Source of the DNA: Aureococcus anophagefferens
Taxonomy: Eukaryota; Sar; Pelagophyceae; Pelagomonadales; Pelagomonadaceae
Assembly (NCBI RefSeq): GCF_000186865.1
Contig: NW_008705583.1
Coordinates: forward strand, 609,293 to 666,575
Direction of reading: 5' to 3'
Length of the DNA stretch: 57,283 nt
The translations under genes were made by a program, and so were the position numbers. The notes under the pieces are model-generated. The model was not told where the DNA came from, ran no database searches, and worked only from the letters and a program-made list of their open reading frames with translations. The stretch's first letter is position 1. Every line of letters starts with the position of its first letter. Of the stretch, positions 1 to 57,283 are shown in pieces.

Positions 1-147
1 AACTTCGGCATCTCCGCCGAGGACGCGCCCTTCTCCGCGGACCCCGTCGCGTCCTTCCTCGGCGCCATCCTCAAGTCCTCGGGCCCCGCCGAACCGGCGG
101 ACGCCGAGGCCAAGGACGGCGACGTCGACATGGCCGACGCCAAGTAG
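1..147 (+). CDS. C-terminal 48 residues of a protein cut by the window edge
   Basis: Frame 1 is open from base 1 and stops with TAG at 145-147. The visible tail contains a short hydrophobic helix-like stretch (DPVASFLGAIL) followed by an acidic Ala/Asp-rich end (DGDVDMADAK). The pattern 'FGI...DPVxxFLxAIL' followed by an acidic tail is loosely like the C-terminal DEUBAD region of the proteasome ubiquitin receptor Rpn13/ADRM1. This is a weak resemblance over few residues, so I give no symbol. The coding call rests on the open frame and the clean stop. It converges on the minus-strand gene that ends at 210, leaving 62 bp between the stops. Confidence 0.55.
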   Translation, partial: NFGISAEDAPFSADPVASFLGAILKSSGPAEPADAEAKDGDVDMADAK

Positions 148-209
148 ACCCAAGTAGACCGCGGCCGCCGCCGCCCGACGCGCAGCCCCGTAACCATCGC
201 TCCGCGCGC

Positions 210-556
210 CTAGCGCCCCGCGCCGAGGAAGGACGTGAACCGGTCGAAGGCCAGCGGCGCGGCGCCGAGCACGAGCACGACGTCGCGCGTCTCGAGCTGG
301 ATGCCCGTGCCAAAGTACCTACGGCGCGCGGCGCGTCCCGCGCGCGACTGGAAGTGGCGACCTACTTGAGCGCGAAGCCGAACTGCTCGGGCGTGAGCTC
401 GCCGCCGTTCGGGACCTTGGCGCTCTCGCAGAGCGCGCGCCAGACGACGCGCGGATTGTCGCTGCGCTCTTCGATGGTCCGGCGGATCGCGCGCGCGATC
501 TCGGCCTTCGGGTCGCGGGCGAAGCGGTAGGTCGTCGACGCCTGCTGCTGCGCCAT
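210..556 (-). CDS. Small two-exon protein, about 99 aa, unknown function
   Basis: Exon 1 runs 556-366 and exon 2 runs 318-210 on the minus strand. They are separated by a 47-bp GT-AG intron (319-365). Splicing joins ...EQFGFALK to YFGTGIQLETR in frame and gives a 99-residue protein; without splicing exon 1 stops two bases after the junction. The start at 556 (MAQQQAST) is the first ATG and is followed by a charged helical region (residues about 10-35). The segment around WRALCESAKVPNGGELTPEQF resembles a degenerate EF-hand or small helical domain, but no canonical calcium loop is visible. I do not recognise the family. It is divergent from the MYND gene at 901. The tiny intron sets the size scale for ordinary introns in this window. 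Confidence 0.6.
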
Positions 557-900
557 GGTCGTTCCAGCGGCGGCGCGGCGCTGTTCGTTTCAACGGCAGC
601 GCGGCGCCCTCGATGATGCCGGGCTGCCTTGTTGTTTTGGCGTCCGTGTGCAGCCGCCTCGTCGCCGGAGTCGCAGCCTCGTCGCAGCGCTGGTCCTGCG
701 CGCGCGAGCAAAATTCGAACGCAGCGGCAGCGATGCTCTTTCAGCGGCGCAACGAGAGCACCATCATGCTCTCAAGGGCTGCTTGTGAAATCCGTGAAAA
801 TCGCTGCGGCAGATCGACGCCAGACGGTGGACGCGTCGCGCCGCCGAGGCGTCGGTCGCGAGGAGGGCGTGACCCCGCCTACGCGCCTCGTCGAATTACG

Positions 901-2082
901 ATGCAGGAGGCGAAGGACGAGTCGAAGACGCAGCGCGAGGCGTGCAGCGTCTGCGGCGCGGAGAGCCGCCGCGAGTGCCCCTGCGGCACGCGGCGCTACT
1001 GTTCCGTGAGTTGCCAGCTCAAGGACTGGACGGAGCTCGAGCACAAGCCCGCGTGCCTGAAGCTCCGCGAGGAGATCCCGGAGCGGCCGACGCGGCCGCC
1101 CTCGCCGCTCCGGCCCGTCTACGGCGAGCCGCCGCCGCCGCCGCCGCCGCCGCAGCCGCCGCGGCCGACGCCCGAGCAGCGCATGGCCTTCGCCCGCGCC
1201 CAGGACGACTCGACGCGGTGCCCCGTCTGCGAGGAGATCTTCGACCCGAACTACTACAAGCACCACGTCTTCCGCGTCTGCTGCTGCAAGCTCATCTGCG
1301 AGCGCTGCGACATCGGCGTGCTGAAGGCGACGGCGCCGCTGTGCCCCCTCTGCGAGTCGCCGGCCATGACCCACGCCGAGGAGCTCGCGCTCCTACGACG
1401 ACGGGTCGACGAGCACGAGCCCAACGCCATGGTCCAGCTCGGCCACAAGCACCAGCGGGGCGAGGCGGGCCTCGAGCGGGACGACGCCGCGGCGCTCGCG
1501 CTCTACCAGCGCGCGGCGGACTACGGCGACCTGCGCGCCATGGTGCACCTGGGCCTCGCCTACGTGAATTCGCGCGGCACGCCCAAGGACGAGAGGCTCG
1601 ACGGCCCCGCGCAGCAGCGCCGCGACCGCCAGAAGGGCGTCGACCTCCTGCGCCTCGGCGCGGAGCGCGGCGACGCGCACTGCCAGTACTGCCTCGCCGT
1701 CGCGCTGCTGGAGAAGGACGAGCTCCAGGAGGCCGTCATCTTCCTCGAGCTGGCCGCGGACCAGAAGTACGCCAAGGCGGAGTTCACCGCGGGCGCGTGC
1801 CACCTCCAGGGCCTCGGCGTCCCCGAGGACGAGGACAAGGCGCTCCGCTGGTTCCTCCGCGCGGCCTACCGCGGCCACAACGAGGCGCGCCAGGCCGTCG
1901 GCGTCATCCGCCGCCACCGGCCCGACGCGCCCGAGTTCGCGCCGGAGGCGAGGCGCCTCGCGGAGGAGGGCGCGCGGGAGAAGCTCAAGCGCGACGCGAA
2001 GCGCGCCCAGGCGAAGCACCCGGGCTGGCCCGAGTGGGACGACGACTGGGACTACTGGCACGACGGCGAGGTCGTCCGCTGA
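901..2082 (+). CDS. MYND zinc finger / RING-like / Sel1-repeat protein, 393 aa
   Basis: The start at 901 (MQEAKDES) directly precedes a MYND-type zinc finger, residues about 16-54: paired cysteines CSVCGAESRRECPCGTRRYC, then CQLKDW...H...C. A proline-rich linker with (CCG)n-coded prolines follows. A second cysteine-rich RING-like module (CPVCEEIF...CCCKLICERC...CPLC) lies at about 105-155. The C-terminal half is made of Sel1-like TPRs with typical 'A...LG..Y..G.GV..D...A..W...AA..G' spacing, e.g. CHLQGLGVPEDEDKALRWF. MYND and RING domains usually mediate protein contacts or ubiquitin transfer, and Sel1 arrays act as scaffolds; substrate and location cannot be inferred. The frame stays open upstream to 613, but that part is low-complexity and I exclude it. 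A paralogue with the same domain order lies at 11113-12359. Confidence 0.85.
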   Translation: MQEAKDESKTQREACSVCGAESRRECPCGTRRYCSVSCQLKDWTELEHKPACLKLREEIPERPTRPPSPLRPVYGEPPPPPPPPQPPRPTPEQRMAFARAQDDSTRCPVCEEIFDPNYYKHHVFRVCCCKLICERCDIGVLKATAPLCPLCESPAMTHAEELALLRRRVDEHEPNAMVQLGHKHQRGEAGLERDDAAALALYQRAADYGDLRAMVHLGLAYVNSRGTPKDERLDGPAQQRRDRQKGVDLLRLGAERGDAHCQYCLAVALLEKDELQEAVIFLELAADQKYAKAEFTAGACHLQGLGVPEDEDKALRWFLRAAYRGHNEARQAVGVIRRHRPDAPEFAPEARRLAEEGAREKLKRDAKRAQAKHPGWPEWDDDWDYWHDGEVVR

Positions 2083-2387
2083 GTCGTAAAGTGCCCGGCC
2101 GGCCTTTGTGATTCTGCGTTTGTTGCGTGGACTTTTCGGGGGCTCACTCGTATGAAGACACTGCGTTCATAATCTACCCTTGGCGTTTGCGTTCTTCTGC
2201 CACAGTGTACGACGTGTCGTCGGTCGGCGGACGGGTGCGGCGCGCGCGCGGCCGCGGGCGGCGGCGGCCGTGCGCGGCGCAGGGCGCGGCGTCGAACACG
2301 CTTCGAGCTCGATTCCTCCTCCTCGAGAAGTCCAGCACCACCGTGACCAGCTCGACCACCGCCGACGCGAGCGGCCTGTGCGAGACG

Positions 2388-3934
2388 ATGATCGTGCGCG
2401 TCCGCTGCTCGCAGGGCACGTGGCGCATCGAGATTCCGGGACCGTCGTCGCGGATCGGCGAGCTCAAGGCGGCCATCGAGGCGCAAAAGTCCGTGGCGTC
2501 GGACGCGCAGGTGCTGAGCGCGGAGCCGTCCGGCGCCGCGCCGCTCGACGACGGCGCGACGCTCGAGGCCTGCGGCCTGGGCGCCAACGGGTCCATGGTC
2601 TTCCTCGCCGTGGCCGCGGACCGGCGGGACGACGTCGCGCTGCCGCCGCCGCCGACGGCCAAGGACGACGTCGGCGTCCGCGGCGCCGCGCGCGTCAAGA
2701 TCGGCGCGGACGGGTCCATCGTCGCGACGGAGTACGACGACTACACGTCGGCCAAGGGCTTCCGGCCGGGCATGGCGGCGCTCGGCGACATCAAGAAGTC
2801 GTGGACGCTCACGGACTTCCTCGAGATGGACGACCAGTTCGTCTTCAAGGTGAAGCGCCAGGAGGACAAGCACTGCGCCGCCGTGTCCCTGGACGCCGGC
2901 GCGTGCGTGAGCTTCCAGGGCTACGTGCAGCAGCTCGGCTGGCGCCAGCAGCGCGTGGGCTTCCTCTACGGCACCTTCGACGACGGCGAGGCGCGCGCGG
3001 AAGCCGTCTACGAGCCGCCGCAGGACTGCAGCGAGCACGGCTTCGTGCTCCTCGAGGACGACAAGGCCGAGGCCGTGGCCCAGCTCGCGCAGCTGCTGGG
3101 CCTCGTGCGCGTGGGCTGGATCTTCGCGTGCCCGCCGCGCGAGGACGGCTTCGTCTTTTCCGGCGAGGAGGCGATCCAGGCGGCCATGGAGCAGCTCGAG
3201 GCCGCCGACGGCGTCGCCGAGACGCCCTACGTGTCCGTGCGCGTCACGGTCAACGAGAAGGGCGAGGCGAACTTCGAGGCCTACCAGGTGAGCCAGCAGT
3301 GCATGGCCATGGTCGCCGAGGGCGCGCTCCAGGGCGGGACGAGAGCGCGACGTTCCCAACTTCAAAGGCTCCTCTCTCGGCCGTGTTTCACTCGTTTCGG
3401 CTGATTTTTGGACGGGCGATCATCCCCCGGAGCGCTCTCGAAGCGTGGATGCTTTTTCTGGAACGCGCGCGCGCGGAACACCCACGTTGGAGCGACGTCG
3501 CATCACGCTCGTCCCGCCCAGGCGCGCTCGCGCCGGACCCGGACGACGCGGCCGCGTGCCTCGTCCACGAGACCTTCACGGCCATCGTCGAGGGCAAGCG
3601 CGCGGCGAACGTGAACACGAACTTCTTCCTCTGCAACGTGCCCGTGAAGCAGCACACGTCCGCGACGTTCGCCGCGACGTTCCCCAAGGAGAACCGCATG
3701 ATCCCGCAGACGCGCGACGACCTCAAGGTCGTCCTCAACAAGGCCAAGTCCACGGGCGCGAAATTGGGCGACGCCCTCGCGGACTTCGGCGCGCTCCTCT
3801 TCCTCATGGGCTTCCCCCAGATCTTCGACAGCCAGTTCATGCCCGCGGTCTGCGCGTCCGTCGTCGACCGGACGCTGCCCCTCGACGAGGGCTACGGCCT
3901 CATCCTCTACTCCTTCGCGGGCATGGACTTCTAG
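2388..3934 (+). CDS. NPL4: NPL4, Cdc48/p97 cofactor in ubiquitin-dependent protein extraction; interrupted by an introner
   Basis: Exons are 2388-3321 and 3522-3934, giving 448 aa. The start at 2388 (MIVRVRCSQGTWRIEIP) matches the usual NPL4 N-terminus, a ubiquitin-like fold; the open frame extending up to 2127 is not needed. An NPL4-type central region and an MPN-like core follow (VGFLYGTFDDGEARAEAVYEPPQ, then LLEDDKAEAVAQLAQLLGLVRVGWIF). After the intron come the C-terminal NPL4 segments (NFFLCNVPVKQH, FPKENR, GFPQIFDSQFM). In other eukaryotes NPL4 with UFD1 recruits ubiquitylated substrates to Cdc48/p97 for ER-associated degradation and chromatin extraction. The intron is a 200-bp introner whose removal joins ...AMVAEG to ALAPDPDDAAACLVHE. 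The gene is convergent with the coiled-coil gene, with 13 bp between stops. Confidence 0.93.
3322..3521 (+). mobile_element. Introner copy 1 (intron of NPL4), sense orientation, GC-AG
   Basis: The 200-bp intron consists of an 8-bp TSD GCGCGCTC (3322-3329) plus a 192-bp element (3330-3521). The second TSD copy, 3522-3529, begins exon 2. The TIR arms are CAGGGCGGGACGAG and, at the other end, CTCGTCCCGCCCAG: 13 of 14 positions pair, with the only mismatch at position 2. Splicing uses GC from the left TSD as donor and CAG at the element end as acceptor, restoring GAG GGC GCG CTC GCG. The core carries the signature GGCTGATTTTTGGAC, shared with the other three copies. Confidence 0.9.
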
Positions 3935-3947
3935 GACCCGCTAAGAG

Positions 3948-6900
3948 CTACCTTAGGGACGCGAGCCGCGCCTCGAGGATGCGCCGCCGCTGCTCGCTGT
4001 CCGGCGCGGCGGCCGGCGCCGCGGCCGGCGGCTTCGACGCGGCCGCGGGCAGCTGCTTCGCGACGAGGCCCGCCATGCGCTTCGCCGACTCCCAGGGCGA
4101 CGTCGCGGAACCGCCGGCGCCGTGCGCGTTCGCCTTGCGCGCGGCCGCGGCCGCGACGGCGTTGCCGGACGTCGCCGACGGCCGCGGCGCGCGCAACAGC
4201 GTGATCTGCAGGTCCCAGCGCTCCTCGACGTCCGCCGGGTCCGACGGGCTCGCCGCGCGGCTCCTCGGCTCGGACCGCGGCCGCGCGCGCCGGCTCCGCA
4301 CGTCGAGCTCCACATCCTTGCGCGCGCGGAGGATGGGCACGACGAGGCTCGCGAAGCCGTGCTTCACCTCCGGCGCGAGGGACACGAGCGTCAGATTCGA
4401 CGGGAACGTCGCCGGGATCTGCGCCGTGTCCGCGACGACCTTGAGCCACAGGGCGACGTACTTGGCCTTGCGCGTGTCCTTGGTCCACTCGTTGATCAAA
4501 TGCGCGACGACGGGCGAATCTAAATCGAAGTCGGGCCGCGGGTGCCGCTCGACCTCCTCGGCCCAGTCGAAGGGCGACCGGGGCGTCGAGGCGCCCGTCG
4601 GCCGCGGCGGCGTCGCCGGGTGCGCCGCGGCCCGCCGGAATTTCAGCGTCAGCGGCCGCGGCGCCGCGCCGACGCGCGCCGCAAAGTCCGCCTCGGAGAT
4701 GCTCGGGTCCAGCGCCGACCCGGCCAGGGCGAGCACGAAGTCGCCCGCGCGGACGCCGAGACGCGCGGCCGCGCCCTTGGCGCCCGCGACCCGCAAACCG
4801 GCGTCGGGCGTCGCGCGCACGGCGACGCCCAGCGGCCCCGCGCCGAAGCTCGCGTCGAAGACGCCGTCCTCCGCCGGCGCCTTCGGCGCCTTGGGCTTCG
4901 GCGGCGGCGTCTTCGGCCTGGGCTTCGGCGGCGGCGGCGCGGGGCTCGGCGTCCGCCGGCCCGAGCCGTCGCTCTCGTTGAGCTGCGCCAAAAGGTCGGC
5001 GACGCGCACCTCCGCGCGGACCGCGCGCTGCTCGAGCGCCTCGCCCCGGTCCGCGTGGCGCGCGGCGTCGTCGCGCGCCGCGGCGAGCGCGAAGCCGTGG
5101 GCCTCCCGGAGCTCGTCGCGCGCGCGCACCGCGTCGGCCCGGTCCCGCGCCGCGGCCGCCGCGGCGTCGCGCGCGTCGGCCAGCGCCGCGTCGGACGTCG
5201 TCGTCTGCGACTTGAGCGCGGCGCGCAGCGCCTCGCCGTCGCGCCTCGACGCCTCGAGGGCCGCGATCGCGTCCTCGAGCTGCGAGCTCGACGCGTCGCG
5301 GTCCGCGCGGAGGCCGTTGGCGCCGACGACGAGCTCCCGCTCCAGCGCCGCGACGCGCTCGGCCTGCGCCGCGGCCCGCGCGTCGGCGCCGGCCGCGGCC
5401 GCGTCGCGGTCCGCCGCGAGCGCCGCGAGGTCCCGCTCCAGGGCGACGCACCGCGCGTCCGCGGCCGCGGCCGCCGCGGCCGCGACGCGCGCCGCCTCGG
5501 CGGCCTCCGCGCGCCGCGCCTCGCCGCTCCGCGCCTTCTCCTCGAGCTGCTTCACGTGCTTCCGGAGGAGCTTCTTGTCGGAAGTGACGCGCTGGACCTC
5601 CGCGGCCTTCTCCGCCGCGGCGGCGCGGTCGCGGTCGCCGGCGGCCGTCGCCTCGGAGAGCTCGCGCCGCAGCGTGTCGAGCGCTACCGCCGCCGCCGCG
5701 GCGCCCGACGCCTGCTCGAGCTGCGCGGCGCGCGACCGCTCCAGGGAGTCCTCGAGCGTCTTCACGTGCTTCCGGAGGAGCTTCTTGTCGAGCTTCTCCT
5801 TGTCGACCTTTTCCTCGAGGGCCGCGGCGCGCGCGTCGCCCGCGGTCGTCCGCGCCTCCGAGAGCCGGGCCTTCTCCGCCTCGAGGGCGGCGACGGCGGT
5901 CCGGAGGCCCTCGACGTCGCTCCGCGCGGCCGCGGCCTCGGCGGCGGCCGCGGCGTCGGCGGACGCCTTCTCCTCGAGGAGCTGGGCCCGGTCCTCCTCG
6001 AGGGCCGCGACGATGCTCCGCAGGTCCTCGACCTGGCTCGCCTCGGACGTGTCGGCCTGCAAAGCGACGATCTCCGCGGCGGCGGCGGCCTTTTCTTCCA
6101 GGAGCCGCGCCTGCTCCGCCTCCTGCGCGGTCACGACGCGTCGTAGATCCTCGAGCTGGCACGCCGTCTCCTCGGACGCGCGGGCGACGGCCCGGAGCGC
6201 GTCGAGCTCCGTAGCGGTGGCGGCTCGTTCTTCCAGGAGCCGCGCCTGCTCCGCCTCCTGCGCGGTAATAACGCTTCGCAGATCCTCGAGCTGGCTCTTC
6301 GCCGCGACGAGCTCGTCCGCGGCGCCGGAGCTCGCGCGCAGCGACTCGAGCTCCGCGGCCGTCGCGCCGACCTTCTCCTCCAGCGACGCGGTGAGGGCCT
6401 TCAAATCCTCGAGCTGGCCCTTCGTGGACACGAGCTCGTCCGCCGCGCCGGAGCTCGCCCGGAGCGCCTCGAGTTCGGAGAGCGTCGCGGCTCTCTCTTC
6501 CAGGAGCCGCGACTGCTCCGCCTCTTGTGCCGTGATCACGCTTCGCAGATCCTCGAGCTGGCTCTTCGTGGAAGCCAGCTCGTCCGCGGCGCCGGAGCTC
6601 GCGCGCAGCGACTCGAGTTCGGAGAGCGTCGCGGCTCTCTCTTCCAGGAGCCGCGACTGCTCCGCCTCCAGCGACGTCGTCAAGCTGCGCAGATCCTCGA
6701 GCTGGCTCTTCGTGGAAGCCAGCTCGTCCGCGGCGCCGGAGCTCGCTCGCAGCGACGCGAGCTCCGCGGCCGTCGACGCCTTTTCCTCCAGGAGCCGCGA
6801 CTGCTCCGCCTCTTGCGCCGTGATCATACTTCGCAGCTCCTCGAGCTGGCGCTTCGCCGACGCGAGCTCGTCCGAGGACGCGCCCGCCGAGCCCTCGAGG

Positions 6901-7688
6901 TCCGCGCGCGCGGCGCGCTCGTCCGCGAGCGCCGCCTCGGCGTCGGCGCACTTCCGCTCCGAGGCCCGGAGCGCGTCCTCGACGGCGGACGCGCGCGCGG
7001 CCGCCTCGGCCGCGTCGGCCCGCGCCGCCGCGGCGTCGGCCGACGTGCCCGCGCGCGCCTCGTGCGCCGCCCGGTCGGCCTCGAGCGCCCGCCGCTCGGC
7101 GTCGTCGCATTTCGCCGCGAGCGCGTCGCTCTGCGACGTCGCGACCTCGAGGGTCGCGTTCGCCGTCGACAGCCGGCGCTCGAGGTCCGCGGCGGACCGC
7201 GTCGCACTCGCCGCGGCCGCCTCCGCCGCCTCGAGCGCGGTCCGCGCCGTCGCGAGCTCTTGCGCCACGTCGAGCGCGGCCCGATCTGTCGCGGCCTCTG
7301 CCTTGGTGATCGCGCGCTTCTCGGCATTCGCCGCGCGCTTCTCGGCATTCCACGCGCGCTCCTCGGCGGCGGCGCAGCGCGCGGCGAGGCCGTCGTCGGC
7401 CTTCGCCGCGGCCTCCTCGAGGCCCTTGACGTGTTTCCGGAGGAGCTTCTTGTCGGCCGCCGCGCGCGCGGCCTCGGCCCGGGCCTCCTCGACGGCCGCC
7501 TCGAGCGCGGCGACGCGCGCGGTCTGCTCGGCGGCGGCCTCGTCGCGCGCCGCGGCCGCGAGGTTCGTCGCGTTGGCTTCGGCGAAAGACAGTTTCGCCG
7601 TCGTCTCTTTCAAGGCCTTCTTGAGGATTTTGATGTCCGCCTTGGCCTGCTTGAGCTTGGCCTCGGCGGCCTCGCCATCCTCGGCCAT
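3948..7688 (-). CDS. Large coiled-coil protein with 48-residue repeats, PDZ-like domain and conserved C-terminal module, 1246 aa
   Basis: The chosen start (MAEDGEAAEAKLKQAK) is at 7688, because the upstream frame extension reads across the divergent promoter. Residues about 1-870 are almost pure coiled coil, rich in A, E, L, R and K. The motif KKLLRKHVKxLEE occurs three times. A tandem array has a 48-aa period, with units such as SQLEDLRSVITAQEAEQSRL. After a Pro-rich linker a PDZ-like domain is visible (GPLGVAVRATPDAGLRVAG...GVRAGDFVLALAG). Near the C-terminus is a compact segment (LINEWTKDTRKAKYVALWLK...) that I do not recognise. The architecture suggests a structural or tethering protein, such as a golgin-like or basal-body scaffold, but that is inference. 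It shares a 149-bp divergent promoter with the SDR gene. Confidence 0.8.
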   Translation of the reverse strand: MAEDGEAAEAKLKQAKADIKILKKALKETTAKLSFAEANATNLAAAARDEAAAEQTARVAALEAAVEEARAEAARAAADKKLLRKHVKGLEEAAAKADDGLAARCAAAEERAWNAEKRAANAEKRAITKAEAATDRAALDVAQELATARTALEAAEAAAASATRSAADLERRLSTANATLEVATSQSDALAAKCDDAERRALEADRAAHEARAGTSADAAAARADAAEAAARASAVEDALRASERKCADAEAALADERAARADLEGSAGASSDELASAKRQLEELRSMITAQEAEQSRLLEEKASTAAELASLRASSGAADELASTKSQLEDLRSLTTSLEAEQSRLLEERAATLSELESLRASSGAADELASTKSQLEDLRSVITAQEAEQSRLLEERAATLSELEALRASSGAADELVSTKGQLEDLKALTASLEEKVGATAAELESLRASSGAADELVAAKSQLEDLRSVITAQEAEQARLLEERAATATELDALRAVARASEETACQLEDLRRVVTAQEAEQARLLEEKAAAAAEIVALQADTSEASQVEDLRSIVAALEEDRAQLLEEKASADAAAAAEAAAARSDVEGLRTAVAALEAEKARLSEARTTAGDARAAALEEKVDKEKLDKKLLRKHVKTLEDSLERSRAAQLEQASGAAAAAVALDTLRRELSEATAAGDRDRAAAAEKAAEVQRVTSDKKLLRKHVKQLEEKARSGEARRAEAAEAARVAAAAAAAADARCVALERDLAALAADRDAAAAGADARAAAQAERVAALERELVVGANGLRADRDASSSQLEDAIAALEASRRDGEALRAALKSQTTTSDAALADARDAAAAAARDRADAVRARDELREAHGFALAAARDDAARHADRGEALEQRAVRAEVRVADLLAQLNESDGSGRRTPSPAPPPPKPRPKTPPPKPKAPKAPAEDGVFDASFGAGPLGVAVRATPDAGLRVAGAKGAAARLGVRAGDFVLALAGSALDPSISEADFAARVGAAPRPLTLKFRRAAAHPATPPRPTGASTPRSPFDWAEEVERHPRPDFDLDSPVVAHLINEWTKDTRKAKYVALWLKVVADTAQIPATFPSNLTLVSLAPEVKHGFASLVVPILRARKDVELDVRSRRARPRSEPRSRAASPSDPADVEERWDLQITLLRAPRPSATSGNAVAAAAARKANAHGAGGSATSPWESAKRMAGLVAKQLPAAASKPPAAAPAAAPDSEQRRRILEARLASLR
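6030..6870 (-). repeat. In-coding tandem repeat, 144-bp (48-aa) period
   Basis: The hallmark GATCCTCGAGCTGG (with variants) recurs near 6148, 6283, 6406, 6550, 6694 and 6838. The last four are exactly about 144 bp apart, while earlier units are shorter or longer. Units encode ...ADELxSxKxQLEDLRS...EAEQSRLLEE.... Nucleotide identity is highest between the units at 6480-6830, so these are the youngest duplications. Confidence 0.8.
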
Positions 7689-7837
7689 CGTGGACGGCTC
7701 CGCGAGTGTCCTGGGCACCGCGTTTGGCCACACGCCGCGCCGCGGCTTCTCGGCCCCAGCAGAGCCGACCGACCGGAGAGCTGCGGCAACTTGCACAGAT
7801 CTTGCACAGCAACCAGCTCGGCGGAGCTCCTCTTCGC
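7689..7837. promoter_or_regulatory. 149-bp divergent promoter between the coiled-coil and SDR genes
   Basis: This is the only non-coding sequence between two start codons on opposite strands. It contains a direct repeat CTTGCACAG-AT-CTTGCACAG near 7790-7810 and is noticeably less GC-rich than the flanking coding DNA. No TATA box is evident. The promoter role is inferred from gene orientation. Confidence 0.5.
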
Positions 7838-8650
7838 ATGCTCTCTCTGCTCTTGCTCGCTATGTCCGCCGTCGCTGCCAGCTCTGCATCGCGCGGAACA
7901 GTCCTCGTGACCGGCGGAAGCCGCGGCATCGGTGCGGCTTGCTGCAAGCGCCTCGCGCGCGATGGCTACACCGTCGTCGTCAACTACAAGAGCTCGCAAG
8001 GCGAAGCAGTCGACGTCGTGGGCGAGATTAATCTAGAGGGCGGCGACGCCATCACGCTGCAAGCGGACGTGTCGTCCGAGGCGGGCGTCGTCGATATGTT
8101 CGCTTCGCTCGACAATTGGATCGGGTCGGGCGGGGTCCCGCCGCTCACGGCGCTCGTCAACAACGCGGGCGTCATCGGCGACAAGGAGGCGCTCGACGCC
8201 GTGACGCCGGCGGCCTTCGAGGCCATGATGGCGACGAACGTGCTCGGGCCTTTGCTCTGCTGCAAAGAGGCGGAAAAAAGAATGGCGCCCGGCTCGGCCA
8301 TCGTCAACCTGTCGTCCGGCAGCGCGTACATCGGCACGCCGCTGCTCTACAGCATGTCCAAGGGCGCGCTCAACTCCATGCAGCACGGCCTCATCAAGCC
8401 CCTGGCCGCCAAGGGCATCCGCATCAACACGGTGTCGCCGGGCGTCACGGACACGGACATGGTCGCGGGCATCCTCGACGACCCGGAGCGCAAGGCGACG
8501 ATGGAGGCGCAGATCCCGCTGGGCCGCGCGGGGCGGCCCGAGGAGATCGCCGGCGCCGTGGCCTACCTCCTCTCGCCCGACGCGGCCTACACGAGCGGCG
8601 CGAACATCCGCGTCGCGGGCGGCCGCGGCCCGGGCACGACGCTCGGCTAA
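7838..8650 (+). CDS. Classical short-chain dehydrogenase/reductase with N-terminal signal, 270 aa
   Basis: The start at 7838 gives a hydrophobic leader (MLSLLLLAMSAVAASSAS) directly ahead of the Rossmann motif TGGSRGIG (residues 25-32). Later SDR landmarks are NNAG at about 108, the catalytic serine in NLSSGSAY, and the YSMSK motif with Tyr171 and Lys175. PGVTDTDM and the 'GRAGRPEEIAGAVAYLLS' segment are typical of FabG-like 3-oxoacyl/sugar reductases. The expected reaction is NAD(P)H-dependent carbonyl/alcohol interconversion; the substrate cannot be deduced. The leader suggests ER or plastid entry. It is convergent with the lipocalin gene, with 2 bp between stops. Confidence 0.9.
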   Translation: MLSLLLLAMSAVAASSASRGTVLVTGGSRGIGAACCKRLARDGYTVVVNYKSSQGEAVDVVGEINLEGGDAITLQADVSSEAGVVDMFASLDNWIGSGGVPPLTALVNNAGVIGDKEALDAVTPAAFEAMMATNVLGPLLCCKEAEKRMAPGSAIVNLSSGSAYIGTPLLYSMSKGALNSMQHGLIKPLAAKGIRINTVSPGVTDTDMVAGILDDPERKATMEAQIPLGRAGRPEEIAGAVAYLLSPDAAYTSGANIRVAGGRGPGTTLG

Positions 8651-8652
8651 CC

Positions 8653-9198
8653 TTAGTGCTTCTTCTTCCAGCCGAGCTTCGTCGCCTTGTCGCGCGCCCA
8701 GGCCTGGGGGATCTTCACCATGGACGGGAGGCCCGGCGGGTAGCCGTGGGTCTCGACGAGGCGCGACGCGATGCCGTCGTAGGTCTTCTCGTCCATCTCC
8801 GGCCGCCGCGCCATGACCCAGCAGTAGCTCCGCGACGGGTAGCCGACGACGAACCAGGAATTGTCGTCGTCGAGCGGCTCCGGCGACTGGTCGATGACGA
8901 GGTAGGGCATCTTCAGCGGCCAGAACGGCGAGACCTTCCAGCCCGCGGGGTTGTCCGAGACCCAGTTCGAGCCCCGCTGCGGGATGGACGTGATCTTGCC
9001 GTCGAAGGCGTTCTTGTTGTACTCGAAGGCGACGTCGACGCAGTGCGCGCCCTTGCCCATGGTGTAGGTTTCGATGGCGTTGTGCGCGCCCTTCTCGAAG
9101 GGCGTCGGCATCGTCGCGATGACGAACCAGGCGCCCATGAGCTTCGGCACGTCGACGCGCGGCACGGTGTCCAGCGTGCGGGAAGACGAGCCGCCCAT
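8653..9198 (-). CDS. Lipocalin of the bacterial Blc / apolipoprotein-D type, 181 aa
   Basis: The single-exon protein begins MGGSSSRT, a possible N-myristoylation signal. It shows the lipocalin signature around MGAWFVIATMPTPFEKG (G-x-W near the N-terminus), a mid-protein YLVID...WFVVGYPSR strand pair, and the Blc-type MARRPEMDEKTYDGI segment followed by a 'GYP...MVKIPQ' tail. Blc-like lipocalins bind fatty acids or lysophospholipids at membranes and are often stress-induced; the ligand here is unknown. The acylation-like start replaces the bacterial lipoprotein signal. The gene is divergent from the EF-hand gene. Confidence 0.88.
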   Translation of the reverse strand: MGGSSSRTLDTVPRVDVPKLMGAWFVIATMPTPFEKGAHNAIETYTMGKGAHCVDVAFEYNKNAFDGKITSIPQRGSNWVSDNPAGWKVSPFWPLKMPYLVIDQSPEPLDDDNSWFVVGYPSRSYCWVMARRPEMDEKTYDGIASRLVETHGYPPGLPSMVKIPQAWARDKATKLGWKKKH

Positions 9199-9358
9199 TG
9201 CTGATTGCTGCGACGCGACGCGAGAAGGCGCTCGAGCACTGCGTCACGCTCGAGAGCTGCGCGGCATGTCCTTCAACATGCCGCAGCGTTGCAGCCCGGC
9301 AAAACGCTCGGCGTCTGGCTGCCCTGCCGTCGCGGCAGCCCACAGACCGCTTGCAATT
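9199..9358. promoter_or_regulatory. Divergent promoter with a 9-bp-stem inverted repeat
   Basis: This 160-bp interval separates the lipocalin and EF-hand start codons. GCGGCATGT at 9261-9269 is exactly complementary to ACATGCCGC at 9276-9284 with a 6-nt spacer. It could be a dimeric transcription-factor site or a 5'UTR hairpin. Function is inferred from position only. Confidence 0.45.
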
Positions 9359-11041
9359 ATGGGCAGCGCGACGTCGGTCGTGCGGAAGCCGCTGCGGGAG
9401 CAGGACGCGGACCAGCTCGCGTCCGCGCTGGCCCACGACCAGCGCCTCGAGGAGTACGCCCACGTCGTGCGCGCCAAGGGCCTCACGGGCGCCATGGTCT
9501 CCCACATGAGCGCCGACGAGGTCGTCAAGGCCCTGGACATCGCCGACGCGAGCCTCGCGAACCACCTCGGCGCGCTCCTCGCCTACGAGAAGTCGGCCAA
9601 GGCCGCGTCCGAGGCGCACCGCGCGACCCTGGAGGCGGCGGCGGGCTCGCCGGTCAAGGAGGATGACGCGGAGCACGAGATGGAGGGCCAGCTCGCGCTC
9701 ATGCGCCAGGTGCGCGAGTCCATGCGGAACGGCGACGCGTCGGACGCGCACCTCGCGGAGACGGCGATCGGCGTGTCCGTCGAGGACACGCCGCGCGAGG
9801 AGGAGGCGCAGCGCGTCGCGCCCGAGCCCGCCGCGCCGACGCCGTCGAAGCGGCTCTCGAACGCGCAGCTGCGGAGCAGCGCCCTGGGCGGCGAGGGGCA
9901 CACGCCGCGCGGCGGGCTGCGGAAGGAGGGCGAGGCCCCCGTCGTCGACACGGCGACGCTCCCGCCGGACGCGGCGCACCACGCCAGGGCCATGGAGGTG
10001 GGCGACGTCGCCGACGAGGCGTCGAACCTCCAGCACCTCAAGGAGCTCGCGTCGACGCGCGAGGATTCGCTCGTCGCGCGCATCATCGACGAGGTCAGCG
10101 GCGACTACGACGGCACGGACCGCGACGAGTTCGAGGCGCTGTTCAAGAAGTACAACCTCTTCCAGAAGGCGGGCATGGACGAGCTCCGGGGCCAGCTCTT
10201 CGCCATGTTCGACCGCGACGGCGACGGCAAGGTCGCCGTCGACGAGCTCGCGGGCGCGCTCGCGGTGTTCCACCAGGGCGACCGCGACGCGCGGCTCCGC
10301 CTCGTCTTCCGCGTCTACGACGCCGACGGCTCGGGCTCCGTCGAGCGCGACGAGCTCGGGCGCCTCATGCGGTCCATCGTCGTCGACACCGCGCGCATGG
10401 TACGGACGGCGCTCCAGTGGGAGGCGGACGTCGTCGCGGCCGTCGGGTCCGACCTCAACGCGGCGAAGATCGACACGGAGCAGGTCACGAAGACGGGGCG
10501 CCTGTCCCTCGTGGAATTCTCCCAAAAGGAGCAGAAAAAAAAGGGCAAGAAGAAGGGCGGGAAGAAGAAGAAGGCCGCCAAAGGTCCGCCGAAGCCCGCG
10601 ACGGTCGACGTCGCGCTCGACGGCGCGGTCGGCCACTTCGACATCCGCGTGGCGAAGGACGAACTGCTCAAGCTCCAGGAGACGGGCTCGAACCCGGCGC
10701 TGGAGCAGCAGCTCCTCGACGCGCTCGTCGCGGATTGCCTGAAGCACAACGACCGCGACGACGACGGCGCGCTGAGCTTCGACGAGTTCAAGGGCTGGGC
10801 CGGCGGCTCGACGCTCGTCGACGAGCTCATCTCCCACTTCCACCTCTTCGACGCCGCCGGCGCGCCCACGCCGGCGCAGCCGGCGGCGCCGCCCGCGGAC
10901 GCCGCGGACGACGAGGACCCGCTCGGCGCCGCGTTCCCGGACCTGCTCTACCCGCCGACGTCGTCGCCCGACGCGCCCGCCCAGTCCTTCGACGTCGTGC
11001 CGGGAACGAAATCGCGCCAGACCCATATGGTGCGACGATAG
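9359..11041 (+). CDS. EF-hand calcium-binding protein with myristoylation-like N-terminus, 560 aa
   Basis: The start at 9359 gives MGSATSVVRKPLRE, a good N-myristoylation context; the upstream open frame overlaps the promoter. Two adjacent canonical EF-hand loops begin near residues 285 (DRDGDGKVAVDE) and 321 (DADGSGSVERDE). A third lies near 465 (DRDDDGALSFDEF). A lysine-rich basic tract at about 391-410 separates the second and third loops and may act in membrane or nucleic-acid contact. The first 200 residues are helical with a low-complexity linker. The paired EF-hands resemble calcineurin-B/NCS-type sensors, but the size is much larger than those families. No kinase or oxidase domain is present. 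The C-terminus ends 71 bp before the next gene. Confidence 0.85.
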   Translation: MGSATSVVRKPLREQDADQLASALAHDQRLEEYAHVVRAKGLTGAMVSHMSADEVVKALDIADASLANHLGALLAYEKSAKAASEAHRATLEAAAGSPVKEDDAEHEMEGQLALMRQVRESMRNGDASDAHLAETAIGVSVEDTPREEEAQRVAPEPAAPTPSKRLSNAQLRSSALGGEGHTPRGGLRKEGEAPVVDTATLPPDAAHHARAMEVGDVADEASNLQHLKELASTREDSLVARIIDEVSGDYDGTDRDEFEALFKKYNLFQKAGMDELRGQLFAMFDRDGDGKVAVDELAGALAVFHQGDRDARLRLVFRVYDADGSGSVERDELGRLMRSIVVDTARMVRTALQWEADVVAAVGSDLNAAKIDTEQVTKTGRLSLVEFSQKEQKKKGKKKGGKKKKAAKGPPKPATVDVALDGAVGHFDIRVAKDELLKLQETGSNPALEQQLLDALVADCLKHNDRDDDGALSFDEFKGWAGGSTLVDELISHFHLFDAAGAPTPAQPAAPPADAADDEDPLGAAFPDLLYPPTSSPDAPAQSFDVVPGTKSRQTHMVRR

Positions 11042-11112
11042 GCCGGGCGCCGCTCTAATTTGTTCGTTCGGCGAGCGCAGTGCGTATTTGACCACTCGAC
11101 GATCTCGACGCA

Positions 11113-12359
11113 ATGGACGCAATTGACGCGCAGGGCGACAAAAAGGGCTCGGGGGACGGCGAGATGAACGAACCTGAGTGGATGGTGAAGAAGCGCGAGT
11201 ATGAACAGCGCATGGCCCGAGTCAAGAACGCCAAGCTCCGCACGCTTTGCACAATTTGCTCGGCGAAAGCGAAGCTCCCATGCCCATGCGGCACCGCGCA
11301 GTATTGCTCGGTCGCGTGTCAAAAGGTCGATTGGCGCGAGCGGGGCCACAAGAAGGTCTGCAAGGAGATCCGGGCGCGGGCGGAGGCGCCGACGCCCCCG
11401 CCGTCGCCCCCGCGGGAGGTGTTCTACGGCCCCGCGCCCCGATCGCACGCGGACGAGATCCGCGCGCGCATCGCCGCGGAACACGAGGCGGCTCGCGCGC
11501 GCCGCGAGGCAAATCCGGAGCGGGAGCCGGAGTCGGCGCGATTCGGGGGGCGGTGCCCGATCTGCTTGGACGAATGGGATGTGAATACATCACATGGGCT
11601 TATGATCTGTTGCTGCCGAAGGATCTGCCAATCGTGCGAGCGCAAGATCGGCTTCGACGCGTGTCCCCTCTGTCGGATGTCGTGGCCTAAATCCGAGCAA
11701 GAGCAGCTGGCTCGGCTTCGTCGCCACGTGGAAAATGACGTGCCCGAAGCGATCACCGTGTTGGCGAGAATGTATCGCGATGGCGACCACGGCCTCGCGC
11801 AGTCTTATAAGAAGGCCGTGAAGATTTTCAAACGCGCCGTGGAGCTCGGAAACGTGCAGGCGACGATTGAACTTGGGTACATGTATGAAAAAGGGCGCGG
11901 CGTCAGGCTCGACCTGAAGAAGGCGAGCCAGCTGTACCGTATGGCCGCGGACCGGGGTAATGCGAATGCACAATTCAACCTCGCGTGAAATTGCAAGGAG
12001 AGGGACATATCGAGGAAGCCATCACGTTTTATCGGCTAGCAGCGGATCAAAAATTTACCGCGGCTGAGCACATGCTTGGGAACTTCTATGCGCGCGGCGA
12101 AGGCGTGGAACGAAATTATTACGAAGCCAGACGCTGGTTCGCACGCGCAGCCGATGGCACCGGTCATATGGCACCGGCATCCATGCACAACCTCGGCAAT
12201 TTCTACCTACTAGGTTATGGCGTGGAATGCGATATTGAAGAAGGCAGACGCTGGCACGAGCGCGCGGCCGCCATGGGCCACGAGGACGCAATAGACACAC
12301 TCAAGATGCTTGACACGCGATACCCGCGATCTGGCCTGGGCCGGGCGCCGACCAGCTAA
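11113..12359 (+). pseudogene. Second MYND/RING/Sel1 gene, interrupted by a 1-nt frameshift
   Basis: Frame 1 (11113-11988) encodes a MYND finger (CTICSAKAKLPCPCGTAQYC...), a RING-like module (CPICLDEW...CCCRRICQSC...CPLC) and the first Sel1 repeats. It stops with TGA at 11986-11988. The next frame (11985-12359) continues the Sel1 array without loss (LQGEGHIEEAITFYRLAADQ, then two more units). Aligning to the paralogue at 901-2082 requires exactly one codon between NLA and KLQ, i.e. one missing base at the TGA. With that base the product is 415 aa. Either a sequencing deletion or a recent nonsense/frameshift mutation fits. GC content here is lower than in neighbouring genes, with more A/T at third positions. 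Confidence 0.8.
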
Positions 12360-12435
12360 TCTCTTGTTCTACGGGAAACTTCGCTTGATCAGGGACCTCG
12401 ATGCGCGAATCGCCGCCATGAACCGCCCATGAACC

Positions 12436-12451
12436 CTAGGAGGCCTCCTAG
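12436..12451. repeat. Perfect 16-bp palindrome in the 3' intergenic region
   Basis: CTAGGAGGCCTCCTAG is fully self-complementary. It lies in the 116-bp interval between the convergent MYND-Sel1 and RAD54B-like genes. The bases just before it carry a short direct repeat CCATGAACC. It could mark 3'-end processing or be chance. Confidence 0.5.
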
Positions 12452-12475
12452 ACCGCATAAGAGCCACTCCTCCTT

Positions 12476-15325
12476 TTACTGGGGTTGCGTGGAGTCCTCT
12501 TCGTCGTCGTCGTCGACGACGGCGCGGCGGCGGCCGCGGGCTTTTTTCTTGGGGACGACCTCCTCCTCGGACTCGTCGTCGAAGACGAACTCCTCCTCGG
12601 AGTCGTCGTCGTCGTCGTCGCCGACGGACTCCTCGTCGTCGTCGGACTCGGCGACCTTGCGCTTGGGCGCCTCGCGCTTCGCCGGCTTGCGCCGCTTCCT
12701 CGCGGGCGCGGCGTCCGAATCGTCGCCCGCGTCGCGCTTCGCGGGCGCGGCGGCCTCGACGGGCGCGAGGGGCTCGTCGCAGACCTCGCAGACGCCGGCG
12801 GCCGCCGGGTTCTTGAAGGTGCAGGCCGGGCAGGGCCGGAGCGCGCGCGCGCGCGCGGCGACGTCGTCGTCGTCGTCGGAGTCGCCCGCGTCCGGCGGGC
12901 CGCCGTAGGACGTCGTCGAGCCGCTCGCGCGGTCGGCGCCGTCGGCGGCGTGCGTGTCGGCCTTGGCGTAGGACACTGAGGACGTGTCCAACGCCGCCGC
13001 GCGGAGCGCGGCGTCGCCGATGGACGACGGCCCGTCGTAGCGCGGCCACGCCGCGCGCGTCGCCGCGGCGTGGCGCTGCGCGTCGTAGGTGGTCGACGCC
13101 ACGTCCGGGTCGTAGGCGAACAGATCCGCGAGCTCCGCCGCCGTGAAGCGGCCCGCCGTCGCCGCGTCGTCGACGACGCCGTCGTTGACGTCGTGCTTGC
13201 CGAGCTGGCGCATGAAGATCTTCTCGTCGACCGTGCCCGCGCCGAGGAGCCGGTAGACGTGGACGGGCCGCGTCTGGCCGTCGCGCCAGACGCGCGCCAT
13301 GGCCTGCTCGTCCGCCGCCGGGTTCCAGTCCGGGTCGAGGAGCAGCAAGCGGGAGGCGCCGACCAAGTTCAGCCCGCAGCCGCCCGCGCGCGTGCTCAGG
13401 AGGAAGACGAAGGCGTCGCTCCGGGGCCGGTTGAAGGCGTTGACGAGGCCCTGGCGCTCGCCCGCGGGCGTCGACCCGTCGAGGCGCGCCGCGGGCCAGC
13501 CGCGCGACTCGCACTCGCGCGCGCACGCGTCCAGCGTCACCGTCGACGTCGACACGAGCACCGCGCGCTCCTTCGCGGGCCGGGCCCGGAGGTGGGCCAG
13601 CAGCGCGAAGGCGACGTCGAGCTTGCCGCTCGCGGCGCGGTCGCCGTCGGCGCCGCGCGTCGCGAGCGCGCGGAGCCGCTGGATCTTCGCCAGAGCGTCG
13701 ACGTCCGCCGCCGCGGCCGCCGCGTACGCGGCGGCCTGGCCCGCGCGGAGGCGGCAGCAGACGACGTGGACCGTCTTCGGCGGGAGGGACGCGCGGCTCA
13801 CGTCCGCCGCCGTGCGCCGGAGGTAGAAGGCCGCCGCGCGCGCGCGGAGCGCGTCCTTGGCCTCCGTCGCCGCCAAACGCTTCTCCCGCGACGCGCCCCG
13901 GACCGCGCCGGCCTCGATGGGCCGCGCGACGTCGCGCTTGAAGGCCGCCAGCGGCCCGAAGACGTCGGGGTTCACGACGTCGGCGAGCGCGTGGAACTCG
14001 GACAGGTCGTTCATCGCCGGCGTGCCCGTGATGAGCAGCCTTCGCTTCGCGCGGCAGTCGCGGATCGCTCTAGCGGTCTTGGAGCCGGCGCCGCCCTTGA
14101 GGCGGTGGCCCTCGTCGAAGACCAGCAAATCCAGCTGGAGGTCGCCCTCGATGTGGCTCGCGAAGTAGCGCTGGAACGACTCGTAGGAGATCGCGAGCAC
14201 CGCGCACGACCGCCGGCCGTCCAACGCGCGCCACCGCTCGAGCGCGGTTTTGGCCGACTCCGTGCCGCCGTCGAGCGCGCCGCCGGCGGTCTCGAGGCAG
14301 GCGACTCAGGTCACGTTCGACGACACGCGGCCGAAGAACTTGGCGTCCTCGTCGGGCCACTGGCCCACGAGCGACGCGGGGCAGAGGACCGCGGCCTTGC
14401 GGACCTTGGGCACGTCCGCGTCGCCGTTGACGCAGGACCCGGCGGCCTTGACGAGGAGCCGCAGCGTCGTGAGCGTCGCCAGGGTCTTGCCGAGGCCCAT
14501 CTCGTCCGCGAGGATCGCGCCGCAGCCGCCGCGGGGCTGGCGGCCGCTCAGAGCGCGGTAGAGGAACTTCGCGGCGTCGCGCTGGTGCGGCCGGAGCTTC
14601 CTGGCGAGCGGCCCGCGGATGGCGACGCGCGGCTCGGCGACGACCTCGAACTCGTCCTCGCCGGGCGGCGCGGCGGCGCGGGGGGCCGGCGCGGGCGCCG
14701 CGAAGGCGGCCTTGCGCGGCGGCGGCGCGGCCGACGGCCGCGGCGCGGCGAACGCCGTCGGCCGCGGCGCGGGCGGCCGCGGCGGCGGCGCGGCGGCGCG
14801 CGGCGCGGGCGCGGGGGCCGCGGGGCGCGGGGGCGCCGGGCGCGGCGCGGGCGGCGCGGCGCGCGGCGCCGGCGCCGGCGCGGCGAAGACCGGCTTCCGC
14901 GCGACCGGCGCCGGGGCGCGCACGCGCGGCGGCGCCGCGGGCGCGGGCGCGGGCGCGGCGCCGCCCTTGCGGCCCTGGATCTGGATCTTGAACTTGGAGA
15001 AGTAGGTCTCGTACTCCTCGTCGTCCTCGAACGTCGGCGTCGAGACCTTGACGCTCGCCCGAGTGATGATCGAGCCCGTCGCCACGTCGATTAACGTAAG
15101 GCGATCCTGGCTCCCGTTCTCCTCGCGCTTGACGACGCCGTCGATCCAGGTCGGCCGCTTCTTCGGGCCGGCCTTGGCGTAGAGGCAGTCCCAGTCGCCG
15201 CAGCGCCCGCCGGACGGCGCGGCGGGCGCGGCCTGCTTCGGCGCGAATGGTCGCTTCGCCACGGGCTTAGACGACGACGGCGCGGCACCGTAGTTTCGAC
15301 CGGCTGGTAGCTGGAAGCGCTTCAT
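12476..15325 (-). CDS. RAD54B-like: RAD54B/Rdh54-like SNF2 DNA translocase with C-terminal RanBP2-type zinc finger, about 930 aa
   Basis: Exons 15325-14315 and 14257-12476 are joined across a proposed 57-bp GT-AG intron (14258-14314) that removes an in-frame TGA at 14306-14308. The N-terminus (MKRFQLPAGR) leads to a DUF2439-like segment (DWDCLYAKAGPKKRPTWIDG) as in RAD54B, then an Ala/Pro-rich linker. The SNF2 motor follows: DEMGLGKT (motif I), DEGHRLK (II), ITGTPAMND (III), LSTRAGGCGLNL (V) and ARVWRDGQT (VI). A RanBP2-type finger CPACTFKNPAAAGVCEVC and a long acidic/basic tail (nuclear-type) close the protein. The proposed splice leaves 24 residues between FFG and VLAISYE, close to human RAD54B as I remember it. 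The expected role is RAD51-linked homologous recombination in the nucleus. If the intron is wrong, the TGA is a nonsense change. Confidence 0.85.
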
Positions 15326-15773
15326 GATTTCGTAACCTGAAGGGAGGGTGGGGTGAGACTTCGACTTGGGCGAGCGCGCGCGCGCGAGCGCGCGCGCGCG
15401 AGGGGCGCGCGACAAACTTCGCGCGGGCGGCTCGTTGGCTCGGCACGGCGCGTGACGTCGGTCAGAGCCGCGGCAAGGATGTTGGTACTCTCAAAAGCGC
15501 GCGACGGCGGTCACGGACGCGGCTTTGCACAAGACGGTGAGCTTGAACAGCAAAGTTGTTATCTGCTTTACAAGACCAAACGATGGCTCATGCGCTCGGC
15601 GCGCACGGAGGAACCGCGCGGCACCATTCTCGCCGCACCCACATGTTGTTGCACTTCCCAATCACCCGTAGGCGTCGAGATAGGCCTCGAGAAAGCCTCC
15701 AGAAAGTCATCCAGAACACGCCGGACGTCGTCCGCTGCACCTCCCGCAAGCCTCGTCCGCTTCGAACTTTCTT
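15326..15773. other. 448-bp intergenic region with alternating CG tract
   Basis: This lies between the RAD54B-like start and the TBC-like stop, both on the minus strand. It holds (CG)n-rich alternating purine/pyrimidine runs at 15375-15386 and 15389-15400, a Z-DNA-prone sequence. From 15540 to 15770 it is AT-richer. I find no convincing gene. It should contain the RAD54B promoter and the 3'UTR of the TBC-like gene. Confidence 0.5.
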
Positions 15774-18010
15774 TTAGGAACTCGCCGTCTTCGGCGGCGC
15801 GTTCTGGGGCCCCATGCAGAGGAAGCCGAAGCAGGGCTGCTGGGGCGCCGTTTTCGGCGCGCCCGGCGCGGCGCCGGGGCACCGCGGGGGATCGGCGAGC
15901 TGGCGGCTCGAGTCTTCGGAGTCGCAGGCCGCCGTCGAGCCGCAGGTGGGGTCGACGTCGCCCCGGTCCGGCGCGCCGCCCCAGAGGAAGCGCGCGACGG
16001 CGACGTCGCCGAGCGCCGCGCGCTCGAGCGCGAGGACGTCGACGCTCCCGTCGCCGCAGGACGCGAGCATGTCGGCCTTGTCGAGGAGCGTCGGCGTCGC
16101 CGCCGAGCCCCGCGCGTGCGCCGACGGCCGCGGCGACGCGAGCGACGAGCCGCCGGACGCGGACGCCTCGCGGCTCGGCGCGGACGACGACGCGGAGTCG
16201 AGCGGTTCGTCCGACGGGTCGTCGCCGTCGGTCGGCGGGCCCGACTCGACCTGCGCGGCGTCGTCGAGCAGCCGCGCGGCCTCGCGGGCCTCGTCGCCGC
16301 TCAGCGCGCCGTCGCCGTCGTCGTCGAGCGCGTCGAGGCACAGCCGGAGCCGCTTCCGCGGCGACGCGTCCCCGAAGAGCAGGAACGCCGCGGCGCCGAG
16401 CGTCTTCCGCGACACGCCCGCCACGCCGCCCACGGCCGCCGCGGCCTCGAAGGCGCGCCGCAGCGCCCAGAAGACGACGGGGTCCGACGACGCCTCCAAC
16501 GCGCGCTTCACGTCCGGCCACCGCAGGGGCGCCTCCGGTGATCCGGCGCCGGCGACGTCGACGGCGCGCCGGATCGCGGGCCAGAGGCGCCCGCCCGCGG
16601 GGCCCTGGCAAAAGTCGTCGCTCGCGAAGTCGCGCGCCGTCGCCGCGGCGGGCGCGCCCCGGTCGACCGCGGACGCGACCTCGCGCCGCGCCGCGTCGAG
16701 CGCGCGGTCGTCGAGGGGCCGCCGCGGCGACCCGAGGCCCCGCAGCTCCGCCGTGAGCGCCTCCGCGTCCAAATCCACGACGAAGTCGCTCAGGACCGAG
16801 TACGCGACGGCGCCGTTCGCCCGGACGTCGTCCGCGGCGACGGAGCGCTTCTGGCGCGCGGCCCTGACGGCGCTGCGGCACGTGTGGCGCGCCGCGCCGC
16901 AGGCCGCGACGCAGGCCCGCAGGATCGCGGACGCGCACGGCTCGTAGTCGCCGTCGTCGGCCGCCGCGCGACGCGCGGCCGACGCGTCGAGGTCGCCGCA
17001 GGACGCCGAGTTGGGGAGCGTCGCCGGCGGCGCCGGCGGCAGGGCGCCGTGGCTCGCGACGCGCCGCCGCGGGGGCGCCCCCGCGGCGTCGCCGGCCGCC
17101 GCGCGCGCGCGCCGCGTCGCGCCGCAGGCCTCGAAGCAGTCGTCCCAGATGACGATCAACGCCGTCAGCGGCACGGCGTCGGCGAAGGCGCGGCAGGCCA
17201 GGCGCGGCGTCAGCGTCTCCAGCGCCAGCGCCAGCGCCTCGGGGCCCACGGCGTCCGCGAGCCGCGGGTACGCCGCCGCGGCGCCTGGGCAGCAAAAGGG
17301 TGCGAAATTCCCAACTTCAAAGGCTCCTATCTCGGTCGTTTTCCGCTCGTTTCGGCTGATTTTTGGACGAGCGATCATCTCTCGGAGCGCTCTCGAAGCG
17401 TGGGTGCTGTTTCCGAAACGCGCGCGCGCGGAACACTCACGTTGAAGCGACGTTGAATCACCCTTTTGCTGCCCTGCGCGGCGCCGTCGGCGACGGCGCG
17501 GCCGCACGCGTGGAGCCCGCCGCCGCCGAAGCAGCCCAGCGGCATCAACGCCCGCTCCAGCAGGCCGCGCAACAGGTGCGCGGCCTGGGCCTCGCGCGCG
17601 AAGAGGAGCAGCACCGCCGCGACGGCCGCGACGTCCCGCAGCTCCTCGTCGGGCTCGCCGCGCGCGCGGTCGCCCCGGCCCTCCACGGCAAACGCGCCGA
17701 CGACGCGCCGCATGCTGCCCTGGAGCTCCTCGGCGTCGCGCTGGGCGACGAGCTCGACGATGGAGCCCTGCCGCAGCTCCGCGACCGCGCGGCGGCACGC
17801 GGCGGCGATCGCGACGCGCGACACCGCGCCGAGCACCGCCGGGCAATGCGCGGGGCTCGAGGCCTCGCCGCAGGACGCGGCCCAGCGCGCGCCGATGCGG
17901 TACCGCGCCTCGGCGCCGCTCAGCTCGCTCTGGGACGACACGCGCGGCGACGGCTCGCGGGCGTCGCCGCCCCGCCGCGGACCGATGACGGCGTCGAGGA
18001 AGCGCCGCAT
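15774..18010 (-). CDS. TBC (RabGAP)-like protein with EF-hand, 678 aa; interrupted by an introner
   Basis: Exon 1 runs 18010-17485 and exon 2 runs 17284-15774; the 200-bp introner is removed with exact frame restoration (...VADG/AAAAYPRLADAVG). The stretch around the junction (LLERALMPLGCFGG...AYPRLADAVGPEALALALETL...FADAVPLTALIVIWDDCFE) matches the second half of a TBC domain, where the 'WD' position follows a hydrophobic helix. A canonical EF-hand loop is visible downstream (LDALDDDGDGALSGDEAREA). TBC plus EF-hand occurs in the TBC1D8/9 group. The N-terminal half, including the arginine finger, is not clearly identifiable, so catalytic GAP activity is uncertain. The tail is Ser/Ala-rich and disordered. 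The start at 18010 (MRRFLDAVIG) is the first good ATG. Expected role: regulation of Rab-dependent membrane traffic. Confidence 0.68.
17285..17484 (-). mobile_element. Introner copy 2 (intron of TBC-like gene), core antisense to the gene, GC-AG
   Basis: On the minus strand the intron begins in TSD GCGCCGCG (17484-17477) and the second TSD copy is 17284-17277. The 192-bp element (17285-17476) has TIR arms C[A/T]GGGCAGCAAAAGGGTG, 17 of 18 paired. Its conserved core (CCAACTTCAAAGGCTCC...GGCTGATTTTTGGAC) runs on the plus strand, opposite to the host gene, yet GC...CCCAG on the minus strand restores the reading frame. This is the clearest antisense introner here. Confidence 0.9.
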
Positions 18011-18303
18011 GGCGTCCGCGCGGGCGTCCCGGCCGCGGCCCTTGGAGGCCGGTGTCTCAGACGACCCGCGGCGTGGATAAACGTCGAACGACGCGTCGGG
18101 CTGATAGGATTGGGGCGATGGGCCGTCAAAACTAGCAAGCGAATGAGATCCAACGTTGTGGTCTGCACCGTTGCCACAGATCGCTGAAACGTCGGCTTAA
18201 GTTCAAATGGATACGTGCCGTGAATAACGAGGCTCTCCGGCGCTGCTGAGACACCCCCGCCGCCGCCCGCCGTCCCCGCCGCCGGGACGCCCGGTTGGGA
18301 GCC
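18011..18303. promoter_or_regulatory. Divergent promoter region, TBC-like / CFAP96-like
   Basis: This is a 293-bp interval between opposite start codons. The centre (18080-18230) is AT-richer; the right end is C-rich just before the CFAP96-like ATG. No recognisable motif or small gene was found. The role is inferred from orientation. Confidence 0.4.
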
Positions 18304-18993
18304 ATGTACACCACCAAGTTTATGAACAAGAATGTGACGGTGGACAACGGCCGCTACATCACGGTCGGCGACCCCTACATCGGGACGAAGGACAAGCTGC
18401 CCCTGCGGTGGAAGGAGAAGCAGTTCCACGTGCCCCAGGTGCCGAGTAACGCCGGCGAGGGCTACTTCGGGTTCAGCGGCAAGGCCTTCTCCTACCAGAG
18501 CGAGCTCTACACGGAGCAGCGGCCCTACATGAAGACGCAGCCGCCGGACAAGCGCAAGCTCGGCTTCGGCACGCACGACGCGAGCCGGCGCGACGAGTTC
18601 TCCCAGACGATCCGCACGGAGCAGTACCGCGAGACGCTCAAGAAGGAGGGCCGCGCGAACAACAACGGCTACGACGAGGACGCCATCGAGGAGCTCATGA
18701 AGAAGGAGAACGCAAAGGTGAAGAAGTTCGTCGAGACGAAGAAGGAGATCGGCAACCTGTACGACGTCGGCCGCTCCATCCACACGGAGTTCGACCCGAA
18801 GAACGGCCGCGACCAGTTCTACTCCATGAAGCACGGCTACACCTACGAGAAGCGCATGGGCAACAACCGCACGGCGTCCCAGGACATCGGCGACGGCGCC
18901 TGGAACTTCAAGTACTCCAAGCCCGAGTTCTCCGCGCCGAGCCAGGTCAAGAACTTCTTCGACCAATCCCACCTCGACATCGGCGGCCTCTAA
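18304..18993 (+). CDS. CFAP96-like: CFAP96 (C4orf47)-like cilia- and flagella-associated protein, 229 aa
   Basis: The start at 18304 (MYTTKFMNKNVTVDNGRY) is the first ATG. The single-exon, basic, Tyr/Lys-rich protein has the segment ITVGDPYIGTKDKLPLRWKE near the N-terminus. It also has GKAFSYQSELYTEQRPYM and KRKLGFGTHDASRRDEFS, which resemble the CFAP96/C4orf47 family and protist homologues ('ITVGDKY', 'GFG..D..RRDEFS'). These proteins are ciliary or centrosomal; the molecular role is poorly known. A low predicted fold content with repeated aromatic-glycine motifs suits a microtubule inner protein. The identity is from remembered family features. It lies two genes from IFT46, so the neighbourhood is enriched in ciliary genes. 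Confidence 0.6.
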   Translation: MYTTKFMNKNVTVDNGRYITVGDPYIGTKDKLPLRWKEKQFHVPQVPSNAGEGYFGFSGKAFSYQSELYTEQRPYMKTQPPDKRKLGFGTHDASRRDEFSQTIRTEQYRETLKKEGRANNNGYDEDAIEELMKKENAKVKKFVETKKEIGNLYDVGRSIHTEFDPKNGRDQFYSMKHGYTYEKRMGNNRTASQDIGDGAWNFKYSKPEFSAPSQVKNFFDQSHLDIGGL

Positions 18994-19160
18994 AGCAGCG
19001 CGCGCGCTCCGGTGTAAATCTACCCGTCCGTCCGCCTACCGTGGCGATCTGCCAGTGAACATTCAAGTTGCGAACATTGACTCAGTCGGTCGGACCCGTG
19101 CCAGTGCGTGCGCACCTTGACGATGTGTCTCGGCGTTGACCACCTTCGCTATTTACGAAT

Positions 19161-19838
19161 CTAGCCCGAGTAGCGGCCGATGAGCGACTCGGGCGGGCGC
19201 GTGTCCATGACGTGCGGGTTCGCGTCCAGGTACGTGCGGAGCGTCGTCTCGCGGTCCACGAGGTACGTGTCGTCGAGGAAGCTGTCCAGCGCCGCGGGCC
19301 CCGCCTTCGTCACGGCGAGCACGCAGTGGCGCAGGTAGCACGCGCAGGGCCGCAGGCCCGAGTCGCGGGACCAGTCCCAGATGCTCGGCACGTGCGCGAG
19401 GTACTTGCGCTCGTAGGTCTCCCGGCCCCAGCGCTCGACGAAGGCCGCGTCGCTGCCGCGCGTGCAGAGCACGCCCTCGCCGCCGGCGCCGCCGTCGAGC
19501 GCCGCGAAGGGCGCGTCGGCGAGGGCGAACTCCTCCTCGCGCGCCTCGAAGCGCGCCCACGCGTCCGCGTCGACGTCGACCTCGAACGCGCACGCGACGA
19601 AGGACGCGTCCGCGCAGGGCTCGGCGCTCAGGGAGCTGAACTCCTTCGTCGCCGCGTCGGCGATGCCGCGCTCGAAGAAGATGGACGCCGCGTGGCCGAA
19701 GACGCGCCGGTAGCCGCGCACCCTGACGAGCCGGAACTCGTCGAGATCCGGGAACGTGAGGCGCGCCGATTGCTCGCTCAGCAAGGAGCCGAAGCCGAGG
19801 ATCGTCGTGCGGCCCACGCGGGCTGTGGACGCGACCAT
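19161..19838 (-). CDS. Gamma-glutamylcyclotransferase-like fold protein, 225 aa
   Basis: The chosen start at 19838 (MVASTARVGRTTILGFGSLL) places the family's N-terminal strand and glycine-rich turn (GFGSLL, cf. YGS/FGS) at residues 13-18. An in-frame ATG at 19943 would overlap the IFT46 promoter and start. Next comes RVRGYRRVFG, the second landmark of GGCT-like domains, and a mid-protein acidic region that includes FEAREEEF, a candidate for the catalytic glutamate. A C-terminal Y/W-rich section (YLAHVPSIWDWSRDSG...ACYLRHC) follows. GGCT-like enzymes release 5-oxoproline from gamma-glutamyl amines; the substrate here is unknown. The gene is convergent with the CFAP96-like gene (167 bp between stops, nothing recognisable). 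Confidence 0.65.
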   Translation of the reverse strand: MVASTARVGRTTILGFGSLLSEQSARLTFPDLDEFRLVRVRGYRRVFGHAASIFFERGIADAATKEFSSLSAEPCADASFVACAFEVDVDADAWARFEAREEEFALADAPFAALDGGAGGEGVLCTRGSDAAFVERWGRETYERKYLAHVPSIWDWSRDSGLRPCACYLRHCVLAVTKAGPAALDSFLDDTYLVDRETTLRTYLDANPHVMDTRPPESLIGRYSG

Positions 19839-19941
19839 GCTCTGAATTGCCACTTCAAGAAAACGCGTATCAAGCAGCCAAAGCCCGCACTGAACCCCGC
19901 CGGTAGGCTGCCGCTCAGCCGGTGGCAGCTTTGAACGCGCC

Positions 19942-21243
19942 ATGCCGTCCGACTACTCCGGCGACGAGGAGAGCAACTACGAGCCGAGCCCGACGCCCGG
20001 GGACCGGGACAACCGCAAGGAGAAGACGCTCACGAACATGCCCTACGACGAGGCCCTCGAGCTGTCCCAGGTGAGCTGCCCCCGGGGGCGCGCGCGCGGC
20101 GCGGCCCCAGGAAACGACAACCCCCGCGCGTAGGATTCGACGGCTTCCTCGCTGGCCGAGGCCAAGGGCGGCGGCGGCGCGCCGTCCGTGGGCGCCAAGG
20201 GCTTCGGCGACGACGGCAAGTCCGGGCTCGGCGGCGGCGGCGAGGAGCGGCTCACGAACAACCCGTTCGACGAGGCCTGCGACCTCGACGACGAGGACGA
20301 CAGCGTCGACACGACGGAGGGCCTCCAGCAGAAGATGTTCGCCGCGCCGAAGAAGGAGGCGCCGCGGCCCGGCGCGGGCGCCAAGGCCGAGCCCGCGAAG
20401 GCGTCGGCCGCGCCGGCCGCGCGGCCGCCCGCGCCCGCGCGCGCGCCCGCGGCGACGACGACGGCGTCCGGGCGCATGACGGGGGGCGACGGCGGCTCCG
20501 ACAGCGACGAGAGCGAGGAGTCCGGCAAGGGCGGCGGCGGCGGCGCCGCGTCCGCCGCGCCCGCCGTCGAGGGCGCGTACAACGCCAAGGACTACAGCGA
20601 CCTCAACGTGTCCGCGGACGTGCGCGACCTCTTCCAGTACATCGGCCGCTACAACGCCCACGAGGTCGAATTGGATTCGACGCTCAAGTGCTTCATCCCC
20701 GACTACATCCCCGCGGTGGGGGAGATGGACGCGTTCATCAAGGTGCCGCGGCCCGACGGCGAGCGCGACGAATTGGGGCTCCAGGTCTTGGACGAGCCCG
20801 CGGCGGCCCAGTCCGACGCTACCGTCCTCGAGCTCCAGCTCCGCGCCGTGTCGAAGAAGCAGCACGGCGACGTCGCCATCCGCTCCATCGAGCACGCCGC
20901 GAAGAACCCGCTCGAGATCGAGCGCTGGATCAAGTCCATCGAGGATTTGCACCGCTCCAAGCCGCCGCCCCAGGTCAACTACCGCAAGGCCATGCCCGAC
21001 ATCGACAAGCTCATGGAGGAGTGGCCCTCCGAGTTCGAGGACATGCTCCGCGGCGTCGCGCTCCCGACCGCGGACCTCGAGTGCTCGCTGCCCGAGCTCG
21101 CGCGCATCGCGTGCTCCATCATGGACATCCCCGTCTACGACAACCTCGTCGAGTCGCTCCACGTCCTCTTCTCCGTCTACCTCGAGTTCAGCGACAACGT
21201 CCACTTCGCGGCCGCGCGGACCGCGCCGCCGCAGGGCGCGTGA
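19942..21243 (+). CDS. IFT46: IFT46, intraflagellar transport complex B subunit, 412 aa
   Basis: Exon 1 runs 19942-20070 and exon 2 runs 20134-21243, with a 63-bp GT-AG intron (20071-20133). The N-terminal 200 residues are acidic and low-complexity, but contain the paired motif T-N-M/N-P-Y/F-D-E-A (TNMPYDEALELSQ and TNNPFDEACDLDD). The conserved IFT46 domain begins at about residue 215: NVSADVRDLFQYIGRY, then CFIPDYIPAVGEMDAFIKV, PRPDGERDELGLQVLDEP, and NPLEIERWIKSIEDLHRSK. IFT46 stabilises IFT-B and carries outer-arm dynein into cilia. The match is strong across the whole domain. It implies that this organism keeps ciliary assembly genes. Confidence 0.95.
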
Positions 21244-21355
21244 GCGCGCGTCGTCCGGCCGCGCGCGCGCGAAGCCTCCCTGGCGCGCCGCGGCGCCTCC
21301 CCGTTTAATTCTCATCGCGAGTCTTGTGGTTGCCAACTCGCGTTACCACGGCCCT

Positions 21356-22336
21356 CTAGGCGTCGCGCGACGTGCGCCAGGAAGTGAGGACCGACCAGAA
21401 AATTTCCGTCGGGAGGGCCAGGAGGTTCTCGAGGACGCCCGCGGGCGGGAAGGCGCGCCCCTTCGCGCAGAGGCAGCGCAGCATGAGGAGCTGGACCCGT
21501 GGTTCGTTGGCGTAGCGCTTCCACGAGCCGGCAGCGTAGATCTCGTCAAGCAGCGCGACGACGCTGGCAGTTTTGAGGATTTTTGCTTCATTCTGTTGAA
21601 ATTCCATGCTTGTTTGGAGGCTGACAGCAAAGTCGCGGGCAGTTTTGTTTGAAAAACTGACAGCGCGAAGGTCTGCGCCGTGAGCAAGCAGAAGGCGCAC
21701 GGTGGCACAAGTCTGATGGTCGCCAAGTTGTCGGTCATTGGGGAGACGCGGGTCATCAACAGCAACCATAAGGGGAGATCGACCGGACGACAGGTAGTCG
21801 ACGCGCGCTCCATGCTTGAGGAGAAGAGCGATGACGCCGGGATTGCCCCGGATAGCGGCGGCGTGCATGGACGTCCAACCCATACCATAGCCTTCATAAT
21901 GTACGTCTCCCCCACGCCGGAGAACTTCGCCAACGATCTCTTCTGAGCAGGACGCGGCCGCCGTCAGTAGATCAGACGGTTTGACGCGGGCGCCGGCTTC
22001 GAGCATCGCGTAGAAGCACGCGCTGTCGCCGCGACTCCAGCGAAGGCAAAGCGCTAAGGGCGTGTTGAAATGAGGAAAAAGATGATCGGTCCGATTCACG
22101 TCGGCGCCGTGTGCGATCACACATCGCACGACGGCCACATCTTGGGCCGTCAGCGCGATTTGGAGGAGACAAAATTGATCGTCGCTGTCCTTCGCATCGA
22201 CGGGGCCCCCCGCCCGAAGCCACTCATCAACGATATAGACATCTCCCTCGTGCGCGGCCACAGCTACATCATCGGGGAGGAACTCGTCACTCTCCTCCAT
22301 CGGTGGCGGCGCGTGCCAGCCCGCAGGGTCGAACAT
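21356..22336 (-). CDS. Ankyrin-repeat protein A, 326 aa
   Basis: The start at 22336 (MFDPAGWHAPPPMEES) precedes an N-terminal module FLPDDVAVAAHEGDVYIVDE. About five ankyrin repeats follow, with typical 'D..G.T.LH.A...G....V..LL..GA.V' spacing (e.g. MGWTSMHAAAIRGNPGVIAL, LLKHGARVDYL, LLLAHGADL). The C-terminus carries WKRYANEPRVQLLMLRCLCA and ends FWSVLTSWRTSRDA. The same C-terminal module recurs in the ankyrin gene at 40341, so the two belong to one family. Ankyrin arrays bind proteins; no enzymatic domain is present. The 5' part is repeated across the gap to the right. The base composition is less GC-rich than that of neighbours. Confidence 0.88.
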   Translation of the reverse strand: MFDPAGWHAPPPMEESDEFLPDDVAVAAHEGDVYIVDEWLRAGGPVDAKDSDDQFCLLQIALTAQDVAVVRCVIAHGADVNRTDHLFPHFNTPLALCLRWSRGDSACFYAMLEAGARVKPSDLLTAAASCSEEIVGEVLRRGGDVHYEGYGMGWTSMHAAAIRGNPGVIALLLKHGARVDYLSSGRSPLMVAVDDPRLPNDRQLGDHQTCATVRLLLAHGADLRAVSFSNKTARDFAVSLQTSMEFQQNEAKILKTASVVALLDEIYAAGSWKRYANEPRVQLLMLRCLCAKGRAFPPAGVLENLLALPTEIFWSVLTSWRTSRDA

Positions 22337-22469
22337 CGCGTCGCGCCTCGTCGTCTCGACAAAGTGTGGCAGCTCGCCAAAACGCAGACGCTGTCCCGCG
22401 CACTACTTAGCTTTATGCATATCCCGCCGGCGGGAGATGTTCTACCCGTCCATGCTTTTACGGGTTCTN

Positions 22470-22518
22470 NNNNNNNNNNNNNNNNNNNNNNNNNNNNNNN
22501 NNNNNNNNNNNNNNNNNN
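22470..22518. other. Assembly gap (49 N)
   Basis: A run of undetermined bases sits exactly between the two copies of the duplicated block. The true missing length is unknown. It should contain at least the rest of ankyrin gene copy B. Confidence 0.99.
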
Positions 22519-22645
22519 TTGCATCGACGGGGCCGCCCGCCCGAAGCCACTCATCAACGATATAGACATCTCCCTCGTGCGCGGCCCATGCTATATCATC
22601 GGGGAGGAACTGGTCACTGTCCACCGTCGCGTCGTCCATCATCAT
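22519..22645 (-). CDS. Ankyrin-repeat protein B, 5' fragment truncated by the gap
   Basis: The start (MMMDDATVDSDQFLPDD) is at 22645. The 42 readable residues (FLPDDIAWAAHEGDVYIVDE...) match the N-terminal module of ankyrin protein A with a few substitutions (VAVAAHEG to IAWAAHEG). The frame runs open into the N-gap, so the gene is probably complete in the organism but missing here. It is tandem to copy A, same strand. Confidence 0.75.
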
Positions 22646-22806
22646 TCGCGTCGGTCGCCTCGTCGCGTCGTCTCGAGACTCGACAAAGTGTGGCAGCTCG
22701 CCAAACGCGGACGCTGTCCCGCGCACTACTTGTACTAGAAGTAGCTTTATGCATATCCCGCCGGCGGGAGATGTTATACCCGTCCATGCTTTTACGGGTT
22801 CTCTTC

Positions 22807-25800
22807 TCAGACCCCCCCGACGAAGTGGAGGGTCGCGTTGCGCAGGTACGCGTCGGCGGCCGACGGCGCCGCGTCGAGGCGCACGTCGGCGACGTGGTCG
22901 CCGCCGGCCCGGAGCGGCGCGAGCGCCGACGCGGGCCCCGGCGCCTGCTTGGGGCGCCAGGCGACGGCGAGCGCGGCCGGCGCGCCCGCGGCCGCGGCCG
23001 CGTCCAACGACCCGTCGACGAGCGCCGCACCGCGGGCGTCGACCGAGAGCTCGAGGCCGCCGGCCGCCGCGGCGAGCTCGAGGTCGTCGACGGGCGCGCC
23101 CAGCTCCGCCGCGGCGGCGAGCTTGGCGGTCTGGAGCGCGTCGCGGAGCCGCCGGGCCGCGCCGGCGTCGCGCGAGACCGAGACCGCGGCGCCGGCGCCG
23201 CCGAGGCCCCGGAGCGCGGCCAGACCGCCGAGGAAGCGCTGGAGCGCGTCGTGTGCGCGGCGCACGTCCGCCGCCGGCGCGAGGCCGAGCCAGTCGCAGG
23301 GCGTCGCGCGCGGCAGCGCGGCGATCCACGCGCGCCACGAGTCGCGGTCGAGCGCCGCGCCGTCGGGCAGCGGCGGGCACGCGCCGCCGGGCGTCGGCCC
23401 CCGCTGCGTCGCGGAGAAGGCCTCGAGGCTCACGACGCGCTCGCCGACGGCCCGCAGCGCGCGCGCGTCGGAGTCGCGCTCCGCGCGCGCGCCGTACGTC
23501 GCGTAAAACGCGCCGCCGGCGAGCGCGGGCCACGGCAGGTCCTCCGGCGCCGCGTGGTCGCCGGCGTTCAGGCCGTCGACGGCCGCGTCCGCCGCCTCCA
23601 ACGCGCACTTCGCGTCGACGTCGCCCCACTCGTAGGGCTTCGTGAACGCGTCGGAGTAGCGCGCGCGCTCCGTGACGACGGCGTGCGCGACCGCCAAGAG
23701 AGCGTGCACGCGGCGCCGCTCGACGGGCCCGCGGTCCCAGGCGGCGCCGCCCTTCTCCGCGTCGCGCTGCGTCAGCAGGGCCTCGTGGCGCAGGAGCGCG
23801 GCCCGCAGGCCCACGTCCGCGCCGAGCGCGACGACGGCCGCGCGCGCGACGAGCCTTCCGGGCAGCCGCGACGGCTCGCCGACCGCGACCTCGGCCGTGA
23901 GGACGACGCGAAACCCCGGCGCGGGCCGCAGGCCCCGCAGGGCCTTCTCGAGCCCGAGGAGCCAGGCTTCGGACGCGAGGTGCGCGTTGCGGAAGACGAC
24001 CCAACAACCCGCGTCCGCGCCGCGGCGGAGCAGGTCGCGCGACCGCCGCTCGCTCGCCGCCGCGCCCATCGCGACGGCCTCCACGACGACGCCCAGGGAC
24101 CGCGCGGCGGCCTCGACCTCCTCGGCGGCGTCGCGGCCGCCGTTGCGCTCCGCGACGACCAAAGCGACGGGCGCGGCGAGCGCGTCGCCGTCGGCCTCGA
24201 CGGCGAGCGCGTCGAGCGCCTGCTGCCGGTCGCCGTCGGCGACCTCGAGGTCGTCCTCCTTGCCCAGGGACCCGGCGCTCCGGCGCCGCTTCCGCTCCTG
24301 CTTGCGCCGCTCCTTGGCGTCGCAGAAGGCGCCGAGGCGCGCCGCGTCGTCCGCCGCGGAGCCCGCGATCGACTCGACGCCGCCGCCCCCCGCGCCGCCG
24401 CGCCACGCGTCCGCGGCGTCGGACCCGAGGACGTTTTCGACGAGCGCGTCCGCCGCGTCGAGGACGCGGTCCGGCCGGAAGGCCTTGCAGGCGAGGAGCG
24501 CCAGCGCGGGCGACGCGGCTTCGCGGACCGCGGCGTCGCCGCCCGCGACCGCCGCCGCGCCGAGCGCCGCCGCGTCCGCGCCTTTGAGCTCCGGCAGCTC
24601 GAGCAACGCCGCGATGGCGTCGACGTCGCCGGCGCCGACGGCGCTCCGCACCTGCGCCGCCCGGAGCGACGTGTCGCCGGGCGCCGGCGGGGCCGCGAGG
24701 AACGCGACGGCCCGCTCCGAGAGCGCGGGGTCGCCCGCGCGATCCGCGTAGAGCGCGGCCAGCGCGAGGCTCGCGGCGACCTTGTGCTCCCGCGAGAGGA
24801 GCGCGCGGCCGACGCGCCGCGACACCTGCGCCACCAAAGGCGCCGCGAGGCGCGCGAAGCGCGCGGCGGGCGCCTCGGCGCCCGGCGGCGGCGGCGCCGT
24901 CGCCGCGAGCGCCGCGTGCAGCGCCCCGTCGAGGAACTCGTCGAGGCTCACGGCGTAGGCGTCGTGGAGCTCCACGAGGCGCGCCAGCACGCCGTAGACG
25001 TCCGCGGCGAAGGCCGCCGCGGCCTCGAAGTCGTCGGACGCGGCCCTCAGCTTCTCGATCGACGCCTCGATGTCGCGCGCCGCGGCCCTGGCCTCCAAAG
25101 CTTCCGCCTTGGCGGCCTCGAGGGCCCGCAACGCGACGTCATCATCCAGAAGCGACGCCTCGCCCTCGCTCGACGACGTGATGCGCTCGAGCACGTCCGT
25201 CTCGAGCGCGAGGAGCCGCGCGCGCTGCGCGTCCAAATCCTTGGCCGCGTCGACGCGGTCGCGCTCGAGCGCGGGCCGCTCCGCGCGGAGGAAGCGGCTC
25301 AGCGCCGTCGCCTGGAGCGACTCCGCCGTCGCGCTGAAGTCCAGGAGCGCGACGCGGCCCAGCAACCCCAGCGGCAGCTCGTCCGCGGCCGCGCGGCTCC
25401 GCGCGTGGAGCACGAGCGTAAAGTCCGGCGACACCTCGACGAAGTCGCCGCCGAGCTTCACGCCCGCCTTGCCGCCGCCGCGCTTCGCGAACTCGCGGTT
25501 CAACAGCGGGTGCGCCGCGGCGTCCCAGGCCTCGTCGACGTCGCGGACGACGAGCGCCGTGCCGAAGCGCGCGGCCGTCGCGAGCGTCTTCTCGAAGGAC
25601 GCGTCCGCCGCGGAGACGACGGCGACGCGCGCCGCCGCGTGGAGCGACTCGACGAAGCGCAGCGCGCCGCCCGACGGGTCCACGAGCAGCGCGCAGCGCT
25701 TCGAGCCCAGCAGCATGGCCGCGTTCGCGACGAAGCGCGCGTCCCTCGGTAAGCCGTGCGTCTCGTGCCAGTCGCGCGCCGTCGCGCGGCTCACGGCGCC

Positions 25801-28800
25801 GCCCAGCGAGTAGGCGCCGGCCTCGTCGTCCACGACCAAGTGCAACCCCCGCGCCGCGTCGCGCACCGCCGCCTGGAAGGCGACGCGGTCCCCCTCCGAC
25901 AGGGGCCCGCAGTACGCGACGTTCGCGGCCGCGACGAGCGCGCGGTAGGGCACGAGCTGCATCGTCTCGGGGAACGTCGCCGCCTCCTCCTGCCAGCGGT
26001 CCTGCTCGTCCGCGAGCGACGCGAGCAACCGCACGGCGCGCTCCGCCTTCGTCTTGCCCGCGTCGATGTCCGCCTTGATGCGCTCGCCCTCGCGGACGGC
26101 GGCCGCGTACGCGTCCTTGTAGCCCGCGACGGATTTCGCCAGCGCTTCCAATTCTTTCTGTAAAGCGTCCACCAACTCCCGCGTCTCCTTCGTCTCGGAC
26201 TCGAGCTTCTCGACCTCCTGCTTGAGGGGCTCGACCTTGCGCTCGATCTCGCAGTAGGAGAGTTGGGACGACGCCCAGAGCACGAGGGGCCCCGCGGCCT
26301 GCGACGACCGCTGGACGATGTCGTAATCTAAAGCGACAATCTCCTTCGCGTCGTCGCCCTTCTCGTCGCGCTCCTTCGCGTTGACCTTCTCGAGGTAGGC
26401 GTCGGACGGTTTGAGGTAGCGGTCGTTGACCATCTTCGCGTTCGAGTCCTCGATGTCCGAGGGCGAGAAGCCGACGACGGTCGCGATGAAGTCCGACTTG
26501 CGCATGGCCTTGCGGACGTCGTCCCAGGAGTAGGACGCCTGGAGCGGCAGGAGGCCGAGCAGGATCTGCACGGCCTCGAGCGTGCGCTTGACGTTCGGCG
26601 GCGGGTTCCGCAGGCTCCGCAGCTCGTCGAGCTGCGACTTCTTGATGCCCGACACGGCCTCGCGCGCGCGGATCAACGCGGGCTCGGCCTCGGCGAGCTC
26701 CGCTTCGGCCGTCTTCTTGCGCTCCTCGATGTCGCCGGTCCGCGCCTGGAGCTCCTTCTGGAGCACGGCGCCCTGGGCCTGCTTCTGCTCCGCCTGCTGC
26801 TGGTCGACGACCATCTTCTCGAGCTGCTCGCGGCCGATCGCCTCCTGCGTCTCCAGCTGCTCGTTCTGCGCCTTGAGGTCGCCCTGCATGGCCGCGACGG
26901 ACTGGCGCGCCTTGGCGAGCTCCCGGAGCCCCGCGGTCTTGCGCCGCTGCGCGCCCTCGAGGCGCGACCGCCGCGCCTCGCACTCGCGCGCGAAGCACCT
27001 CGCCAGCTCCACGAAGTCGCGCGCCGAAACTTCCCTACGCCGCGCCTTGGCGGCGGCGTGCGCGCCGACGAGGGCCGCGACGGCGGCGTGGCGGAGCGAC
27101 GGCGCCGGCGCTTCTAAATCGTCGTCGTCGTCGGAGTCGTCGCCGCCGCCGCCGACGGGGCCGTCCGCGGCGAGCGCGGCTTTGAGTTTCAGGTCGCAGG
27201 CCGCGCGCGCGTCGGCGCCGAGCGCGCCGCGCCGCGCCTCCCAGTCGACGGCGCCGACGGCGCCGAAGTCGACCTGGCGCAGCAGCGCGCCCGACACCTG
27301 CGCGAGCGTCTGCGGCGACCACGCGCCGAACCAGTCGACGACGCAGCGGTTGAAGAGCGCCGGCGACGCCGTCGCGCGCCGCGTGAGGCTCGTCGGGTCG
27401 CAGCCCGGGTTCAGCGTGAAGACGACGTGCAGGTTCCGCCGCACGTTGCGCGCGAACCAGTCGAGGATCGCCGCGTCGTCCGCGGCGTCGTCGCCGCCGG
27501 GGCCCTCCGCGCGCATCGCCTCGCGGCAGCCCGCGAGGAGCCGCTGCGTGTCGTCGACGCCCCAGAGGCCCGGCACCTCGCCGGACGCGAGCAGCGCGTT
27601 CATGCGCTCGAGGAACGCGCTGGACACGCCGTCGGCCTCGTCGATGACGAGGACCATGCGCTCGCGGTCGACGCCCGCGCGGCGCATGACGCCCCGGAGC
27701 TCGTCGTCGAATTTCGCCAAAGTGTAGTGGCGCGTCGCCTGCACCTCGTGGAGGCTCAGGCCGTTGTTCCAGGCGACGAACTTCGTGAGCACGCTCTTGC
27801 CGACGCCCGACTCGCCGACGAGGAGCAGGTGGCCCGACTCGGCCCGCAGCACCTGCGATGGGGAAAGAGGTGTCGGCCGTCGCGTATCGGCGCGGGTTCC
27901 GAAATCTCCCGGTAAACCCGACCTTCTTTCCGCGGCCCTTTTCACTGGCGGCCCCCGCACTGTCCGCCGACGAGTCGCTCTTCGCGAGGCAGTCATCAGA
28001 GGGGTCGGCGCCCGGCGATGGGTGCGAGGCCGGGCGCGCGCTCTTCGGAGGGGAACGAGCCGCGGCGGTACGGGAAAAGACCGGCCGCGCTCAGAATGAG
28101 CGGCGGGGACCCGCGGGCGGCGCCGGTCCTCCGCCCGGAGGCGTCGCGGCGGCCGCGCCGCGGGCGCCCCGCGCTCGCCTCCGGCATTTTTCGAGGGAAA
28201 CGAAAACGGACGCGGGCGACGCGCGGCGTCGATGCGGAGCACGTGCGCGACGACGTCGTCGTAGACGACGAGCGGCACGTCGAGCTCCTCCTCGTAGAAG
28301 GTCCGCAGCCGCGACGTCACGAAGGACTTCAAATCCCTCATCTTCGCCGGCGCGTAGCTCCGGCTGAGCCAGCGGCTGAAGAGCAGCGGCCGCCGGAGCG
28401 CGCGGCCGCGGTCGAGCGCGGCCGCCGGGAAATCGCGCGGCCGCGGCCGCGTCGAGCGCGTCGGCGCACCAGTCGACGTCCTCGGGCGACGGCAGCCGGT
28501 CGGCGAAGAGCCGCAGGCCCTCGTGGGCCCAGACGCGGACGAGCGACGCCGCGGGGCTCAGGCCGTCGTGGTCCGCGCCGCCGCCGTCGTACGCCGCTCG
28601 GAGCGCGCGGCACCACCGCGTGAGCTCGCGCGCGCTGTAGACGCACTGGGGCATCTTCGTCTTGACGAAGCGGTCCGCGTTGGCCTCGAAGACGTCGAGC
28701 ATGGCGACGTGGAGCGCGGCCTTGACGGCGTCGCACGCCTCGGACGATGGCGCGTCGCGGCCCGCGAAGTCGCAGTAGGCCGCGTAGACGCGCTCCAGCG

Positions 28801-31800
28801 ACGCGCGCCGGGGCGTGCCGACGCGCAGCACGTGGAGGTGGCGCAGCAGGCGCTCCGGCAGCGGGTGGCGGCCCGCGTCCGTCGGCGGGTTGCACGCGGC
28901 GACGAAGCTCACGCGCTTCAGGGCGACCCACTTGGGCGGGCAGCGGCCGCTGTTGGTCCGCGCGTACTTGGACGGCTCGAGGGCGGCCTTGGCCGACGTC
29001 AGCGACAGCGCCCAGAAGCCGCGGCGCTCGACGAGCTGGCGCAGGAAGGCCAAGGCGCGCGGCGTGCCGTACGCGTCCGGCGCGACGAGGTTGATCTCGT
29101 CGCAGAAGACGACGAGCGTCTTCTTGTCGCCGTGGAGCGCGCGCTTCGGCTCGAGGGACCAGGTCGACCGCGGCCCGCGCACGAGCTCGCAGTGCTCCGC
29201 GAGCAGCACCGCGACCTCGGACGCGGACGTGCCGCTCGAGCACGCGAGCGGCGCGAGGTGGAACGCGTCGCCGCGGCCGCCGAGCGCGTGCGCGCAGGTC
29301 ATGGTCTTGCCGCTGCCCGGCGGGCCGCAGAGCAGGGAGCAGGTCCCCGCGTCGCCGTCGCCGAGGCCCGACGACGCGAGCGCGTCGACGAGCGCCTCGT
29401 GGCGGAGCGTGTCGGCCGTCGCGACGACGGCGTCGAGCGCCTTGGGCCCGTCGACGCGCGGCGCCGCGGGCACGGACGCCTCCCAGTCCTCCCAGAAGCT
29501 CGACGCGTCGAGGTCGCCCCGCTTCGACGTCGTCGCGCGGACGTCGTAGCAGAGCGCGCCGCTTGAGCTCGCGGGTTTGTCGCCCGTCGCGGAGACGAAG
29601 GGCTCCAGCGCCGCCGAGAGCGCGGCGCGCCGGTCCTCGCCGTCGCCGCCGCCGCAGGCCCAGAAGGCGGCGCAGTAGGCGCTGCGCCGCGCGTAGGCCG
29701 CGCCCGCGGCCGACGCGGGGTCGAGGCCGCGCGCGCGGCCGTCGCGCGCCGCGGCCGCGCAGAGCGCCGCGAGGGACCCCAGGGGCTGCGCGGCCGCGAC
29801 GGCGGGCATGAGCTCGCCGGCCGCGTCCTGGAATGCAAAGGCCACGGCGGCCTCGACGGCGTGGCCCGCCGCGAAGAGGGGCGCGACCGCGGCCGCGTAG
29901 TCCGCGTCGGCGGCGGCGATCTTCGCGAGCGCGGCCTTGGCGCGGTCGCCCAGCGGCACGACGTCCGCGTCGACGTGGAGCACGCCGCAGCGGCTCACCG
30001 TCGCCGGCGTCGCCCGGCTGAGGTCCTCGACCTCGAAGAGCAGCTTGACGACGGGCGGGATCGCGAGGCGCTCGCCGTTCGGGAGCGTGAGCGTCTTGTT
30101 GTCGTCGAGCACGGAGTTGAGGTTCTCGGCCCACTCCGGGTCGACGTCGCCGTCGAAGACGACCCAGTGGCGCTTGCGCAGCTCCCCGAAGTCGTTCGCG
30201 CGCACCGCGCGGACGACGGCCGTGAACAGGCCGTCGGTCCACTCGAGCGTCGTCGCGTCCAACCGGCCGAAGAGCAGCTCCTTGTAGTTCGGCGCCACGA
30301 GCGCCTTGGGGTCGACGACGTAGGCGACGCCCGCGACGCCGTCGAGAGCTTCGAGACCCTTGAGCACGCACGAAATCAGCGTCGACTTGCCGACGCCCGC
30401 GCCGCCGACGACGACGGCGCCCGTGCTCAGCGACAGGACGCTCCGGAGCTGGAGCGCCTTGTCGACCCACGTCTTCGCCGGCGCCTCGACGCCCGCGGCG
30501 GCCCGGAGCGCCGCCGCGAAGGCGGCGCCCAGCGCCGCGGGGCTCGCGCCGTCGGCGAGCGCGTCCCGCGGCGTGAAGTCGTCGGCCAGCGCGTCGGCCG
30601 CGGCGCCCGCGGCGCCGAAGACGGCGGTCACCAGCTTCGAAAAGGGGTCGACGTCGACGGCGACGAGGCGCGGCGTCACCGTCGCGTCGAGGGACGCGAG
30701 CATGGCGTCCTTGGCTTTCTCGTCGCCTTGTACGTCGCGCGCGTCGCGGCCGAAGAAGAGGCCCGCGCGCGCGAGCACGGGGCCGATGGCGCGCAGCCCC
30801 CATTCGTAGTGGGACTGGGACGACAGCTTCGTCGCGCAGAGCTCGAGGAGGCTCACGAGCCCCCGCGCGAGGCGGCCCGCGGCGCCGGCCTCGAAGCCCT
30901 TGGCGTAGAGCGCCGTCGTCGCGATGGCCCGCGAGTCGGGCCGGACCATGGCCACGGTGCGGAAGAGCTGCTTCAGGTTCTCCGGCAGCGGGCTCCGGCC
31001 CGCGTAGCCCGGGTTCATGGTCACGAAGACGCCCGTCGTCGGCCGGAGCGGCACGCCGTCGCCCCGGGGCCCGCCGAAGTCGACGCACGCGTTCCGCGCG
31101 AGCAGCGCGTTCTGGATCGCCTCGAGCTGCTCCGACACGGCGCTGAGCATGCCCTCGTCGAGGCGGTTGAACTCGTCGAAGCAGCCCCAGGCGCCGGACC
31201 GGCACAAACCCTTGAGCAGCCGCCCCATCGCGCCGAGGTCGAAGGCCTCGTCGCAGTTGAAGACGACGACGTGCCGGCCGAGGTTCGAGCCGAGCGCGCG
31301 CACGGACTCGGTCTTGCCCGTGCCCGCGGGCCCCACGGGGTTGCCGCCGAGGCGCTGCTTGAGCGCCGCGGCCATCGTCTCGAAGCACCGGTCCGTGAGC
31401 GCCGTCCGCACCAAACGCGCGCCGACGCCCGTGTACTCGAAGCCGAAGGACACGGCCGCGTCGCCGAGGCGGCCCGCGACGGCCAGCGCGACGCCGCTCT
31501 GGGCCATCTCCTCGGCGAAGGCCTCGCCCTCGACGAGCGCCGCGCCGGGCCCCGCGAGGCGGCCCGCGAGGCCCGCGCCGGCCGGGTCCACGGCGTAGAA
31601 CCTCAGCTGCCGCGCCCACTCGAAGGCCGTGTGCTCGCCGCACGCGCCCAGCGCCGCCGTCGCGTCGCGCTGCTGGGCGACCTCGACGATGAGCTGCTCG
31701 CGCTTGCGGCGGCGTAACGCTAGATCCCCGCCGCCCGCGTCGGCGACGACGGCCGCGGCGAGCGTCTCGAGCTTCGCGGCGATCGCCGCCGCGGGCCCGG

Positions 31801-34800
31801 CGAGGTCGCCGGCCGCGACGGCCGCGTCCATGGCCGCGGCCCAGGAGATCTGCGTCGCGAGGACCGCGGCCTGCGTCGGCGTCGCCGCGAGCCAGCCGTC
31901 GACGTCGTCGCCGTCGACGCCCGCGAGCGCGGTCCGCGTCGCCGCCGCGACGGCGACGCGCATGGCCCGCTCGACCTTGACGAGCCACTTGATGGCGTCG
32001 CGGTCCTCGAGGGCGACGCCCAGGGGCACGACCTCGCCGTCGAAGGACGCCATGCGCGCGCCGCCGTCCGCCGCGTCGACGGCCGACACCGCGGCGAACA
32101 TCTTCGACAGGTGCGGGCCGACGCGCGCGGCCGAGTCGTCGCCGCCGCCGAGGATCGAGAGCAGGTCGTCGTCGCCCACGAAGTAGAAGCGCGCGAAGGC
32201 GCCGCGCTGCATCTCGAGGTAGTCGCCGAGCGCGCGCTGCGCGTCGCCGAGCGCGGCCGCGACGTGCTCCAGCGTACCGGGCAGCTTCTCCGACTCGAGG
32301 AGCGCGCGCACGGCCGCGGGCGCCTTCGCCAGCAGGTCGCGGCGGCAGCGCGCGAACGCGCGGTCCGCGTCGGCGAATTTCGCCGCGGCCGCGGGCAGGC
32401 GCTCCGCGACGGCGGCGCCGCCGTTGCCGCCGCCGAAGATCGCGCCGAGGCCGACCCATCGGCGCTGGGCGTCAGCCCAGAGCTCGAGGCGCCGCCGCAG
32501 CTCGTCGCCCTCCTCGGCCAAGCCCTGGCGCCGCTTGCAGAGCGGCGACCGCGCCTCGAGGTGCGGCCGGAACGCGGGCGAGTCTTTCATCGCGCACAAC
32601 GCGGTGCCGTGCTCGTCGAGCTTCTCGAAGAGGGGCTCCCAGCCCCGGATGAGCGGGCCCGGCGCGACGTCGAAGGTCGCGCCGGCCCAGTGCGCGTCGA
32701 CCTCGTCGAGGAACTGGGACAGCGCCGCGTCGTTCCGCGCCGACGCGAGCACGGCTTCCACTTCTTTCCGCGCGGCGTCGCCGAGCTCGAGGCGCAGGAG
32801 CGCGCCGACGCGGAGCGTCCGCAGCTCCGGCGCGCGGCCGCCGAAGAGGGGCCCCGCGAGCTTCGCCCAGTGGCGGTCCCCGAGGTTCGCCGCGTTCCGG
32901 AGCTCGCCGACCCAGCCGCCGACGGCGCGCTCGCGCGCCTCGACGACGCGGACGGCGTCGGCGTGCGCCGCGTACTGGCGCACCTTCGCCGGCGCCGTGC
33001 GCAGCGCCTCGTCGGCCTGGCGGAGCGCGCCGCGCGCGGCCTTGGCGTCGAAGTCGGCCCACCGCGCGTCGTCCAGCGCGGCGCACGCGGCCACGGGCGC
33101 CTCGAGCGCGCGCCAGACGTCGCCCAGGGCCACGGCCTCGCGCCGGATGGCCTCGAGGTCGCCCGCGGCCGACGGCGGGGCCCCGCCGGCGTCGCCGAGC
33201 GCCGCGAGCGCGACGGCGAAGTCGCGGCCGTCCCTCAGAGCCTTGTCGACCTGCTCGAGGACGCCGCCGAGGCGCTCCAGCGCCTCGGAGGGCGACGCCG
33301 CGGCCGTCTTCTCGCCGCCGCCGGCGAGGTCCAGGCGCTCGGGCTTCGTCTCCGCCCAGAACGTCGCGAGGCGCTCCGCGACGTGCGCGGCCTTGGCGAT
33401 CTCCGCGTCCGCCTCGGCCCGGAGCGCGAGCTTCTCGCCGTCGAGGCGGCCCTTCTTGCGCTCGAGGATCTGCGCCGTCGCGTCGACGGCGCCGGCGACG
33501 AGCGACGCCTCGAGCCAGCGCGACGCCGCGCCGCCGCGGTAGTCCAAATCGACCTCGGCGTCGTCCTCGAGCGACCGCGCGAGCGCGTCGAGGTCCACGC
33601 GCTGCGCCTTGAGCGTCGCCTCGACGGCGCCGACGGCCGCGCAGGTCGCGCGCCAAGCCGGCACCTGTTTTACCAGTTCCTCGTAGAGCGCCAGGGCCTG
33701 CAGCGCGTCGCGGCACGAGCACCGGCGCTCGTCGAGCGCGTCCAAACGCTCGCGCGCGGCCGTCGCGGCGTCGAAGACGGCCCTGGCGGCGTCCCAGGCG
33801 CGCTTGCCCGCCTCGCGCCGCAGCTCGCGGAGCCAGCCCTCGAAGCGGGACCGCAGGGACGCGTGCGCCGCGCGCGCGTCGAAGACGACGGCGCACGACG
33901 CGTCGCCGTCGGCGGCAAAGTCGGCCCAGAGGTCGTCGTCGCGGCGCCGCCGCACCTTGGCCGGGATGGCGAGGGACGCCGCCTCGGCCTGGCCCCGGCG
34001 CTCCTCCTCGAAGGCGAAGTCCGCGTCCGCGTCGTGCCGCGCGGCGACCGCGTCCTCGAGGAGGCCGCGCCACGCGTCCAGCAGCGCGCCGGCGTCGCCG
34101 GGCGCCGGCGCCGGGTAGGCGTCGTCGACGGCCCGGGCGACCTCGCTCACCGTGGAGGCCCAGAGCAGGTCGTGGCGCCGCCAGCGCGCGAAGCGGTCGC
34201 GCGCGTCGTCCGCGCGGCGGCCCGCGGCCTCGAGCGCGGCCGCGTAGGCGCCGTGGAGCGTCTCCAGGGACCCGTCGCCCGTGTCCTCGTCGAAGAGGGC
34301 GTCGCCGTAGGCCTCGGCGTCGTCCAGGGGCTCCTGGCTGTCGCCGCGCTTCTTCTTCCGCGCCGTGAGCGCGCCGGCCGCGGCGAACCCCGCGGCGTCG
34401 TCGCCCGCGCCCGTCAGCGCGTCGAAGCGGCTCGCGCGGAGCCGCGGGAGCCGCGCACAGGCGCCGACGACGTCGCGGAGCTGGCCGTGGAAGCCCGCGC
34501 GCGCGGCGTCGACGCCGGGCTCGAGGCGGAGCCGGCCGTCGCGCGCGGCGATCTTGTGGAGCGACCGGCGGCAGCCCACGTCGACGTCGGCCTCGCTCCG
34601 GTCCCCGGCGGCGTCGACGACCACGGGGCGGCCGTCGAGCGCCAGCGCCCAGCGCTTGAGCCGGTCGACGCAGCGCGCGCGGAGCGCGCGGAGCGCGCGC
34701 CGGTCCATCGCGCGCGTCCAGTCCTCGAGGTCGTGGAACCCTTCCAAACTCAGGCGGTCGACGACGGCCTGGAGCTCCTCCTGCGCGCCGTCGAGCGCGT

Positions 34801-37381
34801 GGACGTCGTCGAAGCCGTCGGACGTTTCCAGCGTCGCGATGGCGGCGTCGCAGCGCCGCCGCGCGTCGCGGAGCACGTCGAACTTCTCCTGGAGCGCGCT
34901 CACGTCCTCGGCGAAGGCGTCGACCCAGGCGCGCACGTTCGCCGTCGGGCTGCTCCAGGCGAGCTTGGGGAACCGCGGCGCGTCCGCGGTGCCCCGCGGG
35001 AAGACGCGCGCGACGCGGTCCCGGATCGCGCGGAGCCAGGGCCCGAGGAGGCCGTCGTCCGCCGGGTCCACGAGGCGCCGCGCGACGCCGTAGCCGCGCA
35101 CGGCGGCCCGCAGCGCCGTCGCCGCCGGGTAGCGGTCCCGGGCCTCGTCGGCTAAAAGCGCGATCGTCTCGGGCACCTTGAAGCCGAGCCACCGGAGGTG
35201 CTTGACCTCCTTGAAGAGCTCGACGCGGTCCTCGTCGAAGTTCACCACCAAGGCCCTGGCGTCGCCGACGACGTCGACGTGGAGCAGGAGCTGGCCCCGG
35301 AGCTCGGACTCGGCGCGCGCGGACGCGGCCGTCGCGCGCTTCCACGTGCCGAGCCACTCCTCGAAGAGCGGCGTCGCGTCGAGGTGGCGCAACAGCTCGT
35401 CGGCGACCGTGCGCAGCGCGCGGCCCCGCGGGTGGCGCTCCATGGCCCGGTCGCCGCCGAGGACGTCGCTGAGCCGCGCCATCTGCGCGTGGAGCCGCCG
35501 CTCCATCTGCCGCGCCCAGAGGATCTTGCCGCCCAGCGGCGGCAGGTCCCGCAACGACGCGACGACGGCCGCGTTCGAGCCCTCGTAGCGCTTCGTGCAC
35601 GCGTCCTTGAGGCCGTCGACGTCGCGCTTGACCGTGTCGACGAGCTCCGCCTGGTGCCGCTGCGCCGCGCGGCGCACCGCGGGGCGGTCCAGGAGCGGCT
35701 GGAACGTCGCGAAGACGGCGAAGGTCTCGTCGGCCGTCGCCGCGGCCTCGAGCTCCGCCGCGAGCTGCGCCGCGGCCATGTTCTCCGCGCGGTCGAGGCG
35801 GCGGAAGTAGTCGTCGGACGCCGCGCGGTGCCGCGCGTCGCCGTCGAAGGTCGCGTCGCAGGCGCCGCCGGCGCCGCGCACCTCGCTCAGGAAGCGCTCG
35901 TAGGCGCCGTCGAGCTCGCCGAGCGCGGACGTCGCGGACCGGTCGTCGCCCGCGGCCTCGCGCTTCGCGAGGACGGTCGCGAGCACGCCGCGGAATTTGT
36001 GGTGGTCCGCCTTGAACTTGCGCAGCTCGCCGAGGCGCGCCTCGACCTTCTCGTGGAAGAGCTCCAAATTCGCGACGCGGCGCATGTCGCCCGCGGCGGC
36101 GGAGCCGCCGCCGCGGCGCATGAGCTCGAGCGCCAGCTCGCGGAACTTCCGCACGCCGCCGCGCGCGGCCGCGAAGCAGCGGTCCGCGGCCTCGGCGTCC
36201 TCGTCCGCCAAGAGCGCGCCGGCGCCGTCGTCGAGGAGGCGCATGGCGCTGCGGCCGACGGCGTCGGACGCGGCTTCCACGAGGCGCGCGCCGCGCGACG
36301 GCGCGTAGTGGCGGCTCGCGCGGAGCTTCGCCAAATGCTGGAAGAAGTCCGTCGCCGCCGCGGCCAAATCGTCGAGCGTCGCCGCGCCCTCGACGGGCGC
36401 GACCGGCAAATCCCGGAGCACCTTGTTCGCGTCGACGGCGACCTCGAGCGATCGCGCGAGCGGCGCGGCCACGCCGTCCTCGAGCTGCGCGGCCGCGACG
36501 AAGCGCTTCGCGCGCTTCAGCACGTGGGCGACGGCCCGGCCGCCGGGGCTCCGCCGCGAGTCGCCGGCCGCGCGCAGCGCGGCCTCGTACTCGCGCCAGA
36601 GCGCCATCTCGCCGTGCACCGCGTCCGCGTCGCGGCCCGGCGGGAACGCGAGCGGGCTCGCGTCCTCGTCGCGGCCCTCGCAGAGGCCCACGAGGTCGTG
36701 GGCGTCCTTGGCCCAGGCCGCGACGGCCGCCGCGCACTCGTCCGCGAGCGCGCCGTCGCCGTCGAGCGCACCGCCGACGTCGTCGCCCGAGCCGCCGCCC
36801 TCGAGGAACCGCTCGACGGCCGCGGGCGGCGCGAGCGTCGCCTCCGCGAGGCGCGCGCGCCGGTCGCAGCGGCCCAGGGCCGCCTCGAGGTCGCCCAGGC
36901 GCTGCGCCACGGCGACGAGCCGCGGCGCCATCGCCTCCTCGGCCTCGGTTCCGCCGGACGACGCCTCGGCGACGAGCGGCCGCACCGCGGCCCGCAGCAG
37001 CTGCCGCGCGACGGCGAGCGTCTCCGTCTGCCCGTGCGTGCCGCCGCGCCCGCTCAGCACGACGGCGCAGTGCTCGCCCAGGTCCGTGGAGTCGCCGTAC
37101 TCCTCGATGATCGAGCTCAGCGCGGCGCCCGACGCCGCGCTCCGACCCACGGCGACGAAGCGCTCCGGGAGCGGCGAGAAGTTCCGGGAAAAGGCGACGG
37201 CGCCGTCGTCGACGCCCATGAGCAGGCACGCGTCCGCCGTCGTCGCCGCGACGAAGGAGGCGATGGCGCTTTCGCTCGACGCGATGTCGTTGGTGATCGC
37301 AGCTTCTACAGACTCGCGAGACGCGCCGATGAGGGCCTGGCCAAGCGGCACCAAGAAGGTCTTGAGCGGTCCTTCTGCCAT
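22807..37381 (-). CDS. DYNC1H1: Cytoplasmic dynein-1 heavy chain, about 4730 aa
   Basis: Exons are 37381-28225 and 27852-22807, with one 1-nt frameshift near 28430. The tail (DHC_N1) and linker (DHC_N2) occupy roughly 37.4-31.5 kb. Six AAA modules follow: AAA1 P-loop GPAGTGKTESV near 31.3 kb with WGCFDEFNRL; AAA2 GGAGVGKST near 30.4 kb; AAA3 CGPPGSGKTMT near 29.3 kb; AAA4 GESGVGKS near 27.8 kb. The stalk and microtubule-binding region (LRSLRNPPPNVKRTLEAV) is near 26.6 kb, and the C-terminal domain ends at 22807. The AAA4 segment 'FLERMNALLASGEVPGLW' and 'ATSPALFNRCVVDWFG' are typical of dynein-1 rather than dynein-2 or axonemal chains. Role: minus-end-directed motor for organelle transport and mitosis. 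The start at 37381 (MAEGPLKTF) is preferred; the frame is open to 37453. Confidence 0.93.
27853..28224 (-). other. 372-bp GC-AG intron in the dynein gene
   Basis: Removing 27853-28224 joins ...HVLRIDA to VLRAESGHLLLVG, which matches the dynein consensus 'HVLRIDRVFRQPxGHLLLIG' residue for residue. The donor is GCGCGT and the acceptor ATCGCAG. The intron has no stop in the coding frame, so an unspliced reading would insert 124 Arg/Pro-rich residues just before the AAA4 P-loop. It has no TIRs or TSD and does not match the introners. Confidence 0.75.
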
Positions 37382-37588
37382 GGCGATTGGCGCGCTCGCC
37401 GGCTTGGCTACTCGCACATCGTGATTGACATTTTGAACCTCGTCGAGCACCATGCTCGCGGGCCCGTTGAGGCGGAATTTGGAAAATCGATCGACGCCCG
37501 CCTGCTGTAGTAGTGCCGCCTGGTCCCTACCCCTCCGAGGACTCCTCCGAGGCGTCCTCCTTCAAGCCCCCCTGCTTCGCCGCGCCTC
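37382..37588. other. Intergenic 207 bp between SLC4-like stop and dynein start
   Basis: The dynein start is on the minus strand and the SLC4-like gene ends here on the same strand, so this should hold the dynein promoter and 5'UTR. The segment 37400-37500 is AT-richer. No element was recognised. Confidence 0.4.
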
Positions 37589-40241
37589 TTAAATGTCCAT
37601 CTCCGTGTCCATCTGGAGGAGCTCCCGCGCGGCGAAGAAGCGCGGGATGAAGATGGCGCGGAGGGCGAGGAGCACGCCGATGACCGAGGGGAAGACCATG
37701 GCCGTGGCCTTGTTGAGCTTGAGGAGCCAGAGCGTCGCGAGGCACCCGGCCTGCACCGCGGTGAACTTGAGGACCTTGCCGCGGCCGAGCTCGACGATGG
37801 CGCGCTCGACCGTGTCCGTCGGGTCGAGGCGCTTCGTGTCCAACAACAACGCCTTGGACCGGCCGAGGAACTGGTTGCCCGACATGACCTTCTGGCCGAG
37901 GAAGAGGAAGACGCCCCAGACGACGGCCAGGGGCACCTGGCTGAGCAGCGGCGCCACGTTCAGCGACGCGAGCACGAGGCCGTGCACGAGGAAGCCGCTG
38001 AGCCGCGTCTCGACGACGGACGCGACGTCGCCCTCGGGCTTTTGCGGGGCCGCCGGCGCCGCGGCCGCGGCCGCCGTCGCGTTGGCCTTCTGGCGCATGG
38101 ACGCCACGGCCGCGCCGCCGCCGCCCGCCGCGACGGGCGCCGCGACGGGCGGCGCGCGCGTCGCGTTCGCCGCGCCGGCCGTCGCGTTCGGCGCCGCCGT
38201 TGCGAGCGCCTCGCCAACCTCGGCAGCAGCAAAGTCGCGCTTCGCCGCGGCGGCGACGGTCTCGGGGCAGGCCTTCTCCGGCGTCGGGAGCGGCGGCGGC
38301 GCGGGCTTGGGGGTTTTCGGCGGCGGCCGCGCGGCGGCCGACGGCGCCGTCGCGTTGCGCTTGAGCTGCGCCGCGCGGATGATCTCGTCCGGCGACGGCA
38401 GCGGCGGCTGCTTGCGGTCCAGGGGGCTCTGGCTCACGGCGACCGTGCGCTTCGCCTCGTCGGGCCGCGGCGCCGGCTTCGCCGGCGCCTCGGCGACCGT
38501 CTCCTCGGCCGCGGCGATGTTCGACATCGCGCGGACGTGGTTGAGGCTCTGGACCGTCGCGGAGCACATCCAGGGCAGGCCCAGGAGCGACGACCCGAGC
38601 GTGATCGTCGCCAGGGCCAGCAGGTCGAGGTGGTAGGCCGAATCCTTGGCGAGCTTGTTCTGGGGCGAGTTCACGGTCCGCACGGTGATGTTCTGGTCGA
38701 GGAAGAAGAGCGTCGCGAGGAACAGCGCCGGTATCGCGGCCAATAAGCGGTACCGCACGGCGAGGGACCCCAGATCCACCAGGCTGAACATCTTCGCCCG
38801 CGGCGCCCCCAGCTCCAGCCGCGCCAGCGAGCCCAGCCCCGTCATCGCGTCCGTCCGCAGGAGCGCCGACATCGCGACGATGACGAACGCGGGCCCGAAG
38901 TCCGCGATCAAGGTCCGGAACTTGGCCGTGAAGAAGCGCGTCCGCGGCGCGCCCGCCAGGGACGTGCAGGCGACGGACGTCGCTAACGCGCTGTTCATGG
39001 CCAGCAGCGCGTCGCCGGGCCGCGCGGCGCCGACGCCCACGGACCGGAGGAGCCGCACGATCGGCGACGCGCCCTCCGAGAGGAAGTTGAAGGCCAGCAA
39101 CGCGTTGAAGACGTCCTCCGTGAAGCGCGTGCAGTACTTGATCAAACCCGACGCGTTGAAGGACGCGAGGACCGCGAGGTAGCAGCTCGTCCAGACGCCG
39201 CACCACGCGTACCTGTGTGGAAATCAACCACTGGTTTAAGGGGTCCTGACCAAACTTCAGAACGCTCTAGCTCGGTCAAATCGATGTCGATTCGGCTGAT
39301 TTTTGGACGAATCGATGGCTCTCGTCAAGTTCTCGAAGCGGGGCAGAAGAGCTCGCGTCGAATCGGCCGCATACGCTCACATTGAAGTCGGGATGAAGAT
39401 TTGATTTCCGCACAGACGCGTACATGGGCAGGAACGGCACGCCCGCCTTGACGGTCCACGACGACAGCGCGCCGATGAAGGCCAGGGTCAGGCCCGTCGG
39501 CGCGACGAAGGTCATGGGCTGGCCCGCGAGCGTCGCGTAGGCCATGCCGCTGAGGCCGCAGGACAGGATGACGTCGCGCGGCCCTAGCACGCCGGACGTC
39601 GCCGCGGTCATCGCGCCGCCGAACGCGATCGCGGGCGCGAGCACGGCGAAGTAGAGGAAGGCCGACGCGCCCAGCGTCTTCCCCGGGCTCCGGAAGCCGT
39701 CGGCCCAGTCCGTCGCGTACATGGGGAGCCGCCGCTTCGCGTCCTCCCTCAAGCCCCGGAGCCACGTCTTCCGGCTGAACGGCGCGATGCTCCCGGGGTT
39801 CGCGCTCGCCTCGCCGACGGGCCAGGACGTCTGGGCCATGGCGCCGCCGGCGAAGCGGCTCCCCGTGCGCCGCCGCGTCGACGCGCCCGTCCACCCGACG
39901 GGCAGCACGACGCCGTTGTCGAAGAGCTGGCGCCCGAGGCCGTCGTTGCCCACGAAGACCTCGGGCACGCTCACGTTGCCCTGCACGTTCGACGTGATCA
40001 TCTGCGTCTCCGTCTCGCCGACGGCCGCCGCCGACGGCACGACGACGGACCGCCGCCGCGGCTGCTCGTCGTCGTTGCAGTTGCTCGAGCGGCGGAGCAC
40101 CGACGCGGCGCGCGGTTTCTGCGCGTCGCGCGGCTGGGCATGGCGCGTCGGCGTCACGAAGTACGCTTGCGGGTACGCGGCGCACGCCGCTAACGTAAGG
40201 ACGCGGAGCATGCTCACGGTCATGTCACGCTCTGCACACAT
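37589..40241 (-). CDS. SLC4/Bor1-family anion (bicarbonate or borate) transporter with N-terminal signal, 813 aa; interrupted by an introner
   Basis: Exon 1 runs 40241-39424 and exon 2 runs 39212-37589. Splicing out the 211-bp introner gives ...FLPMYAWCGVWTSCYLAVLA, the expected SLC4 membrane segment. Other landmarks are FGGAMTAATSGVLG and GLSGMAYATLAGQPMTFVAP (first half), LDQNITVRTVNSPQNKLAKD and LGLPWMCSATVQSLNHV (second half), and VPLAVVWGVFLFLGQKVMSG with NQFLGRS near the end. A roughly 170-residue Ala/Pro-rich loop is inserted after NHVRAMSN. The N-terminus has a hydrophobic leader ending AYPQAYFVTP, like a stramenopile signal/plastid presequence; ATGs at 40223 and 40211 are alternatives to 40241. 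In a phototroph a bicarbonate role in carbon concentration is plausible, but borate export cannot be excluded. Confidence 0.88.
39213..39423 (-). mobile_element. Introner copy 4 (intron of SLC4-like gene), different TIR family, core antisense, GT-AG
   Basis: The 8-bp TSD is GTACGCGT at 39423-39416 and again at 39212-39205. TIR arms CTGTGCGGAAATCAA and (reverse complement of the other end) CTGTGTGGAAATCAA pair at 14 of 15 positions. The 203-bp element shares with copies 1-3 the core GGCTGATTTTTGGACGA, TCTCGAAGC and CCAAACTTCA-like blocks, but its TIR is unrelated. The core reads on the plus strand while the host is on the minus strand. The TSD GT and element CAG are the splice sites. Confidence 0.88.
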
Positions 40242-40340
40242 GCCGATTGAACCTCGAGCTCCTGCTCTTCAACCAACCATCAACAAAGACTTCAACATGT
40301 CGACAAGAGTGGTCTGGCCCGAGTTACCGCCCCTGCTTAC

Positions 40341-41402
40341 TCATCCGACCTCCTGGGCCGAGCGCCAGAGCGACGTGATCAGCCAGAAGAGGCTGTCGGG
40401 CAGCGACGCGCCGCGCGCCGCGCGTCGCTTCGCGCCGGAGTTCGCGAAGCTCGCGGAGAAGAGGCGCCTCAGCGGGCCCCGCGGCGCGACGGCGCGCCCG
40501 CGCCGGCAGAGCTCGCGGAGCATCAGGAGCTGGATGCGCGGCGCGCGGGCGTAGCGCTTCCAGCCGCCGGCCGCGGCGACGTCGGACAGCAGCCGCCGCG
40601 TGTTCTCGTTTCCTTCCGATTCCCGACACACTTCCTCCGGCGTCCGTCCATGCAAGGTCGCGTCGAGACTCGCGCCGCCGCGGAGCAGCACGCGCGTGAG
40701 TTCGGACCGATCTTCCTTCTCCGCCGCGGCGTCATGGAGAGGCATCACACCGTAACTGAGATCGTCGGGGTCCGCGCCGAACTTTAGGAGCAGAGCCACG
40801 AGCGCTGGTTTGTTGTCGCGGGCGGCCGTCGCCAGTAGGGGCGATTCTGAAGCGTCCGCGCCATAACGTAGCAGGGTTGGTACGATGTCACCGGAACCCT
40901 TACGGATAGCGTATTCAAGCGGGCTGAACCCGCCATCGCCGTCGCTTTTGTTCGGGTTTGCGCCATAACGTAGCAGGGTTGGTACGACGTCGGCGAAACC
41001 CTGATGGATAGCTTGTCGAAGCGGGCTGAACCCGTCATCGCCGTCGCTTTTGTTCGGGTTTGCGCCATAACGTAGCAGGGTTGGTACGACGTCAACAAAA
41101 CCGTGATACATAGCTTGTCGAAGCAGGCTCGTATAGTTGCTAGCGTCTTTTTTGTTCGGGTCTGCGCCGAATTTGAGGAGCAACTCGACCATTTCATGAC
41201 GCGGCATTATCGGACGTTTTCGGACATCATCCAATACTTCGTGGGACAAGAGCTCAGCATTCTCGTACGCGGGCAGAAGCGCCCTCGTGAGCAGACGAGA
41301 ACGGTTGGGAGTGTGGTCGGGGTCGAGGACACGCAGTGCTGCGGAACATCTACAATACACAGCCTCCAGCCACCCAGCCTCTAATGAAAATTGCGTTGTC
41401 AT
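40341..41402 (-). CDS. Ankyrin-repeat protein C, about 353 aa, start uncertain
   Basis: At least five ankyrin repeats are clear, three of them near-identical tandem copies (VVPTLLRYGANPNKSDGD). The C-terminal module WKRYARAPRIQLLMLRELCR...LFWLITSLWR matches ankyrin protein A. The frame is open upstream through 42785 because it shadows the DMT gene; ATGs at 41402 (MTTQFSLEAG) and 41462 are candidate starts. An alternative frame just upstream (from 41475, MAASNEEGKTVLDTIRRR) also looks natural, so the 5' end may hold a further frameshift or intron near 41350. No function beyond protein binding can be inferred. Confidence 0.75.
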   Translation of the reverse strand: MTTQFSLEAGWLEAVYCRCSAALRVLDPDHTPNRSRLLTRALLPAYENAELLSHEVLDDVRKRPIMPRHEMVELLLKFGADPNKKDASNYTSLLRQAMYHGFVDVVPTLLRYGANPNKSDGDDGFSPLRQAIHQGFADVVPTLLRYGANPNKSDGDGGFSPLEYAIRKGSGDIVPTLLRYGADASESPLLATAARDNKPALVALLLKFGADPDDLSYGVMPLHDAAAEKEDRSELTRVLLRGGASLDATLHGRTPEEVCRESEGNENTRRLLSDVAAAGGWKRYARAPRIQLLMLRELCRRGRAVAPRGPLRRLFSASFANSGAKRRAARGASLPDSLFWLITSLWRSAQEVG

Positions 41403-41579
41403 GGGACAAAGCGAGAACCATTCTCCTACGTATCGTGTCCAAAACAGTTTTGCCCTCTTCATTTGACGCTGCCATCGCGGCCGCGGCCGGCAGCCCGATA
41501 TGTTTAAGTGCAATATCGGCCGCGTCACCATCTTGCACACGAGCTTATGCGTGCTTAGATCGCGCGCTTTTGACAGCTT

Positions 41580-42707
41580 ATGCCGCGCTTGTGCTCGTGG
41601 CTCGTAGCGCTCGCGCTGGTGCCGCGCGTCGCTGCGTTCCAGACGTTGCACAGAAGACCGCTGCGGCGCGGCGCTGCCATCGCTGCGGTCGACAAGCCCA
41701 TCGCTGCGGTCGACGAGGCATTGCCGGGCGACTACCAGCGAGGCCTCATCACCATCGGCAGCATCACCGTCGTCTTCGCGTCGAACTCGCCGGTGCTCCA
41801 CGCCGCCGCCACGGGCGCGGCCGCGCCGCCGGTCCTGCTCCTCAACGCGTGCTGCGCGGCGCTCGCGCTCGCGGGCCTGCTCGGCGCCGGCCCGCTGCTC
41901 GCGCCGCTCGCGCCGACGCGGGCCGCGGCCGCCGCCGACGCGGGCCGCGCCGACGAGGCGCTCGCGCTCCGCGGCGGCGTCGAGTTGGGTCTGTGGAAGT
42001 TCCTCGGCGCGACGGCGAATCTCTACGGCCTCTCGCTGACGTCCGCGGACCACGGCGCGTTCCTCATCCAGCTCACCACGCTCATCGTGCCGCTGGCGCA
42101 GGGCGCGCGCGGCGTGCCCATCCCGCGGAGGATCTGGCTCGCCGTCGCGGCGGCGCTCGCCGGCGTCTTGCTGTTCACCCGCGACCCGGCGGCGGCCGCG
42201 ACGGCCGCGTCGGACGCCGGCGACGCGCTCTGCGTGCTCGCCGCGGTCTTCTACGCGACCTACGACCTGCGGCTCTTCGAGTGGGGCAAGGTCGTCGCGC
42301 CCGTGGACCTCATCACGACGAAGATCGCGACGCAGGCCGCGCTGTCCGTCGGCGCGGCCGCGGCGTTCTACGTCGACTACGCGCCGCAGCTCGGCGCCTT
42401 CGCCGCCGCGGCGACGCCCGAGAGCCTCGCGCTGCTCGCGGCCGCCGCCGCGTGGTCCGGCCTCGCGGTGAACGCGTTCGCGTCCATCCTCCAGGTGAGC
42501 GGGCAGCAGGCCGTCGGGCCCGCGCGGGCGCAGGTCGTCTACGCGTCCCAGCCCCTCTGGGCGGCGCTCCTGTCGCTCGTCTTCCTCGGCGAGACCGTCG
42601 GCACCGAGGGCGCGATCGGCGGCGCGCTCTTCATCTTCGCCGTCTTCCTCGCGGCGACGGCGCCGGACCCGGACCCGAACTGCGCCGCCGACGAGTGCGA
42701 AGTTTAA
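41580..42707 (+). CDS. Drug/metabolite-transporter (EamA/DMT) family protein with plastid-type presequence, 375 aa
   Basis: Residues 1-20 form a signal-like leader ending VPRVAAF/QTLHRR. An Ala-Phe cleavage site followed by basic residues is the pattern of stramenopile bipartite plastid targeting. About ten hydrophobic segments follow in two halves, with the EamA-type features LGLWKFLGATANLYGLSLTS...DHGAFLIQLTTLIVPL in the first half and GPARAQVVYASQPLWAALLS with FLGETVG in the second. Such carriers move small metabolites across envelope membranes; the substrate is unknown. A short direct repeat CATCGCTGCGGTCGAC is encoded just after the presequence. The stop overlaps that of the FABP-like gene at a shared TTAA. 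Confidence 0.85.
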   Translation: MPRLCSWLVALALVPRVAAFQTLHRRPLRRGAAIAAVDKPIAAVDEALPGDYQRGLITIGSITVVFASNSPVLHAAATGAAAPPVLLLNACCAALALAGLLGAGPLLAPLAPTRAAAAADAGRADEALALRGGVELGLWKFLGATANLYGLSLTSADHGAFLIQLTTLIVPLAQGARGVPIPRRIWLAVAAALAGVLLFTRDPAAAATAASDAGDALCVLAAVFYATYDLRLFEWGKVVAPVDLITTKIATQAALSVGAAAAFYVDYAPQLGAFAAAATPESLALLAAAAAWSGLAVNAFASILQVSGQQAVGPARAQVVYASQPLWAALLSLVFLGETVGTEGAIGGALFIFAVFLAATAPDPDPNCAADECEV

Positions 42708-43716
42708 GGGAGGCGTCGGAACACGGCGTCGAACGACGTGCCCGCGGCGCTCGACGTCGTCCGGCGCGCCTCGTCGCCCGCGCACGCGAAGACGTGCCTC
42801 ATGACCTGCGCGGGCTCGCCGCGCTCCTCGGTCACGTAGATCTTGTCCGCGTCCTTCGTCGCGACGAGGACGACCGCCTCGCCCGTGCGGCCCGCGAACT
42901 CGAAGCGCGTCCCGTCCATGGGCACGCGCGTCTCCTCGTCGCCGAAGACGCCGAGCTCCGTGATGACGGCCGTCGCGCCGCCGTCGGCGGCGGCGAAGCG
43001 GAAGCGGCCGCCGATGAGCGCCAGCGCCGCCAGGCGCACGGGGTAGGGGAAGCCGAGCTCGGCCATGAACGCGTCGAAGTCCGCCTCGGGCTCCACGCGG
43101 TCAAGCCGCCACGTGCCCTGGATGCCGCCGGGGAGCGCGCCCGCGTCCGCCGGCGCGGCGGCGACCGGCGCGCCGAAGATCGAGTCGTAGAACGACGCCG
43201 CGGTCTGGGGCGGCGACTTTCCCGGCGTGAACGAGAGGTTCGCCGGCGGCGGCGGCGGCGGCGGCGGCGCGGCGCCGAAGATCGACTCGTAGACCGACGG
43301 CGGCGCGGGCTCCGCGGCCGCGTCCTCGCTCGCGAGGAAGGCCTGCTGCTCCTCCGTGAGGTGGTCCCCGGCGGCGGCGCGTCGCCGCCGACGAGCCGCT
43401 CGTACATCGACGCCGGCGCGGCCTCGGCCTCGTCGGGCGCGACGCGCTCCGGCGCCGGCTCCGGCGACGAAAAGTACATGGACGCCCGGCTCCACCGACT
43501 CGGCGCCTCCTCGGGCAGCGGCACGGGGGCGCAGGCGTCGACGTCCACGGTCTCGACGATGGGCTTGCTCGGCACGCGCAGCACGCCGCCCCGGGGGACC
43601 GGCTTCTCCGTGTCGAATTGCATGGCCACCAAGTCGACGGGCTTGTCGAGCTCCTTGTCGGTGCAGGAGCAGCAGGCGTAGAGCTCGAGATCCGTGCCGG
43701 CGGTGCTCGACGCCAT
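42704..43716 (-). CDS. FABP/calycin-like protein with repeated Y-[E/D]-S-I-F-G motif, about 337 aa, one frameshift
   Basis: Start at 43716 (MASSTAGTDLELYACCSC). The frame holds to about 43368 (...LVGGDAPPPG), then one base must be added in a G-run to continue as DHLTEEQQAFLASEDAA. The short motif recurs: ASMYERLVG, PSVYESIFG, ASFYDSIFG, each followed by Pro/Ala linker. The C-terminal 150 residues (GIQGTWRLDRVEPEADFDAF, then MAELGFPYPVRLAAL) resemble intracellular fatty-acid-binding proteins, where G-x-W-x-L and 'FDxFMxxLG' open the barrel. Ligand binding is inferred. The frameshift sits at a homopolymer, so sequence error is likely. The stop shares a TTAA with the DMT gene. Confidence 0.65.
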
Positions 43717-43841
43717 GATCGAGGCTGCCCAGCCGGATTCCAGTGGTGACGAGGCGATCACCGAAATCGATGTGGGGCAACATCTATTCAATCGGGAAGT
43801 TGTTGAAGCACGCAATGGCTCCGTAAGAAAGCAGCCCCCAC
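43717..43841. promoter_or_regulatory. 125-bp divergent promoter, FABP-like / JmjC
   Basis: Non-coding DNA between opposite start codons, AT-richer than its flanks. No defined motif seen. Confidence 0.4.
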
Positions 43842-45477
43842 ATGGCCGCGTTCGGCAGTCCGTCCGGCTACGTGCCGGACACGCCCATTTTCAAGGTGCG
43901 CCGTCGCGTGAGTTTCAGAGGACACGACGCGCGTAAAAAACGCCAGACACCGGCCTTCGCCAACGCGCTCACGGCCATCGTGACGACGCACGAGGCGCGC
44001 GTGGAGCGCTGCGGCCTCGCGAACGCCACGGTAGACCGCGTCGACGCGGGCACGGAGCTCTTCGAGGTCGCGCACGAGCCGCTCGTCTGGGTGCGCGCGG
44101 CCGCCGCGCGCGCGGCCCGACGCCGAGAACCCCGCGCAGGTCCGGGACCGGCCGTCGACGGACAGCGACAAGATCAACTTCAAGTGGCGCGGCGAGCGCG
44201 TGCGCGTCGTGCCCGGCGTGCGCGAGCGCGGCTGGCTCAAGCTCGCCGACGGCAGCGGCTGGCTCCTCGAGGACGGCCGCGCGCTCGGCTTCGGCCGGCT
44301 CCTCCGCCGCGTCGCGGCGACGGCGCCGCGCGCGGCGGTGAGCGCCAACGACGCGCTGAAGCGCACGGTCTACGAGCTCTTCGACTCGCCGCCGTGCCGC
44401 GCGCCGACGCTCGCCGCGTGCGACGCCAGCGAGCCCGCGATCGCGCGGGGCCTCGCGCTCGTGCGCCGGAGCCTCGCGAGCGCCGGGCTCGGCGGGCCCT
44501 TCCTCGAGCGGCCCGAGGCCTGGACGGGCACCGTGGACGTCCTCGAGCGCGCGGACCAGTGGCGCTTCGAGGACTACGTCGAGAAGAACGCGCCCGTGCT
44601 CCTCCGCGGCGCGCTCGCGGACTGGGCGCCCGTCAAGAAGTGGACGGACGCGTACGTGCGTAAAAAGTGCGGCGGCGCGCGGCCCATCTCCGTGCGCCGC
44701 GCGACGACCGCGGACGTGACCAAACGCGACGGCAAGACCCTCTTCGGCCGCCCGGACAAGGCGAACCTCTACGACGACCACAAGGTCGCGCTCGCCGACT
44801 ACCTCGACGACGACCCGGACCGGCCGTACTACGCGGCGCGCGTCGACGTCGGCCGCGAGCTGCCCGAGCTCCTCAAGGACTTGGACGCGGCGGGCCCGCC
44901 GGGGGGGCTCCAGAGCGCCTTCGGGCCGCCGATGCCGTCGAACCCGATCCTCTACTTCGGCCGCGGCTCCGACCCGCGCGGCGAGCTCGACGGGCTGATG
45001 CTTGGACGCGGCGTGTTCGCTCGTCGTTGTCGGGCCAATCATTCCTTGGAAACCTCCCGCGCAGGCGACAACGCGACGCCGACGCACTTCGACCCCGACG
45101 AGAACCTCTTCTGCATGGTCGACGGCGCCAAGGTCGTCACGCTCCACCACCCGGGGGACGGCGACTGCCTCTACCCCTCGGGGGACCGCAACGCCAAGTC
45201 CGTCTTCTCCCTCGTGGACCCGCGGCTCGACGGCGCCGAGATCGCGGCGCGGTTCCCGAAGACCGCGGGCGCGCGGCCCCTCGAGGTCACGGTGCGCAAG
45301 GGCGACATGCTCTACATCCCCCTGGGCTGGTGGCACTTCATCCGCGCGCTGCCGGGGCGGAACATGTCCATCAACTACTGGTACCGCCTCAGCGCCGCGA
45401 AGACGTCGAGCGACGGGCTCCTCCGCGAGTTCGAGCGCCTCTACGTCGCGAAGCGGCCGCCGCGCAAGTCACTTTAA
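43842..45477 (+). CDS. JmjC/cupin-8 oxygenase-like protein with N-terminal SH3-like segment, about 495 aa
   Basis: Exons 43842-44090, 44140-44965 and 45065-45477. The first intron (49 bp, GT-AG) joins ...HEPLVW to VRDRPSTDSDKINFKW, giving an SH3-like region (RVRVVPGVRERGWLKLADGSGWLLEDG). The second (99 bp, GC donor, CAG acceptor) is inferred because it removes 33 unconserved residues and yields NPILYFGRGDNATPTHFDPD. The JmjC/cupin core has the metal-binding H-x-D in THFDPDENLFCMVDG and the later histidine in PLGWWHFIRALPG. VLLRGALADWAPVKKW is the usual family entry. These enzymes use Fe(II) and 2-oxoglutarate to hydroxylate or demethylate proteins or RNA; the substrate is unknown. The stop overlaps that of the epimerase gene at TTAA. 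Confidence 0.82.
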
Positions 45478-46535
45478 CGCCCGCTGTCGTCGCGGGGCCG
45501 CACGCCGAGGAGCGCCTCCGTCGCGTCGAGGTCCCAGCGGCCGCCGGCGTTCGCGCTCATGGCGTTGGCCACGTGGAAGCCCGGCGGCACGGACTTGGAG
45601 AAGATGGCCGCGGCGAAGAGGCGCGCGAAGTCGCCGTTGGAGAGCCACATGCCGCGGAACCAGGCGTCGTCCGTCGCGTCGCCGGCGACGGCGCCGCGCG
45701 CGGACTCGGTCTGGAACTCGGGCGGGCAGCCCGACGCGCAGAGCGTGGCCGGCGCGTTCGCCCCGGGCTGGCACCAGCCGATGCGCAGCGCGACGAAGGA
45801 CGCCTTCGGGCGCGTCGGCGCCAGGGCCCGCGCGAGCTCCTCCATCGCGAGCTTCGCGGCTCCGTACGCGACGGCGTCGCCCGACTGGGCCCGCGCGGCC
45901 GCGTCGTTGAGCGCCGTGCCGACGCGCGGCGGGTCCGACGCGTAGACGACGCCGTGGGCCGGGTCGTCCTTGTAGCCGCCCATGACGTGGTTGCTCGACG
46001 CGACGACGACGCGCCGCACGTCACGCTTCGCGGCCGCGAGCAAAACCTGGCACGCGTGCGCGGTCGACGCGCCGCTCTCGGCCCAGGTCGCGTTCGGGTA
46101 GGGGTTCACGGCGGAGAAGTGGACGACGGCGTGGGCGCCGTCGAGGGACCGCTGCCAGCCGCCGGGCCTCGCGCAGTCGCCGACAAAGAGGCGCACGCCT
46201 TCGGGCGGCGCCTTGCAGAAGAGCGGGTGCTCGACGCCGCGCACCTCCACCGCGGCGCCGTAGGTGTCCAGGAGGTACGCGGCGAGCTTGCGCCCGAGGT
46301 TGCCGCAGGCGCCCGTGATGACGACGACCGTGCGCCGCTCCTTGCTCCCGAGGCGCACGCGCGGGCTGTAGGGGCAGGGGCCCGACGCCGCGCGCTGCTG
46401 GCTCGACCCGCGCCGAGCGCGCGCCCACCAGAGCGACAAAGCCGACGCGACGACGGCCGCCGACGCGGCGACGACGGGCTTCGAGGGCTGCGGCATCGCG
46501 TGTCGAGGCGGCTGGTTTGGATCCGCGCCCGCCAC
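45474..46535 (-). CDS. NAD-dependent epimerase/dehydratase (extended SDR), 353 aa
   Basis: The protein has an N-terminal hydrophobic segment (AASAAVVASALSLWWARA), probably a membrane anchor or signal. The Rossmann motif TGACGNLG follows, then DGAHAVVHFSAVNPYP, the SSNHVMGG active-site strand, and the YGAAKLAME motif (Tyr-x-x-x-Lys). GWCQPGANAP and the C-terminal WLSNGDFARLFAAAI fit uronate-dehydrogenase/sugar-epimerase-like extended SDRs. The substrate is unknown. ATGs at 46535 and 46496 (MPQPSKPVV) are both possible; the second is closer to the anchor. It is divergent from the acyltransferase gene. Confidence 0.85.
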   Translation of the reverse strand: MAGADPNQPPRHAMPQPSKPVVAASAAVVASALSLWWARARRGSSQQRAASGPCPYSPRVRLGSKERRTVVVITGACGNLGRKLAAYLLDTYGAAVEVRGVEHPLFCKAPPEGVRLFVGDCARPGGWQRSLDGAHAVVHFSAVNPYPNATWAESGASTAHACQVLLAAAKRDVRRVVVASSNHVMGGYKDDPAHGVVYASDPPRVGTALNDAAARAQSGDAVAYGAAKLAMEELARALAPTRPKASFVALRIGWCQPGANAPATLCASGCPPEFQTESARGAVAGDATDDAWFRGMWLSNGDFARLFAAAIFSKSVPPGFHVANAMSANAGGRWDLDATEALLGVRPRDDSGR

Positions 46536-46741
46536 TCGAGCGAGCTGAACTGTGGATTTCTTTTCAGCGAGCGTGGTTGATGCTTGTGTAAAAAATCGAG
46601 CTCAAGAGCTGCCAGCCATCGGCCCCGCGCGCAACATCGCCTCGCGCACCGCCACCGACCCCATCCAGCCACCGCCAATACTGCCACCAGACCGCCGAAA
46701 CCGCCACCAAATCGCCTGAAACCGTAGTAGGATCGCGCGCG
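46536..46741. promoter_or_regulatory. Divergent promoter with ACCGCCA-type short repeats
   Basis: A 206-bp interval between the epimerase and acyltransferase starts. Between about 46645 and 46725 the plus strand carries many copies of CCGCCA/CCACC-like words (e.g. ACCGCCACC), almost free of G. This C/A-rich strand asymmetry could be a 5'UTR feature or transcription-factor cluster; inference only. Confidence 0.4.
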
Positions 46742-47845
46742 ATGTTCCGCGGCCTCGTCTTCTCGGCCTTGCTCGTGACGAGCGCCTTCGCGGGCTCCGT
46801 GCTCTACCTCCTCCCCTGCGCCGTCGTGCTGCTCCCCTTGGGCGCCGTGGACACGTTCCGGTCCTGCGTCCAGCTCTGCCGGTGGTGGTGGTTCAGCTTC
46901 GCCGGCGCGTGCGTCGAGTACGTCGGCGGGACGCGCTACGAGCTCACGGGCGACGACGTGCCGCGGAGCTTCGGCGACGACCGGTGCGTCCTCGTCGTGA
47001 GCAACCACCACTGCCGCCTCGACTGGCTCTTCCTCTGGCCCGTGGCGTGCCGCCACGGCCGCGCGGGCGCGCTCCACGTCATGCTCAAGGACTCGCTGAA
47101 GCACGTGCCGCTCTTCGGCTGGGCCATGCAGGCCTTTGGGTTCTCGTTCCTCGGGCGCGTCGACCGCGCGTCCGACGTCGCGACGATCCGCGAGCGGCTC
47201 CGGGCCGCGCAGACCGCGGGGCCCGCGTACGCGCTGCTCTTTCCCGAGGGCACGGACCTGTCCCCGTCGAACCTGAAGAAGGCCCGGGCCTACGGGCTCA
47301 CGCTGGACCCGCCGCGGCGCTGGAACCACGTCCTCGTGCCCAAGGGCGCGGGGTTGGCCGCGGCCATCGAGGCCCTGGGCGACGACTTGGACGCGATCTA
47401 CGACGTCACGATCCGCTACGACACCACGTCGGGCGAGCGGCCCGACGAGAAGGCCATGTGCCTGCGCGGCGTCTTCCCGCGCAAGGTCCGCGTCCACGTC
47501 GCGCGCGAGCCGCGCGACAAGCTGCCGCGCGCGATGCGCGTCGGCGACCCCGCGGCGACGAAGCTCTGGTTGCTGGAGAAGTGGGCCCTCAAGGAGGCGG
47601 CCGTGGAGAGCCGCGGCGAGGAGCTCAAGCCCAAGGTGTCGGACCCGGACGGCACGGGCAAGAGCTTCTACCACTTCGTCCTGGGCTCCGGCGTCGCGTA
47701 CGCGACGGCCAAGGGCCTCTGGGCGAGCGGCGGCCTCCGCGCGGCCGCCGCCGCGTCCTGCGTCGCCTGGTCGGGGCTGGCGCTCTTCGGCGGCCTCGAC
47801 GACGTCGAGATGGCCATCGCGAAGAAGAAGCGCGCCGAGAAGTAA
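46742..47845 (+). CDS. Lysophospholipid acyltransferase (LCLAT1/AGPAT5-like), 367 aa
   Basis: An N-terminal hydrophobic hairpin (residues 1-35) anchors the protein in a membrane. The PlsC-family catalytic H-x4-D is in SNHHCRLDWLF, and the acyl-acceptor motif is FPEGTDLSPSN. The Lys-rich KKARAYGLT after it and the following segment match lysocardiolipin/AGPAT5-type enzymes, which re-acylate lysophospholipids at the ER or mitochondria. Reaction: acyl-CoA plus lysophospholipid to phospholipid. A second hydrophobic pair lies near the C-terminus, followed by the KKKRAEK tail, an ER-retrieval-like dilysine. The substrate head group is unknown. Confidence 0.9.
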   Translation: MFRGLVFSALLVTSAFAGSVLYLLPCAVVLLPLGAVDTFRSCVQLCRWWWFSFAGACVEYVGGTRYELTGDDVPRSFGDDRCVLVVSNHHCRLDWLFLWPVACRHGRAGALHVMLKDSLKHVPLFGWAMQAFGFSFLGRVDRASDVATIRERLRAAQTAGPAYALLFPEGTDLSPSNLKKARAYGLTLDPPRRWNHVLVPKGAGLAAAIEALGDDLDAIYDVTIRYDTTSGERPDEKAMCLRGVFPRKVRVHVAREPRDKLPRAMRVGDPAATKLWLLEKWALKEAAVESRGEELKPKVSDPDGTGKSFYHFVLGSGVAYATAKGLWASGGLRAAAAASCVAWSGLALFGGLDDVEMAIAKKKRAEK

Positions 47846-47987
47846 TGTTGAATTCAACTTTGAAGACTTCAGGTTCGGCCTCGAAAGCGTGTTTATTTCG
47901 CGCGCCTGCCGCACGCAGCCGTCCGCTGGATCCCGACAGGTGGGGCTGCTAGCTGCGTTCTCTCTCTCGTTCGTCGTCGACACTCCG

Positions 47988-48467
47988 ATGAGATCCTTGC
48001 TGCTGCTCGCGGCGTGCGTGTCGAGCGACGCCTTCTTCAGCATGGGCGGCTTCAGCCTGCGCGGCTCGGACGCCGAGGGGCAGCCTGTAGAGGAGCAGAA
48101 AGAAATTGTGGAGGACGAGCCCGGCGTCCTAGACAGCCTAGGCTTCGTCCATTTGGGCTTCCTGGAGCACCGGCTCCTCAGCGGCCTCACGAAGCCCCAG
48201 ACGCACAACCAGATGCTCGCCGCGGGCCACGGCCACGTCGCGCGCGCCGCCCACGGCGGCGGCGGCGGCGGCGACAGCTACAAGCTGGCGAGAGGCGCGG
48301 ACTGCAAGCCCGGCTACGATCGCCGCGGCGCCATGTGCCACCAAAAGAAAAACGTGGGCCATCACGAGGCCGCACACGACCGAGCCGCGCTCGAGAAGTA
48401 CCACTCCCAGGACCCCCTCGCCAAGGCCGCGGCGCACGCCGTCGGCCCGCACGCGGTCGTCGAGTAA
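47988..48467 (+). CDS. Small secreted protein, 159 aa, unknown family
   Basis: The start at 47988 gives a signal peptide (MRSLLLLAACVSSDAFF). The mature part has an acidic stretch (VEEQKEIVEDEPGV), a glycine run, a short two-cysteine segment (GADCKPGYDRRGAMCHQKK), and is histidine-rich towards the end. I do not recognise it. An upstream ATG at 47889 is in frame but lacks a signal-like context. Its short length and histidine content could suit metal binding, which is speculation. Confidence 0.6.
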   Translation: MRSLLLLAACVSSDAFFSMGGFSLRGSDAEGQPVEEQKEIVEDEPGVLDSLGFVHLGFLEHRLLSGLTKPQTHNQMLAAGHGHVARAAHGGGGGGDSYKLARGADCKPGYDRRGAMCHQKKNVGHHEAAHDRAALEKYHSQDPLAKAAAHAVGPHAVVE

Positions 48468-48495
48468 GAAGATGAGGGTGTTGCGCGCCGGGGTC

Positions 48496-49699
48496 CTAGG
48501 GCGGCGGCTTCACGACGGGTGGCGGCGGGACGAGGGGTGGCGGCGCGACGAGAGGCGGCGGAGCGACGAGAGGCGGCGGAGCGACGAGAGGCGGCGGAGC
48601 GACCAACGGCGGCGGCGCGACCAACGGCGGCGGCGCGACCAACGGCGGCGGGGCCACCAACGGCGGCGGGGCCACCAACGGCGGCGGGGGCACGATGTCC
48701 GGGTCCGCGCCCGTGACCAGGACGTTGGCCATCGTCGCCGCGAGGTCCTCGTCTTCCTCGGCCTCGTCGCCCTCCTCGATCTTGAAGGACGCCTGGCCGT
48801 CTTCGAAGGCGAAACGCATCAAGCTCTCCAACGACTGGGCCTCGAGCTCGAGCTGCTTGGCGAAATCGCGGTCGGAGTCGCTCTTCATGAACGTCGTGCG
48901 CATGACGTTGTTGCCCTTCTTGGGGCCGGGCGCCGTCGCGGCGACGGGCTTGGGCGCCGTCGCGGCGACGGGCTTGCCGATCATGGAAACCCTCACGGCC
49001 CGGTTCTCCTTGATGGACGTCATGAACCCGAAGAACTCGTCGCGGTCCAGCGAGCCGGAGCAGTCGTCGTCCGCGGTCTCCCAGATGTGCTCGGCCGTGA
49101 TAGAAGGAGCGACGCCCGCGCGCTTGAGCACGACCATGGCCGCGCCTACCAAGCACGACGGTGACGATTTTTCACGGTTTTCCTACCCCAAATCTCTCGA
49201 AGATCGTCGCGGCCGCGGGACGCCGGGCCGCGCAGAGTTCCTGGAATTCGATGAAGCCGCTGCCGTCCGTGTCGATTTTGTGGAAGAGCGCGTCGGAGAT
49301 CGCCTTGTTCCAGTGCCCGCCCTTCTTCAACGCGCCGTCGTGGGACGACGACGCCCGCGGCGGCTGCCAGATCGCGAAGATCTCGTCGAAGTCGCGCCCG
49401 CCGGCGATGACGCGGTTGAGCACGGCCATCCACCTGGCCTTGTCGTCGGGGCTCAGGGCCTTGATGGGGTACTTCGTGCCGTCGGCGTCGATGACGACGA
49501 AGGCCGTCTCCCCGGCGGCGTCGAGCATGCTCGAGCCGCGCTTCAGGCTGATGGAGCCCTTGAGCTTCGGCGGCTCGGCGGCGTCGTCGTAGTACTCGAG
49601 CGCGGCGGTCGTGGTCCTCAGGACGAACTTCCGCGTCTTCCACGTCTTGAAGACGTGGCCCTGCTTCGTGAGGTAGCCCTCGATGCGATCGGCGGCCAT
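48496..49699 (-). CDS. PH-domain/EF-hand protein with PPPLVA repeat tail, about 387 aa, one probable indel
   Basis: The start at 49699 (MAADRIEGYLTKQGHVFKTW) opens a PH domain: EGYLTKQG...WKTRKFVLR, ending in KARWMAVLNRVI. An EF-hand loop follows (KIDTDGSGFIEFQEL). A 41-bp GT-AG intron (49146-49186) then appears to link to a second EF-hand (ADDDCSGSLDRDEF) and a tail of about ten PPPLVA units. The join is one base out of frame unless a G is added in the GGGG at the exon end. The alternative is two genes, with a second start at 49137 (MVVLKRAGVAP) only 35 bp after the first stop, which is less likely. PH plus EF-hands suggests calcium-dependent membrane recruitment. Confidence 0.65.
48530..48690. 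repeat. 18-bp tandem repeats coding for PPPLVA
   Basis: About nine 18-bp units fall into three homogeneous blocks of three: GACGAGAGGCGGCGGAGC, then GACCAACGGCGGCGGCGC, then CACCAACGGCGGCGGGGC. This is a higher-order pattern from local duplication. All encode the same peptide on the minus strand. Confidence 0.85.
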
Positions 49700-49855
49700 G
49701 CTCTCTCTGGACGGGCAGCCCCAAATCAGAAGAGGATGCGCTCGGCCATGGCTCTCCAAGGCATCCAGCAACGAGCTCGCAGAAGCAGCATGAGGAGATG
49801 TTGAGAAGGGCAAAAACGGATTTATAAACGGCACCTTCTAGACGCTGCCCCCAGC
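49700..49855. promoter_or_regulatory. Divergent promoter, PH/EF-hand gene and rhomboid gene
   Basis: A 156-bp interval between start codons on opposite strands. AT-richer segment with GGATTTATAAACGGC near 49817-49835; the TTTATAA could be a TATA-like box for the rhomboid gene about 30 bp upstream of its ATG. Inference. Confidence 0.45.
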
Positions 49856-50677
49856 ATGCACGACGACGCGTCGGCGGATGGGGACGAGCGGTCCATCTTC
49901 CTGGGCCTCGTCGCGGAGCACGACGAGCGGTCCGAGGACGGCGACGACGTCGTCCACCCGGAGCCGTCCCACGAGCACCACCAGGACATCTCCCTCTTCC
50001 GGCGCCTGCTCCAGGCCGAGGACGACAGCGTGCGCGGCCGCTCCCCGTCGCCGGAGCGGCCGCCGCGCTACGAGACCTACGCGCGGGGCGCCGACGTCGA
50101 GGCCGGCGACGCGCCGCCGCCGCCGCCCGCGGCGCGGCCGCGGCGCGCGTCGACGGTCACGTTTTCGCCCGAGATGACGAGCAGCCCCGCGCCGCCGCGG
50201 CCGCCGCCCCTCGACATCCTGAAGACGCCGACGGCCGCGCGGCCGCGGCCCCGGTCGAGCACGGCGTCGTCGCTGCGGTCGTCCATCGGCAGCGACTTCG
50301 ACCACCTCGACGCCGCGGCGCTCGCGGCGCTCAGCCCCTTCAGCGACCTCACGTCGCCGGAGACGATCAAGCACGAGATGCACGTCGCCATCCACAAGCT
50401 CAAGCGGAAGCTCGAGGCGGGCCTCGAGCTGCGCCAGGTCATGCGCGACCCGACGAGCGCGACGGGCCGCGCGGTCGTGCCCGTCAAGGTCTTCCGCGAG
50501 CCCGGCGGCTTCTGGTGGCACCAGCCCGCGGAGCAGCGCCGGTTGCTGAAGCGCATGAGCACGCTGCGCAAGCGGTCGACGAGCGGCGACGCGCGCGGCC
50601 GCTTCTCGCGCGGGTCGTCGCTCGGCGCCGCGTTCGCGTCGTTCCGCAAGGGCTCGTCGAGCTCGGACTCGGACTCG

Positions 50678-50708
<31 letters not shown>

Positions 50709-51717
50709 GCACGGCGACGAGCGCGTCGTCCCTCGAGTACCCCGGGGGCATCGACTCGAGCATCTACGCGGGGGACCGCGCGCACGTCCGGTGGAGTAGC
50801 GTCGCGACGCTCTGGCCGGCGCTCTCAAAGGAGAAGCTCGAGGGCCTCGACGAGCGACACGCGAAGCACACCTTCTCCATGCACCTCGACGACGGCACGG
50901 AGCTCGACTTCACCGTGCCGTCGAAGCTCGTCCACCGCGCTTTGGTCGTTGGCTTCGAGTGCGCGCTGCAGCACCTCCGCGTGTCGCGCGAGCGGCGACG
51001 CGCCGCGAGCGGCGGCGACGAGCCCGACGAGCCCCCGAGCCCCCTGAGCCCGCGCGCTCCGTCGCGAACCCCCTCGACGACCTCTTCTTCGAGGCGCGGA
51101 AGCGCGCGAGCTCGAGCGTCGACGGCGCGAACGCGCGCGCCTTCGGCGCGCCGCCCGACGACGACGACCTGGACGAGCTCCTGGACAAGGAGGAGGACGC
51201 GTCGGGCAAGGTCCACGCGGCGCGCCAGCTCACGTGGACGGAGCGCCTGGGCCTCCACCACCTCCACGCGCTCTACCGCGACGACCACCACCCGAGCCGC
51301 CACGGGAAGATCGAGAAGGGCGCCAAGGTCCACATCTCCCACGAGGAGTTCCTCGACGACGACCACCCGTACCACATCGAGTTCCCCGTGCCCCTCAAGC
51401 CCGGCGAGCGCAAGCGGCGCTACGTGCGCCTCCAGATGCCCTGCCCCCTCTTCCGCGCGGGCATGTACCTCTCGGGCGAGGTGCTCAAGAGCCACAAGTC
51501 CAAGGCCGACGACGTCGTCCGCTACACCGTGAAGTACACGGGCGGCCCCTTCTACCACGTCGACGACCGCGACGTCGCCCTGTCGACGGCGTCGCGGCGC
51601 CTGAGCCGGAGCCTGCACCGCGCCGCGGCGGGCGCCAAGGGCGCCGCGCGCCGCGCGTCGGGCGTGCTCCACCTGATGGACCACGGGGGCGCGGAGCGCA
51701 AGGAGGAGGCGCCGCGG

Positions 51718-51780
<63 letters not shown>

Positions 51781-53224
51781 GCCGCCGTCTTCAAGCGCCC
51801 GCCGGACATGCCCGAGGGCACGCGCATCGTCGGCGTGCAGCGCGAGTTCATGGACGTCGACATCGCGTTCCAGGCCAACAGCCTCTTCCCCTACTTCACG
51901 CTGCTGCTCCTGGCCTTCTACTGGGCCAAGTTCTTAGGCGACCACATCAACAACAACCTGGAGATCCACGAGCGCCACGGGTCGCTGCGCCACGCGCTCG
52001 AGGCCGTGTCCGACTTCGGCCACGGCTGCGAGCTGCAGGCGATGGAATACTCGCGGCTCTTCACGTACCAGGCCGTGCACCTCGGCGTGGAGCACATCTT
52101 CACGAACAGCGCCGTCTTCCTCATTTTAGGGTCCGTGCCAGGGCAGGAAAAGAGAGCGAAATTCCCAACTTCAAAGGCTCCGATCTCGGCTGTTTTCCAC
52201 TCGTTTTGGCTGATTTTTGGACGAGCGATCATCTCTCGGAACGGTCTCGAAGCATGGATGCTTTTTTGGAACGCGCGCGCGCGGAACACTCATTTTGAAG
52301 AGAACTTGAATCACCCTTTTCCTGCCCAGGTCCGTGCTCGAGATGGTCCACGGGCCCTTCATCGTGGTCATGTTCTGGGCGGGCGTCGTCGTCGGCGCGA
52401 TGGTCGCGCAGATCTTCGACACCTACAGCCGCGTCGTCGGCTTCAGCGCGGGCGTCTATTGTATCCTGGGCATCCACTTCGGGAATCTGGTCATGAACTT
52501 CCACGAGATGCGGGACGGCATCCTGAACCGGTGGACGCGGCTCGCGATCTTCGGCGGCTTCTTCTCCATCGACATATTCTTGTCCATGAGCTCGAACGTG
52601 TCCGTGACGATCCACTTCGCGGGGTTCCTCATCGGGTCCCTCATGAGCTGCGTCTTCATCCACGAGCTCGTGTCGCACCGCCACGTGAAGGTCATCAAGT
52701 GGCTCGCGCGCGGCGGCCTCGCGCTCGGCTTCTCCATGACCGTCTTCCGCTACCACTTCTTCATCGTCGAGGCGGACCCGCCGCGGCCCCTGACCTACCT
52801 CGCCCGGGCCCAGACCAAGGACTGCTGCTACCTGCTCCGCCGGTGCCACATCGACGCGGACTTCTACCCGGCGTTCCAGTGCGAGGACCGCGATACGGAC
52901 TACACGTCCCTCTTCCGGGGCACGGGCACCGTGCTCAAGCGCCGCATCGAGATCCTCTGGGGCATCAACGCGACGCTCGCCGCGCGCGACGACGGCGGCG
53001 CGTTCTCCGACTGCGAGTACATCGAGGACTGGCTCCAGCAGGTCTGGCTCTTCTTCATCGACAGGCGCGACACCTACGAGCAGGTCGACTCGCCCTGCGA
53101 CGTCACCTTCAAGGACGCGGTCTGGGGGGAGGCGGAGTGGACCTGCGACGACGCCGTCGCCCGCGGCTGGACCTGCGACTGGCTCGCCGACGCGGGCTAC
53201 GACTGCGCGGGCTGTACGTGCTAA
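49856..53224 (+). CDS. Rhomboid-family intramembrane serine protease with long acidic N-terminus, about 1056 aa; interrupted by an introner
   Basis: Exon 1 runs 49856-52130 and exon 2 runs 52330-53224, with one base apparently missing in a C-run near 51045. The N-terminal 600 residues are charged and low-complexity, with Ser/Asp clusters and an uninterrupted 20-Asp tract. The rhomboid core starts near 51880: one TM (LFPYFTLLLLAFYW), a second with HIFTNSAVFLILGSVLE (conserved His and Asn), then GFSAGVYCILG with the G-x-S catalytic serine, and VTIHFAGFLIGSLMS with the catalytic histidine. The C-terminal tail is Cys/Asp-rich (DWLADAGYDCAGCTC). Active-site residues are all present, so it should be proteolytic. 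The substrate is unknown. The introner sits inside the second TM coding region. Confidence 0.85.
51718..51777 (+). repeat. (GAC)20 microsatellite encoding poly-Asp
   Basis: Twenty uninterrupted GAC codons within the rhomboid gene. Pure trinucleotide repeats like this are length-variable and prone to collapse in assembly. Confidence 0.95.
52131..52329 (+). mobile_element. Introner copy 3 (intron of rhomboid gene), sense orientation, GT-AG
   Basis: The 8-bp TSD GTCCGTGC is at 52131-52138 and 52330-52337. The 191-bp element (52139-52329) has arms C[A/T]GGGCAGGAAAAG. GT of the left TSD and CAG of the element end are the splice sites, restoring TTA GGG TCC GTG CTC. The core is closely similar to copies 1 and 2, including GGCTGATTTTTGGACGAGCG and GGAACGCGCGCGCGCGGAAC. 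The 3' arm reads CCCTTTTCCTGCCCAG, a polypyrimidine tract plus acceptor. Confidence 0.92.
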
Positions 53225-53237
53225 ATTCGATGTTGTG

Positions 53238-56200
53238 TTAGTCCGCGCGCGCGTCGATCCACGCCATCATGTGGCCGAGGTGCGCGGCGCACCACGCCTC
53301 GAGGTCGCCGAGGGCCGCGCGCTCGTCGGCCAGCGCCGCGCGCGCGCGCGACTCGTCGTCCCGGAGGCCGCGGATGCGCGACGCCTCCTCGGCGCGCAGC
53401 CGCTCCCACGCGCGCTCCTCGTCACGCTCCCGCTCCGTGGCCTCGTACCACCGCTCCATGGCCGCGGCCTCCGCGGCGAACTTCTCGCGCAGCTCCGCGA
53501 CGAGCTCGCGCGCGGGCCCCAGCGTCGACGCCTCGAGCGCGTCGAGCTTGGCGTGGCAGTCCCGCAGCGTCGCCTCCACGGACGCGATGCGCGCCTCCAG
53601 ATCCTTGACGCCCGCTTCCACGTCCGCGAGCGCGCTCGAAGAAACGTGCGCGTCGATGCGGGACCGGCAGTCGCCCGCGCGCCGGAGCCGGTCCGGCACG
53701 TCGAGGCCCGCGAGGAGGCGCGTCGCCGCGTCGACGCGCGTCGCCACGGATGCCCGGCACGCCTCGCAGGCCCGCGTCGACGCCGCCCCCTTTGCGGAGA
53801 GGTCCGCGAGCGTTTCCAGCAGGCCGTCGCGCTCCGCCTTCCACTGTTCGAAATCGTGCTTCAGCTCGTCGAACGGGTTCGCGAACGCCATCTTGTACGC
53901 ACCCGCCATCTCCATGCGGCACATGTCCGCTGCCAGGCGCCGTTCTAACTGCGTATCTCCGTAGCGCGCCAACATCTCGCGGGCCGGGCACGCCTCGAGC
54001 CGCTCCATGCAGGCCCGCGCGGCCTCGGCGTCGGCGCACCGGCGCGCCGCGCAGCGCGCCTCCTGGAGGGCCCGCGCCCGCGCCTGCGTCCGCTCCGCGG
54101 CCAGCAGCGCCTGGCGCGCGTCCGCGACCATTTCCTGCGCCTCGTAGCGCGGCTCGCGGCCGACTTTCACGCGGCCGCCCAAGGCCGCGGTCATGGCCTC
54201 GAGCGCCCGGTCGATCTTCGCCACGAGCGCCGCGAGCCGTTTGGCCACGTCGGCGTCGTGCGCGGCCGCGTCTTCGACGAGGGTCTCGAGCAGCGCCGCG
54301 CACGCTTCCGCGTCGGCCGCGGCCTTGGCGATGACCGTCTCCGCGAGCTCGAGCTCGCCCCGGCGCTTGGCGACGGCGGCGCGCCAGGTCTCGCGCGCCG
54401 CGGCGGCCTCGAGGACGAAGAGGAGGGCCGCCGCGAGCTCCGCGACGGCCGCGGCGACGGCCGCGTGGAGTCGGAGCGCGTCGTCGCGCGCGGCCCCGCC
54501 CCGCGCCTCGACGTCCTCGAGGCGCTTCAGCAGCGCCTTGGCTTCTTCGAGCTTCCCCTCGAGCGCGGCGATGGACGTCCCCAGCGCCGCCCGCTCGGCG
54601 TCGCAGGCCGCCGCGGCCTCGTCGAGCGGCGCCGCGGCCTCGGTCGCCGCGGCGCCCGCCGCGCGCGCGACGCCCGCGTCCCGCTCCGCCGCGTCCTTGC
54701 CCGCCGCCGCGCGGCCGCCCGCGGAGTCCGGGCCGGCGCAGCTCCTGACCGCCAGCGCCGCGCGCATCTCGCCGATCGCCGACCCGTCGCCGACGCCCCC
54801 GGCGAGGTGGGTCGGGGGCCCGTCGAGGTAGGCCGGCCCGTCGACGTCCCCGGCGAGGAGGCTGGCGGCCCTCTCGTCGAGCGCCGACGCGCGCGCGTCG
54901 CTGCCTTCGAGCTTGTGCCGGAGATCGCCGAATTCCGCCGCGAGGCCGTCGGCGGCGGCCGCGAGCGTCGAGGCCTCGTCGTTGAGGGCCCGCAGCGCGT
55001 CGGCCTCGGCCTTGGCGGCCGCGGCGGCCTCGGCGAGCTTCGCGACCCAGCCGCGCCCCTCGCCGAGCAGCGCCTCCGCCTGGGCGCACCAGGCCCGCGT
55101 CGTCTCGAGGAGCGCAGCGGCCTCGGCGAGGACGCGCGCGACCTCGATCTCGGCCTCGAAGACGGCGCCGTCGACGTCCGCCAGCGCGCCGACGGCTCGC
55201 TCAAAGTGCGCGCGCCACGCGTCCTCGAGTCTTTGGAGCTCGTCGTGGCGCTCGCGCCGCTCGTCGCAGGCGCGGAGGCTCGCGAGCACGCGCTCGAGGC
55301 GCTCGCGCCACGCGGCCGCGGCCGCCCGGAGCTCCTCCGCCGCCCGCGCCCAGGCCCCGGCTTGCTCGCGCCTTCCGGCCGCGGCGTCGCCCGCGGCCGC
55401 CTCCGCGTCCGTCGCCCGGGCCCGGAGGCAGCTCGCGGCGTTCGAGAGCGTCCGCTCCTGGAGGTCCGGCCGCCCGCCGAGGGCCAGCGACCGGTGAAGC
55501 CCACGAGGGCCTTGTCCGGCTCCTTGAGCTCCGCCAAGGCGTTCCCGCAGTTGTTGTACAACCCGACGTAGGCGTCGTGCGGCGTCGCCGGGTGCGCGGC
55601 CTCGATGCGCGCCGCGGGCGAGCCCGGCGCCGCGGCGGCCGCCGCGAGCGCGGACGCCGACGGCGGCCGGTCCGCGGGGTCCGCCGCGAGCGCCGCGCGG
55701 AGGTGCGCGAGCAGCGCCGCGGGCATGTCGCGCGGCCGGTAGCTCCGGCGGCACCTGTGGTAGCGCGCGACTTCGACGGGCGGCGCGTCGACGGCGACGC
55801 GGAACGGGTCCGGCGCGTCTTTCACCTGCTCGAAGACGCGGTCGCCGCAGGCCGCGCGGACCGCCGCCGCGCGGTCGTCGCACGTCGGCTTCGCCGCGTA
55901 GGCCTCCAGCGCCGCGAGGCCGTGCTCGCCGCCGCCGGGCCAGGCCACGGCGCCGCTGCCCGACGCGAAGAGCTCGAAGACCGTGAGCGCCGCGGCCCAG
56001 TTGTCGCTCGTCGCGGGCGTCAGCGGCGCGCCGCTCGGCGGCGCGGCGGCGCCCTTCGCGGATGAAGAGCTCGCCGCGAGCGACGACGAGCCGCCGCCGC
56101 CGGCCGCGGCCCACCGCGCCGCGATCTCCGGCGACGCGTACTTGCGCGTGCAGCCCCGGAGCGCGTCCATCGTCAGCGCCTGAGAACCGCCGTCCGCGGC

Positions 56201-57283
56201 GGCCGCCGCGCCCGCGAGCGCGCGCCCGACGGCGTCCGCGGTCGGCTCCGGCGCCGTCGCCGCGAGCCCAAAGTCCGTGATGCGCAGGTGCAGCGCGCCG
56301 CCGCTCCGGCCCACGAGCAGGTTGTCCGGTTTCACGTCCGAGTGGATGACGCCGCGGCCGTGGACGTGCGCGAGGCCCTTGCCCAGCTGCTCGGCGAGGG
56401 ACAACAGATCCGCGTCCGCGAGGCCGCCGGCCGCGAGCAGATCGCCGAGCGGCGGGCCCTCGACGAGGTCCACGAAGGACGCAAACTCGGGGCCGGACAC
56501 GGTCGCGTAGCGGAGGCTCACGACGAAGGGGCACGCGGCGCCGACGCGCGCGAAGGTCGCCGTCTCCGCGCAGAGGGCGACGAGCTTCGCGTCGCGGTTT
56601 TCGGACCTGGCGGCCTTGACGACCTTCATGGCCAGCGGGCCCATGTCCGCGTCGCTGACGCGGTAGACGTCGCCCTCGGCGCCGCTCGCGAGCCACGCCT
56701 CTACGCGAATCTTCCCGCCGCGGCCCGCGTCGTCGCCGGGCGCGTAGGTGCGCTCGGCCTCGTCGGCGACGTCGAGGCCCGCGTCCTTGGCCCCGCCGGA
56801 GAGCGAGCCCCTGAGCGACTCGAGGATCGCGGACGTCTCCTTGGCGGCGTCGAGCTCGCGCGACGTCTCCTCCTCGACGACGGCCTCCAGGGGCGCGGGC
56901 ACCTCGACGGTGGCGCCGGCGGGCGCGGCGTGAATGGCGAGCGACGGGTGGCAGGCCTTGGGCGCCGCGGCCGCGGGCGCCGCGCCGTCCGGGTCGAGCG
57001 CGTGGACGAGACCGAGGAGCGCGTCGACGGGCTCCGCTGCGAGGTCGCCGGCCGCGCCGGGGAGGACGTCCGCGACGGAGTCCGCGTCGAGGGCGTTGAG
57101 CAGCGACGCGACGGACAGCAGCGCGGACGCGAGGTCCGCGCGCGCGGCCGCGTCTTCGTCGTCGTGCGCCGCGGCCGCCGCGCGCGCCGCGGCCGCCGCG
57201 TGCGCGACGTCGAGGGCGCCGGCGAGGTCGCCGCCGGCGCGCCGCGCCGTCACGAGCTGAGCTTCGCGTCGACCGCGCGCGGG
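53238..57283 (-). CDS. Protein kinase / TPR-like / long coiled-coil protein, 5' partial at the window edge
   Basis: The frame is open to base 57283, so the start lies outside. After a helical N-terminal part comes a kinase domain: glycine loop GAEGDVYRV, Lys in LAMKVVK, catalytic loop GVIHSDVKPDN (His-Ser-Asp in place of HRD), DFGLAA, and RKYASPE in place of APE. A TPR-like helix pair follows (YVGLYNNCGNALAELKEPDK), where one base is missing near 55503 (GF then HRSLALGG). The remaining roughly 730 residues are Ala/Glu/Arg-rich coiled coil. The stop at 53238 is 13 bp from the convergent rhomboid stop. The kinase looks catalytically complete. Its substrate is unknown. Confidence 0.82.
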   Translation of the reverse strand, partial: RARSTRSSARDGAARRRRPRRRPRRRARGGRGARGGRGARRRRRGRARGPRVRAAVRRVAAQRPRRGLRRGRPPRRGRRPRSGARRRAPRSRPRARPGRRGARGRGAQGLPPVARHSRRARRRHRRGARAPGGRRRGGDVARARRRQGDVRDPRVAQGLALRRGQGRGPRRRRRGRAHLRARRRRGPRREDSRRGVARERRRGRRLPRQRRGHGPAGHEGRQGRQVRKPRREARRPLRGDGDLRARRRRVPLRREPPLRDRVRPRVCVLRGPRRGPAARRSARGRRPRGRGSVVPRRAAGQGPRARPRPRRHPLGRETGQPARGPERRRAAPAHHGLWARGDGAGADRGRRRARARGRGGRRGRRFSGADDGRAPGLHAQVRVAGDRGAVGRGRRRRLVVARGELFIREGRRRAAERRAADARDERQLGRGAHGLRALRVGQRRRGLARRRRARPRGAGGLRGEADVRRPRGGGPRGLRRPRLRAGERRAGPVPRRRRRAARRSRALPQVPPELPAARHARGAARAPPRGARGGPRGPAAVGVRARGGRRGAGLARGAHRGRAPGDAARRLRRVVQQLRERLGGAQGAGQGPRGLHRSLALGGRPDLQERTLSNAASCLRARATDAEAAAGDAAAGRREQAGAWARAAEELRAAAAAWRERLERVLASLRACDERRERHDELQRLEDAWRAHFERAVGALADVDGAVFEAEIEVARVLAEAAALLETTRAWCAQAEALLGEGRGWVAKLAEAAAAAKAEADALRALNDEASTLAAAADGLAAEFGDLRHKLEGSDARASALDERAASLLAGDVDGPAYLDGPPTHLAGGVGDGSAIGEMRAALAVRSCAGPDSAGGRAAAGKDAAERDAGVARAAGAAATEAAAPLDEAAAACDAERAALGTSIAALEGKLEEAKALLKRLEDVEARGGAARDDALRLHAAVAAAVAELAAALLFVLEAAAARETWRAAVAKRRGELELAETVIAKAAADAEACAALLETLVEDAAAHDADVAKRLAALVAKIDRALEAMTAALGGRVKVGREPRYEAQEMVADARQALLAAERTQARARALQEARCAARRCADAEAARACMERLEACPAREMLARYGDTQLERRLAADMCRMEMAGAYKMAFANPFDELKHDFEQWKAERDGLLETLADLSAKGAASTRACEACRASVATRVDAATRLLAGLDVPDRLRRAGDCRSRIDAHVSSSALADVEAGVKDLEARIASVEATLRDCHAKLDALEASTLGPARELVAELREKFAAEAAAMERWYEATERERDEERAWERLRAEEASRIRGLRDDESRARAALADERAALGDLEAWCAAHLGHMMAWIDARAD

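What the first reader, a model, noticed from the sequence alone, without database searches (positions are those of the whole stretch)
3322..52329. Four introner introns in one 57-kb window, all with exact 8-bp TSDs
At 3322-3521, 17285-17484, 39213-39423 and 52131-52329, host genes are split by 199-211-bp introns built as TSD + TIR element. TSDs are GCGCGCTC, GCGCCGCG, GTACGCGT and GTCCGTGC, each perfect. All interrupt conserved genes (NPL4, TBC-like, SLC4-like, rhomboid), and removal restores the expected protein. Introners with TIRs and 8-bp TSDs are known from Aureococcus (Huff, Zilberman and Roy 2016, as I recall). This density suggests recent, genome-wide intron gain.
Basis: partly seen in the sequence, partly recalled or inferred. 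Interest (0 to 1): 0.9.

Follow-up and report, generated by a model that had tools for sequence, protein, structure and literature searches.

The report
Jumping DNA predicted to become introns
In a genome that matches the brown-tide alga Aureococcus anophagefferens, four copies of a small kind of transposon lie inside genes, each framed by an exact 8-base duplication and each predicted to be spliced out of the messenger RNA as an intron; this kind of system is already known, but its end bases follow a direction rule that we did not find described.

Summary
Confirmed: at 3322-3521, 17285-17484, 39213-39423 and 52131-52329 sit TIR elements of 191-203 bp with exact 8-bp TSDs, and removing TSD plus element restores the protein frame at all four. 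The genome matches Aureococcus anophagefferens, in which such introners were published, so the system is already known. The 17-base core occurs 2,110 times. Of the first 100 copies on contig 1, 85 gave a TSD/TIR call; 84 of these pair a GT/GC donor in the TSD with an AG acceptor in the TIR. In the 79 with a fixed direction, flanks score as sense coding in 79 and the frame resumes in 78. New to me is a polarity rule in family A: base 2 of the TIR arms rarely matches its partner, and the sense 5' tip is never CTG (0 of 51), whichever way the body points. Raw genome-wide end counts are 616 and 273 for the two mirror forms, against at most 6 and 0 (after reading) for the symmetric forms. Window copy 2 differs from a mirror copy at exactly bases 2 and 191 of 192. 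No transposase was found. Splicing was not tested.

The parts
3322..3521 (+). Introner intron 1 (family A, GC-AG, 200 nt) in an NPL4 gene: TSD copy 3322-3329 + element 3330-3521; second TSD copy 3522-3529 (GCGCGCTC)
17285..17484 (-). Introner intron 2 (family A, GC-AG, 200 nt) in an unnamed conserved gene: element 17285-17476; sense-side TSD copy 17477-17484, other copy 17277-17284 (GCGCCGCG in sense). Mirror polarity: CTG...CTG on the core strand
39213..39423 (-). Introner intron 3 (family B, GT-AG, 211 nt) in an SLC4-type bicarbonate transporter gene: element 39213-39415; TSD copies 39416-39423 and 39205-39212 (GTACGCGT in sense)
52131..52329 (+). Introner intron 4 (family A, GT-AG, 199 nt) in a rhomboid-family gene: TSD 52131-52138 + element 52139-52329; second TSD copy 52330-52337 (GTCCGTGC)
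2112..3321 (+). NPL4 coding sequence upstream of intron 1 (open frame; the true start was not determined)
3522..3931 (+). NPL4 coding sequence downstream of intron 1, to the stop
17354..17370 (+). Conserved 17-base core GGCTGATTTTTGGACGA (also at 39294-39310 and 52208-52224; one mismatch at 3399-3415)

Best explanation
The four segments are copies of a non-autonomous terminal-inverted-repeat transposon (an introner) that lie in coding exons of Aureococcus anophagefferens with 8-bp target-site duplications, and each is predicted to be spliced out with a GT or GC donor taken from the duplicated target and an AG acceptor supplied by the transposon's end. Shown: TSD, TIR, the GY...AG pair, the position inside reading frames and frame restoration. 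Inferred: cut-and-paste movement by a transposase in trans (not found) and splicing itself. In family A the TIR arms match each other except at base 2: the end on the acceptor side (mRNA sense) reads CTG from outside in (CAG on the sense strand), while the other end reads CAG or has decayed to CGG or CCG. The body lies in either direction, so the acceptor polarity belongs to the tips and not to the body. Polarity is mostly inherited but has switched several times on the best tree, most likely by exchange between the two matching TIR arms, which would turn the body round relative to its tips. Family B mostly carries CTG...CAG tips and can supply an acceptor in either direction. Copies without a spliceable tip on the sense side would be lost by selection.
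For: Core 2,110 copies, reversed control 0. Contig-1 set, all of the 100 places listed first: 85 TSD/TIR calls, TSD 8/8 in 75, 84 splice-competent. In the 79 copies whose direction the splice signals fix, sense coding beats antisense in 79 and the frame agrees across the junction in 78 (p 3e-36). Families reassigned by sequence: A = 52, ends CAG..CAG 25, CTG..CTG 16, CGG..CAG 7, CCG..CAG 1, CTG..CCG 1, CTG..CGG 2, no CTG..CAG and no CAG..CTG. GY donor on the strand picked by the A ends alone: 51 of 52, background 0.205, p 3e-34. Genome-wide A ends, exact core and tips: CAG..CAG 616, CTG..CTG 273, CTG..CAG 25 raw, CAG..CTG 3 raw. B CTGTG..CACAG 419. TIR arms of A match at position 9 in 87/106 (53.2 by shuffling) and 11 in 94/106 (60.5), base 2 in 4/106 (39.8). 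Window copy 2 and L124 differ only at bases 2 and 191. Tree of 49 A interiors: 8 polarity changes (bootstrap 7-8, shuffled 15), one clade rejected p-AU 0.026; nearest neighbours share polarity in 32.2 of 39 against 20. Proteins.
Against: No RNA evidence. No transposase: hAT, KDZ, MULE and IS1595 domains not found, though the hAT and KDZ searches rang in no control genome either. 15 of the 100 copies gave no TSD/TIR call. One of 52 family A copies (C1:859092) lacks a GY donor. One of 79 copies does not keep its frame. The tree has no starred branches, 29 of 46 inner branches are open, and starred branches force only one change. No mirror copy shows an exchange that reaches TIR positions 15-17 as a clean swap, so the switch could be a tip-only change.
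Confidence: 0.93

Rival explanations
1. Two old mirror lineages of family A (acceptor on the left or on the right end) arose once each, and bodies were later shuffled between them by gene conversion between dispersed copies; no exchange between arms is needed.
For: Polarity is heritable: nearest neighbours share it in 32.2 of 39. Several internal columns differ in frequency between the two sets. Starred branches force only one change.
Against: On the best tree 7-8 switches are needed and one clade for the mirror form is rejected (p-AU 0.026). A pair differing only at the two tip bases of 192 would need a conversion tract that stops just inside both tips.
Confidence: 0.3
2. The sense 5' tip avoids T because a perfect TIR stem would pair with the acceptor AG in the RNA and hide it; the mismatch keeps the splice site open.
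For: Predicted: the acceptor A is unpaired at 0.87 in 85 A copies with a CAG tip and 0.16 in the 4 with CTG. Decayed A tips in the contig-1 set are G or C, never T.
Against: Family B copies with CTG tips have the AG paired (unpaired 0.02, n=25) and yet lie in genes in frame in the same way. Three of the 4 CTG copies of A were fetched on purpose, one came from a similarity search.
Confidence: 0.25
3. The tip bases are rewritten at each insertion (for example during end processing) and selection keeps those with the acceptor on the sense side.
For: Copies identical except for both tip bases.
Against: Polarity clusters on the tree and among nearest neighbours (0 of 500 and 0 of 2000 shuffles as extreme), so it is mostly inherited.
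Confidence: 0.1
4. RNA-based spread by reverse splicing of introns, as proposed for fungal introners (PMC9860276, section 8 read).
For: All 79 contig-1 copies with a fixed direction score as sense in coding sequence.
Against: 8-bp TSDs that differ from site to site, matched TIR arms, and a donor dinucleotide that lies in the duplicated target and not in the element.
Confidence: 0.02

Closest known systems
Aureococcus anophagefferens introner elements (Huff, Zilberman and Roy 2016; recalled, the paper is not held)
   Same: Same species by protein identity. Direct repeats and TIRs of constant length with canonical splice motifs are stated for it in PMC7789003 (passages), a characteristic length of about 210 bp in PMC9481584 (passage), insertion in both orientations in PMC10228655 (passage).
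   Different: The tip-polarity rule and its switching are not mentioned in the passages that I saw; the original paper could not be checked.
Introners surveyed by Gozashti et al. 2022 (PMC9860276: abstract, part of section 4, section 8 and passages seen)
   Same: Acceptor carried by the element and donor taken from the TSD (their Fig. 2B type); enrichment in genes.
   Different: Their Aureococcus sp. example (Fig. 2F) carries both splice sites and adds 12 bp to the transcript; the four copies here add nothing to the restored proteins.
hAT-type MITEs (termini recalled)
   Same: 8-bp TSD, short TIR, a CAG tip at one end of family A.
   Different: The other tip of A and most tips of B read CTG; no hAT dimerisation domain found.

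Membership tests
A. anophagefferens introner elements | host species A. anophagefferens | tested here: met
   100% identity over 85% of the query to AURANDRAFT_30993, identical across the site-3 junction; genome of 49.05 Mb against 49.9 Mb for strain CCMP1851 (PMC11237714, part 1 of the text read)
A. anophagefferens introner elements | 8-bp TSD and TIR | tested here: met
   4/4 in the window; 85 of 100 contig-1 copies gave a TSD/TIR call, 75 of them with 8/8 match
A. anophagefferens introner elements | one splice site in the element, the other in the TSD | tested here: met
   84 of 85 called copies
A. anophagefferens introner elements | spliced out of mRNA | not testable with these tools
   No RNA reads; protein continuity only
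A. anophagefferens introner elements | insertion between nucleosomes | not tested
   No chromatin data
hAT superfamily | 8-bp TSD | tested here: met
hAT superfamily | related autonomous copy with a hAT transposase | tested here: inconclusive
   PF05699: 0 matches in own genome, but the search rang in none of the 14 control genomes
MULE or IS1595/Merlin-like transposons | transposase domain in the genome | tested here: not met
   PF10551 and PF12762: 0 matches, control genomes rang in 3 and 1 of 14; one model each, so a diverged transposase could be missed
KDZ transposons | transposase domain in the genome | tested here: inconclusive
   PF18758: 0 matches, no control rang

The most novel reading that the evidence does not exclude
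The introner has a switchable splice polarity: two terminal bases, one in each TIR, always point the acceptor along the direction of transcription, and they flip as a pair relative to an otherwise identical body. One transposon body therefore makes introns in genes of both strands through repeated exchange between its own TIR arms, a way for a transposon to become intron-making in both directions without ever having symmetric ends.
Probability: 0.4. Interest if true: 0.7.

Novelty: already known. Interest (0 to 1): 0.42.

Why it matters
Introners are a leading explanation for mass intron gain. A rule in which a single base pair per end decides whether a transposon copy can be an intron, and which flips against the body, makes the step from transposon to introner testable at one nucleotide. 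It would also explain how one family can load both strands of a gene-dense genome with predicted introns. Annotation is affected too: sites 1 and 2 of the window, and 48 of 84 donors in the contig-1 set, are GC-AG, and two deposited A. anophagefferens NPL4 models do not continue across this junction (P0012, P0016).

Tried and rejected
Transposase domains in the own genome: hAT, KDZ, MULE, IS1595, nothing found. Viral vector: the core occurs in 3 viral contigs, none with element sequence around it, so taken as chance. Hairpin exposure of the acceptor as a general rule: family B contradicts it. Rfam on the window: nothing at gathering thresholds. 18S rRNA search for the species name: three failed answers, given up; species taken from proteins instead. 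The first sampling script dropped copies with an identical 100-bp centre and accepted a few spurious calls; replaced. One search is the same analysis on 91 of the 100 places (79 credible calls, frame agreeing in 77) before the last nine were fetched. The tree mixes in 30 copies picked by similarity to site 4 and others fetched for their ends, so the polarity statistics are taken from one search, which uses contig-1 copies only (49 rows out of those 91 places; L068 and lengths outside 180-200 dropped). In some searches the copies with no single direction (6) were scored in their better direction; one search leaves them out. The family A set (106) is not a random sample and contains at least two misassigned B copies; one search corrects the contig-1 set only. 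The single 'CTG' tip counted for A is a B copy.

Of the 25 raw CTG..CAG matches, 17 begin in the flank or TSD of other copies. Of the 8 that begin at an element end, 2 proved to be CTG..CTG on reading (L132, L135), 4 were confirmed (L026, L133, L134, L136) and 2 gave no TSD call (L131, L137). Of the 3 raw CAG..CTG matches, each has its own GCCCAG end: C2:387381, C39, C17 (L148, TSD 6/8). The 616 and 273 were not read one by one.

Not done: RNA-seq, strain comparison, nucleosome mapping. The 2016 paper is not held. Searches for print on the polarity rule; none of the passages that I saw mentions it.

Full report
What is there. Four segments of the window carry the same anatomy: an 8-bp duplication, an element with inverted ends and a shared inner core, and the second copy of the duplication. 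Elements are 192, 192, 203 and 191 bp. In the sense of the host gene each intron would run from the first base of the upstream duplication to the last base of the element, starting GC (sites 1, 2) or GT (sites 3, 4) and ending AG. Because the duplication is exact, removing 'TSD + element' or 'element + TSD' leaves the same exon; the splice dinucleotides pick the first.

Removal restores proteins. Site 1: the joined frame aligns to NPL4-like protein 2 of PDB entry 9m3z from residue 5 to 333, across the junction at 200/201, and to a natural protein that is identical through the junction (P0001) as well as to uninterrupted homologues (P0002-P0004, and Chrysophaeum taylorii P0007). Two predictions from 'ena' contigs run into an element instead (P0008, P0010): their residues follow the window's own read-through of intron 1 with a few changes, so intron-bearing DNA or unspliced RNA of this locus with other letters has been sequenced elsewhere. 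Site 2: no Pfam match; P0121 is identical across the junction and the more distant P0122 has no gap there. Site 3: the HCO3 transporter domain spans the junction and A. anophagefferens AURANDRAFT_30993 is identical across it. Site 4: the rhomboid domain spans the junction; no homologue search was run for it. None of this is RNA evidence.

Where it is. The genome has 49,050,692 bases in 86 contigs. Protein identity places it in A. anophagefferens, a species of which strain CCMP1851 measures 49.9 Mb (PMC11237714, part 1 of the text read).

How common. The 17-base core occurs 2,110 times, 0 times in the reversed control. A set free of similarity choice is the 100 places listed first, all on contig 1; I read all 100 (with L004-L008). 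85 gave a TSD/TIR call: TSD 8/8 in 75, 7/8 in 9, 6/8 in 1; 15 gave none. 84 of the 85 have GY and AG on one strand. With a codon table trained on sites 1, 3 and 4, and leaving out the 6 copies whose direction the splice signals do not fix, the sense strand scored above the antisense in 79 of 79, and the frame upstream and downstream agreed in 78 of 79. About 74% of the window looks coding by the same table, so copies outside genes seem to be missing against chance, by loss or by targeting. Donors are 48 GC and 36 GT, and phase-1 GT donors are rare (1 of 35 with agreeing frames), as expected if donors are taken from codons.

Two families. Family A (192 bp, CAGGGC/CTGGGC ends) and B (203 bp, CTGTG ends) share the core and scattered blocks but are only about 49% alike. 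On contig 1 they number 52 and 33 of the 85.

The polarity rule. TIR arms of A match more than by chance: position 9 in 87 of 106 copies (53.2 by shuffling), position 11 in 94 (60.5). Base 2 does the opposite: 4 of 106 against 39.8; of those 4, three were fetched on purpose and one came from a similarity search. In the contig-1 set no A copy (0 of 52) has two acceptor-capable ends or none, and the sense 5' tip of the 51 with assigned sense is CAG 41, CGG 7, CCG 3, CTG 0. The strand picked by the ends alone has a GY donor in 51 of 52. Genome-wide, with exact core and tips: 616 and 273 for the mirror forms; at most 6 for CTG..CAG and 0 for CAG..CTG after reading the raw matches. The body lies in both directions (32 and 19 of 51). 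Window copy 2 (CTG..CTG) and L124 (CAG..CAG) differ at bases 2 and 191 and nowhere else in 192. On a tree of 49 contig-1 interiors without the TIRs, polarity changes 8 times (bootstrap 7-8, shuffled mean 15), a single mirror clade is rejected at p-AU 0.026, and nearest neighbours share polarity more than by chance; but no branch is starred, and starred branches force only one change. Polarity is thus inherited yet apparently labile. Exchange between the two matched arms would produce it in one step; two tip mutations would pass through a symmetric form that is almost absent. This is inference; no flip was seen in place.

A rival for the missing CTG is RNA folding: a perfect stem would pair the acceptor A. 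It fits A but not B, where the A is predicted paired and the copies still interrupt genes in frame.

What moves it. I found no transposase; for hAT and KDZ the tool's controls were silent, so absence is not shown. Three viral contigs hold the bare 17-mer and no element around it.

Standing. The introners are those of a published species and kind, so the finding as given is already known. The tip rule is the part worth a specialist's look; I could not check it against the 2016 paper, and my searches showed no mention of it in the passages seen.

Noticed in passing
22810-37561 (-) and 20134-21240 (+): Large frames of a dynein heavy chain and an IFT46 gene lie in the window. That A. anophagefferens is a coccoid cell without described flagella is recalled; if so these hint at a hidden flagellate stage. 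In one search (312 papers with at least two of three terms) none of the ten listed names Aureococcus.
   Followed up: partly
22469-22518: A run of 50 N, probably an assembly gap or withheld stretch, just beyond the dynein frame.
   Followed up: no
39294-39310 and 17354-17370: Families A and B have different TIRs but the same 17-base core and several shared blocks; why these inner blocks are so alike is unexplained.
   Followed up: no
3322-3521: Deposited A. anophagefferens NPL4 models (P0012, P0016) do not continue across this intron, perhaps because its donor is GC.
   Followed up: partly
3322-3521 (homologues P0008, P0010): Proteins predicted on 'ena' contigs read into an introner at the same NPL4 position with a few different letters, so this insertion may vary in sequence between strains.
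   Followed up: partly
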